From Prevotella sp. (GTDB lineage Bacteria; Bacteroidota; Bacteroidia; Bacteroidales; Bacteroidaceae), in assembly GCA_017475265.1 (NCBI GenBank), contig JAFVFY010000070.1, positions 1 to 54,703 on the forward strand: DNA of 54,703 nucleotides, read 5' to 3'. Positions 1-54,703 of this stretch are shown here, one piece after another. Both the position numbers and the translations under genes were made by a program. Position 1 is the first letter of the stretch. Every line of letters starts with the position of its first letter. Under the pieces are notes generated by a model. It saw only the letters and a program-made list of their open reading frames with translations. It made no database searches and was not told where the DNA came from.

Positions 1-96
1 ATAGTGCATAAATCGAAAAGATTTGAGCTGAAAGGCGAGAGTTTGAGAAAAAAGTATTAACTTTGCCGCCGATAGAGTAAATAACCAACCGAGTGA

Positions 97-213
97 ACGG
101 ATATCATCGGAATTGGTGAACGGCTATCGCCGGAATACGCAAAAATGGGCATTCTCACTCGCGAAGGTGGCCGTAAGGAAGGTAAATGGGTCGTTAATGA
201 AAAACACCAATGA
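97..213 (+). pseudogene. 3' remnant of an AlbA/AAA-4-type ATP-binding protein (tentative)
   Basis: An open stretch of 38 codons ends in a stop at 211-213 and has no start codon, because a stop precedes it at 94-96. Its last residues (MGILTREGGRKEGKWVV) resemble the C-terminal winged-helix end of AlbA_2/AAA-4 ATP-binding proteins, where a 'lgiv.R.G..KgG.W.v' pattern is usual. The gene at 48854-49930 ends in a comparable way (LGIVRRVGPDKGGFWEI). The rest of the gene is absent or lies left of the window. The assignment rests on a short motif and is weak. Confidence 0.3.
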
Positions 214-290
214 AAACAATTGAATATACCTATCACAAAGGAATGAATGTATTTGGATTATCATGGCCCTTTATGAACACAAAACCTATT

Positions 291-336
291 ACATTGATGG
301 AATAACTTAAAAAATGTTCCATCAATGTTCCATCAA
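291..336. repeat. Short inverted/direct repeat beside tRNA-His
   Basis: ACATTGATGGAA (291-302) and TTCCATCAATGT (317-328) form a 12-base inverted repeat, and the right arm is partly repeated directly at 328-336. It lies close to the 3' side of a tRNA gene, a common integration site, so it may be an old integrase arm site or simply a hairpin. No integrase gene is visible here. Confidence 0.35.
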
Positions 337-359
337 AATTTAGGATGACAGAAAACAAG

Positions 360-390
360 AATCCCTGTAAGTTTCTGGCTTACAGGGATT
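360..390 (-). terminator. Hairpin terminator downstream of tRNA-His
   Basis: Two 12-base arms (360-371 and 379-390) are perfectly complementary around a 7-base loop. On the minus strand the hairpin is followed by a T-rich stretch. It lies 10 bases past the 3' end of the tRNA, as expected for its terminator. Confidence 0.7.
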
Positions 391-400
391 TGCTTTGGAG

Positions 401-475
401 GGTGCCCGGACGGACTCGAACCGTCGACATTCAGAACCACAATCTGACGCTCTAACCAACTGAACTACGGGCACC
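401..475 (-). tRNA. tRNA-His (anticodon GTG)
   Basis: The minus strand folds as a full tRNA cloverleaf. The acceptor GGTGCCCG pairs with CGGGCACC, including the extra 5' G opposite C73 that is specific to tRNA-His. The D arm, an anticodon loop reading TTGTGGT, and a GGTTCGAGTCC T arm are all present. The CCA end is not encoded. The length of 75 bases is normal. Confidence 0.97.
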
Positions 476-637
476 ATTAATGAGAACTAACGCAATCGCC
501 TCTCGGTTTTGCGGGTGCAAAGGTAGACATTTTCTTCCGAACCACCAAACATTTGAGCGATTTTTTGCGAAAAAGTTTGTTTTCAGGGTATTTTGCAGAG
601 TTTACAGGGCATTTTTAGTTAGAAAAAAACCAAATTG

Positions 638-669
638 TTTGGTAACTTGATACATAATGCTTACCTTTG
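638..669 (+). promoter_or_regulatory. Bacteroidota promoter for the HhH/beta-barrel gene
   Basis: TTTG at 638-641, a 20-base spacer and TACCTTTG at 662-669 match the Bacteroidota -33/-7 consensus. Because -7 lies at 662-669, an ATG at 657 would be inside the promoter. The real start is therefore the ATG at 693. Confidence 0.75.
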
Positions 670-692
670 CAACAATAATTATATCTAGTGAC

Positions 693-2723
693 ATGAAAAC
701 CATAGCAATCGTCCTTATCTTCGTGCTCTTGCCTTGTTTGCCGGCCTTGTCCCAGCAATCTCGGACGTGGGAAGACCTATGGCAGGAAATGCAGGCCGAC
801 GAAGAGGGCGATGAGGAAGACGAGGAGGCGCAGGAAGATGCCTACGAGCGGCTGGCACAACTGGCACGCAGTCCGCTGGAGCTGAACAAGGCGACACGCG
901 AGGAGCTGGAACAGTTGCCGTTCCTGTCGGCGCTGCAGGTGATGGACCTGTTGGAGTACCTGCATCTCTACGGCCCTATGCGCTCGCTGGGAGAGCTGAA
1001 GATGATTCCGTCGCTAGACTACTGGCAGCTGGAGTTACTGCCCTTTTTTGTTTACGTGGCCGAGGATAGCGACGAGGACGCATCCCCATCGTCCTCTTAT
1101 CGCCGCAACTACCATCCGCGTACAGAGCTGACCCTCACAGGTCGTGTGCCCTTCCAGGAACGTAAGGGCGACCTCGAGGGCTATCTGGGTTACCGCTACC
1201 GCCATTCCATCCGTGCAGAATATAGCGATGGTGAACGTTTGAAGGTGGGGCTGATAGGGTCGCAGGATGCTGGCGAACCGTTCTTCTCAGGAGACAACCG
1301 CTGGGGTTACGACAACTATTCGTACTATGTGCAGGTGGGGCGTTTGGGCGTCCTTGACAAGGCCATCGTGGGGAAGTATCGAGTGTCGGCGGGCATGGGC
1401 TTGGTGCTTGGTGGTAGTTTTCGCCTGGGCAAACTGGCCTCGTTGATGTCGCTGGGACGTCAACCCACAACGCTGAGACCCCACAGTTCACGAGCCCAGG
1501 CCGACTATTTCCGTGGGGCGGCAGCTACAGTCCGACTGCTGGGCAGCGACCATTCCAACGATGCCTCGTTGAAGCTTACAGCTTTCGTCTCACACCGACC
1601 CATCGACGCTACGCTGGCCGACGACGGTACGGCCGTAACGCTCGTCACCAGTGGTTACCACCGCACTGTCTCCGAGATGGCCCGTAAGGACAATACCCAC
1701 CTCACAGCCTTTGGTGGTTGCCTAGCCTTCAACAAGAGTGGCTGGCGACTAGGCCTGAACACCGTCAATACGCACCTCGACCGCCGTCTGCAACCGCCCG
1801 TGACATCGCTCTACCGCCAGTACAACCCTGCCGGCTCCGACTTCCTGAATGTTAGCGTGGACTATGGCTACACGCGGCCTCGGCTGACCATCAGCGGCGA
1901 GACGGCCATCAACCGTCAAGGTGCCCTGGCCACGATAAACACCCTGGGCTGGCAACCGTCGCCAAGCGTCAGCATCATGGGTCTGTGGCGACACTACAGC
2001 TACCGTTACACGGGCCTCTACAGTCACAGTTTTGGCGACAACATCAGGGCACAGAACGAGCAGGGATTCTTCCTTGGTACTACGTGGAGACCTCTGCGAC
2101 GTCTGACGCTCCGTGCATACGCTGACTACGCTTGGTTTCCCTGGGCGAAGTATCTCGTGTCGCAGTCCTCACAGGCACTCGACTTTCTCCTCCAGGCCGA
2201 ATACCGTCCTGGCAAGTGGAAACTGCTGGCACGCGGCAGGACGCGCTTCCGTGAGCGTGACGACGAAGACAAGACCGCCCTCACGGCCAACAACGAGTAC
2301 CGTCTGCGGCTTGCTGCCATCCGTGACATGAGCCACGCTCTCAGTTTGCGCACGCAGCTTGATGCCGCGCGAGCTTTCTATCTGCAAGCCTCACAGGGAT
2401 GGATGGTGAGCGAGCACCTCGTATGGCAGCCGCGCTCCTGGCTGCTCAGCGCAACGGCGGCCTACTTCCATACCGACGACTATGCCAGCCGGCTCTACCT
2501 CTACGAGCGGCTGATGGCCCACGAATACTCCATGCCGTCCTATTTCGGTCATGGTCTCCACTTCGCCGTCCTGGCCCGCAAGGACTTCGGCAATCGTCTT
2601 CGTCTCGCCGTCCGCCTAGGCTTTACCAACTATTTCGACCGTAGCGTCATCGGCTCTGGCCTACAGCAGATAGACGGCTCGCAACAGGCCGAATTCGACC
2701 TGCAACTGCGCTGGAGATTGTAG
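693..2723 (+). CDS. Secreted helix-hairpin-helix protein with predicted outer-membrane beta-barrel
   Basis: 676 residues from the ATG at 693. Residues 1-20 form a signal peptide (MKTIAIVLIFVLLPC...). A very acidic linker (about 35-50) follows. Residues about 63-122 hold ComEA-like helix-hairpin-helix units (LNKATREELEQLPFLS and a second copy). The remainder alternates aromatic and polar residues and ends in ..FDLQLRWRL, as in outer-membrane beta-barrels. Families with this architecture occur in Bacteroidales, but I know no established function. HhH units usually bind DNA, so a role at the cell surface with DNA is possible but only inferred. It has its own promoter and precedes nadB. Confidence 0.8.
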   Translation: MKTIAIVLIFVLLPCLPALSQQSRTWEDLWQEMQADEEGDEEDEEAQEDAYERLAQLARSPLELNKATREELEQLPFLSALQVMDLLEYLHLYGPMRSLGELKMIPSLDYWQLELLPFFVYVAEDSDEDASPSSSYRRNYHPRTELTLTGRVPFQERKGDLEGYLGYRYRHSIRAEYSDGERLKVGLIGSQDAGEPFFSGDNRWGYDNYSYYVQVGRLGVLDKAIVGKYRVSAGMGLVLGGSFRLGKLASLMSLGRQPTTLRPHSSRAQADYFRGAAATVRLLGSDHSNDASLKLTAFVSHRPIDATLADDGTAVTLVTSGYHRTVSEMARKDNTHLTAFGGCLAFNKSGWRLGLNTVNTHLDRRLQPPVTSLYRQYNPAGSDFLNVSVDYGYTRPRLTISGETAINRQGALATINTLGWQPSPSVSIMGLWRHYSYRYTGLYSHSFGDNIRAQNEQGFFLGTTWRPLRRLTLRAYADYAWFPWAKYLVSQSSQALDFLLQAEYRPGKWKLLARGRTRFRERDDEDKTALTANNEYRLRLAAIRDMSHALSLRTQLDAARAFYLQASQGWMVSEHLVWQPRSWLLSATAAYFHTDDYASRLYLYERLMAHEYSMPSYFGHGLHFAVLARKDFGNRLRLAVRLGFTNYFDRSVIGSGLQQIDGSQQAEFDLQLRWRL

Positions 2724-2747
2724 TATTGGTAAAAAATGTTCAATTAT

Positions 2748-2778
2748 TTTGTGCTTTGCCCAAATTGCATTATCTTTG
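2748..2778 (+). promoter_or_regulatory. Promoter of nadB
   Basis: TTTG at 2748-2751, a 19-base spacer and TATCTTTG at 2771-2778. This places the transcription start shortly before the ATG at 2807 and rules out the upstream in-frame start at 2726. Confidence 0.7.
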
Positions 2779-2806
2779 CAAGCAAATTGCAAAAAAACAA
2801 AAGTCT

Positions 2807-4390
2807 ATGGTTTACAAATACGATTTCCTTGTCATAGGAGCGGGCGTTGCCGGCATGAGCTACGCCCTGAAGGTTGCCCGCGAGAAGAAGGGCACGGTGT
2901 GCATGATTTGTAAGACGAGCCTCGACGAGGCGAATACCTCGTTTGCGCAAGGCGGCGTTGCCTCGGTGACGAACATGGCTGTTGACGATTTCGACAAGCA
3001 CATCGAGGACACGATGATTGCCGGCGACTACATCAGCGACCGCGCAGCCGTGGAGCAGGTTGTTCGTCAGGCTCCGTCGCAGATACAAGAACTGGTGCAA
3101 TGGGGAGTGAACTTCGACCGCAAGCAGGACGGCTCCTTCGACCTGCACCGCGAAGGCGGACACTCCGAGTTCCGCATCCTCCACCATGCCGACGATACCG
3201 GCGCGGAGATTCAGCGTGGACTGATGGCTGCCGTGCGCGCCTGTCCCGACATCATCGTCAAGGAGAACCACTTCGCCGTGGAGATCATCACCCAGCACCA
3301 CCTTGGCGTGCGCGTCACCCGCCGCTCGCCCCATATCCGATGCTACGGGGCTTATGTGCTGGAGCCGTCTGGGGCCGTCGACACCTATCTGGCCAAAGTC
3401 ACCGTGCTCTGTACTGGCGGCTGCGGAGCTGTCTACCTCACGACGTCGAACCCCGTCATCGCCACTGGCGACGGCATCGCCATGGCCTACCGCGCCAAGG
3501 GAACAGTGCAGGACATGGAGTTCGTGCAGTTCCATCCCACGGTGCTCCACAACCCCAAGGAGACGCACCCCGCCTACCTCATCACCGAGGCCATGCGTGG
3601 CTACGGCGGCATACTGAAGCTGCCCAATGGCGAGACGTTCATGGAGAAATACGACGAGCGTCTCTCCTTGGCTCCCCGTGACATCGTGGCACGCGCCATC
3701 GATAAGGAGATGAAAATCCACGGCATCGACCACGTCTGCCTCGACGTAACCCATAAAGACCCTGCCGAGACCCGCAAGCACTTCCCCAACATCTACCAGA
3801 AGTGCCTCTCAATGGGCATCGACATCACCACCGACTACATCCCCGTTCGCCCTGCTGCCCACTATATGTGCGGAGGCATCAAGGTCGACCTCAACGGACA
3901 GACCTCCATCGAGCGTCTGTACGCTCTCGGCGAATGTTCCTGTACGGGTCTGCACGGTGGCAACCGTCTGGCTTCCAACTCACTCATTGAGGCCGTGGTC
4001 TATGCCGACACCGCCGCCAAGGACTCGGTGAAGCACGTCGACCTCTACGACTTCAACGAACAGGTGCCGGAGTGGAACGACGAGGGCACGATGACCAACG
4101 AGGAGAAAGTGCTCATCACTCAGAGTATCAAGGAGGTGAACCAAATCATGGCGAACTACGTGGGTATCGTGCGCTCCGACCTGCGTCTGCATCGTGCCTG
4201 GGACCGCCTCGACATGCTCTACGAGGAGACGGAACGCCTCTTCAAGCGTGTAAAGGCTAGCCGCGACATCTGCGAGCTCCGTAATATGATTAATGTGGGC
4301 TACCTCATTACCCGCTTTGCCCTGGAGCGCAAGGAGAGCCGCGGTCTGCACTTCACCATCGACTACCCCGTACATGCCTACGACAAGTAA
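2807..4390 (+). CDS. nadB: L-aspartate oxidase
   Basis: 527 residues, the usual size for the family. NadB is a cytoplasmic FAD enzyme that oxidises L-aspartate to iminoaspartate, the first step of de novo NAD synthesis. The N-terminus carries the FAD-binding GAGVAG (residues 11-16). Also visible are the HREGGHS loop, the TGGCG segment, the substrate-binding region QFHPT, RPAAHYMCGGI near the active site, and LHGGNRLASNSL. The C-terminal helical domain is complete. The start at 2807 follows the promoter directly. nadA and nadC are not adjacent. A nucleoside kinase follows 9 bases later, so the two may be co-transcribed. Confidence 0.95.
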   Translation: MVYKYDFLVIGAGVAGMSYALKVAREKKGTVCMICKTSLDEANTSFAQGGVASVTNMAVDDFDKHIEDTMIAGDYISDRAAVEQVVRQAPSQIQELVQWGVNFDRKQDGSFDLHREGGHSEFRILHHADDTGAEIQRGLMAAVRACPDIIVKENHFAVEIITQHHLGVRVTRRSPHIRCYGAYVLEPSGAVDTYLAKVTVLCTGGCGAVYLTTSNPVIATGDGIAMAYRAKGTVQDMEFVQFHPTVLHNPKETHPAYLITEAMRGYGGILKLPNGETFMEKYDERLSLAPRDIVARAIDKEMKIHGIDHVCLDVTHKDPAETRKHFPNIYQKCLSMGIDITTDYIPVRPAAHYMCGGIKVDLNGQTSIERLYALGECSCTGLHGGNRLASNSLIEAVVYADTAAKDSVKHVDLYDFNEQVPEWNDEGTMTNEEKVLITQSIKEVNQIMANYVGIVRSDLRLHRAWDRLDMLYEETERLFKRVKASRDICELRNMINVGYLITRFALERKESRGLHFTIDYPVHAYDK

Positions 4391-4399
4391 ACATTGATT

Positions 4400-6058
4400 A
4401 TGAAAAAGACAAAGAACGTGAGGTGCAAGAATAACGGGCAGCTTTTACAGGTGCCCGAAGGTTGCAACCTGGAGGAGGTCTACCAGCAGGCCGGTCTTAC
4501 AATGGAATATGCCCCTGTGGTGGCCCGTGTGAACAACAAGGTGGAAGGCATGCACTACCGCCTCTACAACGACAAAGACGTAGAATTCCTCGACATCACC
4601 ACGTCGAGCGGAATGCGCTGCTACACCCGCACGGTGTTCTTCGTGCTGTGCAAGGCCGCCCACGAGCTCTTCGACCCCCAGTGCAAGGTGACCATCGACA
4701 TCCCCGTCTCCAACGGCTATTACGTAGACCTGCAGATAGGCCGTCCCGTTACCCTTGACGACGTGGGACTGCTGCGGTGCAAGATGCAGGAGATTATCGA
4801 CCGCCACCTGCCCATACACCGCTTTGAGACAACCACCGATGAGGCGATAGAGATGTGGAGCAACCAGAACAGCAAGGTGAAGCTCCTGCGCTCCCTTGGC
4901 AACCTCTACACCACCTACTACGACCTCGACGGCTACCGTGACTATTTCTACGGTGCCATGCTGACCAACACCAGCCAGATATGCCTCTTTGGGCTGGAGA
5001 GGTACTACGACGGGCTGCTCCTGCGTCTACCCTCGCGCCACTGCCCTTCGGAGCTGGGCGAGATGGTCATGCAGGACAAGATGTTTGCCATCTTCAAGGA
5101 GCACCACCAGTGGCAGGACATACTGGGACTACGCACCATCGGCGACCTGAATGATGCCATCAGCAAGGGATACTCATCGCAGCTCATCCTTATCAGCGAG
5201 GCCCTGCAGGAGAAGAAGATTTCACAGATTGCCGACGACATCAAGCGCCATCAGGGCGTACGCCTGGTGCTGATAGCCGGTCCCTCGTCATCGGGAAAGA
5301 CCACTTCTTGCAAGCGTCTCAGCGTACAGCTGGCCGTTAACGGCATCAAGCCCATTCCCATCTCCCTCGACGACTATTTCCTGGACCGTGAGAAGACTCC
5401 GCTTGACGAGAAGGGCGACTATGACTTCGAGCATATCCACGCGTTGAACCTTGAGTTGCTCAACGAACAGTTTAGCGCCCTCTTCCGTGGCGAGGAGGTG
5501 GAGCTGCCGCGCTTCGACTTCCCCTCGGGCACTTCCCAAAAGAGCGGACGGAAACTGCAGCTCCACAAGGATGAGGTGCTCGTCGTGGAGGGTATCCATG
5601 CCCTGAACCCCGAGCTGACGGCACAGATCCCCGAGGAGTTGAAATACCGCGTCTATGCCTCTGCGCTGACCACCATCCTGCTTGACAACCACAACTATGT
5701 GCCCACGACGGACAACCGCTTGCTGCGCCGCATCATACGTGACTATAAGTATCGCAACGTCTCGGCACAGGAAACCATTCGCCGCTGGCCATCGGTGCGC
5801 AAGGGCGAGAATCGCTGGATATTCCCCTTCCAGGAGAACGCCGACGCGATGTTCAACACCGCCATGCTCTTCGAGCTGGCCGTTATCAAGCGTCAGGCAG
5901 AGCCACTCCTGGAGCAGGTGCCCGAGAACTGTCCGGAGTATGCCGAGGCATACCGCCTACGTAAGTTCCTGAGCTACATACGGCCTATCGCTGAGGACCA
6001 GATACCAGCCACGTCCCTCCTCCGTGAGTTCCTCGGTGGTTCCACATTTGAAAACTAA
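4400..6058 (+). CDS. Nucleoside (uridine) kinase family protein with TGS and ThrRS-like N-terminus
   Basis: 552 residues. The N-terminal part (about 1-230) looks like a TGS domain followed by the second additional domain of threonyl-tRNA synthetase. The C-terminal part is a uridine kinase/phosphoribulokinase-type P-loop kinase. Its Walker A motif GPSSSGKTT lies near residues 294-302, and LDDYFLDRE and VVEGIHALNP follow. This fused architecture is common in Bacteroidota and some Firmicutes; a role in nucleoside phosphorylation is assumed from the kinase half. The exact substrate is not visible in the sequence. The ATG at 4400 is preferred over the TTG at 4394. The gene follows nadB by 9 bases. 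Confidence 0.85.
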   Translation: MKKTKNVRCKNNGQLLQVPEGCNLEEVYQQAGLTMEYAPVVARVNNKVEGMHYRLYNDKDVEFLDITTSSGMRCYTRTVFFVLCKAAHELFDPQCKVTIDIPVSNGYYVDLQIGRPVTLDDVGLLRCKMQEIIDRHLPIHRFETTTDEAIEMWSNQNSKVKLLRSLGNLYTTYYDLDGYRDYFYGAMLTNTSQICLFGLERYYDGLLLRLPSRHCPSELGEMVMQDKMFAIFKEHHQWQDILGLRTIGDLNDAISKGYSSQLILISEALQEKKISQIADDIKRHQGVRLVLIAGPSSSGKTTSCKRLSVQLAVNGIKPIPISLDDYFLDREKTPLDEKGDYDFEHIHALNLELLNEQFSALFRGEEVELPRFDFPSGTSQKSGRKLQLHKDEVLVVEGIHALNPELTAQIPEELKYRVYASALTTILLDNHNYVPTTDNRLLRRIIRDYKYRNVSAQETIRRWPSVRKGENRWIFPFQENADAMFNTAMLFELAVIKRQAEPLLEQVPENCPEYAEAYRLRKFLSYIRPIAEDQIPATSLLREFLGGSTFEN

Positions 6059-6090
6059 AAGGTCAGTCTTGGATTATTCATACTCTTTTC

Positions 6091-6151
6091 AACAACGGAT
6101 TTTACGGATTACACGGATTATACAGATTATAATCAGTTTTAATCCGTTGTT
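6091..6151. repeat. 9-base-unit repeat element with AACAACGGATT ends (family N)
   Basis: The arms AACAACGGATT (6091-6101) and AATCCGTTGTT (6141-6151) are exact inverted repeats. Between them the unit 'acGGATTnn' recurs every 9 bases. The same design with AACAACGAATT ends is found at 17867-17989, so the two are members of one small dispersed family. Placed after the kinase gene, it may also act as a terminator hairpin. Confidence 0.75.
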
Positions 6152-6182
6152 TTATCTTATTGCCATGAATAATGTAGGCTAT

Positions 6183-6312
6183 AGTCTAAGGTCTGAAGTC
6201 TAAAGTCCGAAGTCTAAAGTCTGAAGTCTAAGGTCTAAAGTCCGAAGTCTAAGGTCTAAAGTCCGAAGTCTAAGGTCTGAAGTCTAAAGTCCGAAGTCTA
6301 AGGTCTAAAGTC
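6183..6312. repeat. 7-base tandem array (AGTCTAA-type, about 18 units) upstream of the WbqC-like gene
   Basis: The sequence is built almost wholly of 7-base units: AGTCTAA, GGTCTGA, AGTCCGA, AGTCTGA, GGTCTAA. It runs for about 130 bases and stops about 16 bases before the ATG of the WbqC-like gene, so it fills that gene's leader. I see no standard promoter between the array and the start codon. Confidence 0.9.
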
Positions 6313-6327
6313 AACGTACTAAAGTCC

Positions 6328-7008
6328 ATGACCGCGCTGCTTTCCACCACTTATTTCGGTCCGGTGCAGTGGTATCAGAAGCTGTACCGCTATAACTGTG
6401 TGCTCATAGAGCAGCATGAGACCTTCCAGAAGCAGACCTATCGTAACCGCTGCCTCATTGCCACCACCCAGGGGGTACAGGCGCTAACTGTGCCCATTGA
6501 ACATTCACCATTGACCATTGACCATTCGGCTACGCGCAGCAATAATGGTAAATGTTCAATGGTCAATGGTCAACGTTCAATGGTCAATGTTCAATCAATT
6601 CGTCTCTCCGACCACGGTGAATGGCGGCGGCAGCATTGGCAGGCGATACAGTCGGCTTACGGCGAATCGCCTTTCTTCGAGTATTACGAGGACGACCTGC
6701 GGCCTTTCTTTACCGAGCGGCGGTGGGAGCTGCTTCTGGACTTCAACGATGCCATCTGCCGGAAGATGTGCGAGCTGATAGACATACATCCTAAAATCAA
6801 ACGCACCACCGAGTACCTCAAACCTCAAACCTCAAACCAGATAGATTTCCGCGACGTCATCCGTCCCAAGCACCCCCTATCTGATCCCGAGTTCTGTGCC
6901 AAGCCTTATTATCAGGTGTTCGCTCAGAAAAATGGTTTCCTATCCAATCTCAGCATCCTCGACCTCCTGCTGAACATGGGGCCGGAGAGTATCTTCTTTC
7001 TCCGCTGA
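6328..7008 (+). CDS. WbqC-like family protein with in-frame repeat insertions
   Basis: 226 residues. The N-terminus (STTYFGPVQWYQKLYRYN) and the block SDHGEWRRQHWQAIQSAYGESPFFEYYEDD are typical of the WbqC family, named from an O-antigen cluster; its biochemical role is not settled. Two stretches are foreign-looking. Residues about 57-90 are encoded by inverted copies of an AATGGTC-type heptamer array, and a segment reading LKPQTSN is encoded by a TCAAACC heptamer array. Both keep the frame open and fall between conserved blocks, so they probably extend surface loops. A 15-base-stem terminator follows at 7122. No partner gene is adjacent on the same strand. Confidence 0.8.
   Translation: MTALLSTTYFGPVQWYQKLYRYNCVLIEQHETFQKQTYRNRCLIATTQGVQALTVPIEHSPLTIDHSATRSNNGKCSMVNGQRSMVNVQSIRLSDHGEWRRQHWQAIQSAYGESPFFEYYEDDLRPFFTERRWELLLDFNDAICRKMCELIDIHPKIKRTTEYLKPQTSNQIDFRDVIRPKHPLSDPEFCAKPYYQVFAQKNGFLSNLSILDLLLNMGPESIFFLR
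6496..6595. repeat. Inverted pair of AATGGTC-type 7-base arrays inside the WbqC-like gene
   Basis: The left arm (6496-6527) reads as the reverse complement of the right arm (6544-6595). Both are made of 7-base units such as AATGGTC and AATGTTC. They are separated by a 16-base centre. The whole insert is translated in frame. Confidence 0.85.
6815..6838. repeat. TCAAACC-type 7-base array inside the WbqC-like gene
   Basis: Just over three units of the same CTCAAAC/CTCAAAT heptamer that recurs at 16423, 18853 and 33992. It is translated as LKPQTSN. Confidence 0.85.
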
Positions 7009-7121
7009 CATAGTTTGCTCCGTCCAAACCCACACTTTGCCCGTACCTTTCTATCCTTTTGCTCGTATCTTTCTGTCAACCTCCAGAAAGCTGCAACCTC
7101 TATGTAAACCTTGAATAATGA

Positions 7122-7158
7122 ATTCCGGGCCGTGCAACCAATATGCACGGCCCGGAAT
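7122..7158. terminator. Bidirectional terminator between converging genes
   Basis: A perfect 15-base stem (7122-7136 with 7144-7158) with a 7-base loop sits between the ends of the WbqC-like gene (plus) and the giant secreted protein (minus). T-tracts are weak on both sides, but position and stem strength argue for shared termination. Confidence 0.7.
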
Positions 7159-7179
7159 CTTCAATTGTCAATCTCCAGT

Positions 7180-10100
7180 CTACTTCACAACCTGCTTGCG
7201 ACCATTGATGATGTAGAGACCCTTCTTCGGGTTCTGCACTTTCTGACCGTTGAGGTTGTAGATGGCACCGTCGTTGACAGTCTCAACAACTACATTGCTG
7301 ATGCCAGTAGTAGGATTCTCAACACCGAAGTACTTGAGCTGGAAGTTATCCCAGATGACCCACTGCGTGTTCGTCGAAGCGGTGATACCGATGTACATCA
7401 TACCGTCATCCTTCACCTCGAAGTTGATGGGCTCGATGGTGTACAGGCCGTTGGTGAACGAAGCTGAGGCATCGCTCATGCCGTTCTCACTGCCAGTCTT
7501 TGCAGGAACGTCGGCGTTGACTTCGTTTGCGAAGAACTGAGGAGCTGCGGGAGCATCGCCCTCGAACTCATCCTGACGATAGAAGCCCTGTGCAGTCAGC
7601 TGGTAGAATCCGGCGGGAGCATCGCTGATGGTCTGCATGATGGTGAACGTCGAGTGGAAGCTCTCAGCGCAGTTGTTCACGTTGTTACCACCACTGAGGT
7701 TCTTGTTCGTGCAGTCCTCGCTGACAATCCAAGCCTCGGCGTTACGAGCGTCGTTGCGGTTGAAGTTCTGAGCAACGATGAGACCTGTGGCATCGACGGG
7801 AGCATCCTTCGTAGCTACTGACAACTCCTCCAAGAGCTGGGCTCTCACACCGTCCTTCGTGACAATGATGAACTCACGCGGCGTGTCGCTCAGCACGAGG
7901 TTGTTGTCCTTGTCGATGTTGATGTACTTGCCACCGTTGGGCTCGAGGATGTAGAATCCGAAGCCCTGATACTCAAGTGCCCATCCCCATTCGCTGCTGT
8001 CCATGTAGAGGTTTTCGCCGAGGAAGTGACTGGTGTCACCGTTGTACACACGACTGTCGATGGTCACGGTGCGGCTCTCGGAATATGGAGTAAGGGTCAG
8101 GTCGAGACCTGCCTCGTTGACGATACCGCGTGTGCCCCAGTCGTGGCCGGCGGCCATCTTCAGACCGCTCTCAACGTCGATGATGTAGTAGTCACCGGCG
8201 GTGAGGTCGATGTACCAGTTAGCCTTCTTGAAGCCGGCGATGAGATCCTTCAGGTTGCCGATGACGGCCTCCAGCTCAGAGATGTTAATCATCTTGCTGT
8301 CAACAGCCTGTTCAGCGGCATAGACGAAAAATTCCAACGCCTCTTTGCCTTCGGTCTTGGTCTCGTCGGCTAAGAGAGCCTTTGCCTCGGCTATGACGGC
8401 TTTCAGCTCTTCCTGATCCTGGGCAAATACCTCCTTGGCGGTGGTGAACCATGTCAGCTGATAGATCTGGATGGTGTGCCAGTTGGTGCTCTTCTCGGTG
8501 TCCTTACCCATGCCAAGCTTAATGTTACCATCGGTTACCTCCACGTCGAACTGACGGAAATCGTTCTCTGTGGTTGAGGTAGCGATACGAGCCGAGATAT
8601 ACTCCTTCTCCTCGTTGGCGAAGACGTAGGCCACATCCGTAGCGCCATCCTCCATAGTACACTCGAAGCCGTCACGCTGAGATGTTGAGAAGGCGTTGCC
8701 ATAGAAGCCCACCTTATACTTACCGTTGGTCAGGCCAGTGATGTCCTGATAAATGATGGTGCCAGTGCGATTACCGTTAGTCTCGTAGCACTCTGCCATC
8801 TGAGCGGTGCGTCCGTCGTAGGTGGTGATGGCGGGAGCAAACTGTGTAGCACAGACACCAGCGTCAGAGCCGTCGAACTTCTTCCATCCGTTGGTAGCCA
8901 CCTTTGCGGTCTCGTCCTTCTCCTGGTCGGCGTTGTCGAGCTTGTACTGGTCAACAGCGGTCTGCAGGGCAGCCTTCTGCTCGTCGGAAGGCTCGGCAAT
9001 GCCCTGAGCCTCGCCGATGGCAGCAATCAGCTTGCCAACAGCTACGCCATCCTCCTCGGCGAGAGCCTGGGCAGCAGCGATAGCATCAGCCCACTCGTTG
9101 TTGATAGTGAACTCGTAAGCCTTGCCGTCCTCGAAGTCGAGGTCAGCGGTCTGGGCACCATTGCCACCGTTGTTGAAGATAATCTTCTCAGGAGCAGCCT
9201 CAGCCTTGAAGCTGATCATCCAATCGTTGCCACCATTGCCAGGTGTCATCTCTTTGCCTGGCCAGTCGCCGAGGAACTTGACAGCGGTTTCACCGTCGCC
9301 AGTCCAAGCGTAGGCATAGGCTTTCTCCCAACCAGCGTTGGTGGTGAAGGTAGCAGTGTAAGTGTTAAGATTAGAAGGAATGACAGCAACCTGCTTGATA
9401 ATCATGCCCTTCTTGACCTGGAACACGATGTAGCCAGTACCATTCTCAGCGGGAGTGACGCTGTTCACAACAATCTCAGCACCGGAAGCGATGGTGGTCT
9501 CACCAGTCACAGCCTCAATACCATCGATAGTGGCGGTAGCGCGAGGATCTGTCAGCGTCTCGTCGGAAGAACCGTCACCGATAGCCCAGATAATCTCCTT
9601 GTCTGTTGCATTCTCAGCATCGTAAACGATGATGACCTTATCGCCTTCATTCAAGCCATCGATAGCCATTTCCTTGTTGCTTGGGCACTTCAGACCACCG
9701 TTATCAGCCACGTTGCCATTGATGCGGTCTGAACGACGCCATACATGGCACACCTCGGGCAGCACGCTACCCTCGGCCCACTCGTAGCCCTTGTAGTCCT
9801 GACGCTTGCTGTCAGTCTTTTCGGAATTCTCCCAGCCGTAGAAGGCCTGTCCGTTAGCGGCACTACCGTTCTTGTTGGCAGGATTCTCACCAGCGTCAGC
9901 GGCAGCCTCGAAGTCATAGACAATAGCATTCTCGGGGAATACAATGCGCTTCTCAGGAATTACGCCAATCTCCTTGAAGTCAGAAGGATCGAAGGTAATC
10001 GTAATGTCATAGAGACCTTCGCCACCAACATAGTCGGTAGTGATTACCCAGTTGGTTGATCCGTCGCCTTCGGGATACCATGTGCTCTCGCCCTCAATGT

Positions 10101-12789
10101 TCGTCTGGACGACCTTGAACTCAGGCTGGCTTTCGGCATTAATGGCAATGCGCTTGAACTTCTTCTCGAACAGCTGGGTCTCCTCGTTATACGTCATCTG
10201 GTTGGCCTCATCAATATCCCAGTCGTTCCCAGTATCGGTCAGATTCTTGGTACCGGCAACGGTATATGTGCTGTTAACAATATCCTCCCAGTAAGCTTTC
10301 TCAAGCAGAATCCATACAGCAGCATCTGCTGTACCGTCGGCAATCTGCTCAAGAGCAGTAGCATTTGCAGCAAGGAAGCCCTCAGGAGTACTGATGGTAT
10401 AGTATCCGCTCATACCTTCAACAGCGTTAGCAACAGTCCACTGCTTGCCAGTGAAGTAGTCGGCACCTTCAATAGTATAGGCATTATTTGCCTTGTCGAA
10501 CGTGAAGGTAATAAGTGTACCCTTGGCGTCAAGAGCGCCATCAGCATTAATCAGAGTTCCATCGTTTGCATTCATAACATAGTAGGTGCCATCGGGGATG
10601 ATTCCTTCAACTTCAACCTTCTCGCCAGTGACACCAATTTCCTGAGTCTTGGCATTGAAGGTGATGGTGATGTTGAAGACACCCTCGCCACCAACCACTT
10701 CGGGAGTGATGACCCAGTTGTGGTCGTTGCCCTCTTCGCTTGCGGGAATCCATGTCTGTTTCGTGCCGTCAATATCGGTAATCACGACCTTGAACTGAGG
10801 CTGGTTCTCTGCGGTGACGGTGATGTTCTCAGCCGTCCACTCATACATGTAATCCTCTGCACTCTTGGTCATGTTGTTGGCCTCAACAATATCCCAGTCA
10901 TTCTCAGTACCAGTGAGATCCTTGGTACCAGCGATGGTGTAGGTGCTATTAGCTGCAAGGTGGGTTTGGACGGCCACAATGAGGTTGCGTATTGCCAGAC
11001 CCACGGTCACGATGGTGGCATCCTCAGCGGCCAAGGCCTGCTTGGCAGCGGCAATGGCGGCCTCCAACTGATCCATGGCATTGGTCTTGCCAGCATCCTT
11101 ATATCCTGCTGCGGCAAATTCAATCCGCTCGACGAAATTTGGAGCCTCAGCGAGGAAGTCGGTCTTGAACTGCTCCACGGCAGCTAACAAGCCAGCAAAG
11201 CTTCCACCCTCAACGGCGGCCTTCATGGCAGCGACATCGGCGGTGATGGCCTCATTATTCAGAATTGCTGCATAGCCTTCAAGCTTTACGATATCTGCCT
11301 GGAGGTAAGAGCTTCCTTTCACCATCAGCGACGCGATATCAGTCTTAACAGCGTCGATGTCATTACTGTTTATGTCAGCCTCAAGCTTTTCGAAGTCTTC
11401 CTTCAGAGCCTCAGCGGCAGCGCCTGAGAAGGTGCTCATGTATTGCTTAAGCGTAGTCAAAACACCCATTACATAAGTCTTCACGCCATCCTGGAAGGCA
11501 GCAGCGGCAGCAGTCACACTCTCGATGGTAGCATCCTCGGCGGCCACGGCAGCCTCAGCGGCGGCAATGACATCTGCCAGTCCATCCAGACCAAAGGCTT
11601 TCACCTTGTCGATAACAGACTGGAAAGCGGCCTTGGCAGAGACCAGTGCATACTCAGCGGGGGTGTAAGTCTGATAGGCAGCCCAATCTGTGATGACAAA
11701 CACGGTCTGGTCTTCAATCTCGGTGAAGTTGATGTCGCCAGTCTTGTTCCAACATACACCTTCATTAAAGTTGTTCTCGGTTGTCTCTCCGTTCATGCGG
11801 GCGAGAATCAAGCCTGTCATGTTAGCGGGGATAGCAACAGCATAGTTGTCGCCTGACTTGGCGAAGTCAATCCACTGGTTTCCTCCTTCGTTCCATACGT
11901 AGGCAGCATAGCGTGCGCCGTCCACATCCCATGGACCGGGCACCAGTGTGATGGTCTTAGTCTCAACTGGGACACTCTTGGTGACGTTGACGGTGATAGT
12001 TATTGCACCGATAGTAGTTGTGAGACTAATTACAGAAGTACCTTCTTCGCTGATGGTAAATGTGGTGTCCCAGCCGTTGAGTGTTCCGATCGTGACATTT
12101 GTTCCGCTTGTGACTACAGCATTCTGGATTTGTATCGCAGCATTGGGCTCACTACCCATAGCACCACGGTAACAATCGGCAAACGTTGCGGTGTAAGGCA
12201 GAGTGGCGCCTTCAGCGAGGGTCAGATCCATGTTGGCTCCCATGCCATTCACATTTGCCCCGATGGTGTACGTCTCACTAGCTTCAGCGGGGGTCATCTC
12301 AAAGCCGAAGAATCCGAGCTTTGAGCCGGCGCAATAGACCTTGTAGGCCTTGTTGGCAGTGGCCTCAAACTCGTAAGTACCGAAGTACTTATCAGCCACA
12401 GTGATACCGTTGTAAGCCTCAAGTGCCGTACCGTCCTCCTCAATGAAGAAAGCCTTGTCGGCATTAAGCACAACAGCCACTGAAATAGTGGCATCCACCT
12501 TCGGAGTGATGGTGTAGAACGTACCACCTGTTTTGTTGCCGTTGGTGCCATTGCCCTCGGTGAAGGCAGTATAGCCACTTACGCTACCATTAGCTTTGGC
12601 GGCCTTGAAGTCGGCGCCTCCGCTCTCACCATAGGTGATAGTAGCTACAACAGCGTCTCCGTTTTTCACTTCGACAGTCTGTCCCGAGGTGAAGGTATCT
12701 TCTTCCGCCAGGGCATACTTGACTGTCTCCGCGTTCGCTCCTACTACGCATAGCATTAGTAGAGCGAGCAAAGATAAAATCTTTTTCAT
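7180..12789 (-). CDS. Giant secreted multidomain protein with starch-binding-like modules and sorting-type tail
   Basis: 1869 residues. A signal peptide (MKKILSLLALLMLCVVGANA) starts it. Two related beta-sandwich modules of SusE/SusF-like appearance lie near residues 613-727 and 837-953; each has AGTK.LT...DWDI and a W...VVGGEG..(D/N)ITITF block. A CBM26-like starch-binding module (AYAYAWTGDG..KFLGDWPGKEM) is near 1141-1232. Alanine-rich helical spacers lie near 380-600 and 1240-1300. The last 32 residues (IYNLNGQKV..KKGLYIINGRKQVVK) match the C-terminal tails of Bacteroidales surface proteins exported by type IX-like sorting. I infer a cell-surface glycan-binding protein; no catalytic domain is visible. 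It has its own promoter and stands alone. Confidence 0.85.
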   Translation of the reverse strand: MKKILSLLALLMLCVVGANAETVKYALAEEDTFTSGQTVEVKNGDAVVATITYGESGGADFKAAKANGSVSGYTAFTEGNGTNGNKTGGTFYTITPKVDATISVAVVLNADKAFFIEEDGTALEAYNGITVADKYFGTYEFEATANKAYKVYCAGSKLGFFGFEMTPAEASETYTIGANVNGMGANMDLTLAEGATLPYTATFADCYRGAMGSEPNAAIQIQNAVVTSGTNVTIGTLNGWDTTFTISEEGTSVISLTTTIGAITITVNVTKSVPVETKTITLVPGPWDVDGARYAAYVWNEGGNQWIDFAKSGDNYAVAIPANMTGLILARMNGETTENNFNEGVCWNKTGDINFTEIEDQTVFVITDWAAYQTYTPAEYALVSAKAAFQSVIDKVKAFGLDGLADVIAAAEAAVAAEDATIESVTAAAAAFQDGVKTYVMGVLTTLKQYMSTFSGAAAEALKEDFEKLEADINSNDIDAVKTDIASLMVKGSSYLQADIVKLEGYAAILNNEAITADVAAMKAAVEGGSFAGLLAAVEQFKTDFLAEAPNFVERIEFAAAGYKDAGKTNAMDQLEAAIAAAKQALAAEDATIVTVGLAIRNLIVAVQTHLAANSTYTIAGTKDLTGTENDWDIVEANNMTKSAEDYMYEWTAENITVTAENQPQFKVVITDIDGTKQTWIPASEEGNDHNWVITPEVVGGEGVFNITITFNAKTQEIGVTGEKVEVEGIIPDGTYYVMNANDGTLINADGALDAKGTLITFTFDKANNAYTIEGADYFTGKQWTVANAVEGMSGYYTISTPEGFLAANATALEQIADGTADAAVWILLEKAYWEDIVNSTYTVAGTKNLTDTGNDWDIDEANQMTYNEETQLFEKKFKRIAINAESQPEFKVVQTNIEGESTWYPEGDGSTNWVITTDYVGGEGLYDITITFDPSDFKEIGVIPEKRIVFPENAIVYDFEAAADAGENPANKNGSAANGQAFYGWENSEKTDSKRQDYKGYEWAEGSVLPEVCHVWRRSDRINGNVADNGGLKCPSNKEMAIDGLNEGDKVIIVYDAENATDKEIIWAIGDGSSDETLTDPRATATIDGIEAVTGETTIASGAEIVVNSVTPAENGTGYIVFQVKKGMIIKQVAVIPSNLNTYTATFTTNAGWEKAYAYAWTGDGETAVKFLGDWPGKEMTPGNGGNDWMISFKAEAAPEKIIFNNGGNGAQTADLDFEDGKAYEFTINNEWADAIAAAQALAEEDGVAVGKLIAAIGEAQGIAEPSDEQKAALQTAVDQYKLDNADQEKDETAKVATNGWKKFDGSDAGVCATQFAPAITTYDGRTAQMAECYETNGNRTGTIIYQDITGLTNGKYKVGFYGNAFSTSQRDGFECTMEDGATDVAYVFANEEKEYISARIATSTTENDFRQFDVEVTDGNIKLGMGKDTEKSTNWHTIQIYQLTWFTTAKEVFAQDQEELKAVIAEAKALLADETKTEGKEALEFFVYAAEQAVDSKMINISELEAVIGNLKDLIAGFKKANWYIDLTAGDYYIIDVESGLKMAAGHDWGTRGIVNEAGLDLTLTPYSESRTVTIDSRVYNGDTSHFLGENLYMDSSEWGWALEYQGFGFYILEPNGGKYINIDKDNNLVLSDTPREFIIVTKDGVRAQLLEELSVATKDAPVDATGLIVAQNFNRNDARNAEAWIVSEDCTNKNLSGGNNVNNCAESFHSTFTIMQTISDAPAGFYQLTAQGFYRQDEFEGDAPAAPQFFANEVNADVPAKTGSENGMSDASASFTNGLYTIEPINFEVKDDGMMYIGITASTNTQWVIWDNFQLKYFGVENPTTGISNVVVETVNDGAIYNLNGQKVQNPKKGLYIINGRKQVVK

Positions 12790-12866
12790 ACGCTTTTTTT
12801 AGTTAATAATAAAGGTTAATAAAATAAGTTTTGTTTATATTCTCCTATATGCAATCGTTCTAACGG

Positions 12867-12899
12867 GCAAAGATAGGGATTTTCTGTGAACTGGCCAAA
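12867..12899 (-). promoter_or_regulatory. Promoter of the giant secreted protein, -33 flanked by a dyad
   Basis: On the minus strand TTTG (12899-12896), 20 bases, then TATCTTTG (12875-12868). The -33 box is bracketed by GTGAA and TTCAC arms. The same arrangement recurs at 46877-46926, and a related one at 52364 and 54631. Confidence 0.75.
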
Positions 12900-12965
12900 T
12901 TATTTCACTTTTTTTTATTATTCAAGTTCCATAATGGTAAAAGAGTATTTACGAATTTTGCTATT

Positions 12966-13598
12966 TTATGACGACCTTCTTGCCACTGCGGATGTAGATG
13001 CCCTTCTTGAATTGAGAATTGAGAATTGAGAATTAACTTTGCGGCCCTGCAAGTCGTAGATGCCTGACGGCTGATCCTTGACGGACAGGACAGGCTGGAT
13101 GCCGGTAGGGTCAGTGGAGTCAGTGACGACCAGAAGACCCATGTAGTTATTGAAGAGGGTGGATAAACCATGCATCCTCAGCAGGTAGACACCAGGCTGC
13201 AGGGTTCCGGCGTAATAGAGGCACCTGAGGTCGAACTCTGTGTCCTTTGAGCCGTAGAGAACCTGTAAAGAGGACGAATTCACCGGGTTGAAGGAGCTGA
13301 CGGGTAATACCGCTCCATCCTTCATCTCGCCTAGGATGACCTGAGCCTCTACCGTCTCATGTACAACACCCGACGTCACCTTGGCGCGACAAGTGAAGTC
13401 GATGTCCTCGTCGGCAGCAAACGTGTATACAGGCACCTTGTCGATGTTCTCCAGCGTATAGGCGGGTATCTTCTCCACCTTTGCCTTCGCACCGGCATCG
13501 TCGATGGTGACGCACAACTCGTTGTCACCCGTGCACACCTTCCACTCGTCGCCGTCCTGCAAACGGTAGCAGAGGCGAACGGTCTGTACCTTTGGCAT
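12966..13598 (-). CDS. Truncated secreted-protein fragment whose C-terminal tail is out of frame
   Basis: 210 residues from the ATG at 13598 (a TTG at 13610 is also possible). There is no signal peptide, and the N-terminus begins within what looks like a beta-sandwich, so the 5' part of a larger secreted protein is probably missing. Near the end the tail motif GIYDLQGRKV is present. A 26-base AATTCTC array (13009-13034) then shifts the frame and the product ends in RRASTSAVARRSS. The expected continuation, KKGIYIRSGKKVVIK followed by TAG at 12963-12961, is intact in another frame. The gene ends just upstream of a 175-base intergenic region and begins 15 bases after the phosphatase gene, so it could be read through from it. 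Confidence 0.6.
   Translation of the reverse strand: MPKVQTVRLCYRLQDGDEWKVCTGDNELCVTIDDAGAKAKVEKIPAYTLENIDKVPVYTFAADEDIDFTCRAKVTSGVVHETVEAQVILGEMKDGAVLPVSSFNPVNSSSLQVLYGSKDTEFDLRCLYYAGTLQPGVYLLRMHGLSTLFNNYMGLLVVTDSTDPTGIQPVLSVKDQPSGIYDLQGRKVNSQFSILNSRRASTSAVARRSS
13009..13034. repeat. 7-base tandem array (AATTCTC, 3.7 units) at a tail frameshift
   Basis: 26 bases made of three full AATTCTC units plus five bases (minus-strand reading). 26 is not a multiple of three. Adding one unit (33) or losing two (12) would put the downstream KKGIYIRSGKKVVIK tail back in frame. Confidence 0.9.
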
Positions 13599-13613
13599 CG
13601 TCTCGGTCAAGCG

Positions 13614-14081
13614 CTAAATGGAGAAATACTGTATTCTATCCAGCAGGCACTGGCAGCCTTCGAGGACGTCGCGCCAGGTGGCCTCGAAATTACCAGTGTA
13701 CCAGGGGTCGGCCACGTCGCCGGGGCGGTCGGTGTAGTCGAGCAGTTTATGGATTTTCCCTTCGGGGTCTCCGCCGCAGATGCGGTTCATGTTGCGGATG
13801 TTCCATTCGTCCATGCCGATGAGCAGGTCGAAGCGGTCGTAGTCGCCGCGTGTCATCTGCCGTGCCGTCTTGCCCTTACACGAGATGCCATGCTCGGCCA
13901 GCTTGCGACGGGCGGGAGGATAGACTTCGTTGCCTATCTCCTCCGTCGATGTTGCTGCCGACTCGATAAAGAACTCGTCCTCGAGCCATGAACGCTTGAC
14001 GAGGTCCTTCATCACAAACTCTGCCATCGGACTGCGACAGATGTTGCCGTGACAGACGAAGAGTATTCGGGTCTTATTCAT
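13614..14081 (-). CDS. Low-molecular-weight protein-tyrosine phosphatase
   Basis: 155 residues, the usual size. The phosphate-binding loop with the catalytic cysteine, CHGNICRS, is at residues 10-17. The general-acid aspartate is in the C-terminal VADPWYTG. These cytoplasmic enzymes remove phosphate from tyrosine in proteins; in many bacteria they balance polysaccharide-export kinases, but no such kinase is nearby. The start overlaps the end of the TSCPD gene by 8 bases, so the two are translationally linked in a minus-strand operon that begins with the HD/fRMsr fusion. Confidence 0.95.
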   Translation of the reverse strand: MNKTRILFVCHGNICRSPMAEFVMKDLVKRSWLEDEFFIESAATSTEEIGNEVYPPARRKLAEHGISCKGKTARQMTRGDYDRFDLLIGMDEWNIRNMNRICGGDPEGKIHKLLDYTDRPGDVADPWYTGNFEATWRDVLEGCQCLLDRIQYFSI

Positions 14082-14346
14082 TCTGCGCGTTCTTCAGTTG
14101 TTCAAGGGCACGGCAGAGCTGGTCAGGACATGAAGTGCCCTTCGTTCCGCAGCGGATGCCATTGAGGCGTGGGATGACGTCGTCGATTTTCTGTCCCCGC
14201 ACCAGCTGGCTGATGCCTTGCAGGTTGCCGTTACATCCACCCAGGAAGAACACTTGCTGGATGACATCATTTTCATCGGCAGTCACGTCTATCAGCTTAG
14301 AACAGGTGCCGCGGGTCTCATACTGTACATGTTTCATTTTCATCAT
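14074..14346 (-). CDS. TSCPD domain protein (TIGR03905-like)
   Basis: 90 residues. The C-terminal signature GTKGTSCPDQL gives the family its name. Cysteines lie in GTCSK, GGCNGN, RCGTK and SCPD. The family resembles a domain of some ribonucleotide reductases, but stand-alone members have no firm function; metal or nucleotide binding is only a guess from the cysteines. It lies between the HD/fRMsr fusion (8-base gap) and the tyrosine phosphatase (8-base overlap), so co-expression is likely. Several ATGs are clustered at the start (14346, 14343, 14337); the first is used here. Confidence 0.85.
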   Translation of the reverse strand: MMKMKHVQYETRGTCSKLIDVTADENDVIQQVFFLGGCNGNLQGISQLVRGQKIDDVIPRLNGIRCGTKGTSCPDQLCRALEQLKNAQNE

Positions 14347-14354
14347 TGTTTATC

Positions 14355-15242
14355 TTAGGTTGTTAACACTCGAAGGTCGGAGATGATGGCACAGATGGTT
14401 TCCAGGTAACGACGGTCGATATCGTCGAAAGTGGCCAGCTCCTTGCTGTCGATGTCGAGAACAGCGATTACCTCGCCCTCCTTTGAGAACAGGGGCACGA
14501 CAATCTCCGAGCGCGACAGGCTGCTACAGGCAATGTGGCCGGGGAACTGCTCCACGTCGGGCACCACGATGGTCTCGCGCCTCTCCCATGCCGTGCCGCA
14601 GACACCACGTCCGAAGGGGATGTGCATACAGGCCACTGGTCCCTGGAATGGTCCCAAGACCAGCTCGTCGTTGACCACCCGGTAGAATCCCGTCCAGAAG
14701 AACCCCATCGTCTCGTGGATGGCTGCACACACATTGGCCATCACCGCCACGACGTCGGTCTCGCCCTCGACGAGGGTCTTGATTTGCTCCGTGAGCAGGC
14801 GGTATTTCTCTTCTTTATTAATATTGTTGAGCATCTGCAGGGCCTTCTCGTGTTTCCGCACCTGCTTCATGTGTCCGCCGATGCGGCCACGGTGAAGGTT
14901 GTGGTTCAGGTCGTTCCTCTTCACGGCGAGGGCTATGGGGTTGCCGGAGTCTATGATGCGCTGCACGTAGTCGTAGTAGTCCGTACTCTTATCGTGGGTG
15001 AGCAGCCGGAGGGCGTCGACGACTTCCTTGTCCACACCTTTCTCCAGCAGGTTGTCGAAGGTGAAGGCCGTGTCCTCCACCACGTCGTGCAGGAATCCTG
15101 CAATGATTTCTTCACGGTTCCTGCCTGCCAGTCCCACGGCCAGCGGGTGGAGTATGACGGGCTTTGCGTCCAGGTCTTTCTGGCCTTCGTGCGCAGCAAT
15201 GGCGATGCGCAGCACTTCTTCAACGGTAATCATTTTGGGCAT
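14355..15242 (-). CDS. Fusion of HD phosphohydrolase and free methionine-(R)-sulfoxide reductase
   Basis: 295 residues with two domains. Residues about 1-125 are an HD domain of the RelA/SpoT/MESH1 kind (HP near 32, LHDVVEDT at 51-58, the late KRNDLNHN at 108-115). Residues about 140-295 are a GAF domain of the fRMsr type. It contains the three cysteines of the catalytic and resolving set at 205, 215 and 239; the 10- and 24-residue spacing is the one known from the E. coli and yeast enzymes. The blocks GPFQGP, PFGRGVCGTA and FPGHIACSS are also present. The reductase half should repair free Met-(R)-sulfoxide. The HD half may hydrolyse a nucleotide, possibly an alarmone. It is first in an operon with TSCPD and phosphatase genes. 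Confidence 0.85.
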   Translation of the reverse strand: MPKMITVEEVLRIAIAAHEGQKDLDAKPVILHPLAVGLAGRNREEIIAGFLHDVVEDTAFTFDNLLEKGVDKEVVDALRLLTHDKSTDYYDYVQRIIDSGNPIALAVKRNDLNHNLHRGRIGGHMKQVRKHEKALQMLNNINKEEKYRLLTEQIKTLVEGETDVVAVMANVCAAIHETMGFFWTGFYRVVNDELVLGPFQGPVACMHIPFGRGVCGTAWERRETIVVPDVEQFPGHIACSSLSRSEIVVPLFSKEGEVIAVLDIDSKELATFDDIDRRYLETICAIISDLRVLTT

Positions 15243-15297
15243 GTTCTTTTAATCCTGTTTTTACGGACATACATGAAGTAAGTCCCTGCTATGGGTT

Positions 15298-15306
15298 GCA
15301 AAGGTA
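15298..15306 (-). promoter_or_regulatory. -7 box upstream of the HD/fRMsr fusion
   Basis: TACCTTTGC on the minus strand, 56 bases before the start codon. The best -33 candidate, TTG at 15332-15330, is spaced a little wide (23 bases). Confidence 0.5.
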
Positions 15307-15370
15307 CGAAGAAAAATGGAAACAGCACGCAAGATTGTGGAAAAAAGTTCTGTTTCCTCAGAAATGGGGA

Positions 15371-15401
15371 TTGCAGGACTGCGGAAAAGGCCGTACCTTT
15401 G
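15371..15401 (+). promoter_or_regulatory. Promoter of the TonB-dependent receptor
   Basis: TTG at 15371-15373, a 20-base spacer and TACCTTTG at 15394-15401. This sits ten bases before the ATG at 15411 and excludes the longer reading from 15291. Confidence 0.7.
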
Positions 15402-15410
15402 CACCCACTT

Positions 15411-17861
15411 ATGAAGAGAAAGTTATTCCTAGGCCTGACGATGGTCGCCACTGTGGCGGCACAGGCCATTGAAGTGGGCGACACCGCCCGAATGGTAGAC
15501 CTCGACGAGGTCATTGTAGTAGCTCAGCCCAAGGAGCAGGTGCGCTTGAGGCTGCAGCCGGTGAGCAGCAGCGTGTTCGACAGCGAGCAGATGAACCGCT
15601 TGGGCGTGCGCGACCTCAACCAGTTGTCACAGTATGTCCCCTCGTTCGACATGCCGGCCTACGGCTCGCGCATCACCTCGACAATGTACATGCGCGGCAT
15701 AGGGGCGCGTATCAACAACACGTCGGTGGGCGTGTACTACGACAACATACCGCTCATGTCGAAGTCGGCCTTCAACAACCATTTCTACATGCTCGACCGT
15801 GTGGACGTGCTGCGCGGTCCGCAGGGAACGCTCTACGGCATGAACACCGAGGGCGGACTGGTGCGTATGTACTCGAAGAACCCCATGAACTATCAGGGAA
15901 CGGACATCCGCTTAGGACTGGGCTCGGGACTGTATACGAACGCCGAGGTGGCACACCACCACCGTCCCAGCGAGCGCCTGGCGTTCACCGTCGCCGGCTT
16001 CTGGCAGGGGCTGCGCGGATTCTTCAACAACCAGAACTTCGACGAGAAGAACGACAAGTCGAAAGAGGCTGGCGGCAAGGTGCGCCTCGTCTATGACCCC
16101 ACGAAACGGCTGCGGATGGACTGGACGGCCGACTACCAGTGGGTGATGCAGAACGGGTTCGGCTATGGCGAGTACGACGTGGAGGAGGACTGCACACACG
16201 ACCCCGCCACGACCATCATGAACGGTTACCGCCGCACGATGCTCAACACGGGACTGACATTCTCCTACGACATGCCGCAGCTGCTCTTCACCTCGACCAC
16301 CAGCTACCAGTACCTGAAAGACCGCATGATGATGGACCAAGACTACGTCACACCCGACTACCTGCAGCTGGAACAGCGACAGAAGATGAACGCCGTGACG
16401 CAGGAGTTCGTGCTGCGCAGCAAACCTCAAATCTCAAATCTCAAATCTCAAATCTCAAACATCGACTGGCAGCACGCCACGGGACTCTTCGGCTCCTACC
16501 AGTGGCTGCGTACCGACGGTCCGGTGGCCTTCGGCGATGCCATCACCGGTCCCATTGGCCGGGCTATTACCTCGGCCATGACCAATGCTATGAAGCAGAG
16601 CATGATGAACAGCATGATGCAGCAGATGATGGAGCAGGGAATGCCCGAGGCTGCGGCAAAGGCGGCTGCGGAGAAGTCTGCACAGGCTGCCGTGGAGAAG
16701 GCGGGTATCACCATGAGTGCAGAGATGGCCGTGCCGGAATATTTCCACACACCGGAAGCCAATTTCTCCATATTCCACGAGTCGAACATCCTGTTCAACG
16801 AACGGCTGAAGCTGACCGCCGGACTGCGCCTGAACATTGACAACACAAAGATTGACTACCACTCTCTGGCCTACATGAACATGACCGGCGGAACGGCACA
16901 GCGACAAGCCACCTACCACCTCACGTCGCTGGTGGAGAACTCGCTGTCGAAGACCTACACGCAGCTGCTGCCGAAGGTGGGACTGACGTACATGCTGAAC
17001 GATAATCTGGGCAATGTCTACGCCCTGGTGTCGAAGGGCTACCGCACGGGTGGATACAACATCCAGATGTTCTCCGACATCCTTCAGACCGACCTCAACG
17101 CCAACCAGCAGAACGCCATGCGCGGCGACTATGACGTGCCCCACACCGATGCCGACTACGACAATATCAACGAGACCATCAGCTATAAGCCCGAGGAGTC
17201 GTGGAGCTACGAGCTGGGCACCCACCTGAACCTCTTCGACGGACGTGTGAAGGCCGACGCCGCCGTGTTCTTCACGCAGATACGCAACCAACAACTTTCC
17301 GTCATGGTGGGCAACTATGGCTATGGCCGCGCTATGGTGAACGCTGGTAAGAGCTACAGCTGCGGTGCGGAGCTGGCCCTGCGTGGAACGGCTGTAGGCG
17401 ACCACCTGACATGGGCCATGACCTATAGCTTCACCAACGCCCGCTTCCGTGAATACGACGACCAGTTAGAGGCGAAAGGGCACACTACGACGGACTATCG
17501 GGTGATAAGCTACAAGGACAATTACGTGCCCTTCATCCCCCTGCACCAGCTGTCGCTTGCTGCTGACTACCGAATCGATACAGGCTGCCGCATCCTGCGT
17601 AGCGTCACCCTCGGAGCAAACATGCAGGGCAAGGGCAAGACCTACTGGGAGGCCGACAACGAACTGTCACAGAACTTCTACGCTACGCTTGGTGCACACG
17701 CTGCCTTTGGCCTGGGAGCCGTGACCGTCGATGTATGGGGACGTAACCTCACCGACACCCGCTACAACACATTCCTAGTCTACAGCAAGACCACCGACCA
17801 GAACTTCGCACAGCGAGGCCTGCCTATACAGGTGGGGTGTGATGTGAGGATACACCTATAA
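15411..17861 (+). CDS. TonB-dependent outer-membrane receptor
   Basis: 816 residues. A signal peptide (MKRKLFLGLTMVATVAAQA) is followed by a TonB-box-like stretch (VDLDEVIVVAQ). A plug domain comes next (QLSQYVPSFDM, MRGIGARINNTSVGVYYDNIP, VDVLRGPQGTLYGMNTEGG), then a 22-strand-type barrel. It lacks the carboxypeptidase-like N-domain of SusC proteins, so it is closer to siderophore/cobalamin-type receptors; the ligand is unknown. Two oddities stand out. A CTCAAAT heptamer array (16423-16460) is translated in frame as KPQISNLKSQISN. A following methionine- and alanine-rich stretch (encoded about 16590-16730; MMNSMMQQMMEQGM) is predicted to sit in a loop. No SusD partner follows. Confidence 0.92.
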   Translation: MKRKLFLGLTMVATVAAQAIEVGDTARMVDLDEVIVVAQPKEQVRLRLQPVSSSVFDSEQMNRLGVRDLNQLSQYVPSFDMPAYGSRITSTMYMRGIGARINNTSVGVYYDNIPLMSKSAFNNHFYMLDRVDVLRGPQGTLYGMNTEGGLVRMYSKNPMNYQGTDIRLGLGSGLYTNAEVAHHHRPSERLAFTVAGFWQGLRGFFNNQNFDEKNDKSKEAGGKVRLVYDPTKRLRMDWTADYQWVMQNGFGYGEYDVEEDCTHDPATTIMNGYRRTMLNTGLTFSYDMPQLLFTSTTSYQYLKDRMMMDQDYVTPDYLQLEQRQKMNAVTQEFVLRSKPQISNLKSQISNIDWQHATGLFGSYQWLRTDGPVAFGDAITGPIGRAITSAMTNAMKQSMMNSMMQQMMEQGMPEAAAKAAAEKSAQAAVEKAGITMSAEMAVPEYFHTPEANFSIFHESNILFNERLKLTAGLRLNIDNTKIDYHSLAYMNMTGGTAQRQATYHLTSLVENSLSKTYTQLLPKVGLTYMLNDNLGNVYALVSKGYRTGGYNIQMFSDILQTDLNANQQNAMRGDYDVPHTDADYDNINETISYKPEESWSYELGTHLNLFDGRVKADAAVFFTQIRNQQLSVMVGNYGYGRAMVNAGKSYSCGAELALRGTAVGDHLTWAMTYSFTNARFREYDDQLEAKGHTTTDYRVISYKDNYVPFIPLHQLSLAADYRIDTGCRILRSVTLGANMQGKGKTYWEADNELSQNFYATLGAHAAFGLGAVTVDVWGRNLTDTRYNTFLVYSKTTDQNFAQRGLPIQVGCDVRIHL
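16423..16460. repeat. CTCAAAT 7-base array inside the TonB receptor gene
   Basis: Five successive 7-base units, nearly perfect, translated without breaking the frame. Gain or loss of one unit would frameshift the receptor. Confidence 0.9.
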
Positions 17862-17866
17862 TTTAT

Positions 17867-17989
17867 AAACAACGAATTACACGAATTTCACGAATTGCAC
17901 GAATTTGCTTTTTATTTCACGAATTGCACAAGATTTGTGAAATCCAGAATAATTCGTGAAATTCGTGCAATTCGTGAAATTCGTTGTTT
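17867..17989. repeat. 9-base-unit repeat element with AACAACGAATT ends (family N)
   Basis: The 12-base inverted ends AAACAACGAATT (17867-17878) and its complement (17978-17989) enclose units of 'CACGAATTn' every 9 bases, in both orientations. The element lies exactly between the stop of the TonB receptor and the stop of the S9 peptidase, whose stop codon it touches. It can form a very long hairpin and may end transcription from both sides. Confidence 0.85.
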
Positions 17990-20436
17990 TATTTAAGATA
18001 ATCTTCGAAGTACTGAGTGATGCGTTCGTGCAAGTGTACGCTCGCATGCCCCCTCATGTTGTGACCCTCACCGGGATAGACGTAGAAGTCGGGCTGGGTG
18101 CCCGCCTCGTTGCAGGCCTTGATGAAGGAAAGGGCGTGCTGGGGAACAACGGTCGGGTCGTTATAGCCGATGATGATTTGCAGCTTGCCCTTCAAGTCTT
18201 TTGCCTTGCTGATGAGGCTGGTCTTGGCATAGCCGTCAGGGTTTGTCTGCGGGGTGTCCATGTAACGCTCACCATACATCACCTCGTACCACTGCCAGTC
18301 TATGACGGGGCCGCCGGCAACGCCAACCTTGAAAACATCAGGATAGTTGGTCATCAGCGAGATAGTCATGAAGCCACCGAAGCTCCAGCCGTGTACGCCG
18401 AGGCGGTCGGCATCGACGTATGGCAGGCTTTTCAGGAACTCCACACCCTTCATCTGGTCCTGCATCTCTATCTGTCCGAGCTGTCGGAAAGTGGCCTGCT
18501 CGAAGTCACGGCCACGGTTCTCACTTCCACGGTTGTCGAGGGTGAAGACGATGTATCCCTTCTGCGCCATGTAGGTTTCCCAGGAGCGGCTCTGCCAGTG
18601 CCAGGAGGCTTCCACATTGTGGGCGTGAGGACCGCCGTAGACGTAAACGATGGTGGGGTATTTAACCTCACCCCCAGCCCCTCTCCCAAGGAGAGGGGAG
18701 TGGTTACCTTTGTCGTCAGTTGGAAGTTGGTCGTAGAGCTGGCGGGGGACTACCATGCGGTAGTAGAGGTCGGTCTGGCCGTCGGCGGCTTTGATGGTGC
18801 CGCTGAGGAAACCAGGCTGCTGGTAGTCGGCCCAGGGGTCGGGAGCAGTCAGAAGATTTGAGGCTTGAGGTTTGAGATTTGAGATTTGGGTGATGTCGAT
18901 GGTATTGGGCTGTGTGGGCGTTTGCCACTTGTCGTAGAACAGAGTGCCGGAGTTGGAGAGGCTGGCACGGTGGATGCCTTCTCCGTTGTCAAGGGATATA
19001 CGTTTGCCGGTGTTGATGTCTACGGCATAGAGGTTGCGCTGCAAGGGGTGCTTCTCGTTGGAAGCGATAATGATGCTTTTGGTCTTCTTGTTGAAGCCTA
19101 ACACGTCGAGGACTACCCAGGGGCCGCTGGTGATTTGGCGGGCTAGCACGGGGCCTGAGCGGGCTGGCACGGGGCCTGCCCCTACAGAAGAGAGGTCGAA
19201 GAGGTAGAGGTGGTTATAGCCATCCTTCTGACTCTGGAGGATGAACTTGGTGCTGTCCCAAGGAAGGAACTGTATGGGGTGCAGAGGCTCTACGTATTTG
19301 TCGGAGGTCTCTCGGTAAAGCTCGGCGAGGCGTTGACCAGTCTGGGCATCGTAGGATACGAGGCGGCAGTCGTTCTGGTCGCGGTTCAGTTCCTGCAGGT
19401 AGATGGTCTTGCCGTCGGGACTCCAGGCAAGGTTGGTGAAGAAACAGGGCTGCGCATCTAGCTCAGCATACGAGACTGGGGGAGTCTGGAGGTAGACGGT
19501 CTTATCCGTGCGGAGGTCGTAGACGCCGATGGTGACCAAATGGGTGTTCATGCCGGCCATGGGGTATTTGTCAGGCTCCATAGTGGCGATTAGTAGGTCA
19601 CGCTTCCCAGCGTGACAATCATCGTTAGGGGTTTCACTGCTCCCACGCTGGGAAGCGTGGGCTACTACGGGGGGAATGTTCACCTGCGGATAATCGGTGA
19701 CCATGCTTTGATCCATGCGGTAGAAGGCAAGCTGCTGGCCATCGGGGCTCCAGAAGGTACCCTTCGAGATGCCCCACTCATCGCGGTGCACACTCTGCCC
19801 ATAGACAATCTCTCGGGAACCGTCGGTGGTAAGCTGGTGTTTGTGGCTGTCAGCATCGATGACCCACAGCTGGTGGTCCTCCACATAGGCCGTGGCGCGA
19901 CTCTGCGGGTTCCAGTCGTTGGCTTCCTGTCCGGAGAGGCTGTCCTGCCAGACGATTTCCTTCTTCTTGAAGTCCACAAGCGTAAAAGCCTTCTTGTTTC
20001 CCACGGCCACGATGGGCTGATCGGGGTAAGGGAAGGATGCCGACGAGAGGTGACGCACGTAGTACGTGTCGTCGCTCTTGGCCCAGGTGTTAATGTCGTC
20101 GAGGGTGAAGAGCACCGTCTCCTTGCCCGTCCTAGGGTCGATGAGCGAGCATTGCTCCACATCGCAGTGGACGAGCTGGTCGCCCCACCACTCCAAGAAC
20201 ATGTTCTTTGGGCGGAGGTTGTGGAAGTTCGTGCCGCCGAAGTTCAGGTCCTCGAGCGTAAAAAGTTTCTGCTGTGCATACATAGAAGAAACGAATAAAT
20301 GAATGACAAGGAAAATTCCCACCGTGGGAATGAATCGTTCCCACCGTGGGAATATTTTATTCCCAGCGTGGGAACGAATTGTTCCCACCGTGGGAACATT
20401 TACTATGTTCCGAGATTGCAAGCCTGATAGTCTCAT
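17989..20436 (-). CDS. S9 family dipeptidyl peptidase (DPP-IV type) with several in-frame repeat insertions
   Basis: Up to 815 residues. The N-terminal half is a DPP-IV-type beta-propeller. The C-terminal half is the alpha/beta-hydrolase with catalytic Ser in GWSFGGF, Asp in GYNDPTVVP and His in GEGHNMRG. The hydrophobic VGIFLVIHLFVSSMYAQQ serves as signal peptide, so the enzyme acts in the periplasm or at the surface, removing N-terminal dipeptides. The start is uncertain. The ATG at 20436 is 32 bases after the methyltransferase gene and would translate four palindromes before the signal peptide; a GTG just before the hydrophobic stretch is the alternative. Four different repeat types interrupt the propeller and linker: 19597-19661, 19138-19178, 18853-18889 and 18678-18698. 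All are in frame. Confidence 0.9.
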   Translation of the reverse strand: MRLSGLQSRNIVNVPTVGTIRSHAGNKIFPRWERFIPTVGIFLVIHLFVSSMYAQQKLFTLEDLNFGGTNFHNLRPKNMFLEWWGDQLVHCDVEQCSLIDPRTGKETVLFTLDDINTWAKSDDTYYVRHLSSASFPYPDQPIVAVGNKKAFTLVDFKKKEIVWQDSLSGQEANDWNPQSRATAYVEDHQLWVIDADSHKHQLTTDGSREIVYGQSVHRDEWGISKGTFWSPDGQQLAFYRMDQSMVTDYPQVNIPPVVAHASQRGSSETPNDDCHAGKRDLLIATMEPDKYPMAGMNTHLVTIGVYDLRTDKTVYLQTPPVSYAELDAQPCFFTNLAWSPDGKTIYLQELNRDQNDCRLVSYDAQTGQRLAELYRETSDKYVEPLHPIQFLPWDSTKFILQSQKDGYNHLYLFDLSSVGAGPVPARSGPVLARQITSGPWVVLDVLGFNKKTKSIIIASNEKHPLQRNLYAVDINTGKRISLDNGEGIHRASLSNSGTLFYDKWQTPTQPNTIDITQISNLKPQASNLLTAPDPWADYQQPGFLSGTIKAADGQTDLYYRMVVPRQLYDQLPTDDKGNHSPLLGRGAGGEVKYPTIVYVYGGPHAHNVEASWHWQSRSWETYMAQKGYIVFTLDNRGSENRGRDFEQATFRQLGQIEMQDQMKGVEFLKSLPYVDADRLGVHGWSFGGFMTISLMTNYPDVFKVGVAGGPVIDWQWYEVMYGERYMDTPQTNPDGYAKTSLISKAKDLKGKLQIIIGYNDPTVVPQHALSFIKACNEAGTQPDFYVYPGEGHNMRGHASVHLHERITQYFEDYLK
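18678..18698. repeat. Palindrome CCCCTCTCC-caa-GGAGAGGGG inside the S9 peptidase gene
   Basis: A 9-base-pair hairpin with its flanks (about 18663-18706) is translated as GNHSPLLGRGAGGEV between the conserved parts of the peptidase. C-rich and G-rich inserts of this look occur in many bacterial genomes as dispersed repeats. Confidence 0.75.
18853..18889. repeat. CTCAAAT-type 7-base array inside the S9 peptidase gene
   Basis: About five units of the heptamer (read on the minus strand), translated as QISNLKPQASN. It is the same family as the arrays at 6815, 16423 and 33992. Confidence 0.85.
19138..19178. repeat. Tandem 20-base repeat inside the S9 peptidase gene
   Basis: GCGGGCTRGCACGGGGCCTG occurs at 19138-19157 and again at 19159-19178. 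It is translated in frame as GPVPARSGPVLAR. The insert is unlike any part of the family. Confidence 0.8.
19597..19661. repeat. Pair of 20-base palindromes (nnCACGCT-4-AGCGTGnn) inside the S9 peptidase gene
   Basis: Palindromes at 19597-19616 and 19642-19661 have 8-base arms and a TCCC/GGGA loop. They are translated in frame. The same palindrome design is found in the GH78 gene at 35417-35436. Confidence 0.8.
20315..20397. repeat. Four TTCCCACCGTGGGAA palindromes at an exact 22-base pitch
   Basis: 17-base palindromes start at 20315, 20337, 20359 and 20381, each exactly 22 bases from the next. Arms are nearly identical (TTCCCAC/GTGGGAA; the third has AGCGTG in the centre). They lie between the methyltransferase stop and the S9 signal peptide. 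Either they are translated as part of a long S9 N-terminus or they form a regulatory array two helical turns apart. Confidence 0.9.
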
Positions 20437-20468
20437 TTCTTTCGATTAATGAATAACTCTGGAATATC

Positions 20469-22007
20469 TTATTTTTTCTTCTTTCCTCCACCGCTGCGGT
20501 CGAAACGCTCGTGTCCGCCACGGTTCTCGGTGCTCTGGTATTTGGGCTTGCCACCACCACGCTTGTCAAAGCGGTCGATATTCTGGTCAAAGCGATTGCC
20601 CTTACGGTCACGGTCGCCACCCCTGCGGTCAGAGCGGTCCCGGCCTTCACGGCGGTCAGACTTAAACTCTTTCCGCTCACTTCTCGCCTCTCGTTTCTCT
20701 CCACCTATGTCATGACGGTGGAAGGTGAACGAGCGGATGTCGCCATCCTCATTGTCTTCCTGCTCGTCGCGTCGCTGCTTGAACTCGCGCATCTTCTTGA
20801 AGCGATGGTGCTCGGCCATCTGACGCTTCTCTTCTTCGGTCTTCACCTCGCCGCCCTCGCTGCGGAACTCACGCAGCTTGCCATCGAACATCTGGTACTT
20901 GCGCAGCTCGCACTCCAGGGAACCGTTGAAAAGCGGAATCTTGATGCTGGGCTTCAGGCCTATCTGCTCGAAGCACTCCTCGCGATAGCTGAGCACCCAT
21001 GCCTCGCCGCCCGTGAACTGATGCTTCAGCCGTTCACCAATCATGCGGTAGGTGTCCAGCAGGTTGGGCGTGGAGATACGCTCGCCGTAGGGCGGGTTGG
21101 TCACGATGATGCTCTTCTCCTTGGGCTGGATGAAGTCCTTGAAGTCCTGCTGCTCGATGGTGATGTCGTTGGTCAGACCGGCGGCACGGACATTCTGCCG
21201 GGCGGTGTTCACGGCTTTCATGTCCACATCGTAGCCGTAGATGTGGTGAATGAACTCCCGCTCCTGCGAGTCATCGTTGTATATTTCATCGAAGAGCTCG
21301 GCATCGAAGTCGGGCCATTTCTCGAAAGCATACTCCTTGCGGAACACGCCCGGCGCCATGTTGCGGGCAATGAGTGCCGCCTCGATGAGGAACGTTCCAG
21401 AGCCGCACATGGGGTCGATGAAATCTGTCTCGCCCTGCCAGCCTGTCATCATGATGATGCCAGCGGCAAGCACCTCGTTAAGAGGCGCTTCGACACTCTC
21501 CTGACGGTAGCCACGACGGTGAAGGCTCTCGCCACTGCTGTCCAAGCAGAGTGTGGCATCGGTCTCAGCGATGTGTATGTGTAGCCGCAGGTCGGGGTTG
21601 CTTACAGAGATGTTCGGTCGCTTGCCCGTCTTCTCACGCAGCTGGTCGACGATGGCGTCCTTCACCTTGTAGCTCACGAACTTAGAGTGTCGGAACTCCT
21701 CCGAGAACACCACGCTGTCTACGGCAAACGTGCGGTCGTCGGAAAGATACTCCGTCCAGTCTATCTTGCCAATCTCGGTATACACATCATCAGCGCACGT
21801 AGCCTTGAAATGGGCTATGGGCTTTAGAATCTTGATGGCCGTGTGAAGTTGGAAGTTGGCGCGGTACATGGTTTCCTTGTTTCCCCGAAACGACACCATG
21901 CGCCTGCCTATCTGAATGTCGTTTGCCCCCATCTGGGTGAGTTCCTTCGCCAAGACAGGCTCGAGGCCCATAAAGGTCTTGGCGATGAGTTCAAATTGCT
22001 GTTCCAT
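20469..22007 (-). CDS. THUMP-domain class I SAM-dependent RNA methyltransferase (RlmL N-terminal type)
   Basis: 512 residues. A THUMP RNA-binding domain (about 40-155) is followed by a Rossmann methyltransferase with DPMCGSGTFLIEAAL (SAM loop) and the catalytic NPPYGERI. This matches the 23S rRNA guanine-N2 methyltransferase half of RlmL/YcbY; the exact target base is inferred. The last 110 or so residues form a very basic, low-complexity tail (RREGRDRSDRRGGDRDRK ... GGGKKKK), as in Bacteroidota proteins that hold on to RNA. It has its own promoter and is followed closely by the S9 peptidase. Confidence 0.9.
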   Translation of the reverse strand: MEQQFELIAKTFMGLEPVLAKELTQMGANDIQIGRRMVSFRGNKETMYRANFQLHTAIKILKPIAHFKATCADDVYTEIGKIDWTEYLSDDRTFAVDSVVFSEEFRHSKFVSYKVKDAIVDQLREKTGKRPNISVSNPDLRLHIHIAETDATLCLDSSGESLHRRGYRQESVEAPLNEVLAAGIIMMTGWQGETDFIDPMCGSGTFLIEAALIARNMAPGVFRKEYAFEKWPDFDAELFDEIYNDDSQEREFIHHIYGYDVDMKAVNTARQNVRAAGLTNDITIEQQDFKDFIQPKEKSIIVTNPPYGERISTPNLLDTYRMIGERLKHQFTGGEAWVLSYREECFEQIGLKPSIKIPLFNGSLECELRKYQMFDGKLREFRSEGGEVKTEEEKRQMAEHHRFKKMREFKQRRDEQEDNEDGDIRSFTFHRHDIGGEKREARSERKEFKSDRREGRDRSDRRGGDRDRKGNRFDQNIDRFDKRGGGKPKYQSTENRGGHERFDRSGGGKKKK

Positions 22008-22029
22008 GAAATAAAATGTGTTTCAAGGT

Positions 22030-22061
22030 GCAAAATTACATTAAGTTTGTGAAACGGCAAA
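22030..22061 (-). promoter_or_regulatory. Promoter of the THUMP methyltransferase
   Basis: Minus strand TTTG (22061-22058), a 19-base spacer and TAATTTTG (22038-22031), 23 bases ahead of the ATG. Confidence 0.65.
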
Positions 22062-22103
22062 ATAAAAAGCCGAAAAACTTTTTCCTATTTCAAAAATATT
22101 TCG

Positions 22104-22111
22104 TAATTTTG
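22104..22111 (+). promoter_or_regulatory. -7 box of the sensor kinase gene
   Basis: TAATTTTG ends only 7 bases before the ATG at 22119, so transcription should begin at about that ATG. This favours the next in-frame ATG (22158) as the start. No clear -33 box is seen. Confidence 0.55.
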
Positions 22112-22157
22112 CCGCGAAATGATTGGCCTGTTGCTAAACCTACTGCTAGAGACAAGT

Positions 22158-23372
22158 ATGCAGGACTACTCCCTGTGGATTGTCTTCTTTGTCATCACCA
22201 TTGTGATGATATGGCTTCTTTTCCTGCAACGCCATCAGCGCAAGCAGCTGAAAGGCGAGCTGACAGAGCTGGCCAAGATTCAGAAACGCAACGTGGAGTA
22301 TGAGTTCGTCATCAAGGCCATGCGTGTCAGCGTGTGGCATGTTGATACGAAGACCCATACCATCAGCTACGAGCAGGACTTCCGCGACAAGAGCATCAAC
22401 TGGAACCAGGCTCCTGAAGGTTCGGCGTATGCCGATGCCGCTCAACTAATAGACCCGCGTGACAGCGAGCGTGTATACGCAGCGCTGGATGACATCTGCT
22501 CAGGACGTACCAGTGACTACCACGAGATTTACCGCGTGTCGACCCCCTATTCCGTAAGGCCTTTCTACTGGGAGGAGAGCTATGCCACCGTGGCAGAGCG
22601 CGATGTAGACGGCAAGCCAACCATCATCGTGGGCACGTCGATGCGTATCGACGAGCGCAAGGCCATGGAGGAGGCACTCGTCTCGGCGCGTAACAAGGCT
22701 GAGGAGAGCGACCGCCTGAAATCGGCCTTCATCGCCAACATGAGCCACGAGATACGCACCCCGCTGAACGCCATCGTGGGATTCACCAGCATACTGCCTG
22801 ACATCACCGACGACACGGAGCGCAAGGGACTGCTGGACCTCGTGCACGAGAACACGCAGAAGCTGCTGCGCATCATCGACGACATTGTGAGCATATCGAA
22901 GGTGGAAGCCGGACAGGAAGAGCTGGTCATGACAGCCTTCGAGCTGAACACCATGCTCAGCGACCTCATGGCACGCTACTATGCCGACCTCCACCCCGGC
23001 GTGGAGATGACCACGGCTTTTGCCAGCGACATGGAGAATGTCACTACCGACCACAACCGACTGATAGAGATCATGAAACACCTCCTTTCCAACGCCATGA
23101 AGTTCACCGCGCAGGGCACCATTACCGTGGGCTACAACAAGCCGGAGGCAGGACGCATACGCATCTGGGTGCGCGACACGGGCAAGGGTATCGCCAAGGA
23201 GCATCAGGAGCGTGTCTTCGAGCGTTTCTTCAAGGTCGATGAGTTCATCCCTGGTGCCGGATTAGGCCTCAGCGTCTGCCGTACGCTTGCGCAGAGCCTG
23301 GGCGGACTGGTCGGCGTGGAGTCGAAGCTGGGCGAAGGTTCCTGCTTCTGGGTGGAGATACCAATACAATAA
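22158..23372 (+). CDS. Membrane sensor histidine kinase
   Basis: 404 residues from 22158 (417 if 22119 is used). One membrane segment (LWIVFFVITIVMIWLLFL) is followed by a short coiled coil and a PAS-like sensor (about 50-170). The HisKA dimerisation domain has the phospho-accepting His in NMSHEIRTPLN. The HATPase domain has the N box (HLLSNAMKF), VRDTGKGI, ERFFKV and GAGLGLSV. There is no receiver domain, and no response regulator is adjacent, so its partner is elsewhere. The signal is not deducible. SlyD follows after 35 bases. Confidence 0.92.
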   Translation: MQDYSLWIVFFVITIVMIWLLFLQRHQRKQLKGELTELAKIQKRNVEYEFVIKAMRVSVWHVDTKTHTISYEQDFRDKSINWNQAPEGSAYADAAQLIDPRDSERVYAALDDICSGRTSDYHEIYRVSTPYSVRPFYWEESYATVAERDVDGKPTIIVGTSMRIDERKAMEEALVSARNKAEESDRLKSAFIANMSHEIRTPLNAIVGFTSILPDITDDTERKGLLDLVHENTQKLLRIIDDIVSISKVEAGQEELVMTAFELNTMLSDLMARYYADLHPGVEMTTAFASDMENVTTDHNRLIEIMKHLLSNAMKFTAQGTITVGYNKPEAGRIRIWVRDTGKGIAKEHQERVFERFFKVDEFIPGAGLGLSVCRTLAQSLGGLVGVESKLGEGSCFWVEIPIQ

Positions 23373-23407
23373 CATCACTTTTATAATTTATCATTTAGCT
23401 TAGTGTC

Positions 23408-23992
23408 ATGGACAGCAAAGAAAGCAAATACATCACCGTGAGCTATCAGCTCTATTCCATCAACGCACAGGGCGAGAAACACCTCGAGGAACAGACACAA
23501 CAGGGGCAGCCCTTCCAGTTCGTCACGGGCTTCGGCTTTACCCTCGATGGTTTTGAGCAACACATCGCCGACCTGCCACAGGGCAGCAAGTTTGACTTCA
23601 CCCTACAGCCGACAGAGGCTTTCGGCGAATACGACCCCGAGGGCGTGCACAAGATGAAGCGTGAGGCGTTTACCATCAACGGACATTTCGACCACGAGAA
23701 TATTTTCCCCGGAGCCATCATCACCCTCATGGACGAGGACGACAAGCGATTCATGGCCCGCGTGATGAAGGTCGACGAGGATGCCGTGACCATCGACACC
23801 AATCACCCACTGGCCGGAATGACGCTGCAGTTCATGGGACTTGTACTGGAGAACCGCAATGCCACGAAGGAGGAGATTCAGAATCTCATCAACCAGATTA
23901 GCCACGAGTGCTGCGGCTGCGAAGACTGCGAAGGTGGCCATGAGGGGCATGAAGGCCACGAGTGTGGCTGCGGCTGCGGTCACTGTCACTAA
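23408..23992 (+). CDS. slyD: SlyD-like FKBP-type peptidyl-prolyl isomerase
   Basis: 194 residues. The FKBP core is interrupted by the insert-in-flap domain (about 75-125), as in SlyD. The C-terminus is a metal-binding tail rich in His and Cys (ECCGCEDCEGGHEGHEGH then CGCGCGHCH). SlyD speeds proline isomerisation and chaperones client proteins in the cytoplasm; in E. coli the tail delivers nickel. Here the tail is short and unusually cysteine-rich. The gene precedes aroC by 49 bases, separated by a 9-base repeat, and may share its transcript. Confidence 0.93.
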   Translation: MDSKESKYITVSYQLYSINAQGEKHLEEQTQQGQPFQFVTGFGFTLDGFEQHIADLPQGSKFDFTLQPTEAFGEYDPEGVHKMKREAFTINGHFDHENIFPGAIITLMDEDDKRFMARVMKVDEDAVTIDTNHPLAGMTLQFMGLVLENRNATKEEIQNLINQISHECCGCEDCEGGHEGHEGHECGCGCGHCH

Positions 23993-23994
23993 TC

Positions 23995-24037
23995 CCATCA
24001 GTCCCATTAAACCCATCAAGCCCATTTAGCCCATCAG
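23995..24037. repeat. 9-base tandem array (CCCATCAnn) between slyD and aroC
   Basis: Five units of the pattern 'cccatYAnn' every 9 bases fill the whole gap between the slyD stop and the aroC start. There is no sign of a promoter in it, which suits an operon spacer. Confidence 0.8.
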
Positions 24038-24041
24038 CCTC

Positions 24042-25160
24042 ATGCGTAACACTTTCGGAACACTTTTCACGCTGACGACATTCGGCGAGAGCCACGGTGC
24101 CGGCGTGGGTGGCGTGGTGGACGGTATGCCCTCCGGTATTGAGGTGGACATGGCGTTCATTCAGCATGAGCTAGACCGTCGCCGCCCCGGACAGAGTGCC
24201 ATCACCACGTCGCGTAAGGAAGGCGACCGCGTGGAACTGCTCAGCGGCATCTTCGAGGGGCGCACCACCGGGGCACCCATCGGCTTCCTCGTTCGCAACG
24301 AGAACCAGCACTCTCAGGACTACGAGAACCTGCGCACGCTCTTCCGTCCCTCGCACGCCGACTACACCTATTATTATAAATATGGTACACGCGACCACCG
24401 GGGCGGAGGCCGCTCTTCGGCACGCATCACCATCAGCCGCGTCGTTGGCGGCGCACTGGCCAAGCTGGCTCTCCGTCAGTTGGGCGTCAGCGTCAACGCC
24501 TACACTACCCAGGTAGGTCCTATTGCTCTGGAGCGCGACTACCACCTTTACGACCTCTCGCTGACAGAACAGAACGCCGTGCGCTGCCCAGACCCCGATA
24601 AAGCCCGACAAATGGAGGAGCTAATAGCTCAGGTGAAAGCCGAGGGCGACACCATCGGCGGTGTCATCGCCTGTGTTGTCAAAGGCTGTCCTCCCGGCAT
24701 CGGCGAACCGGAGTTTGGAAAGCTGCACGCCCAGCTGGGACAGGCCATGCTCTCCATTAATGCCGTCAAAGGTTTTGAAATAGGCGAAGGTTTCGACGGA
24801 GTCAAACAGCGCGGCTCCGAACAAAACGACATCTTCATAAAATCATCAGAACTCCCTGATGTCCCGTATGCCGCACTAAATGCGCGGCCCTCCACCATCG
24901 CCACCGCTACTAACCACAGCGGCGGTATACAGGGCGGCATCTCCAATGGTCAGGACATTTTCTTCCGCGTGGCCTTCAAGCCCGTGGCCACCCTGCTACG
25001 CGAACAACAAACGGTAGACCTTGAGGGTAATCCCACTACCTTTACTGCCCGTGGGCGCCACGACCCGTGCGTATTGCCACGAGCTGTGCCCGTGGTTGAG
25101 GCAATGGCCGCCATGACCATCCTCGACCACTGGCTCTATGCCCGCACGGTAAGCCTCTAA
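24042..25160 (+). CDS. aroC: Chorismate synthase
   Basis: 372 residues, full length. AroC converts 5-enolpyruvylshikimate-3-phosphate to chorismate using reduced FMN. Signatures visible are GESHG near the start, RRRPGQ, the [12 protein letters not shown] block that binds substrate and FMN, and the late [17 protein letters not shown]. The two histidines used in proton transfer are in GESHG and in GRHDP. It converges on asd with a 4-base overlap of stop codons. No other aro genes are adjacent. Confidence 0.97.
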
Positions 25161-26164
25161 AGTCCCTGCTTCACCAGATATTCACCAATCTGTACGGCGT
25201 TAAGGGCTGCACCCTTACGAATCTGGTCGCCTGAGAGCCAGAAGGTCAGTCCGTTGTCGTCAGACAGGTCTTTACGCACACGACCCACAAAGACGTCGTC
25301 CTTACCTGCGGTGTCGAGCGGCATGGGGTAAGTCAACGTCGATGGATCATCGACGAGCTGACAGCCGGGAGCCTGGGCAATGGCCTGTTGGGCCTCCTCC
25401 ACGCTGAGTGGACGTTCGGTCTCAATCCACACGCTCTCAGAGTGGCTGCGCAATGAGCTGACACGCACACACATAGCTGAGCAACGGGCATCGGTATGCA
25501 TAATCTTGCGTGTCTCATTGAACATCTTCATCTCCTCCTTCGTGTAGCCGTTAGGCTGGAACACGTCAATCTGCGGGATGACGTTGTAGGCCAGCTGGTG
25601 AGGGAATTTCTTGATGGTCTTCACCTCGCCCGTCTCCACAATCTCTTTATACTGCTGTTGGAGTTCGGCCATGGCGGCAGCTCCGGCACCCGAAGCGCTC
25701 TGGTAGGAGGCCACGTGGATGCGCTTGATGTGGCTCAGCTTCTCCAGCGGCTGTAGTACGACAACCATCATAATCGTTGTGCAGTTGGGGTTGGCGATGA
25801 TGCCACGCGGACGGTTCAGCGCGTCCTCGGCGTTGCACTCGGGTACCACCAAAGGCACATCATCGTCCATGCGGAAAGCTGACGAGTTGTCAATCATCAC
25901 GCAGCCGTACTTCGTAATCGTCTCGGCAAACTCTTTGGATGTGCCAGCACCGGCAGAGGTGAAGGCGATGTCGATGTCCTTAAAATCGTCGTTGTGCTGC
26001 AGCAACTTCACCTCCAGCTCCTTGCCTCGGAACGTGTACTTACGCCCTGCGGAACGCTCGGAACCAAACAGCACCAGTTCGTCCATCGGGAAATTTCTCT
26101 CGTCTAAAATGCGCAGGAATTCCTGCCCAACAGCGCCGCTGGCGCCTACAATTGCAACTTTCAT
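25157..26164 (-). CDS. asd: Aspartate-semialdehyde dehydrogenase
   Basis: 335 residues. The NADPH-binding start [15 protein letters not shown], the catalytic cysteine in NPNCTTIMM and the active-site histidine in [13 protein letters not shown] are all present. It reduces aspartyl phosphate to the semialdehyde, the branch point to lysine/diaminopimelate, threonine and methionine. The gene stands alone with its own -7 box, back-to-back with the antiporter gene and end-to-end with aroC. Confidence 0.97.
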
Positions 26165-26190
26165 CTTTGTGTGGTATTAAAAATTTGGCT

Positions 26191-26199
26191 GCAAAGGTA
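26191..26199 (-). promoter_or_regulatory. -7 box of asd
   Basis: TACCTTTGC on the minus strand, 27 bases before the ATG. The -33 region is not a clear match. Confidence 0.6.
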
Positions 26200-26224
26200 C
26201 TCATTTTACACCGAAACAGCTATC

Positions 26225-26263
26225 CTTTAACTCCCTTTAACTCCCTTTAACTCCCCTAACTCC
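26225..26263. repeat. 10-base tandem array (CTTTAACTCC) at the antiporter promoter
   Basis: 3.9 units of a decamer lie exactly where the -33 element of the antiporter promoter should be. The same decamer type reappears inside the antiporter coding region at 26855-26896. Confidence 0.85.
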
Positions 26264-26274
26264 TTTAAAAGTTG

Positions 26275-26282
26275 TACCTTTG
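26275..26282 (+). promoter_or_regulatory. -7 box of the antiporter gene
   Basis: TACCTTTG at 26275-26282, ten bases ahead of the ATG at 26292. The upstream -33 position is occupied by the decamer array and contains no TTTG. Confidence 0.65.
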
Positions 26283-26291
26283 CAGCGTTTT

Positions 26292-28469
26292 ATGAGCATT
26301 TTCCTTGCAGGAACACCCCTGATTACCGACCCCACGTTGATTTTTTTCGTGGTGTTGCTCATTATTCTCTTCGCGCCAATCGTGATGAGCAAGCTGCGCA
26401 TCCCCCACATTATTGGTATGGTGCTGGCAGGTATCGCCATAGGCCCTTACGGACTGAACGTGCTAGAGCACGGCTCGTCATTCAAGATTTTCGGACAGGT
26501 AGGTCTCTACTACATCCTGTTCCTCGCCGGTCTGGAGATGGACCTGGAGAGCGTGCGCCGCAGCACGCGCCACTTCCTCATCTTCGGCCTGCTGACGTGC
26601 CTCCTTCCCTTCGGCATGACCTACGCCGTGGCGCGGCTGCTGCTCGACTACGGCCATCCCACCTCCTACCTCCTGGGATGTATCATGGCATCGAACACGC
26701 TCATTGCCTATCCCATTATCGGGCGCTACGGACTGCAGAAGCATCCATCGGTGGCATTGAGCGTAGGCTCATCGATGATTTCGCTCTTCCTCGCACTGGT
26801 TATGCTTGCTGCGCTGGCGGCCATGTACACAGTCACCGTCGCAGATCATACGACCTCTAACTCCTTCTTACTCCTTATAACTCCCTCTAACTCCCCGATA
26901 GCGTTCTGGCTCCTCTTCTTCCTCAAGCTCGCCGCTTTCCTCGTGGGAAGCATCATGCTTATCCCCAGGCTGACACGCTACTTCCTACGCCGATACTCGG
27001 ATGCCGTCATGCAGTACATCTTCGTCCTGTCGGTGATGTTCCTCTCCGCAGCACTCACAAATCTCATTGGGCTGGAGGGCATCGTGGGAGCCTTTATCTC
27101 CGGACTTATACTAAATAGGTATATACCGCGTGTGTCGCCACTGATGAACCGCATTGAGTTTATCGGCAACGCCCTGTTCATACCCTATTTCCTCATCGGC
27201 GTGGGCATGCTCATCAATGTGCAGGCTATGTTCAATGGCGGCAGCGTGGTGTGGGTGGTGCTGCTCATTGCTTTCATAGGCACCTTTGGCAAAGCCGCGG
27301 CCGCATACATCAGCAGTCTGCTCTTCCGTTTGCCTCAGCAAGATGGCAACATGATGTTCGGACTCACCTCGGCACACGCTGCCGGAGCCATCGCCATGGT
27401 GATGGTGGGCGTGAGACTCGACATCGTCAACGATGACATGCTCAACGGCGTGGTGATGATGATTCTCGTGACATGCGTCATATCCACGATGGTCACCGAG
27501 CGGGCTTCGCGGAAGATAACGCTGAGCAGCTACTCCCCGTCCTCACAGATGGTCAATAGCAGAGGGACAGCATCTGACGACGAGAAAATCCTGGTCTGCG
27601 TGAAATATCCCGAGATAGCCCCACAGTTGCTCAACCTCTCCATCTTCATGCGTAACCAGAGCCTGAACCGTGGACTTGTGGTCCTCAATGTGGTCTACGA
27701 TGACGAACAGGCACCAGCCTTGCGCGAGCAGGGACTGCGGTTGCTGGATTCGCTAAAGCAACAGGCAGCGGGCGCAGAAGTGAGAATACAGACGCAGGTG
27801 CGACTGGCATCAAACATCGCCAACGGCATCAAGCACGCCTTCCGCGAATTTGCCTGTTCGGAAATCGTCATGGGTATGCACGTCCATACTGATGTGAACC
27901 CCAAGTTCTGGGGAGAATTCATACAAAGCCTCTATAACGGTCTGAACCGCCAGATTATCCTCATGCGCTTCGTACAGCCCATGAGCACGCTACGCCGCAT
28001 ACAGGTGGCCGTTCCCTCAAGGGCTGAATTCGACAAGGGGTTCCACCGCTGGCTGGAGCGACTATGCCGCTTTGCCGGACAACTGGACTGCCGTACCGTA
28101 TTCCACGGGAGGAAGGATTCGCTGGATCTCATAGAGAACTATATCTGTACGCACCATAAAAGAATCAAGGCTGACTATATACCTATGGAGCACTGGAATG
28201 AGCTGCCCAAGCTGGCATCGTCCATTGCGCCCGACCACCTTTTCGTTGTCGTCACCGCACGTAAGAACACCATCTCCTATAAGAGCGCTATGGAGCGGCT
28301 GCCCGACGAGCTGCAGCAGCACTTCTCCGGCACCAACCTCATGATTATCTTCCCCGACCAGTACGGCACGCCGAAGGAGGAGGGCATGAGCTTCACCGAA
28401 GCCCAGCACCATGAGGAAACCAGCCTCTACGACACCATCATGCGACTCATTCACAGAAGAATCTCATAA
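26292..28469 (+). CDS. CPA2-type cation/proton antiporter with C-terminal USP-like domains
   Basis: 725 residues. The N-terminal 400 or so residues carry about a dozen membrane helices of the Na+/H+ exchanger fold ([68 protein letters not shown]). The rest is cytoplasmic and looks like two universal-stress-protein-like halves. Family members exchange Na+ or K+ for protons across the inner membrane. A decamer array (26855-26896) is translated as [15 protein letters not shown] within a loop between two helices. The ATG at 26292 follows the -7 box. A LolD-like gene follows after 29 bases. Confidence 0.92.
26855..26896. repeat. 10-base array (CTCTAACTCC) inside the antiporter gene
   Basis: Four decamer units, translated in frame. 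They are related to the array in front of the same gene at 26225-26263. Confidence 0.85.
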
Positions 28470-28498
28470 CACTATCGTCCCTTTCACTCCCTCAAAAA

Positions 28499-29161
28499 AT
28501 GATTGACCTCCAAGGAATCACCAAGAGCTTCGGCTCACTTCAAGTACTCAAAGGCATCGACCTCCACATCGACCGCAGCGAAGTGGTGAGCATCGTAGGC
28601 CCCAGCGGAGCAGGCAAGACCACACTGCTGCAAATCATCGGAACCCTCGACCGCCCTGACAGCGGCAGCGTGCACGTCGATTCCGTCGACGTGACTTCCC
28701 TCTCCCAGAAAGCCCTCGCCGACTTCCGCAACCGCCACCTAGGCTTCGTATTCCAGTTTCACCAGCTATTGCCAGAGTTCACCGCCCTGGAGAACATCAT
28801 GATTCCTGCCTACATTGGCGGCACCGGAAATAAACAGGCGAAGGAACGCGCACGGGAACTACTACAGTTCATGGGGCTCAGCGACCGCGCCTCCCACAAG
28901 CCCGCACAGCTCTCTGGAGGCGAGAAACAGCGTGTTGCAGTGGCACGCGCACTCATCAACAGCCCCGCCGTCATCCTCGCCGACGAGCCGTCAGGTAGCC
29001 TTGACACACGTAACAAGCAAGAACTGCATCAGCTCTTCTTCGACCTTCGCGACCGCTACGGGCAGACCTTCGTCATCGTCACACACGACGAAGAACTCGC
29101 TGGTCTCACCGACCGTACCCTGCACATGCGTGACGGACAGTGGTGGGGACAACCCGCCTAG
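28499..29161 (+). CDS. LolD-like ABC transporter ATP-binding protein
   Basis: 220 residues. Walker [10 protein letters not shown], the Q-loop in [17 protein letters not shown], the signature [15 protein letters not shown], Walker [13 protein letters not shown] and the switch HDEE are all present. The [15 protein letters not shown] block fits the LolD/MacB branch, which drives lipoprotein release or related export. No permease (LolC/E) is adjacent, which is common in Bacteroidota, so the partner is unknown. It probably shares the antiporter transcript. Confidence 0.93.
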
Positions 29162-29282
29162 TCCTAAGGACAGTGACCGATGAACTCTTGGTGGGACAAA
29201 TAATTATTTGACATAAAGGGGGTTATTTGCGGCAAACAAAGTTAATTTTCTTGAAATATGTGCCTGTTTCAGAATTAATTAC

Positions 29283-29290
29283 TAATTTTG
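29283..29290 (+). promoter_or_regulatory. -7 box for the first FKBP gene
   Basis: TAATTTTG, 44 bases before the ATG at 29335. No strong -33 match was found. Confidence 0.55.
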
Positions 29291-29334
29291 CACGCTTTTT
29301 GAAACGTATTACACATTATTATATATAAAGAAGC

Positions 29335-29940
29335 ATGGATAAACTTAGCTACGCACTTGGTTTGGGCATCGGTCAGCAGCTGGCCCAGATGGGTGCTACA
29401 GGCTTGAAGGTAGCCGATTTTGCACAGAGTATCAGCGACGTGCTGGAGGGACGCGAACTGAAGATGTCGCACCGCGAGGCACAGCAGATTGTGCAGCAGT
29501 ATTTTGCACAGCAGGAAGAGAAAATCAACAAGGAACGCATGGCCCAGGGCAAGGTGCACAAAGAGGCCGGCGAGAAATACCTGGCTGAGAACGGGAAGAA
29601 AGCCGACGTGGTGACGCTGCCCAGCGGACTGCAGTATCAGGTGCTGCGCGAGGGCAACGGCAAGAAGCCTAAAGCCACTGACTCGGTGAAGTGCCACTAC
29701 GAGGGATTCCTCATCGACGGAACTGTCTTCGACAGCAGCGTGCAGCGCGGAGAACCCGCCGTGTTCGGACTGCAGCAGGTCATCGCAGGATGGACGGAAG
29801 GATTGCAACTGATGCAAGAGGGAGCCAAATACCGTTTCTTCATTCCCTACCGCCTGGCTTACGGAGAGGGCGGAGCAGGACAGATGATTCCCCCCTTCGC
29901 TACACTCATCTTCGACGTAGAACTCATCGAAGTGTTATAA
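29335..29940 (+). CDS. FKBP-type peptidyl-prolyl isomerase (Mip/FklB-like), no signal peptide
   Basis: 201 residues. An N-terminal helical dimerisation region (YALGLGIGQQLAQMG.., QQEEKINKERMAQG) is followed by an FKBP domain (about 105-201) with [44 protein letters not shown] and [22 protein letters not shown]. It lacks a signal peptide, unlike its two neighbours, so it should act in the cytoplasm. It is the first of three tandem paralogues and is separated from the second by a 31-base inverted repeat that may limit read-through. Confidence 0.93.
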   Translation: MDKLSYALGLGIGQQLAQMGATGLKVADFAQSISDVLEGRELKMSHREAQQIVQQYFAQQEEKINKERMAQGKVHKEAGEKYLAENGKKADVVTLPSGLQYQVLREGNGKKPKATDSVKCHYEGFLIDGTVFDSSVQRGEPAVFGLQQVIAGWTEGLQLMQEGAKYRFFIPYRLAYGEGGAGQMIPPFATLIFDVELIEVL

Positions 29941-29956
29941 CCCATAGCCTCCTTAG

Positions 29957-30121
29957 CCCCCTAAGTTAGGGGGTTGGGGGTCTGAACAGAAACAAGCCTT
30001 ACCCACCTAAGTTAGGGGGTCTGAACATACGCAAAACAAATAACAATCAATATTATTAACAATTAAAACGAGGGAAAGAACACCGAAACTGTTCAGACCC
30101 CCAACCCCCTAACTTAGGGGG
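29957..30121. repeat. 31-base perfect inverted repeat plus a partial copy between FKBP genes
   Basis: 29957-29987 and 30091-30121 are exact reverse complements over 31 bases. Each contains the palindrome CCCCCTAAGTTAGGGGG. A shorter degenerate copy lies at about 30002-30026. A transcript could fold into a very long hairpin, or each palindrome could fold on its own. This may end or weaken transcription from the first FKBP gene. Confidence 0.9.
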
Positions 30122-30136
30122 CAAAGAAACAAAACA

Positions 30137-30985
30137 ATGAAAAAAATTACTTACGTGGCCGCTATGGCCATCGCAGCTGCTACACTCGCATCGTGCAGCG
30201 GAAACGCCCCCAAGGCAAGTCTTAAAAACGAAGTTGACACCCTGAGTTACGCTATTGGCGTGGCACAGTCACAGGGCCTTAACGAGTACATCTCACAGCG
30301 TCTCGGCGTGGACACTGCCTACATGGCAGAGTTCGTACAGGGTGTCATCGACGGTGCCAATGCCGGTGATGACAAGAAGAAGACCGCTTACTTCGCAGGT
30401 ATTCAGATTGGACAGCAGATTCAGGGACAGATGGTTCCGGGCATCAATGCAAACATCTTCAGCAACGACAGCACCAAGAACGTTTCGCTTGACAACATTC
30501 TTGCCGGTTTCATCAGCGCCATCCTGAAGAAGGACATGAAGATGACCGTCGAGGAGGCCGACAGCACGGCTAACGCCATTGCTGCCAACATCAAGTATGG
30601 TGACAGAAAGGTGAAGAATGAGGAGTACCTCGCCGAGAACGCCAAGAAGGACAGCGTCGTCACCCTGCCCAGCGGTGTGCAGTACAAGATTCTGAAGGAA
30701 GGTAACGGTGCACAGCCTGTTGATAGCAACCAGGTTGTGGTGAACTACGAGGGTAAGCTCATCGACGGTACCGTCTTCGACAGCAGCTACCAGCGCAACC
30801 AGCCCGCCACATTCGGCGTTAACCAGGTCATCGCTGGATGGCAGGAGGCCCTGAAGCTCATGCCCGTCGGCTCGGTATGGGAAATCTACATCCCTCAGGA
30901 GCAGGGCTATGGCACACGCGACATGGGTAACATTCCTCCCTACTCAACACTTATCTTCAAGGTTGAACTTCTGGAAATCAAATAA
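30137..30985 (+). CDS. FKBP-type peptidyl-prolyl isomerase lipoprotein
   Basis: 282 residues. The signal peptide ends in the lipobox LASC with the lipidated Cys at 20. An N-terminal helical domain (DTLSYAIGVAQSQGL, YFAGIQIGQQIQGQM) precedes an FKBP domain from about 180 ([65 protein letters not shown]). It is a membrane-anchored folding helper for exported proteins. It is 10 bases from the next paralogue, so the two are surely co-transcribed. Confidence 0.95.
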   Translation: MKKITYVAAMAIAAATLASCSGNAPKASLKNEVDTLSYAIGVAQSQGLNEYISQRLGVDTAYMAEFVQGVIDGANAGDDKKKTAYFAGIQIGQQIQGQMVPGINANIFSNDSTKNVSLDNILAGFISAILKKDMKMTVEEADSTANAIAANIKYGDRKVKNEEYLAENAKKDSVVTLPSGVQYKILKEGNGAQPVDSNQVVVNYEGKLIDGTVFDSSYQRNQPATFGVNQVIAGWQEALKLMPVGSVWEIYIPQEQGYGTRDMGNIPPYSTLIFKVELLEIK

Positions 30986-30995
30986 GCACTGACTT

Positions 30996-31934
30996 ATGAA
31001 GAAAGTGATAGCACTGGCACTCGCCGCCCTGGTGGTGGGTGCCTCTTTCAGCACTTTGGATGCTAAGAAAAAGAAGGACAAGAAGAAGGATGCCCCTGTG
31101 GCAGAGGTACTTGCTCCCGTGGTACTCGCCAATGGTTGCGACTCTATGAGCTATGCCGCCGGCGGTGCCCTGACCAACGGTCTCATTCCCTACCTGCTGC
31201 AGCAGGGTGTTGATACTGCCTACATGGCAGACTTCGTCACCGGTCTGCGCCAGGGAATTGCCCAGCAGAAAATCGCCATGAGCGACCCTCAGGAGAAGGC
31301 CCGCATTTTAGGTGGGCAGATAGCTAACCAGCTGATGCAGGGTATGCTGCCCAACGTGAGACGTGATTTCACCGATACTCCTGACACACTCATCGAGGAT
31401 GTGTTCTTCCGTGGATTCACCGATGCCGTCATGGCTGACACCACCGTTATGACCCAAAAGCGGGCCGAGGCACTCTTCAAGGAGAAGCAGAAGGTGAACA
31501 AGGAGGCCAAGACGGAGAAGCTGACCAGAGCCGGACGTGAATTCCTGGAGGAGAACGGAAAGAAGGAAGGAGTCATCACTACCGCCAGCGGCCTGCAATA
31601 CAAGGTGCTGACGGAAGGCGACGGCGACGTGCCCCAGCGCACCGACAAGGTGAAGGTGCACTATGAAGGCCGCCTCATCGACGGTACCGTATTCGACGCC
31701 TCGTCGAAGCACGGCACAGAACCCGCTAGCTTCCGCGCAGACCAGGTCATCAAGGGATGGACTGAGGCTCTCACCATGATGCCCGTAGGCTCGAAGTGGC
31801 AGCTCTTCATTCCCCAGCACCTCGCTTACGGCGAGCGCCAGACAGGACAGATTCCTCCCTACTCCACCCTTATCTTTGACGTGGAGCTGGTGGATATAGA
31901 AAAGCCCGAAGCAAAGACCGAGGAGAAGAAATAG
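30996..31934 (+). CDS. Secreted FKBP-type peptidyl-prolyl isomerase
   Basis: 312 residues. The signal peptide [23 protein letters not shown] is followed by a lysine-rich stretch (KKKKDKKKD). The N-domain ([22 protein letters not shown]) and a C-terminal FKBP domain ([64 protein letters not shown]) resemble the gene before it. There is no lipobox cysteine, so it is probably periplasmic and soluble. It ends only 2 bases before the Lrp-type regulator gene. Confidence 0.94.
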
Positions 31935-31936
31935 AA

Positions 31937-32410
31937 ATGGAGAAAATCGACAACCTGGACAAGAAAATACTGAGCATCCTCTCGAAGAACGCCCGCATAC
32001 CCTTCAAGGACGTGGCTGAGGAGTGCAACGTGTCGCGTGCCGCCGTGCACCAGCGTGTGCAGCGGCTCATCGAGAGCGGCGTCATCACCGGCAGCGGTTT
32101 CGACGTGAACCCCATGTCGCTAGGCTACCACACATGCACCTACGTGGGCATCACGCTGGAGCGCGGCTCGATGTACAAGGAGGTGGTGAAGCGCCTGGAG
32201 CTGATACCCGAGGTGGTGGAGTGCCACTTCACCACAGGCCCTTACACCATGATGGCCAAGCTCTACGCCCGCGACAATGAACAGCTCATGCACCTGCTCA
32301 ACGGACAGCTGCAGGAGATTCCCGGCGTGGTATCTACCGAGACGCTCATATCACTTGAACAGAGTTTTAAGCGCGATATTCCCGTACACTTCGTAGAGGA
32401 AGAGGAATAG
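31937..32410 (+). CDS. Lrp/AsnC-family transcriptional regulator
   Basis: 157 residues. The N-terminal winged helix-turn-helix (LDKKILSILSKNARIPFKDVAEECNVSRAAVHQRVQRL) and the C-terminal RAM/effector-binding fold (VGITLERGSMYKEVV.., VVECHFTTGPYTMMAKLYA) are complete. Lrp regulators usually sense amino acids. It abuts the C26-M19 hydrolase fusion with no gap (stop then ATG), so that amino-acid- or peptide-releasing enzyme is a plausible target. Confidence 0.94.
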   Translation: MEKIDNLDKKILSILSKNARIPFKDVAEECNVSRAAVHQRVQRLIESGVITGSGFDVNPMSLGYHTCTYVGITLERGSMYKEVVKRLELIPEVVECHFTTGPYTMMAKLYARDNEQLMHLLNGQLQEIPGVVSTETLISLEQSFKRDIPVHFVEEEE

Positions 32411-34306
32411 ATGATCAGTTTTGACTTTAACGCCCGACTGGCCGCCCTTCACCAGCGTTTCCCCGCTGCTGACAGGCGGCCAGTTGTCGGTATTACCGGA
32501 AACTACGGCGAGCAGACATGCAAGCTCGGAGAGGGATATTATAAACAGATAGTCCGTGCTGGCGGTACGCCGCTCATCATCCCGCCGCTCTCCGACGAAG
32601 CAACCATTCTGGAGACGCTGGAACGTGTCGACGCCCTGCTGCTCAGCGGCGGTGCCGACATCAACCCGCTCTTCATGGGAGAGGAACCGCAGCCACGCCT
32701 CGGCAGCATCAATGCCGAGCGCGACCTCCCCGAACTGCTCATTACCCGACTGGCCTTCAACCGACAACTACCCATACTGGGCATCTGCCGAGGCATACAG
32801 ACCCTCGCCGTGGCCCTGGGCGGCAAGGTCGCACAAGACATTGAAAGTGAAAAGGGAATAGTGAAAAGTGAAGCTTCCGCTGTAAAACATTCCCAGGATG
32901 CCGACCGCTCAGAACCCACTCATAGCATAGTCCTCGCTGACGACTCCATGCTAAGGGACATCTTCGGCGGCAACAGTATCTTCGTCAACTCCTTCCACCA
33001 CCAGGCCGTGGCCTCTCCCAGCTCCCACCTGAAAGTCACTGCTACCGCCACCGATGGCGTCATTGAGGCTGTGGAGAGCACGGAGCACAAGCCCATCATC
33101 GGCGTACAATGGCATCCCGAATGCATGGGCGACAACGGTCTGCCGCTCTTCCAATGGCTCGTCCGTGAGGCAGAGACATTCCGAAAGGTGAAAGACCTGC
33201 ACAACCGTGTGCTCACCCTCGATACCCATTGCGACACCCCCATGCTCTTCCCCCAGGGCATCGACTTCGCCACCCGTGACGACCGTCTGCTCGTTGACCT
33301 GCATAAGATGACCGAGGGACGGCTCGACGCCACCATCATGGTGGCCTACCTGCCACAGACAGGCTGGAACAACGAGGACGGTAAATGGAAAGTAATGACC
33401 GACAACCTTGCTCCCACGCCTAAGGCTTACGCCGACGGCATCTTCGACCGTATTGAGCAGATTGTAGCTGCCAATGGCGATCACCTCGCCCTTGCCCGCA
33501 CTCCCGCCGACCTCTGGGCCAACAAACGGGCGGGTCGCAAGAGCATCATGCTCGGCATTGAGAACGGCCTGGCCCTGGAGGATGACCTGGCCAACCTCGA
33601 CCACTTTGCCCGCCGTGGCGTGGTCTACATCACCCTCTGCCATAATGGCGACAACAGCCTCTGCGACTCTGCCAAGCTTCTGGGAGCGCAGTCGTCCTCG
33701 CCAGCAAAAATGGGAGCGCGGTCGTCCTCGCCTGCAAAACACACGTGGGGCGGCGTCAGTCCTTTCGGTGCCGATGTCATCCGCCGCATGAACGAACTGG
33801 GCATTATGGTAGACCTGAGCCATGCCCATGAGCGCAGCTTCTACGATGCCCTCGACATCAGCCGTCTGCCCATCGTCTGCAGCCACTCCTCCGCACGTGC
33901 TCTCTGCGACCATCCACGAAACCTCACCGACGACCAGATGCGCGCACTCGCCAACAAAGGCGGCGTGTGCCAGATAACCCTCTACCCCGGTTTCCTCAAA
34001 TCTCAAATCTCAAACCTCAAACCTCAAATCTCAAATCTCAAATCTCAAATCTCAGAAGCCACCATATTCGACGCCATGGCCCACCTCGACCATGCCATCG
34101 ACGTGATGGGCATAGATCACGTAGGCCTGGGCACCGACTTCGACGGCGACGGTGGTGTTCCCGGTCTGGCCAATGCCAGCGAGCTGACGAACTTCACACG
34201 TCAGCTTCTCGCCCGCCGCTACAGCGAGGACGACATCCAAAAGATATGGGGTGGCAACTTCCTCCGCGTCATGGAGGAAATACAGGCAGCCAACTATGCA
34301 CTATGA
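32411..34306 (+). CDS. Fusion of C26 gamma-glutamyl hydrolase-like and M19 membrane dipeptidase-like domains
   Basis: 631 residues. Residues about 20-260 are a class I amidotransferase-like C26 domain of the PuuD type (LSGGADINPLF, nucleophile Cys in GICRGIQ, His/Glu in GVQWHPECMG). Residues about 270-630 are an M19 dipeptidase with zinc ligands in DTHCDTP, Glu in LGIENG, VDLSHAHE, CSHSSAR and GLGTDFDGDGG. It should cleave gamma-glutamyl and dipeptide bonds. There is no signal peptide. Three insertions look foreign: a 30-base pair of repeats (33681-33740), a CTCAAAT array (33992-34056), and a terminal AACTATG array in which the stop codon falls. All keep the frame. Confidence 0.9.
   Translation: MISFDFNARLAALHQRFPAADRRPVVGITGNYGEQTCKLGEGYYKQIVRAGGTPLIIPPLSDEATILETLERVDALLLSGGADINPLFMGEEPQPRLGSINAERDLPELLITRLAFNRQLPILGICRGIQTLAVALGGKVAQDIESEKGIVKSEASAVKHSQDADRSEPTHSIVLADDSMLRDIFGGNSIFVNSFHHQAVASPSSHLKVTATATDGVIEAVESTEHKPIIGVQWHPECMGDNGLPLFQWLVREAETFRKVKDLHNRVLTLDTHCDTPMLFPQGIDFATRDDRLLVDLHKMTEGRLDATIMVAYLPQTGWNNEDGKWKVMTDNLAPTPKAYADGIFDRIEQIVAANGDHLALARTPADLWANKRAGRKSIMLGIENGLALEDDLANLDHFARRGVVYITLCHNGDNSLCDSAKLLGAQSSSPAKMGARSSSPAKHTWGGVSPFGADVIRRMNELGIMVDLSHAHERSFYDALDISRLPIVCSHSSARALCDHPRNLTDDQMRALANKGGVCQITLYPGFLKSQISNLKPQISNLKSQISEATIFDAMAHLDHAIDVMGIDHVGLGTDFDGDGGVPGLANASELTNFTRQLLARRYSEDDIQKIWGGNFLRVMEEIQAANYAL
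33681..33740. repeat. Tandem 30-base repeat inside the C26-M19 fusion
   Basis: Two copies (33681-33710, 33711-33740) with three differences are translated as GAQSSSPAKM and GARSSSPAKH. They fall between conserved M19 blocks. Confidence 0.85.
33992..34056. repeat. CTCAAAT/CTCAAAC 7-base array inside the C26-M19 fusion
   Basis: About nine 7-base units, translated as LKSQISNLKPQISN repeated with a period of seven residues. This is the longest coding copy of this array family in the window. Confidence 0.92.
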
Positions 34307-34358
34307 ACTATGCACTATGAACTATGCACTATGCACTATGAACTATGAACTATGAACT
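34292..34358. repeat. AACTATG/CACTATG 7-base array over the end of the C26-M19 fusion
   Basis: Nearly ten units. The stop codon TGA of the fusion is formed inside the array (34304-34306), so a change in unit number would alter the protein's last residues. The array ends 4 bases before the stop of the lipoprotein gene on the other strand. Confidence 0.9.
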
Positions 34359-34361
34359 GCA

Positions 34362-34727
34362 TTAGTTCTCCTGCTGCTTCTGGCGGATATACTTGATTTT
34401 TGCTCCCAGCACGTCCCACTGCACTTGCAGTGAGTCACGCTTCATGCGCAGCATTGTTAGCGCCGTCAGTTCGTCAGCGGTGGCACGCAGCTCAGCTTTG
34501 TGCTGTTCTACTTCAACCTTCATCCGCTCATACTCGGCCTTCACGGCCTCCAGCGTGCTGTCCACAATGGCCAGCTCCTGCTGAGAGGCCAACAACGTGC
34601 TGTCTTGCTTGTGTTTCAGGGCGGCACGGCGCTGCTCTATCTCCGTACGGCGGGAATTGTCGGTACATGATGCTAAGAGCAGTAAGGCACCAGCTGCAAG
34701 TGAAGAAAATAGGATTCCTTTTGTCAT
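34362..34727 (-). CDS. Small coiled-coil lipoprotein
   Basis: 121 residues. The signal peptide ends in the lipobox LASC with Cys at 21. The remainder is a single charged helix with heptad spacing (EIEQRRAALKHKQDSTLL ... KYIRQKQQE), predicted to be a coiled coil. I do not recognise a named family. By analogy with small periplasmic coiled-coil lipoproteins it may be structural. The ATG at 34727 is chosen because it begins the signal peptide; an upstream ATG adds a charged, unlikely leader. It has a good promoter at 34860-34891 and a leader of about 125 bases. Confidence 0.8.
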   Translation of the reverse strand: MTKGILFSSLAAGALLLLASCTDNSRRTEIEQRRAALKHKQDSTLLASQQELAIVDSTLEAVKAEYERMKVEVEQHKAELRATADELTALTMLRMKRDSLQVQWDVLGAKIKYIRQKQQEN

Positions 34728-34765
34728 GATAAATGGTGTTTTAGGGGTTCCTTTTTTTAGTAAAT

Positions 34766-34789
34766 GAGGGCTGGAAATCACCAGCCCTC
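34766..34789 (-). promoter_or_regulatory. Hairpin in the lipoprotein mRNA leader
   Basis: GAGGGCTGG and CCAGCCCTC form a perfect 9-base stem in the 5' untranslated region, about 40 bases before the start codon. No T-tract follows on the minus strand, so it is not a typical terminator. It may affect mRNA stability or translation. Confidence 0.5.
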
Positions 34790-34859
34790 AACCAACACAA
34801 AAACTAAACTAGACTTAACTATTACCCATCCTGATTTTCGCAAACCACGGAAAGGCGAT

Positions 34860-34891
34860 GCAAAGGTATACAAAAAATATGAATTTCCAAA
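34860..34891 (-). promoter_or_regulatory. Promoter of the coiled-coil lipoprotein
   Basis: Minus strand TTTG (34891-34888), a 19-base spacer and TACCTTTG (34868-34861). Confidence 0.7.
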
Positions 34892-34943
34892 TGTTTTCAC
34901 AAACTTTTACACTTTCCTTTAAAAACTAAATACTGTTAAATTC

Positions 34944-34974
34944 TTGTCTGTTACTCCACTTTTGCCTACCTTTG
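34944..34974 (+). promoter_or_regulatory. Promoter of the GH78-like gene
   Basis: TTG at 34944-34946, a 20-base spacer and TACCTTTG at 34967-34974. The ATG at 34996 follows after 21 bases. Confidence 0.7.
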
Positions 34975-34995
34975 GACGGAAAAAGCCCGAAATAA

Positions 34996-37191
34996 ATGGA
35001 AAAGAAAGCAACATGGATATGGTATCCCGGCGACTTTGAAGTGTGGCTGGGCAACAGGTTCAACAATCGTCGCACGGAGCGGGGCTCTATGTTTCCACCC
35101 TTCTGGAAGCAGGACAGCCACTGGCCCACGGTGGTATTCGCCACCACCGTTCAACTGGAGCAGGCCGAGGACATTCGAATCTTCTGCGAAGGACAGTACA
35201 ACGTCGCCATCGACGGTAGCCTGAAGTCAATGCTCAATGTCCCTGCTGGCAAGCATCGCTTGACGGTGAAGGTATGGAACCAAGCGACACCTCCTGCCCT
35301 CTTCATCGACAGCCCCACGATAAAGACCGGCGAGGGATGGGAAGTGACCTTCGAAGATAAAATATGGATTGACGAGAACGGCGTAGCCCACGGCTCGGGC
35401 ATCTACGTCCCAGTGGGGCACGCTTCCGAGCGTGCCGATGGCTGCGCGGCTGCAACGCTCAGAGGCGTTGCCCACTATGGCTGCGCGGCTGCAACGCCCG
35501 GAGGCATTGCCCACTACACCTTCGACAGCCCCGACACTCCCCCCTCAAAGTTCCGCCTGCCCACAAAGCCCCTCCGCCCTGTATGTTGCGACTCATTCTC
35601 AACCAGCTCCAGCCTCTATGACTTCGGCCGCGAGACCTTCGGTTTCCTCTGCATCCACGGTCTCCGTGGCGAAGGCCTTCTGCGCATCTACTACGGTGAG
35701 AGCCGCGAGGAAGCCCTCGACCACGACCACTGCGAGACCCTCGACGTCTGTCCCGTAAGCCGCGCTAGCTGCATGGTCCCTGGGCAACCCACCCTCCATG
35801 GCAGCAAGGCTTTCCGCTACGTCAGCATAGAAAAGGAGGGCACCGCCGACTTCGACGACCTGACCATGCTCTACGAATATGCCCCCTTCGCCCCTGAGAA
35901 GAGTGGTTCCTTCCGTTGTAGCGACGACGAGCTGAACCGCATCTGGGAAGTGTCGGCCTACACCCTCGACCTCACCACCCGAGAGTTCTTCTGCGACGGC
36001 ATCAAGCGTGACCGATGGGTGTGGAGCGGCGATGCCATCCAGAGCTACCTGATGAACTACTACCTGCGCTTCGACACCGAGTGCGTGAAGCGCACCATAC
36101 GCCAGCTACGCGGCAAGGACCCCGTCACCACCCACGTGAACACCATCATGGACTACACCTTCTACTGGTTCATCAGCATCTGGCAGTACTACGAGTACAC
36201 CGGCGACGTGGCTTTCCTGCACGAGATGTTCCCTAAAATGAAAACGCTGATGGACTTCGTGCTGAGCCGTCTCAACAACGGACTGGCCGAAGGAAAAGCC
36301 GACGACTGGATTTTCGTCGACTGGACAGACTTCCCCATGCACAAGCGCGGCACGCTCTGCTTCGAGCAACTGCTCCTTTGGAAATCGTTTGAAGCGATGC
36401 TAAATATAACCTCTACCATCTATCAGCACACCGACAACGCCAAAGAAAAGGAACTGCTCAACGATTGTCTCAACCGTTACCTATTGTTCAGCGACCGGCT
36501 ACCAGCAAAGATTCGCGAACTGTTTTACGACAAGAAGGAAGGGGTATTCCTCCACGCCATTGAAAATGAAGAGGGTGAGGATTTGTCGTCTGGCGAACTC
36601 AACCGACAGGTCACCAAGTTTCCCAACATGTTCGCAATCCTCTACAACTTTGCCACTACCGAGGAGGCTTTGTCGATACTGAAAAACGTGCTGCTGAATC
36701 CCGACGTGCCCCCCATCACCACGCCCTACATGCGTTTCTATGAGCTGGAGACTCTCTGCAAATACGGTCTCCAGCAGCAGGTGTTGCGCGAGATGAAGTC
36801 CTACTGGGGCGGCATGCTCCGCGAGGGAGCCACTTCCTTCTGGGAGAAATACAACCCCGAGGAGAAGGGTACGGAACACCTGGCCATGTACGGTCGGCCC
36901 TACGGCAAGAGCCTCTGCCATGCCTGGGGTGCCTCACCACTATATATAATAGGTAGGTATTTCCTCGGCGTTGGTCCCGTGAAGCCCGGCTACGAGGAGT
37001 ACGAGGTGCGCCCCGTGCTCGGCGGCTTGGAGTGGATGGAGGGCGATGTCCCCACTCCCTTCGGCAAGATTCACGTAAAGATGGACAAGAAGTCAGTAAC
37101 CGTTCATAGCGATGGCGGCCAGGGCAAGCTCATCGTCGGCGAAAAGAGCATCGACATTCCGGCAAACGAGAAGGTCACATTCTATTTCTAG
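34996..37191 (+). CDS. Alpha-L-rhamnosidase-like glycoside hydrolase (GH78 type), cytoplasmic
   Basis: 731 residues. N-terminal beta-sandwich regions are followed by an alpha/alpha-toroid catalytic domain (from about 310: FCDGIKRDRWVWSGDAIQSY, DWTDFP, FWEKYNP, HAWGASPLYIIGRYFLG) and a C-terminal beta domain. Canonical GH78 enzymes read RDERxGWTGD where this one has RDRWVWSGD, so a usual acidic residue is Arg here and the substrate may differ. There is no signal peptide, so it would act on imported sugars. An in-frame insert (35417-35517) made of a palindrome and two 39-base repeats sits between the N-terminal domains. It has its own promoter. Confidence 0.82.
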   Translation: MEKKATWIWYPGDFEVWLGNRFNNRRTERGSMFPPFWKQDSHWPTVVFATTVQLEQAEDIRIFCEGQYNVAIDGSLKSMLNVPAGKHRLTVKVWNQATPPALFIDSPTIKTGEGWEVTFEDKIWIDENGVAHGSGIYVPVGHASERADGCAAATLRGVAHYGCAAATPGGIAHYTFDSPDTPPSKFRLPTKPLRPVCCDSFSTSSSLYDFGRETFGFLCIHGLRGEGLLRIYYGESREEALDHDHCETLDVCPVSRASCMVPGQPTLHGSKAFRYVSIEKEGTADFDDLTMLYEYAPFAPEKSGSFRCSDDELNRIWEVSAYTLDLTTREFFCDGIKRDRWVWSGDAIQSYLMNYYLRFDTECVKRTIRQLRGKDPVTTHVNTIMDYTFYWFISIWQYYEYTGDVAFLHEMFPKMKTLMDFVLSRLNNGLAEGKADDWIFVDWTDFPMHKRGTLCFEQLLLWKSFEAMLNITSTIYQHTDNAKEKELLNDCLNRYLLFSDRLPAKIRELFYDKKEGVFLHAIENEEGEDLSSGELNRQVTKFPNMFAILYNFATTEEALSILKNVLLNPDVPPITTPYMRFYELETLCKYGLQQQVLREMKSYWGGMLREGATSFWEKYNPEEKGTEHLAMYGRPYGKSLCHAWGASPLYIIGRYFLGVGPVKPGYEEYEVRPVLGGLEWMEGDVPTPFGKIHVKMDKKSVTVHSDGGQGKLIVGEKSIDIPANEKVTFYF
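35417..35517. repeat. 20-base palindrome plus two 39-base repeats inside the GH78-like gene
   Basis: 35417-35436 is GGCACGCT-TCCG-AGCGTGCC, the same design as the palindromes in the S9 gene. 35440-35478 and 35479-35517 are direct repeats of 39 bases (four differences), translated as GCAAATLRGVAHY and GCAAATPGGIAHY. Each contains its own GCAACGC/GCGTTGC-type hairpin. Confidence 0.85.
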
Positions 37192-37220
37192 GGAGTGAAA
37201 GGGGAGTGAAGGGGGAGTGA
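37191..37220. repeat. 10-base array (GGGAGTGAAn) at the GH78 stop codon
   Basis: Three decamer units begin on the last base of the stop codon. Confidence 0.75.
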
Positions 37221-37228
37221 GCCGCCCA

Positions 37229-37262
37229 ATAAAAAACCGCCCGGAGAAACATCTCCAGGCGG
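37229..37262 (-). terminator. Terminator of gapA
   Basis: The stem CCGCC.GGAGA/TCTCC.GGCGG (37237-37262) is followed on the minus strand by TTTTTTATT. It is a typical intrinsic terminator 32 bases after the gapA stop, and it may also stop transcripts of the converging GH78 gene. Confidence 0.85.
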
Positions 37263-37293
37263 CCATTCTTAAATTTTCAGATTTAGCCTTGGC

Positions 37294-38319
37294 TTACTTC
37301 AGCTCGGCGAGGTACTTGATGGTGCGAACCATCTGAGAAGTGTAGCTGTTCTCGTTGTCGTACCAAGCAACAACCTGTACGAGAGAGTTGCCGTCACCAA
37401 TCTTGCTGACCATGGTCTGGTTAGCATCGAAGAGCGAACCGAACTTCATGCCGATGATGTCGCTCGAGACGAGCTTCTCCTCGGTGTAACCGAACGACTC
37501 GTTGGTAGCAGCCTTCATGGCAGCATTGATGTCCTCAACAGTCACCTCACCCTTCACAACAGCGTGCAGGATAGTGGTAGAACCTGTGGGAGTCGGAACG
37601 CGCTGTGCAGCACCGATCAGCTTGCCGTTCAGCTCGGGGATAACGAGACCGATAGCCTTGGCAGCACCCGTTGAGTTAGGAACGATGTTCTGGGCACCGG
37701 CACGGGCACGCTGGACATCACCCTTGCGCTGAGGACCGTCGAGAATCATCTGGTCGCCAGTGTAAGCGTGAACAGTCGTCATGATACCGCTCTGGATAGC
37801 AGCGAAGTCGTTCAGAGCCTTGGTCATGGGAGCCAGGCAGTTTGTCGTGCAAGAAGCAGCCGAAATCACGGTGTCAGCAGGGGTCAGCGTCTTGTGGTTC
37901 ACGTTGTAGACGATGGTGGGCAGGTCGTTGCCGGCAGGAGCAGAGATCACAACCTTCTTGGCACCAGCCTTGATGTGAGCAGAAGCCTTCTCCTTTGAAG
38001 TGTAGAAACCTGTGCACTCCAGAACGACATCAACACCCAGCTCGCCCCAAGGCAGCTCGGCAGCGTTAGGAATAGCGTAGATGGTAATCTCCTTGCCATC
38101 GACGATGATGGAGTTGTCGGTGCAGTCCACAGTGTGCTTGCCCTCACCGAACTTGCCGCAGAAACCACCCTGAGCGGTGTCGTACTTCAGCAGGTGAGCC
38201 AGCATCTTCGGGCTGGTCAAGTCGTTGATTGCTACTACTTCATAACCTTCAGCCTCAAACATCTGACGGAATGCGAGGCGACCGATACGGCCAAAGCCGT
38301 TAATTGCTACTTTTGTCAT
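37294..38319 (-). CDS. gapA: Glyceraldehyde-3-phosphate dehydrogenase
   Basis: 341 residues. The NAD-binding start [17 protein letters not shown], the catalytic Cys in [12 protein letters not shown] and the His in TVHAYTGDQ are present. It performs the NAD-linked oxidation of glyceraldehyde-3-phosphate in glycolysis, in the cytoplasm. It is a single gene with its own -7 box and a strong terminator. Confidence 0.98.
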
Positions 38320-38372
38320 TGCTTTTACTTTAATTAAAAAGGGTTATAAATAACGTTATTAATTTTTCGCGT

Positions 38373-38381
38373 GCAAAGTTA
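38373..38381 (-). promoter_or_regulatory. -7 box of gapA
   Basis: TAACTTTGC on the minus strand, 53 bases before the start codon. The -33 element is not clear. Confidence 0.6.
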
Positions 38382-38649
38382 CAAAAAAATCTCATTCTAC
38401 CGAGCATAAGCACTCTTAATAAAAAATAAAAAATCTCTTGCCGTCCTAAAAAAACGTATTACCTGCTGGTAGACAGTCTGATTGCAAGATATAGATAGCA
38501 AAATTCACATCATTCCTAACCGACACTTCCTACGAATCTGTGGCAACATACCTGAGGTCAATTAGTGGTATTTTGTTTCCTCAGAACAGTATTTTTTTAC
38601 TAACAGGTGAAAAAATACTAAAAAAGATATGCGTTTCAAAAAAAATGTC
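38382..38649. other. AT-rich divergent intergenic region, no gene seen
   Basis: Between the gapA and mscL promoters there are about 270 bases without a credible reading frame, RNA gene or repeat. It is AT-rich, with several A/T runs, and could hold upstream regulatory sites that I cannot define. Confidence 0.6.
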
Positions 38650-38657
38650 TACTTTTG
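38650..38657 (+). promoter_or_regulatory. -7 box of mscL
   Basis: TACTTTTG at 38650-38657, 49 bases before the ATG at 38707. No clear -33 match. Confidence 0.55.
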
Positions 38658-38706
38658 CAGTTAGAAAGCAACACCTTTATTGTTTCACTTAAACTTTTTT
38701 ACAATT

Positions 38707-39132
38707 ATGGGATTTATTAAGGAATTCAAGGAGTTTGCCATGAAGGGCAACGTAATGGACATGGCTGTCGGTGTTATCATCGGCGGTGCATTTGGTAAGA
38801 TTGTCAGCTCGCTGGTAGACGACGTGCTCATGCCCATCATCGGAAAGCTGACTGGCGGTGTGGACTTCACCAACCTGTTTGTCACCCTCGGCGACGGAGA
38901 ATACGAGACGCTGGCCGCCGCCAAGGAGGCCGGAGCCGCTACGCTGGCCTACGGTCAGTTCATCCAGAACATCGTGGACTTCCTCATCGTGGCCTTCTGT
39001 ATCTTCCTCATGCTCAAGGGCATCAACAAGCTGAACAAGAAGAAGGAAGAAGAGGCTGCTCCCGCTGCTCCTGCAGGCCCCACCCAGGAGGAACTGCTGG
39101 CCGAGATTCGCGACCTGCTGAAGTCGAAATGA
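38707..39132 (+). CDS. mscL: Large-conductance mechanosensitive channel
   Basis: 141 residues. The N-terminal amphipathic helix ([35 protein letters not shown]) includes the pore-lining first membrane helix, and the second helix is [20 protein letters not shown] lysine-rich charge cluster and a short C-terminal helix follow. It opens under membrane tension to release solutes on osmotic downshock. The ATG at 38707 begins the conserved N-terminus. It overlaps pgpA by 4 bases. Confidence 0.97.
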
Positions 39133-39605
39133 CACATAAGCCAGCATTACTGCCCGTCATGATAGGAACGGGATTTGGCGCTGGCTTCTGGCCTTGGGGG
39201 CCGGGCACGGCGGGTTCCGTCGTTGCCACGGCCCTTTGGTTTTTACTCCACGCCGTGCTACCCCTCGCCGTGCTACAGGCGGTGACGGTGGTGCTCATCT
39301 TGCTCTTCACCCTCCTAGGCACTTGGGCCACACAACGGCTGATGCCTTTCTGGGGCGATGACCCTTCACGGGTGGTGGTCGACGAGATGGTGGGCGTATG
39401 GGTGGCCTTGCTGGTTGCCGACGATGTATGGACGGCCCTGCTGGCCCTTTTGCTCTTCCGCTTCTTCGACATCGTGAAGCCCTTGGGCATACGCGCCCTT
39501 GACCGCCGACGCGGTGCCTTCTGGGTCATGGCCGACGACCTGCTTGCCGGCCTCTATGCGGCGGTGCTCATCCTGCTGCTGCAAATAGTCCTGAACAACA
39601 GTTAG
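39129..39605 (+). CDS. pgpA: Phosphatidylglycerophosphatase A family protein
   Basis: 158 residues. The family blocks [27 protein letters not shown] and [16 protein letters not shown] are seen, with several membrane helices. PgpA removes phosphate from phosphatidylglycerophosphate. In Bacteroides a PgpA-like phosphatase beside a CDP-alcohol phosphatidyltransferase also serves inositol-lipid synthesis, and the same pair is adjacent here, so the lipid may not be phosphatidylglycerol. No myo-inositol phosphate synthase gene is in the window. It overlaps mscL by 4 bases, and the transferase follows after 8 bases. Confidence 0.92.
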
Positions 39606-39613
39606 TCAAAGCT

Positions 39614-40258
39614 ATGAAAACAAACTACAGGGACACGCTCCAACGGCTTATCTACACCGCCATCGACCCCTTCTTGCGTTTCCTCCTTCGGCTGCATGTC
39701 ACGCCTAACGTGGTGACGGTCATGGGGTTGGTAGGCAACGCCATAGCCGCCTGGCTCTTCGTGCTGGCAGCGCAACGTCTTGGCAGCGACGAGGCAAGTG
39801 CCTACGCCCTGGTGGCATGGGGCGGAGTCGTCATCCTCCTTTCCGGACTACTCGACATGATGGATGGGCGGTTGGCGCGCCTCGGAAACATGTCGTCGAA
39901 GTTCGGTGCCCTGCTCGATTCCTCGCTCGACCGATATAGCGAGCTGCTCACCCTCTCCGGCATCGCCCTGTTGCTCCTACGTGCCGGCGATGATTGGTTC
40001 TGGGCCGCCGTCGCCACTTTTGCCGCCATCGTCGGCTCTGTCATGGTGAGCTATGTCCGTGCACGTGCCGAAGGACTGGGCATCAGCTGCAAGGTTGGCC
40101 TCATGCAACGCCCTGAGCGAGTGGTCGTCACGGCTGTTGCCGCCATCGCCACAGGACTTGCTTCTGACCCACTCTGGCTGGCCATTGGCATGACCATCAT
40201 CGCCTTGCTGGCTAACCTGACTGCCATTTGGCGCATCATCCACTGCTTTCATGCTTGA
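39614..40258 (+). CDS. CDP-alcohol phosphatidyltransferase
   Basis: 214 residues, integral membrane. The family motif D-G-x2-A-R-x8-G-x3-D-x3-D is readable in DMMDGRLARLGNMSSKFGALLDSSLDRYSE (broken here only by normal spacing). It joins a CDP-diacylglycerol to an alcohol such as glycerol-3-phosphate or inositol-phosphate. Which alcohol is used cannot be told, but the PgpA-like phosphatase just upstream suggests the product is a phosphate ester that is then dephosphorylated. YihY follows after 20 bases. Confidence 0.9.
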   Translation: MKTNYRDTLQRLIYTAIDPFLRFLLRLHVTPNVVTVMGLVGNAIAAWLFVLAAQRLGSDEASAYALVAWGGVVILLSGLLDMMDGRLARLGNMSSKFGALLDSSLDRYSELLTLSGIALLLLRAGDDWFWAAVATFAAIVGSVMVSYVRARAEGLGISCKVGLMQRPERVVVTAVAAIATGLASDPLWLAIGMTIIALLANLTAIWRIIHCFHA

Positions 40259-40278
40259 TATTGATAATTCTGAAACAG

Positions 40279-41577
40279 ATGAGCCAAAACGTTCAAAAAG
40301 AGATACACCCTAGCCAATCGCCCATTCGCCGCATCATTTACGAAGTGGTGAAGGTGGTTAGTCTGGCCATACGTTTCTTCACGACGAAACGGGTGCTGAT
40401 TGAGGCCGCAGCTTTGACCTACAGCACGTTGCTGGCCATCGTGCCCATCCTTGCCGTCGTGTTTGCCATAGCCCGGGGCTTCGGTTTCAATAAGTACATA
40501 GAGCTTTGGTTTCGCGATGCCTTTGTCTCTCAGCCACAGGCTGCCGAGGTGATTATCGGATGGGTGAACAGTTACCTGGTACATACCAAGAGCGGCATCT
40601 TCCTGGGCGTTGGCCTGGTGTTCATGCTCTACACCGTACTCATGCTGGTGAGCAACATCGAACAGACATTCAACAAGATATGGCAGGTGAAGAAGCCGCG
40701 CAGCATCTTCCGCACCTTCACCGACTATCTGGCCATGTTCTTCCTGTTTCCCATTCTGATAGTGGTGTCGTCGGGTCTCAGCATCTTCATCGCCACCATG
40801 GCTTCGTCGCTGCCCGACTTCCTGCTACTGGGTTCGGCGGTGCGCTTTCTGCTGAAACTGTCGCCATACGTACTCATGTCGGGGTTGTTCATCGCCCTCT
40901 ACGTGTTCATGCCCAACACCCACGTGCGGGTGAAAAACGCTATCTTGCCAGGCATACTGGCCGGTATCGCCATGCAGTGGCTGCAGTTCTTCTATATTCA
41001 CTCGCAGATATGGGTCACGGCCTATAACGCCATCTACGGCTCGTTTGCCGCCCTGCCGCTGTTCATGCTGTGGGTGCAGATTTCGTGGACCATCTGTCTC
41101 TTCGGTGCCGAACTCACCTACACCAGTCAGAACCTGGAGTACTTCGACTACGACACACAGACCAGCGACATCAGCCACCGCTACCGGATGATGCTCTCGG
41201 CACTTATCATGGGCCACGTGTGCCGTCGCTTTGCCGAGGGAGCACGCCCTCTGACGGCAGGAGAACTGCGCGAGCGCACGGGCATCCCTATACGTATCGT
41301 CAACGATCTGGTTTATCAGTTGATTGACGCTAACCTGCTGGTAGAGCTGACCAGCGACGAGAAAGGCGAAAGCTCGCGCTACATGCCTGCAGAAAGCCTG
41401 GAAAACCTGAGCGTCGGCACGATGATTGACCGACTAGAGGCACAGGGACGCTGGCAGATTGACCTGCCCGTGAGTCAGCTTTTCAGCGAGTGTTGGGCAA
41501 AGGGCGTTGACCTGCGCATGAACTATCTACGTCAATTACGCAACATACACCTGGAAGACTTGCCGGCAAACCTTTAA
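40279..41577 (+). CDS. YihY/BrkB-family membrane protein with C-terminal extension
   Basis: 432 residues. The first 290 or so form the six-helix YihY fold (RVLIEAAALTYSTLLAIVPILAVVFA, FKTFTDYLAMFF-like region, ISWTICLFGAELTYTSQN). The remaining 140 residues are soluble and include a winged-helix-like part (LTAGELRERTGIPIRIVNDLVYQLIDANLLVEL). YihY proteins were once called ribonuclease BN in error; their function is still uncertain. The ATG at 40279 begins the conserved part, and the longer reading overlaps the previous gene. Memo-AMMECR1 starts 1 base after the stop. Confidence 0.9.
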   Translation: MSQNVQKEIHPSQSPIRRIIYEVVKVVSLAIRFFTTKRVLIEAAALTYSTLLAIVPILAVVFAIARGFGFNKYIELWFRDAFVSQPQAAEVIIGWVNSYLVHTKSGIFLGVGLVFMLYTVLMLVSNIEQTFNKIWQVKKPRSIFRTFTDYLAMFFLFPILIVVSSGLSIFIATMASSLPDFLLLGSAVRFLLKLSPYVLMSGLFIALYVFMPNTHVRVKNAILPGILAGIAMQWLQFFYIHSQIWVTAYNAIYGSFAALPLFMLWVQISWTICLFGAELTYTSQNLEYFDYDTQTSDISHRYRMMLSALIMGHVCRRFAEGARPLTAGELRERTGIPIRIVNDLVYQLIDANLLVELTSDEKGESSRYMPAESLENLSVGTMIDRLEAQGRWQIDLPVSQLFSECWAKGVDLRMNYLRQLRNIHLEDLPANL

Positions 41578-41578
41578 G

Positions 41579-43060
41579 ATGATGATAAAACTAATTACAA
41601 TCATAGGAGCAATAATGATGATGAATACATGTAACGGACAAAAGACGGAGCCGGTGGTGAGACCTGCCACACAGGCTGACCGGTTCTATGATGGCAACGC
41701 AGGACGACTCAGCCAGGAGGTCGACAGTTTCCTCGCGCTGCATCGTGGGAGTAAACAATATAATAATGTGGCGGCTCTCATCGTACCCCATGCGGGCTAC
41801 TATTATTCGGGCAATGTGGCAGCCTCGGCCTACATGACACTCCCTACAGAGAAGCCATACAAGCGCATTTTCCTGCTCGGCCCCAGTCATCACGAATGGC
41901 TTGACGGGGCTTCGGTGAACACGGAGGCCGACTATTACGCCACGCCGCTGGGCAACGTGAAGGTGGACGGCGAGACGGCAAGACGGCTTGCTGCCACAGA
42001 CTCTGTCTTTACCTACCGACCTGAAGCCCACAACCGAGAGCATTGTCTGGAGGTGCAACTGCCGTTCCTGCAAAGACGGTTCGGCGACGTTCCGCCTATC
42101 ATTCCCATCATCATTTCCACCAACGACTTCAACAAGCTGAAACGGATGGCGGAAGTGTTGAAGCCCTATTTAACTGACGAGAACCTCTTCATTGTGAGCA
42201 GCGACTTCTCCCATTACCCTTCGTATGAGGATGCCTGTAAGGTGGATGCCAAGACGGGAAAAGCTGTGGAGAGCGGCGATGTGGAGGAGTTTATTGCCAC
42301 CATCAATGCCAATGCCCGCAGCGGCATCCGCAACCTGGCTACAAGTGCCTGTGGCGAGCTGGCCATCGTCACGCTGATGCTGATGCTCGACCACTCACCC
42401 GTCACCTACGAAGTGAAGCACCTGATGTATCAGAACTCTGGCGACATCGACGACCATGCCCACAGCCGTGTAGTGGGCTACCATTCGCTTGCCTTCCTAC
42501 GAAAAGAAGCAGGCTTCAGTCTCCCGGATGAAGACAAGCAATTGTTGAAAGAGATTGCCCTCAAGAGCATCCGTGATTCACTGGATGGAAAAAGAATCGA
42601 GAAAGCCGACCCCTCCATTCTCGCCCTCCACTCATCACTTAAACAGAAGTGCGGAGCTTTCGTCTCGCTTCATAAGCAAGGCCGCCTTCGTGGCTGCATC
42701 GGCCATTTCGGCGAGAACGTTCCCCTGCATGAGATTGTGGCAGAGATGGCCCGTGCCGCAGCTTTCGAAGACCCACGGTTCTCTCCTGTACAACGTGAGG
42801 AGCTGGACGATATCGACATCGAGATTTCCGTCCTTACACCCATGCGTCGCATCCAGAGCCTTGACGAGTTCCAGCTCCATCGTCACGGCATCTACATCCG
42901 CAAGGGCTACCGCAGCGGCACCTTCCTGCCTCAGGTAGCCGACGAGGTCAACTGGACGAAGGAAGAGTTCGTCGGCCACTGCTCTCAAGACAAAGCCGGC
43001 TTGGGCTGGGACGGCTGGCGCGATGCCGAGCTCTACGTTTACGAGGCAATTGTATTTTAA
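41579..43060 (+). CDS. MEMO-AMMECR1 fusion (AmmeMemoRadiSam system proteins B and A)
   Basis: 493 residues. Residues about 28-310 are a MEMO domain with the metal-ligand-like residues in PHAGYYYSG, GPSHHEW and SACGEL (His, His, Cys as in human MEMO1). Residues about 318-493 are an AMMECR1 domain (KCGAFVSLHKQGRLRGCIGHF, AFEDPRF, LDDIDIEISVL, WTKEEFVGHCSQDKAGL). The two occur with a radical SAM enzyme in many prokaryotes as a set of unknown function, and that enzyme follows 21 bases later. The N-terminus (MMIKLITIIGAIMMMNTCNGQ) looks like a signal peptide, which is odd for a partner of a cytoplasmic enzyme. Confidence 0.92.
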   Translation: MMIKLITIIGAIMMMNTCNGQKTEPVVRPATQADRFYDGNAGRLSQEVDSFLALHRGSKQYNNVAALIVPHAGYYYSGNVAASAYMTLPTEKPYKRIFLLGPSHHEWLDGASVNTEADYYATPLGNVKVDGETARRLAATDSVFTYRPEAHNREHCLEVQLPFLQRRFGDVPPIIPIIISTNDFNKLKRMAEVLKPYLTDENLFIVSSDFSHYPSYEDACKVDAKTGKAVESGDVEEFIATINANARSGIRNLATSACGELAIVTLMLMLDHSPVTYEVKHLMYQNSGDIDDHAHSRVVGYHSLAFLRKEAGFSLPDEDKQLLKEIALKSIRDSLDGKRIEKADPSILALHSSLKQKCGAFVSLHKQGRLRGCIGHFGENVPLHEIVAEMARAAAFEDPRFSPVQREELDDIDIEISVLTPMRRIQSLDEFQLHRHGIYIRKGYRSGTFLPQVADEVNWTKEEFVGHCSQDKAGLGWDGWRDAELYVYEAIVF

Positions 43061-43081
43061 CAACCGTGGTAGATAGGAAAG

Positions 43082-43948
43082 ATGAAAGAATGTAGGTATT
43101 ATCAGCGCCTGGATGACGGGACGGTGGAGTGCCTGCTCTGTCCGCATCATTGCCGGATAGCCAACGGACGAACGGGACGCTGCGGGAGTCGGAGGAATCA
43201 TGACGGTGTGCTCGTCAGCGAGGTCTATGCCAAGCCCTGTGCGCTGGCTATCGACCCTGTGGAGAAGAAGCCACTCTACCACTTCCATCCTGGCACCACG
43301 TGTCTCTCCATTGCCTGTACGGGTTGTAACTTCCGCTGTCTGAACTGTCAGAACCACGACATCTCACAGGCTAAGCCCGAAGAAGTGAATCACTATGAAC
43401 TGACGCCTGAAGACATCGTCGCGCTCTGTCTGAAGCATCGTTGTCCCGGCATCGCCTACACCTATACAGAGCCGCTCACCTATATAGAATATATCACGGA
43501 CACGGCACGACTGGCCCACGAGGCAGGTCTCTGGAATATCCTAGTTACGGCGGGCTACGTCTGTCAAGAGCCGCTTGCCGAGTTCCTACCCTATCTCGAC
43601 GCTGCCAATATCGACCTGAAGTCGTTCAGCGATGACATCTACCAGCACGTCAGCGGTGGGCACCTCCAGCCGGTGCTCGACACCATCCTCGCCATGAGAG
43701 ATGCGGGTGTGTGGATAGAACTGACGAACCTCGTCATTCCTGGAGTGAACGATGACATGCAGATGATTCGCCAGATGTGCCGCTGGATAGCCGACAACGG
43801 CCTTGCCGACAACCCACTCCACTTCAGCCGTTTCTTCCCTCGCTATAAGCTGCAAAACATTTCTCCAACACCCGTCAAAACCCTGAAGGAAGCCCAGCGA
43901 ATCGCCCTTGAAGAAGGCATCAAGCACGTGTATTTAGGAAACGTTTGA
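43082..43948 (+). CDS. amrS: AmmeMemoRadiSam system radical SAM enzyme
   Basis: 288 residues. The radical SAM cluster motif C-x3-C-x2-C is in CTGCNFRCLNC. A separate N-terminal set of cysteines (CLLCPHHC, RCGSRR) resembles pyruvate formate-lyase activating enzymes. Further blocks are KPLYHFHPGT, GIAYTYTEP and LVIPGVND. The substrate is unknown; modification of, or with, the MEMO/AMMECR1 partner is the common guess. The last 30 codons and 23 downstream bases are duplicated at 46718-46829, on the far side of the AbiE/ATPase block. Confidence 0.94.
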   Translation: MKECRYYQRLDDGTVECLLCPHHCRIANGRTGRCGSRRNHDGVLVSEVYAKPCALAIDPVEKKPLYHFHPGTTCLSIACTGCNFRCLNCQNHDISQAKPEEVNHYELTPEDIVALCLKHRCPGIAYTYTEPLTYIEYITDTARLAHEAGLWNILVTAGYVCQEPLAEFLPYLDAANIDLKSFSDDIYQHVSGGHLQPVLDTILAMRDAGVWIELTNLVIPGVNDDMQMIRQMCRWIADNGLADNPLHFSRFFPRYKLQNISPTPVKTLKEAQRIALEEGIKHVYLGNV

Positions 43949-43970
43949 GAAAAGACTTTAGGATACTGAC
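43859..43970. repeat. Left copy of a 112-base direct repeat (3' end of amrS)
   Basis: 43859-43970 matches 46718-46829 with five mismatches and no gaps. It covers the last 30 codons of amrS and its downstream 22 bases. The 2747 bases between the copies hold the AbiE pair and the ATPase. Confidence 0.93.
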
Positions 43971-44022
43971 GAGTCCTGCTTCAAATGAGGAGGCACTTAA
44001 CTGGGCAAACGTTTTTCATCAT

Positions 44023-44658
44023 TTATTCCGTTTTTGTTTTCTTGCAGTTGTACGACTCTACGTGATGCAGAATCTCGTCCTTGATGGAATTCCACTCAAC
44101 TGGCTGGAACATATAGGGCATGGGCTGTGGGTCAGCGTCTGCGAAATAGGACATGCTAAGAAGTGCCCTATATTCAGAACCATCCGTATATTTTTGAAGA
44201 TAGAAACGAATAAGGTCGTCGAAAGAGTAATGTTTCAATAGGAAATATATGTCAACGAAATCCTTCTTTGTGCCTCTTCCAATCACGGCGTTCACCTTCA
44301 TGGCAGCAACATCTTTTGGTGAAGCAAGTCGTAGGCCGTCTTCTACGACGGGCTTGTCTATCCATAGGTAATCATAGTTTACGACGTCCACCTTGATTTT
44401 ATTGAGGTAGTAGGCTTTGATGCGCTTTGAACAGTTTCCGCGTACCACGTTTTCAGCACAGTCTTTCATCATTCCAGTAAGTTCCTCTACATCCTCAGTG
44501 GTGTGTCCGAAGAAATCCAGATCGACTGACCTGCGATGTCCGTACTGTAATGCAAGAGAGGTACCACCGACGAGCCTCATATCTGAAAGGAGCGGCTGTC
44601 GCATCAGTACCCTTAGGAGTTCCAAAGTGTCGGGAAGGACTGTCTGAAGTGATAACAT
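44023..44658 (-). CDS. AbiEii/AbiGii-type nucleotidyltransferase toxin
   Basis: 211 residues. The nucleotidyltransferase signature GGTSLALQYGHRRSVDLDFF has the G-G-T/S and D-x-D catalytic pattern. Later blocks (ASPKDVAAMKVNAVIGRGTKKDFVDIYFLL) are typical of AbiEii proteins. These are the toxins of type IV-like AbiE systems, which halt growth, often during phage attack, by acting on tRNA or nucleotide targets. Its start lies inside the antitoxin gene (46-base overlap), so the two are translated together. It lies within the repeat-bounded island. Confidence 0.9.
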   Translation of the reverse strand: MLSLQTVLPDTLELLRVLMRQPLLSDMRLVGGTSLALQYGHRRSVDLDFFGHTTEDVEELTGMMKDCAENVVRGNCSKRIKAYYLNKIKVDVVNYDYLWIDKPVVEDGLRLASPKDVAAMKVNAVIGRGTKKDFVDIYFLLKHYSFDDLIRFYLQKYTDGSEYRALLSMSYFADADPQPMPYMFQPVEWNSIKDEILHHVESYNCKKTKTE

Positions 44659-44918
44659 CTGTAGTCTTTTTCGTCCGTATGTGAAATGGTGGTGATAAAT
44701 GCCAGGCAGACGGGGTCAAGGGTACGCAACTGCTTGCATTCTTCAACAATCTTGTCGAGGCCATAATACTTGTTAATGAGTTGCCAGTCGCTCATCTGCC
44801 CATGTTCCAATACACGCTGTATGACATAGCCCGGCGACTCGTCCAAAGACAATGCCGAAAGGTCAGCATCCCAAAACAGGTTGCTGGAAAAGTTCCGAAT
44901 GCAATCCTCACTACTCAT
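44613..44918 (-). CDS. Putative antitoxin, DUF6922-like, partner of AbiEii
   Basis: 101 residues from the ATG at 44918. The -7 box at 44947-44939 lies so close that the longer start at 44942 would fall at the transcription start. The pattern LFWDADLSALSLDESPGYVI..RVLEHGQMSDWQLINKYYGLDKIVEECKQLRTLDPVCLAFI is what I know as DUF6922, a family usually found just before AbiEii-type toxins in Bacteroidota. It probably neutralises the toxin or represses the pair. It lacks a visible DNA-binding wing of the AbiEi kind. Confidence 0.8.
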   Translation of the reverse strand: MSSEDCIRNFSSNLFWDADLSALSLDESPGYVIQRVLEHGQMSDWQLINKYYGLDKIVEECKQLRTLDPVCLAFITTISHTDEKDYRCYHFRQSFPTLWNS

Positions 44919-44938
44919 CACTTCACGTTGAATTTGAT

Positions 44939-44947
44939 GCAAAGATA
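44939..44947 (-). promoter_or_regulatory. -7 box of the antitoxin-toxin pair
   Basis: TATCTTTGC on the minus strand, 20 bases before the ATG at 44918. No clear -33 match. Confidence 0.6.
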
Positions 44948-45088
44948 GGAAAAGTTCAGCAAGCAGCGTTCATTGTGAACCGTATATTATCTTTTTTTAG
45001 CATTTAGTTTTCTCTTTGTTATAAAATTTGTCGTTCCTTTGCACCTGTCAGAGAATCATAAAAGCGGCTTCTAAGTTAAAAAATGAGT

Positions 45089-45190
45089 TATAATCTGGCG
45101 CAATCTCAACTTTTTTGTAAGATTGCGCCAGTTTATAGGGTTATTATTTGGCGCAATCGCATATTTTTATTAACTTTGCGCCAGATTATA
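45089..45190 (+). promoter_or_regulatory. Promoter with four alternating TGGCGCAA sites, ATPase gene
   Basis: The promoter is TTTG (45147-45150), 20 bases, TAACTTTG (45171-45178). Four copies of a TGGCGCAAtc site, in the order forward, reverse, forward, reverse, lie at 45096-45105, 45121-45130, 45149-45158 and 45177-45184. The third overlaps the -33 box and the fourth the -7 box. The first and fourth share a longer ATAATCTGGCGCA. This looks like an operator array for a repressor, perhaps the gene's own product. Confidence 0.75.
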
Positions 45191-45202
45191 AATAATGAGG
45201 AT

Positions 45203-46666
45203 ATGGAAAAGGCTATTATTGGTCGCGAAAAAGAGAAAAAGGAGCTGAAGAAGTATATTTCTTCAGAGCAGTCAGAGTTTATAGCCATCTATGGCAGACG
45301 GCGTGTTGGAAAGACCTTCCTTGTGAAGGAACTGTTAGATGGAAAGTTCACCTTCAGAATGACTGGCAAAGAAAATGCACGCCTTGGTGACCAGCTGCTG
45401 AATTTCTCATACGCGCTGGATGATTTCTTTCATGATGATGATACACCCAAGAACTGGACAGAGGCGTTCCGCCAGCTCTCCAAAGACATCGAGAAACAGG
45501 GAGAAGGTCCTAAAATCATCTTCATTGATGAACTTCCCTGGTTTGACACACCCAAATCCCGTTTCCTTAGCGCACTGGAACATTTCTGGAATGACTGGGC
45601 CTACTATCGGAATGACATTAAGCTGATTGTCTGCGGTTCGGCTACTTCATGGATGCTGAAGAAGTTGATTAACTCCAGAGGTGGACTACATAACCGCGTG
45701 ACCCACAAGATGCTGATTTCTCCCTTCTGCCTTGAAGAAATGGAGCAATACTTCCACAGCAAAGGTTTTAACTATGAGCGTCCTGAGATGATTGACTGCT
45801 ACATGGCAGTCGGGGGTGTCGCCTATTATCTGTCGCTCTTTGACAAGGACAAGAGCGTTGCAGAGAATATAAACAGCCTGTGCTTTACCAGGGGCGGGGA
45901 ACTGACAGATGAGTTCAACAAACTATACGACTCGCTTTTCAAAAAGGCTGAGAACCATATTGCAGTCATCAACGCACTCAGTAGTGCTCGGAAAGGGATG
46001 ACCCGTCTGGAATTAATCAGCAAGGCTAAACTGCCGAATAACGGTAATCTCACCACCCTGCTCGAAGAATTGGAGACATGTGAATTCATACGCTCCTACC
46101 GCCCATTCGGAAAAGAAAAGAAGGATAAGATGTTCCAGCTCACAGACCAGTTCTCGCTTTTCTATCTTCACTTTATGAAAGCCGGAAATGATTATGGCAA
46201 GAATTATTGGCTGCAGAAGATTGGGGAGCCAGACTATATTGCATGGTCAGGCTATGCCTTTGAGACCGTATGCCTGCATCACATAGACCAGATAGTCAAT
46301 GCCTTGGGCATAAGTGGTGCTTACTATTCGCCCTGCTCATGGTCATATCGTCCGTCAGAGGCTGTAAAGAATGATGCTGATGCTGACGAGGACCTGAAAA
46401 CTGGCGGGCAGATTGACTTGCTGATTGACAGGAAAGACAAGACCATCAGTGTCTGTGAGATGAAGTATGCCGAAGGTGAGTATGAGATTACCAAAGCGTA
46501 TGCCAACCGTGTGGAGCAAAGGCTTCGCACTTTCAGGAAAGTGACAAACACAAAGAAATCCTTTTCAAAAGTTTATGTCACTCCCTTCGGCCTATATAAT
46601 AATATGTACTCCAGGAAAGTCAATAAACAAATTACAGCAGACGACCTTTTCAAGAAGGGGGAATGA
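45203..46666 (+). CDS. Archaeal-type ATPase with C-terminal nuclease-like DUF234 region
   Basis: 487 residues. Walker A is YGRRRVGKTFLV (about residues 30-41) and Walker B is KIIFIDELPWF, as in the PF01637 STAND-like ATPases. After a winged-helix-like middle (LSSARKGMTRLELISKAKL) comes a DUF234-like end with a PD-(D/E)xK pattern (GGQIDLLIDR ... ISVCEMKYAEG). Such proteins are very common in Bacteroidota; their role is unproven, though defence or mobile-element functions are suspected. The ATG at 45203 follows the promoter; the longer reading from 45083 would run through the operators. Codon use is more AT-rich than the flanks. Confidence 0.88.
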   Translation: MEKAIIGREKEKKELKKYISSEQSEFIAIYGRRRVGKTFLVKELLDGKFTFRMTGKENARLGDQLLNFSYALDDFFHDDDTPKNWTEAFRQLSKDIEKQGEGPKIIFIDELPWFDTPKSRFLSALEHFWNDWAYYRNDIKLIVCGSATSWMLKKLINSRGGLHNRVTHKMLISPFCLEEMEQYFHSKGFNYERPEMIDCYMAVGGVAYYLSLFDKDKSVAENINSLCFTRGGELTDEFNKLYDSLFKKAENHIAVINALSSARKGMTRLELISKAKLPNNGNLTTLLEELETCEFIRSYRPFGKEKKDKMFQLTDQFSLFYLHFMKAGNDYGKNYWLQKIGEPDYIAWSGYAFETVCLHHIDQIVNALGISGAYYSPCSWSYRPSEAVKNDADADEDLKTGGQIDLLIDRKDKTISVCEMKYAEGEYEITKAYANRVEQRLRTFRKVTNTKKSFSKVYVTPFGLYNNMYSRKVNKQITADDLFKKGE

Positions 46667-46717
46667 TAATAGTAAACAAACACGATGAAGTTTATACAAA
46701 AATTGAGGTCTTCTATA

Positions 46718-46829
46718 ATTTCCCCAACACCCGTCAAAACCCTGAAGGAAGCCCAGCGAATCGCCCTTGACGAAGGCATCAAGCACGTGTATTTAGGAAA
46801 TGTTTGAGAAAAGACGTTAGGATGCTGAC
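46718..46829. repeat. Right copy of the 112-base direct repeat (amrS 3' end)
   Basis: A second, promoterless copy of the end of amrS, still reading SPTPVKTLKEAQRIAL then DEGIKHVYLGNV and a stop. Together with 43859-43970 it brackets the AbiE/ATPase block. Confidence 0.93.
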
Positions 46830-46876
46830 TACAATAAAGTCATTCCACCCTCTATATCTTTTTTTCCACATTTCTT

Positions 46877-46926
46877 CACTTTCCCCCGAAATTATTTGGC
46901 CGTGTCGGGGAAAGTGGGTAACTTTG
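46877..46926 (+). promoter_or_regulatory. Orphan promoter with dyad around -33
   Basis: TTTG (46895-46898), 20 bases, TAACTTTG (46919-46926). The arms CACTTTCCCCcGA (46877-46889) and TCGGGGAAAGTG (46905-46916) bracket the -33 box. Only a 32-codon frame (ATG at 46960, stop at 47056-47058) lies downstream on this strand, overlapping the decayed PIN gene. The promoter has probably lost its gene. Confidence 0.65.
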
Positions 46927-46959
46927 CACTCTCCAAAGCAAGGAAACTGAAAATCAAAC

Positions 46960-47134
46960 ATGTCATATGGTCGGAAGGGCCACGATGATCTTGGGCTACA
47001 TTCAGTTCCATCTCAGAGTATGTCTTCATGTGTTCCTCCTTCAACGGAAGAATATTGATGAAATAATCCCTGTTTATGGAGTCAACCATATCTCGCGCAG
47101 ACTTCCACAGCTTGGCTACCAGCTTATTGTTGTT
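46960..47134 (-). pseudogene. Remnant of a PIN-domain (VapC-like) toxin
   Basis: On the minus strand an open frame without its own start reads KLVAKLWKSARDMVDSIN then ILPLKEEHMKTYSEMEL and DHRGPSDHM. These are the spacing and key residues of the C-terminal third of PIN toxins (ILPI...H...L...HrDPfDR). The N-terminal catalytic part and the last strand are missing. It is a decayed toxin gene, and the frame then runs on without similarity. Confidence 0.5.
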
Positions 47135-47186
47135 ATATTGCTTTCCTTACATCTGCGGGGAGGCTCTCCCATGCTTTTGCGGTCAT
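47133..47186 (-). pseudogene. Short leader ORF, probable remnant of the antitoxin start
   Basis: MTAKAWESLPADVRKAI and a stop, 30 bases after a good TATCTTTGC -7 box (47224-47216, minus strand). Its place directly before the PIN fragment suggests the first codons of the cognate antitoxin, joined to the toxin remnant by a deletion. Confidence 0.4.
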
Positions 47187-47215
47187 ATTCGTATAGTAGT
47201 TTAGAGTTTTGTGGT

Positions 47216-47224
47216 GCAAAGATA
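47216..47224 (-). promoter_or_regulatory. -7 box of the decayed toxin-antitoxin locus
   Basis: TATCTTTGC on the minus strand. It is intact although the genes it served are broken. Confidence 0.5.
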
Positions 47225-47307
47225 AGAATTATTTAGCAAACGACGATATTTTGAGCCGTTAATTTTTTGCAAAAGCACTCATTATTCCTGCATTATCAGC
47301 CGATTTA

Positions 47308-47339
47308 TTTGGCGGTTTGGGAAAAATGTTGTACCTTTG
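47308..47339 (+). promoter_or_regulatory. Promoter of the unknown gene/DUF6078 pair
   Basis: TTTG (47308-47311), a 20-base spacer and TACCTTTG (47332-47339). It leaves a 5' leader of about 130 bases. Confidence 0.75.
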
Positions 47340-47397
47340 TATGCGAAAGCGGAGAGTCGGGAAATACCGAGCTTTGCTTTAAAGGCTAAAGCCATTA

Positions 47398-47459
47398 ACC
47401 CCTATAAATAGGGGGGTTATAGATGAATAGAAGGGGTGTGCTTTTTGAAGGGCACACCG
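47398..47459 (+). promoter_or_regulatory. Structured mRNA leader with two hairpins
   Basis: AACCCCTAT-aaa-TAGGGGGGTT (about 47398-47419) and GGTGTGC...GCACACC (about 47435-47459) can each fold just ahead of the gene at 47479. No known riboswitch class is recognised. Local structure this strong in front of a start codon suggests control of translation or a bound protein. Confidence 0.45.
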
Positions 47460-47478
47460 CCACGCAAAGGAATATGTA

Positions 47479-48357
47479 ATGAGACATAAGAACGACATCG
47501 CACTGGCCGCCACGAGCGCCCGCAGCTACAACCGACACTGGCGTGCCGGGAAACTGTCATGGTCGGATATTGGCAAGGTCAAGTACCTCTTCGACGGGGC
47601 CATTGAGTATATGGATGAGGTGACGCTGGCCTATACCCGGGAGCATTTCAACAAGCTGCGCAAGGCCTTGGGCTATAAACAGGAGTCGGAATTTACCGAG
47701 CTTATTGAGCGGTCGGAGGCTTTCCGCATCGTAAGGGATAAGGAGACCCGGCAGATGGTGGCGTTCATGTCGCCCTTCGTGGGCGACCGTTATGTGCCGA
47801 CGTCCACTCAGGAGATTGAAGAGCCTGCCATCCCCTACGACATCTTCTTCTGCAAGGCAAACGCATTGGCCAACGACAACGACCGTGACAAGATATCGGA
47901 AAACCAGCGACAGCATCGTAATGGCATTGACATGCACGTCTTGTTGGCCGGCAATGTGCCCAAGTTCCACATCACGCCTGAGGGCGATGCGTTGACGCGT
48001 ATTTACAATGGACTGCTCTATGTACGTCGTCATGACGGTTTGAACCAGCGCTATTTCGGAGATTTCATCTTCCACCACATGCGAAGATACAAGGTTAGCA
48101 AGGAGATGGCAGACAGCGTGCTCAACATCTATATCGACGGGAGGCTGGCCGGACACATGGCCCGTCGTGTGGGCATAGAGAACTGGCCCAGCGAGGCCAT
48201 CCTGAAATGGCTGGACTATTACTTCGGAGCCAAACAGATAGAGAAAGTCGTGACCGATGCGCATCAGACGTGGGAGCGGCATCAGGAAGGGACGCTGAAA
48301 GAGTATGCTTCGGACTTGGTAAAGAAGATAAACGACAAAAAGAAGAATGAGGTATGA
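47479..48357 (+). CDS. Protein of unknown function, 292 residues
   Basis: I do not recognise a family. The N-terminus is basic (MRHKNDIALAATSARSYNRHWRAGKLSW). The middle is soluble and mixed (FMSPFVGDRYVPTST, YDIFFCKANALAND), and the C-terminus is lysine-rich (VKKINDKKKNEV). There is no signal peptide or membrane segment. It overlaps the DUF6078 gene by 4 bases (ATGA), so the two are translationally coupled and probably work together. A strong promoter and a structured leader stand before it. Base composition is closer to the GC-rich core than to the AbiE island. Confidence 0.8.
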   Translation: MRHKNDIALAATSARSYNRHWRAGKLSWSDIGKVKYLFDGAIEYMDEVTLAYTREHFNKLRKALGYKQESEFTELIERSEAFRIVRDKETRQMVAFMSPFVGDRYVPTSTQEIEEPAIPYDIFFCKANALANDNDRDKISENQRQHRNGIDMHVLLAGNVPKFHITPEGDALTRIYNGLLYVRRHDGLNQRYFGDFIFHHMRRYKVSKEMADSVLNIYIDGRLAGHMARRVGIENWPSEAILKWLDYYFGAKQIEKVVTDAHQTWERHQEGTLKEYASDLVKKINDKKKNEV

Positions 48358-48785
48358 ATAAAATGACTTTCGATTTAGTGCCCGACGGTTATCCTTTCTG
48401 CATCGTGACGGATTGCCCCGTGGCTGAACATTGCCTGCGCCAGAAGGCAAGGCAGATGCTTGGGAAAAATGACAAGGTAGTCAAGGTGGTTAATCCGCTG
48501 CTGACGCAGCCGTCAGAGCAGTGCGAGTTCTACCGCTCTGACGAGCCGCAGGTGTTTGCCCGAGGCTTTGCTGCCATGCAGGAAGAGATGCTGCCGCGCC
48601 AGTACAAGGTGTTCATGAAGAGGCTTCAGGACCATTTCGGACGTACTGGATACTTTGAACGCAGGCGGGGCGAGAGGCTTTGTTCGCCTGCAGACATCAT
48701 TGTCATCGAGAAGGTACTGGCCAGTCTCGGTCTTTCGCACCTTGGTTTTGACGCATACGAACGACATCTCAACTGGAAAGAATAA
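48354..48785 (+). CDS. DUF6078-like protein
   Basis: 143 residues. The N-terminal VPDGYPFCIVTDCPVAEHCLRQKARQML has four spaced cysteines/histidines, as I know for DUF6078, a Bacteroidales family without known function. It may bind a metal or an iron-sulfur cluster, but that is only inferred. The last half (QYKVFMKRLQDHFGRTGYFERRRGE) is basic. It is coupled to the upstream unknown gene by a 4-base overlap and is followed by a hairpin. Confidence 0.75.
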   Translation: MNKMTFDLVPDGYPFCIVTDCPVAEHCLRQKARQMLGKNDKVVKVVNPLLTQPSEQCEFYRSDEPQVFARGFAAMQEEMLPRQYKVFMKRLQDHFGRTGYFERRRGERLCSPADIIVIEKVLASLGLSHLGFDAYERHLNWKE

Positions 48786-48792
48786 GTACTTG

Positions 48793-48819
48793 CTCCAGTA
48801 CGGAACGTCCGTACTGGAG
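48793..48819 (+). terminator. Hairpin after the DUF6078 gene
   Basis: CTCCAGTACGGA-acg-TCCGTACTGGAG is a perfect 12-base stem with a 3-base loop, 8 bases after the stop. It is followed by TATTTCC, a weak T-tract. Confidence 0.6.
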
Positions 48820-48853
48820 TATTTCCATTGCCGTACTGTGATGCTTCCAGCGG

Positions 48854-49930
48854 ATGCAGTTGATGTACGATAAAGGGGAGCGTTTCTACGAAGATACGGC
48901 TGTATATGGTGCAACTATTGATGACATTGATATGGATGCCGTTGCCGAATATGCAAAACTGGTAGGTTATGGGAAGTCGCCACTTGAATACCTGCGAGAG
49001 AACAACGGCTTTGTCACGACCAACAAGAAAGGTGAGGAAGATGTGAGTGTTGCCTGCATTTTGCTTTTCGGCAAGAATCCTCAGAAGTTCTTCCCTCGTA
49101 GTCGTACCCGTTTCATCCGCTATGAAGGTGTTGACGAGAAGGTTGGCGCAGAGATGAACGTCATCAAAGATGTCATTTTTGAGGGAACCATTCTGAATCA
49201 GGTCAGAAAGACCATAGAGTACATCGAGACTCAGGTACGTGAACATACATTCTTAGGGCAGCATGGGCAGTTCGTCACCCGTCGTGACTATCCAGAGTTC
49301 GTCATTCAAGAAATGGTGGTTAATGCATGTTGCCATAGAGCCCACAATATCAAAGGAACTGAGATTCAAATCAAAATGTTCGATGACCGTATTGTGTTTG
49401 AATCGCCAGGCAAATTACCAGGTCAAGTCAAGCCAACGAATATCAGAACCACTCACTTCTCTCGCAATCCGAAGATAGCTGCATTTCTAAAAGCATATCA
49501 CTATGTGAAGGAGTTTGGTGAGGGTATGGATCGTATCTGCCGAGAACAGGAAGCTAATGGTGGCCAAGTTCCATCTTTCCGGACAGATGACTTCATTCTG
49601 AAAATTACCGTGCCAAAGGTCACAGAAAACTCTTCTATTCGATTAGGAACCGAACAGAACCGAATAGAAAAGTTACCAGAAAACACAGATGTCACAGAAA
49701 ACGTCACAGATACGTCACAGAAAACGTCACAGAAAACGTCACAGAAAACGTCACAGAAAATCATTGGCCTAGTGAAGGAAGACCCTTATATTTCAACCTC
49801 TAGAATGGCTGAAGTTATAGGTATTGATAGGAGAAATATAGCAAGAAACATTAAGAAACTACAAGACCTAGGTATCGTTCGCCGTGTTGGCCCAGATAAA
49901 GGTGGTTTTTGGGAAATAATTGAAGAGTAA
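48854..49930 (+). pseudogene. 5'-truncated AlbA/AAA-4-type ATP-binding regulator
   Basis: The open frame gives 358 residues starting at an internal methionine (MQLMYDKGERFYEDTAV). In complete family members an AlbA_2 (Schlafen-like) domain of about 150 residues precedes this segment; it is absent here, and the bases just upstream read on in frame (..CFQR) behind a stop. What remains is the ATPase-like middle (EFVIQEMVVNACCHRAHN, FESPGKLPG, HYVKEFGEGMDRICRE) and a C-terminal winged helix (STSRMAEVIGIDRRNIARNI). A 12-base repeat encodes TSQK four times between the two. It could still be expressed from the hairpin side, but it is probably inactive. Confidence 0.65.
49712..49759. repeat. 12-base tandem repeat coding for TSQK x4
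   Basis: ACGTCACAGAAA is repeated four times without a mismatch. Looser copies (GTCACAGAAA, GTCACAGAT) precede it. Being a multiple of three, changes in number would lengthen or shorten the linker without a frameshift. Confidence 0.9.
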
Positions 49931-50020
49931 TGGCATTTTATTACAAAGAAAAATCAGATTGAAAAGAGTTATGCATGTTGCACACAACAATGATGAAGCA
50001 TGTTTAGTCAAGCGATTGAA

Positions 50021-50060
50021 ACGAAAAAAGAGAGAAAGGCTGTGTTTCGCCCTTCTCTCC
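50021..50060 (-). terminator. Terminator of the alcohol dehydrogenase operon
   Basis: On the minus strand GAGAGAAGGGC...GCCTTTCTCTC forms an 11-base stem (about 50030-50059) and is followed by CTTTTTTCG. It lies about 65 bases past the stop of the dehydrogenase. Confidence 0.8.
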
Positions 50061-50123
50061 TTGGTTGTCTTTGACAAATGTCAGTGCTCACCATAAGCTA
50101 TTCAATTGTTTAATTTAGCAATA

Positions 50124-51263
50124 TTAATTGCACTCGTTCAGTATCACCACAATCTCGTCAGCGGTGAGCTGCTTGCAGCAGCCGGGGGTGATGACGGTGC
50201 TTTCGGCAATGGCACGGATGATGTCATCATCAAGGGTTATACCCATTTCGGTAAAAGTGATGGGTAGACCTACCTCACGAATGAAGTCTGCAAGGAAGTC
50301 AATGCCCTCGTCTGCATCCTGTACCAACCAAACTTCCTGCGCCCAACGACGGAACTTTTCTTCTGCGCTTTTGTAGATATGGCGATAGAGTATTGGATGC
50401 AGCACAGCCAATCCTTGGCCATGATTGCAGTCAGTGTATGCTCCAAGTTGGTGCTCTATCATGTGACACTGGAAGTCAGTCACCTTGCCAAGTTTCAGAA
50501 TGCCATTTTCACCCATCGCCGATGCCCACATCAGTTCTGAGCGGGCAAAGTCATCATCAGGATTGGCGATGATGGCCTTCAGGTTCTTGATGACACTACG
50601 TTGCACGGCCTCGTTGATGCGATCGCTGAGATTGCATGTGTGCGGGAGGCCGAAATAGGTCTCCATACAATGGCTCAGCGTATCGAAGGCTCCGCTGATG
50701 ACCTGCTTCATCGGCACCGTCTTCGTCAGGTCAGGGTCGAGGATGGCGAAGTCGGCGAAGCTGCCCCAGAGCGGACTCTTTTGTTTCTTTTCCTCATTCG
50801 TAATCACGGCTCCATTGTTCTGTTCCGAACCCGTGCCGCTGGCAGTCACGATGACTCCGAGCGGGATAAATTCGGTTGGAATCTTGCGCTCCGCATATTC
50901 ATAGTCCCAGATGTCGCTGTCGAGCCGAGCCTGTGCCGAGACTATCTTGCAGCAGTCGCTCACCGAGCCACCACCCACAGCAAGGATGAAATCGACATCC
51001 TGCTCACGAGCCAACCTTGCGCCCTCCAGCACCTTTGCATAAGTGGGATTAGGCATGATGCCACCAAAGTCCGTCACTGTCTTCCCAGCCTCATTGAGCA
51101 TCGTCACAATACGGTCATACAGTCCCGTGCGCTTCAGCGAACCGCCACCGTATGCCAGCATCACACGCTTTCCATATTTCTGTAACTCCTTCTTCAGCGA
51201 GTCCTCAAAACATCCCTGCCCGAAATGGATTCGAACAGGAAACTGATAGTCAAATCTGTTCAT
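50124..51263 (-). CDS. Iron-containing alcohol dehydrogenase (BDH/YqhD type)
   Basis: 379 residues. The NAD(P)-binding GGGS motifs (LAYGGGSLKRTG, AVGGGSVSDCCK) and the metal ligands in FDTLSHCMETYF and CHMIEHQLGAYTDCNHGQGLA (Asp and three His) are present. Type III alcohol dehydrogenases of this branch reduce aldehydes, usually with NADPH. It follows the lipoprotein hydrolase by 11 bases, so both belong to one transcript whose promoter resembles that of the aldo/keto reductase operon. A role in handling reactive aldehydes or alcohol esters fits the set. Confidence 0.94.
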   Translation of the reverse strand: MNRFDYQFPVRIHFGQGCFEDSLKKELQKYGKRVMLAYGGGSLKRTGLYDRIVTMLNEAGKTVTDFGGIMPNPTYAKVLEGARLAREQDVDFILAVGGGSVSDCCKIVSAQARLDSDIWDYEYAERKIPTEFIPLGVIVTASGTGSEQNNGAVITNEEKKQKSPLWGSFADFAILDPDLTKTVPMKQVISGAFDTLSHCMETYFGLPHTCNLSDRINEAVQRSVIKNLKAIIANPDDDFARSELMWASAMGENGILKLGKVTDFQCHMIEHQLGAYTDCNHGQGLAVLHPILYRHIYKSAEEKFRRWAQEVWLVQDADEGIDFLADFIREVGLPITFTEMGITLDDDIIRAIAESTVITPGCCKQLTADEIVVILNECN

Positions 51264-51274
51264 CTTCTCTCCGT

Positions 51275-52339
51275 TTACAAATTATGCTCCTTCAACCATT
51301 CACCCACGAGGTCGGCAATCACGTCGTTGTTCTTCTCCTGGAACATGAAGTGGCTATTACCGTGTATCTGTTTCTCGGGCAGATAGATGACCGTCGCGTC
51401 GCCTCCGTCGGCATTATACTGCTTGGCGAAGTCGCGGCACTGCTGGAGCACCATTTTCCAGAACCCTGTGGATTGGATGTCATCGGGACCATTCTCAATG
51501 TAGTCGCCGAAGAGGAACAGCATGGGAACCTTTGCAGCCACGAACTTCTTATAGGTGTCGCTGCCCACTTCAGGTCCGAAGCCTGGCTCCACCGCAATGA
51601 TGGCCGCCATGTTTTCCGTGTCGGTTGCCCAGCCCACGCGACCGCCCTGCGAGTGAGTCACGTAGATACTCTTCTTGCCAGTTATTGTTTGCACGTCTTT
51701 CAGCACCGCGCTCAGTGTCTTGCCGAACAAAGGTTCGTCATAGTTACCCGTATTCGGCGTCATCTGGCAGAAGAACTCCTCTAAAGCCTCGTCGCCCTCG
51801 GGGAACTGCGAGCCTTCGTAGCGCTCAGGAGCCACGCGACCTATGCGGAAGTGGGTGTACCAAGCCTGTTCGCCCACCTTGAACTTTCCGTTAGCCACAT
51901 CGCCCGGGTCGTTGACAATCTGCTCCGTAGCCCCCGCTGCACCACGTCGTGGCTGGTCAACAAGAAACACCGAGTAGCCTTTCTTCAGGAACAGGTCGCT
52001 CCATCCCTCGCGCCCGTCGGGAGTCGATTGCCAGCCTGTCCGCGTCTGTCCGTAGCCATGAAGGAATACCATTGGCGTGCCACTGCCACCAGCCGGAATC
52101 TGATACATCGTGTTGGCATGATCCACGTGTGTCGTCGTGCCCTTGCGCTCAGGGTCGAGCCAGTTCTGCGTCGGGTCATACTCACCCGGAATGGCCTCCG
52201 TCACCCGTCCGCCCGACGAAAACACGCCCTGCTTCTCAATCACCAAGCCCTGCGGCTCCTGCTTTTGCTCCGTGCAGCTGATTGCTGCGATGGCGACGGC
52301 TGCTACAGCCAATGCGCCGAAAAGATAACTCTTTCTCAT
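51275..52339 (-). CDS. Alpha/beta-hydrolase lipoprotein
   Basis: 354 residues from the ATG at 52339. The signal peptide ends in AISC, so Cys22 should be lipidated. The fold is an alpha/beta hydrolase: oxyanion region FLHGYGQTRTGW, nucleophile Ser in VTHSQGGRVGW, and a late His in KQIHGNSHFMFQEKN. Substrate is unknown; esterase or lipase activity is likely. The protein is probably anchored facing the periplasm or surface. It heads an operon with the iron alcohol dehydrogenase and has the conserved 71-base promoter block. Confidence 0.88.
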   Translation of the reverse strand: MRKSYLFGALAVAAVAIAAISCTEQKQEPQGLVIEKQGVFSSGGRVTEAIPGEYDPTQNWLDPERKGTTTHVDHANTMYQIPAGGSGTPMVFLHGYGQTRTGWQSTPDGREGWSDLFLKKGYSVFLVDQPRRGAAGATEQIVNDPGDVANGKFKVGEQAWYTHFRIGRVAPERYEGSQFPEGDEALEEFFCQMTPNTGNYDEPLFGKTLSAVLKDVQTITGKKSIYVTHSQGGRVGWATDTENMAAIIAVEPGFGPEVGSDTYKKFVAAKVPMLFLFGDYIENGPDDIQSTGFWKMVLQQCRDFAKQYNADGGDATVIYLPEKQIHGNSHFMFQEKNNDVIADLVGEWLKEHNL

Positions 52340-52363
52340 ATTGCGTATATGTTTTGAATTTGT

Positions 52364-52434
52364 GTGCAAAGGTACGAAGAATCCCCGCAACTATTTTGAC
52401 AATAATTACGGGGATTCTTTCACTTTTTACCGAA
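52364..52434 (-). promoter_or_regulatory. Conserved 71-base promoter block A with dyad
   Basis: The -7 box is TACCTTTGC (52374-52366, minus strand). Upstream lie the arms GAATCCCCG and CGGGGATTC around ACTATTTTGACAATAATT, then AAAAAGTGAA. The block aligns without gaps to 54631-54701 (11 differences), and differences in one arm are matched in the other. No gene is seen from 52340 to 52507 beyond this. An open frame (52236-52511) crosses it but looks fortuitous. Confidence 0.8.
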
Positions 52435-52507
52435 AAAATTTTCACGGACTTGAATTTCGTTCGAGCTCGCTCACGTTCGGCCATCTGCAAGAAGGCTTGC
52501 ATGGCAC

Positions 52508-53590
52508 TCACTTAACTGCGACCTTCCGCCCATCCACGATATTAATACCCTTCTGCATCGCATTGCGCCGTGTGCCGTTGAGGGAGTAGATGGAATCGGA
52601 TTGCTTTGTGTCGGCTTTTGTAGAGCGGACAGATGTTGAACCTGACTGACTCTGCCAGAAGTGGACGGCATCTTGGAGCCAGCCTTCGGCTACGGTGCCA
52701 GTGCCGAGGCCGAAGCCGTGGGGCAGGCCGTCGTACGAGTGGAACTCGGTGGGGATACCAAGGGCTGAGAGACTTTCAAGGCGGCTTTGCATGGTGCGCC
52801 ACGAGGCGATGCCGTCGCTGGTGCCGCAGCAGGCGTATGTGGCACCGTCGTATTGCGAAACGGTGGTGTAGCCGGTGTATTGCATGACAACCGCCGAGGC
52901 TTGGGGTAGGTCAGTGCGGCCTGTCAATGAGCGTAGATTGGCACTATTGCCCAGTGTCGCTGCCATCCGTGCGCCAGCGGAGCCACCCCAGAGCGAGTAG
53001 CCTGTGCGACAGACGCCCAACTCGTCGGCATGGTCGCAGATGTAGGCGATAGCACGGGCCAAGTCCTCGTAGGCATCGCCGGGACGATAGATGAGCGCAA
53101 AGGCATTGTAGCCCAACTTCGAGAGTTCGAGGGCATGGGGGAATGAGTCGTGCATGGCTCCCACGTAGGAGAAGCCACCACCTGCGTTGCAAATGGCGAA
53201 GGGGGCATTGCTGTTGCCCCGAAAGAAGAACAGCCCTGTGTTGCGCAACTCTGGATTAGCCTGTTTCTCGGCCTCCGTATAGATGTCGATGAAACAGTTG
53301 TCGGCATGGGCACGGAGATAGTTGCACACCTCCACCGTCTTGTCTGGGTCGATGTAGTTATACCACGTCAAGGCGAGTTGTTCCAGCGTAGTGCCGCTCC
53401 AGTAGCCAGTATTCACAGGGAATATCAGTCGGCCGTAGTCGCCAAAGACAGCATCGTTCATCACATCATTGATACGGGTCTGGCGTGTATAGAAGTTTGT
53501 CATTGTCTCTGATTCTTTCTGGGGTTCCTCCGCATGACCAGAACAGGCCAGCAGAGTCATCCAAAGCATACTAACCAATGCTTTTTTCAT
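52508..53590 (-). CDS. Alpha/beta-hydrolase (acetylesterase-like) lipoprotein with sorting-type tail
   Basis: 360 residues from the ATG at 53590 (53596 also possible). The signal peptide ends in LLAC, giving a lipidated Cys at 16. The hydrolase has the oxyanion loop NAGGGFSYVG, nucleophile Ser in WGGSAGARMAAT and His in GLPHGFGLG, in the manner of BD-FAE/acetyl esterases. The end reads IYSLNGTRR..QKGINIVDGRKVAVK, the same kind of tail as the giant protein at 7180. A lipobox and a sorting tail in one protein is unusual. It follows the aldo/keto reductase by 24 bases in one operon. Confidence 0.85.
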   Translation of the reverse strand: MKKALVSMLWMTLLACSGHAEEPQKESETMTNFYTRQTRINDVMNDAVFGDYGRLIFPVNTGYWSGTTLEQLALTWYNYIDPDKTVEVCNYLRAHADNCFIDIYTEAEKQANPELRNTGLFFFRGNSNAPFAICNAGGGFSYVGAMHDSFPHALELSKLGYNAFALIYRPGDAYEDLARAIAYICDHADELGVCRTGYSLWGGSAGARMAATLGNSANLRSLTGRTDLPQASAVVMQYTGYTTVSQYDGATYACCGTSDGIASWRTMQSRLESLSALGIPTEFHSYDGLPHGFGLGTGTVAEGWLQDAVHFWQSQSGSTSVRSTKADTKQSDSIYSLNGTRRNAMQKGINIVDGRKVAVK

Positions 53591-53614
53591 GACCATCTGT
53601 CTTATCTGATTGTA

Positions 53615-54625
<1,011 letters not shown>

Positions 54626-54630
54626 TCATG

Positions 54631-54701
54631 GTGCAAAATTACGCAGAAAACCCGAAACTATTTTGATAATAATTTCGGGTTTTCGTTCACTTTTTACCGA
54701 A
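54631..54701 (-). promoter_or_regulatory. Conserved 71-base promoter block B with dyad
   Basis: The -7 box is TAATTTTGC (54641-54633, minus strand). The arms GAAAACCCGA and TCGGGTTTTC surround AACTATTTTGATAATAATT, then AAAAAGTGAA follows. It aligns to block A at 52364-52434. The window ends 2 bases later. Confidence 0.8.
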
Positions 54702-54703
54702 TT

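Follow-up and report, generated by a model that had tools for sequence, protein, structure and literature searches.

The 7-base tandem arrays of this Prevotella genome probably belong to a set of dispersed heptamer repeats that is specific to the lineage and that spreads and turns over in Prevotella-like bacteria. We observed an excess of period-7 arrays, genome-specific unit families, tags, inverted pairs, steps of 7 nt, replacement of one unit by another between sister species and retention of the reading frame. In a process of this kind, a handful of unit families (CTCAAAT/CTCAAAC, CTCTCAA, AATTGAG, AATGGTC and others in this case) would spread across each genome, at times with a short tag on their 5' side as read on the C-rich strand and frequently in inverted pairs about a short spacer. 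They would lodge at the edges of genes and in protein loops that tolerate them. Whole units would then be gained or lost, and arrays would be homogenised, change to other units and eventually disappear, while selection would keep the downstream frame within genes. We tentatively infer that new sites are seeded by the copying of existing arrays, with template switching in replication or repair as the likeliest route; this would also create the inverted partners and homogenise their arms.

The window, i.e. the whole analysed stretch of 54,703 nt, was scanned with Tandem Repeats Finder, which recovered every array named in the earlier note; the list given there was incomplete, as the AAAGTGA array at 32844-32872 had been overlooked. 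Our own scan for periods 2-60 came back empty on five Markov-1 shuffled versions of the window, and Rfam gave no matches between positions 5900 and 34700. The arrays and the sequences associated with them are listed below, with the unit reported by Tandem Repeats Finder where it was written differently and with hosts named from Pfam.

6183..6326, plus strand: AGTCTAA/AGTCTGA/AGTCCGA array (reported as periods 14/21/28), immediately 5' of the start codon of the WbqC-like gene at 6328
6494..6526, minus strand: CCATTGA array, left arm of an inverted pair within the WbqC-like gene
6531..6543, plus strand: spacer between the arms, tag-like GCGCAGCAAT, with GCGCAGCAA at 6534-6542
6544..6595, plus strand: AATGGTC/AATGTTC array in the WbqC-like gene, right arm, inverted relative to the 6494 array
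6815..6838, plus strand: ACCTCAA array in the WbqC-like gene, encoding LKPQTSN
13009..13034, minus strand: AATTCTC array (reported as GAATTGA), separating DLQGRKV from the C-terminal tail KKGIYIRSGKKVVIK by a frameshift
16415..16423, plus strand: tag GCGCAGCAA, abutting the CTCAAAT array (G000:C104:16415)
16421..16459, plus strand: CTCAAAT array (reported as CAAATCT), in frame in a TonB-dependent receptor gene
18854..18888, minus strand: CTCAAAT-family array (reported as AGATTTG), in frame in a DPP-IV/S9 peptidase gene
32844..32872, plus strand: AAAGTGA array in the C26 half of a C26-M19 peptidase fusion gene; L031 is without the array
33995..34054, plus strand: CTCAAAT array, in frame in the C26-M19 gene, adding 42 nt relative to L031 and L032
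34292..34358, plus strand: AACTATG/CACTATG array, which starts within the C26-M19 gene and holds its stop codon (stop ends at 34306)

The 7-base excess proposed in the earlier note was confirmed genome-wide and extends through the lineage. Seven was the commonest period (75 of 207 arrays) in a 723,386 bp sample of this genome (G000), corresponding to 10.4 period-7 arrays per 100 kb, and there were none in shuffles. In 623,108 bp of its nearest relative found (G040), periods 7 and 22 tied with 58 arrays each. Fourteen other Bacteroidales families yielded a single period-7 array in 168 kb, and E. coli none in 50 kb. The distribution is uneven within the genus, which tells against the dispersed-family explanation: six congeners had 11 arrays, of which 9 lay in one 20-kb stretch, and three of the six had none. 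A further caveat is that the genomes compared are mostly MAGs.

We considered the possibility that each array had grown in place from a chance seed, the replication machinery slipping by seven bases, and that shared families reflected chance, composition and drift. This would agree with a polymerase active-site explanation of heptamer excess, which the available text of PMC4692102 attributes to a 2007 study. Yet, the excess was missing from the 14 other Bacteroidales genomes sampled and from E. coli, and unit families were concentrated well beyond random heptamers and, between genomes, came close to an all-or-none pattern. (CTCAAAT)3 had 30 matches (25 sites by our own count) in this genome, none in G040 and 7 in total in 3 of 20 other genomes, and (CTCTCTC)3 was confined to three genomes (35, 35 and 21 matches), the other 18 having none. 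A common unit family was found for 246 of 3276 array pairs from the same genome versus 243 of 12655 pairs from different genomes, the value for random genomic heptamers being about 0.001; in a genome-weighted version, the observed value was reached by 30 of 2000 label shuffles. Unit families are thus genome-specific, and the arrays are not simply independent products of slippage. Local slippage on its own appears quite unlikely to us, also because non-orthologous loci have common tags. The single generating process suggested in the earlier note finds support in a weaker form, i.e. families are non-random and some arrays share a tag. The QISNLKS peptide common to several genes, which had been cited in its favor, is dismissed as an arithmetic consequence of the 7-nt unit.

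Slippage may account for part of the turnover. Four sister genomes showed a one-unit difference at one site, in keeping with slippage by single units, and in 4 of 20 gain or loss events a seed of the unit was present in the other allele (p < 0.05; the events were hand-picked). The best case is the M19 site at 33995, where L031 keeps the seed AAATCTCAA and carries TTCCTGAAATCTCAAGCCTCC, a seed for CTCAAAT (p about 0.001). These seeds fit plain local expansion at the sites concerned; we rejected seeding as a general rule, the 4 events coming from a hand-picked set of 20. Unit replacement was observed as well. The same M19 loop contains TTCACTC in one genome and CTCTCTC in another that is 91.6% identical, and one gene boundary carries three different repeats in G042, G043 and G044. 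In G040, about 2.8 units stand at the place equivalent to the 6183 array, the site equivalent to 6544 is an AATCTTC array, and the position equivalent to 6815 holds a different insert. The direction of change is unpolarised for most gain and loss events. The earlier note had regarded invariant copy numbers as evidence against its reading; copy number differs between sister species and is therefore not invariant at the species level. Equal loop lengths in 81 M19 orthologs were set aside: the two anchors had been searched for in a single frame, which makes the lengths multiples of 3 by construction.

The tags also speak for dispersal. The clearest tagged element, GCGGTAGCAAATT(NTTCACT)n, is absent from the window; its pattern GCGGTAGCAAAT...TTCACT matched 182 times, with hits in 14 of 15 Prevotella genomes (0 with the reversed control). 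Cultured species such as Prevotella communis carry the element, and it was also present in 57 IMG/VR stretches. A related tag, GCGCAGCAA, stands before the arrays at 6544 and 16421, and GCGCAGCAA...CTCAA occurs at 14 places in this genome and at 4 in 14 other genomes, versus 3 in all for the reversed control. Such tags are common to non-orthologous loci. GYAGCAA was found on the 5' side of 12 of 249 arrays (1.1 expected) and on the 3' side of 2; that only these 12 carry the tag, most arrays having no conserved flank, counts against the dispersed-family explanation. By itself, GGCTRCGC is uncommon: reading outward from the arrays, it was seen in 5 flanks in total, with about 0.9 expected. A search for a universal flank by 7-mer enrichment yielded no single motif. 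The 11-mer GCGGTAGCAAA occurred 11 times in 3.06 Mb versus 1.3 by a Markov model; at least 1 of 200 permuted 11-mers also reached 11, and the case for tags therefore rests on the GCGGTAGCAAAT...TTCACT and GYAGCAA counts and on the tags common to non-orthologous loci. A burst of the tagged element that seemed recent in G042 compared with G044 (39 versus 1 exact matches) was also discounted: by BLAST, G044 and G043 hold many variant copies.

Tagged arrays could instead be non-autonomous mobile elements moved in trans, for example by a Y1/HUH (IS200-type) transposase, in a REP/BIME-like manner. The arrays resemble REP/BIME as described in the available text of PMC3733652 in being short, dispersed, tagged and often inverted dimers. 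Among 31 copies of GCGGTAGCAAATT(NTTCACT)n, of which at least 3 pairs look homologous between species, the left end is sharp, 16 have 4 units, 11 have an inverted partner and none shows a target duplication of 2 nt or more. The element occurs in phage-type contigs, its tag holds GTAG, and this genome contains one Y1_Tnp fragment (L128:2-331). However, this fragment is unlinked to the arrays and is the only Y1-type fragment found (loose motif, about 3 Mb), and no clean-ended empty site was obtained. The GTAG of the GTAG/CGTC signature described there is not conserved across the Prevotella tags, being missing from GCGCAGCAA and from the partner tag GCGGCAGC. In contrast to the 20-40 bp palindrome of REP, the body is a heptamer array, and single copies with either GCGGTAGCAAATT or GCGCAGCAA are not palindromes. 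We regard transposition in trans as rather unlikely. It seems very unlikely that the arrays are made by a dedicated trans-acting system, common to bacteria and phages, that would recognise a short tag (such as GCGGTAGCAAATT or one of its relatives) and append or copy heptamer units in a small, fixed number; such a templated repeat adder would have its unit sequence set per genome and replaced over time, the length staying at seven. Of note, upstream phage ORFs end in the element in 30 of 49 viral copies and 8 of 31 host copies, which we only record, since an open frame of this length (29 codons) arises readily by chance.

Inverted pairs extend beyond the tagged element. Among same-family pairs within 300 bp (periods 6-12), inverted versus direct arrangements numbered 23 versus 13 in this genome, 8 versus 1 in G040 and 13 versus 9 in the other genomes. 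For the pair at 6494-6595, the predicted RNA hairpin has an energy of -41.5 kcal/mol (z -7.15).

Heptamer repeats as such are known, but we found no description of this Prevotella family. The likening to cyanobacterial STRR in the earlier note was apt: STRR are heptanucleotide arrays dispersed in the genome, as are those in the Prevotella sample, and some can form hairpins; a title in the reference list reports them inside the RNase P RNA gene (PMC2670836, PMC4748335, available parts). The Prevotella arrays belong to another phylum and probably have other units. According to the available text of MacGregor 2015 (PMC4679880), TAACTGA repeats are heptamer direct repeats in Beggiatoaceae, cyanobacteria and some Bacteroidetes, proposed to be mobile without a mechanism and showing 7-nt indels between close strains. 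As in Prevotella, one 7-base unit there forms many dispersed short arrays per genome. The TAACTGA arrays are mostly intergenic; they often adjoin start codons or overlap stop codons, which the Prevotella arrays may also do, and in both cases stops limit the orientation within genes. Unlike these, the Prevotella arrays have other units, many families per genome, tags, inverted pairs and many in-gene copies, and neither the G000 sample nor the window has TAACTGA (class AACTGAT) among its listed families. The heptameric G-rich repeats of Xanthomonas and Nostoc share the 7-base excess but, in the available text of PMC4692102, are G-quadruplex units and intergenic. What favors seven bases, and by what route heptamer repeats spread, has been a question since the STRR and TAACTGA descriptions. 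It becomes testable in culturable Prevotella, since the same sites can be traced across dozens of related species, with replaced units, tags, inverted partners and copies in phages to go by.

Within genes, the arrays mostly respect the reading frame. Twenty arrays (sample and window) had a clear same-strand coding signal on both sides. Fourteen were in frame and open, one kept the frame but had a stop at another point of its flanks, and five differed in frame; on inspection, the latter comprised three gene boundaries, one apparent gene end and a frameshift at L159:12294. Sharing of QISNLKS says nothing on frame, because the heptapeptide cycle is identical in all three frames of a 7-nt unit. 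Rickettsia palindromic elements are comparable in that these repeats, too, sit within unrelated protein genes without breaking the frame, though they are not tandem heptamers. Annotators should be warned that QISNLKS or SEELRVKSEEFATA recurring in unrelated proteins marks repeat insertions rather than domains. By rough gene calls, 45 of 85 arrays lie inside genes; the 40 outside have a gene start within 20 nt in 13 cases, versus 9% per random intergenic site. Arrays as parts of promoters were rejected, proximity to TAnnTTTG being unenriched in G000 (2/85) and G040 (0/58); in the pooled other genomes it was 8/84 versus 3.1% of random sites.

These data bear on the idea that the arrays are phase-variable contingency loci, whose copy number toggles genes, 7 not being divisible by 3. 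The 7-nt gain and loss steps would fit, as would the two sites out of frame at the array. However, most arrays with two-sided coding signal are in frame, many are intergenic, promoter proximity gives the mixed result above, and the hosts include ordinary enzymes besides surface proteins. We consider phase variation highly improbable as an explanation of the set. The earlier note needs correcting in that the array at 13009 is not in frame, and its on/off switch is mostly unsupported: as arrays with clear flanking coding signal are mostly in frame, switching is not the rule, only rarely do arrays look like switches, and general phase switching is unlikely. No single function is proven for the arrays. 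The array at 13009 is the second frameshift site, found by inspection. By arithmetic, one unit more or two fewer would bring the tail KKGIYIRSGKKVVIK back in frame, which makes this C-terminal tail a concrete switch candidate.

Tandem Repeats Finder recovered in the window all the heptamer arrays that the earlier note had named and one absent from its list (32844-32872), and five Markov-1 shuffles of the window gave zero arrays at periods 2-60. The excess of 7-base units, for which the same note had asked for a genome-wide scan, extended to the source genome, G000 (4.75 Mb in 135 contigs, the window being contig C104). In a G000 sample of 40 stretches (723,386 bp), period 7 accounted for 75 of 207 arrays, periods 2-6 together for one, period 8 for five, period 9 for twenty-three and period 22 for twenty-six; the shuffled sample contained no arrays. 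Period 22, the second commonest in this sample, was joint first in G040, the genome of a relative (623,108 bp; 58 arrays each at periods 7 and 22). The window itself holds a palindromic 22-bp repeat (TTCCCACCGTGGGAA...) at 20315-20401 and, at 45087-45190, a 53-bp tandem repeat made of GCGCCAGATTATA-type inverted sequences.

Several arrays lie in or at the end of a gene fusing a class-I amidotransferase (C26) to an M19 dipeptidase (32411-34306), relatives of which occur in many Prevotellaceae genomes. The nearest relatives of its protein are Prevotella MAGs, and the closest named match is that of Prevotella sp. RGIG9954 (locus L031, genome G040; 81% identity). Heptamer arrays occurred at 6.1 per 100 kb around 80 M19 loci of named Prevotellaceae; other Bacteroidales families (14 genomes) had 1 in 168 kb, and none was found in the 50 kb of E. 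coli K-12 scanned. The heptamer excess belongs to this lineage, and its density is uneven within the genus: six congeners had 11 arrays, 9 of them within a single 20-kb stretch, and two close-sister groups had 4.3 and 1.8 per 100 kb. Because of these densities across lineages, a polymerase property of a generic kind is not the whole answer. Published work reports heptamer repeats of similar habits in Beggiatoaceae and cyanobacteria (PMC4679880, PMC4692102, PMC2670836, PMC4748335); searches of open-licence papers for such repeats in Prevotella or Bacteroidetes turned up no description of this family.

The peptide QISNLKS, shared by unrelated genes, follows from the unit itself. Whatever the starting frame, translation of a 7-nt unit cycles through the three frames every 21 nt and yields a single cyclic heptapeptide, so its sharing is not evidence for selection. 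The testable point is whether the frame downstream of an array is correct. Among 85 arrays (G000 sample and window), 20 were flanked on both sides by clear coding signal of the same strand; 5 lay too near a stretch end, and most others had such a signal on one side or none. Fourteen of the 20 were in frame and open, one kept the frame and had a stop at another point of its flanks, and five differed in frame. Inspection placed three of these five in the gap from a stop codon to the start that follows it and a fourth at what is probably the end of a gene; the fifth (L159:12294) was a frameshift within a gene. Window array 13009 throws the tail KKGIYIRSGKKVVIK out of frame. This tail, which the frameshift cuts off from its gene (region 12905-13610), looks like a conserved C-terminal part; by arithmetic, adding one unit or removing two would bring it back in frame.

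Between sister species, arrays changed by unit steps and were replaced. The window exceeds the related loci L031 and L032 by 42 nt at M19 array 33995, where L031 retains a near-seed. Among four genomes that are 92-94% identical, two have one additional unit at one site; at another, one genome has GAGAGGT units and another AAAAGCC units. The WbqC-like gene of G040 carries an AATCTTC array at the site of the window's AATGTTC/AATGGTC. One M19 loop holds, depending on the species, TTCACTC, TTCCCTC, CTCTCTC, AGTTCAA, AATGGTC or ACTGTCA; two of these loci (L066, TTCACTC; L073, CTCTCTC) have loops of equal length and are 91.6% identical. Local slippage explains some sites only: among 20 hand-picked events, the other allele contained a unit seed (p < 0.05) in 4 and none in 16.

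The unit families are genome-specific. Exact (CTCAAAT)3 was found 30 times in G000, not at all in G040, and 7 times elsewhere, confined to 3 of 20 genomes searched. (CTCTCTC)3 occurred 35, 35 and 21 times in the genomes G041, G047 and G049 and in none of the other 18; its reverse is the identical sequence, so that a reversed search is no control. (TTCACTC)3 was present in 14 of 21 genomes. With 179 arrays from 38 genomes, array pairs had a unit class in common in 246 of 3276 cases within a genome and 243 of 12655 between genomes (8/48 and 34/2032 once the two large samples were set aside). For a pair of random genomic heptamers the chance of a common class is 0.001. Label shuffling with equal weight per genome reached the observed value 30 times in 2000. 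Units lacking either G or C made up 61 of 85 arrays in G000, 48 of 58 in G040 and 57 of 84 in other genomes, with 40-47% expected from G+C, though these arrays, drawn from few families, are not independent.

Units are also homogenised, and same-family inverted pairs at most 300 bp apart outnumber direct pairs; that at 6494-6595 in the window folds with -41.5 kcal/mol (z -7.15). Existing arrays may seed others via short template switches. Such switching from array to array would need no enzyme to account for the families, the inverted arms and the homogenisation.

The main alternative is that a transposase or other enzyme reading a tag drives the spread. The flanks of the arrays yielded two tags. 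The tag GCGCAGCAA is followed by CTCAA within 8 nt at 14 places in G000 (including window 16415) and at 4 in 14 other genomes, with 3 for the reversed control in all 15. The tag GCGGTAGCAAAT followed by TTCACT gave 182 matches in 14 of 15 Prevotella genomes, and its reversed control 0. Considering all families, 12 of 249 arrays had GYAGCAA on their 5' side, where 1.1 would be expected, and 2 had it on their 3' side; this tag is real and limited to a minority of arrays. We excised 30 loci of the TTCACT element, giving 31 distinct copies, at least three locus pairs appearing homologous between species. Their left ends were sharp, and none of the 31 was flanked by a direct duplication of at least 2 nt. 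Sixteen copies had 4 units, seven had 3, three had 2, four had 1 and one had 5; 11 had an inverted partner. The ATG of a long ORF lay within 12 nt of the tag in 8 (random, 6.6%). An open frame runs right across five copies, giving a SEELRVKSEEFATA-type peptide, and in each of the five a variant third unit removes a stop. Three genomes differ at one gene boundary: the tagged element stands there in G042, a GCGGTAGC start joined to a different middle in G044, and an unrelated inverted heptamer array in G043. A fragment of a Y1 (IS200-like) transposase lies at a contig end of G000 (L128:2-331), and at about 1500 of locus L285 a tagged element in frame, translated by eye, seemingly encodes a lipoprotein signal peptide (MRKKIVAILIAVANFSLFILHSSLFFACDD).

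The window had no TTCACT element at up to 3 mismatches. An order-wide draw of 119 genomes, with only one other genome of the G000 family, yielded it four times in G000 and once in a single other genome. Exact copies were present in 57 IMG/VR stretches; of the 48 neighbouring proteins listed, 10 were scanned and 8 of these matched PHROG families, with phage-type functions for several; annotated phages (3 records) and plasmids (2 records) gave partial matches only. In 30 of 49 copies from these viral stretches (L298-L354), an open frame coming from upstream terminates inside the tagged element, often at the TAG within the tag, although open frames of 29 codons are common by chance.

Other unit lengths form similar structures. 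At 17872-17984, the 9-base arrays ACGAATTAC... and AATTCGTGA... are inverted in an architecture like that of heptamer pairs, and similar 9-mer pairs are present elsewhere in G000. Inverted 11-mer AGCCGTCATAT arrays flank a 229-nt interior with identical spacing at three G000 sites, which looks like a discrete mobile element:
L136:10652-10932, inverted 11-mer site
L141:17255-17535, inverted 11-mer site
L144:9683-9974, inverted 11-mer site
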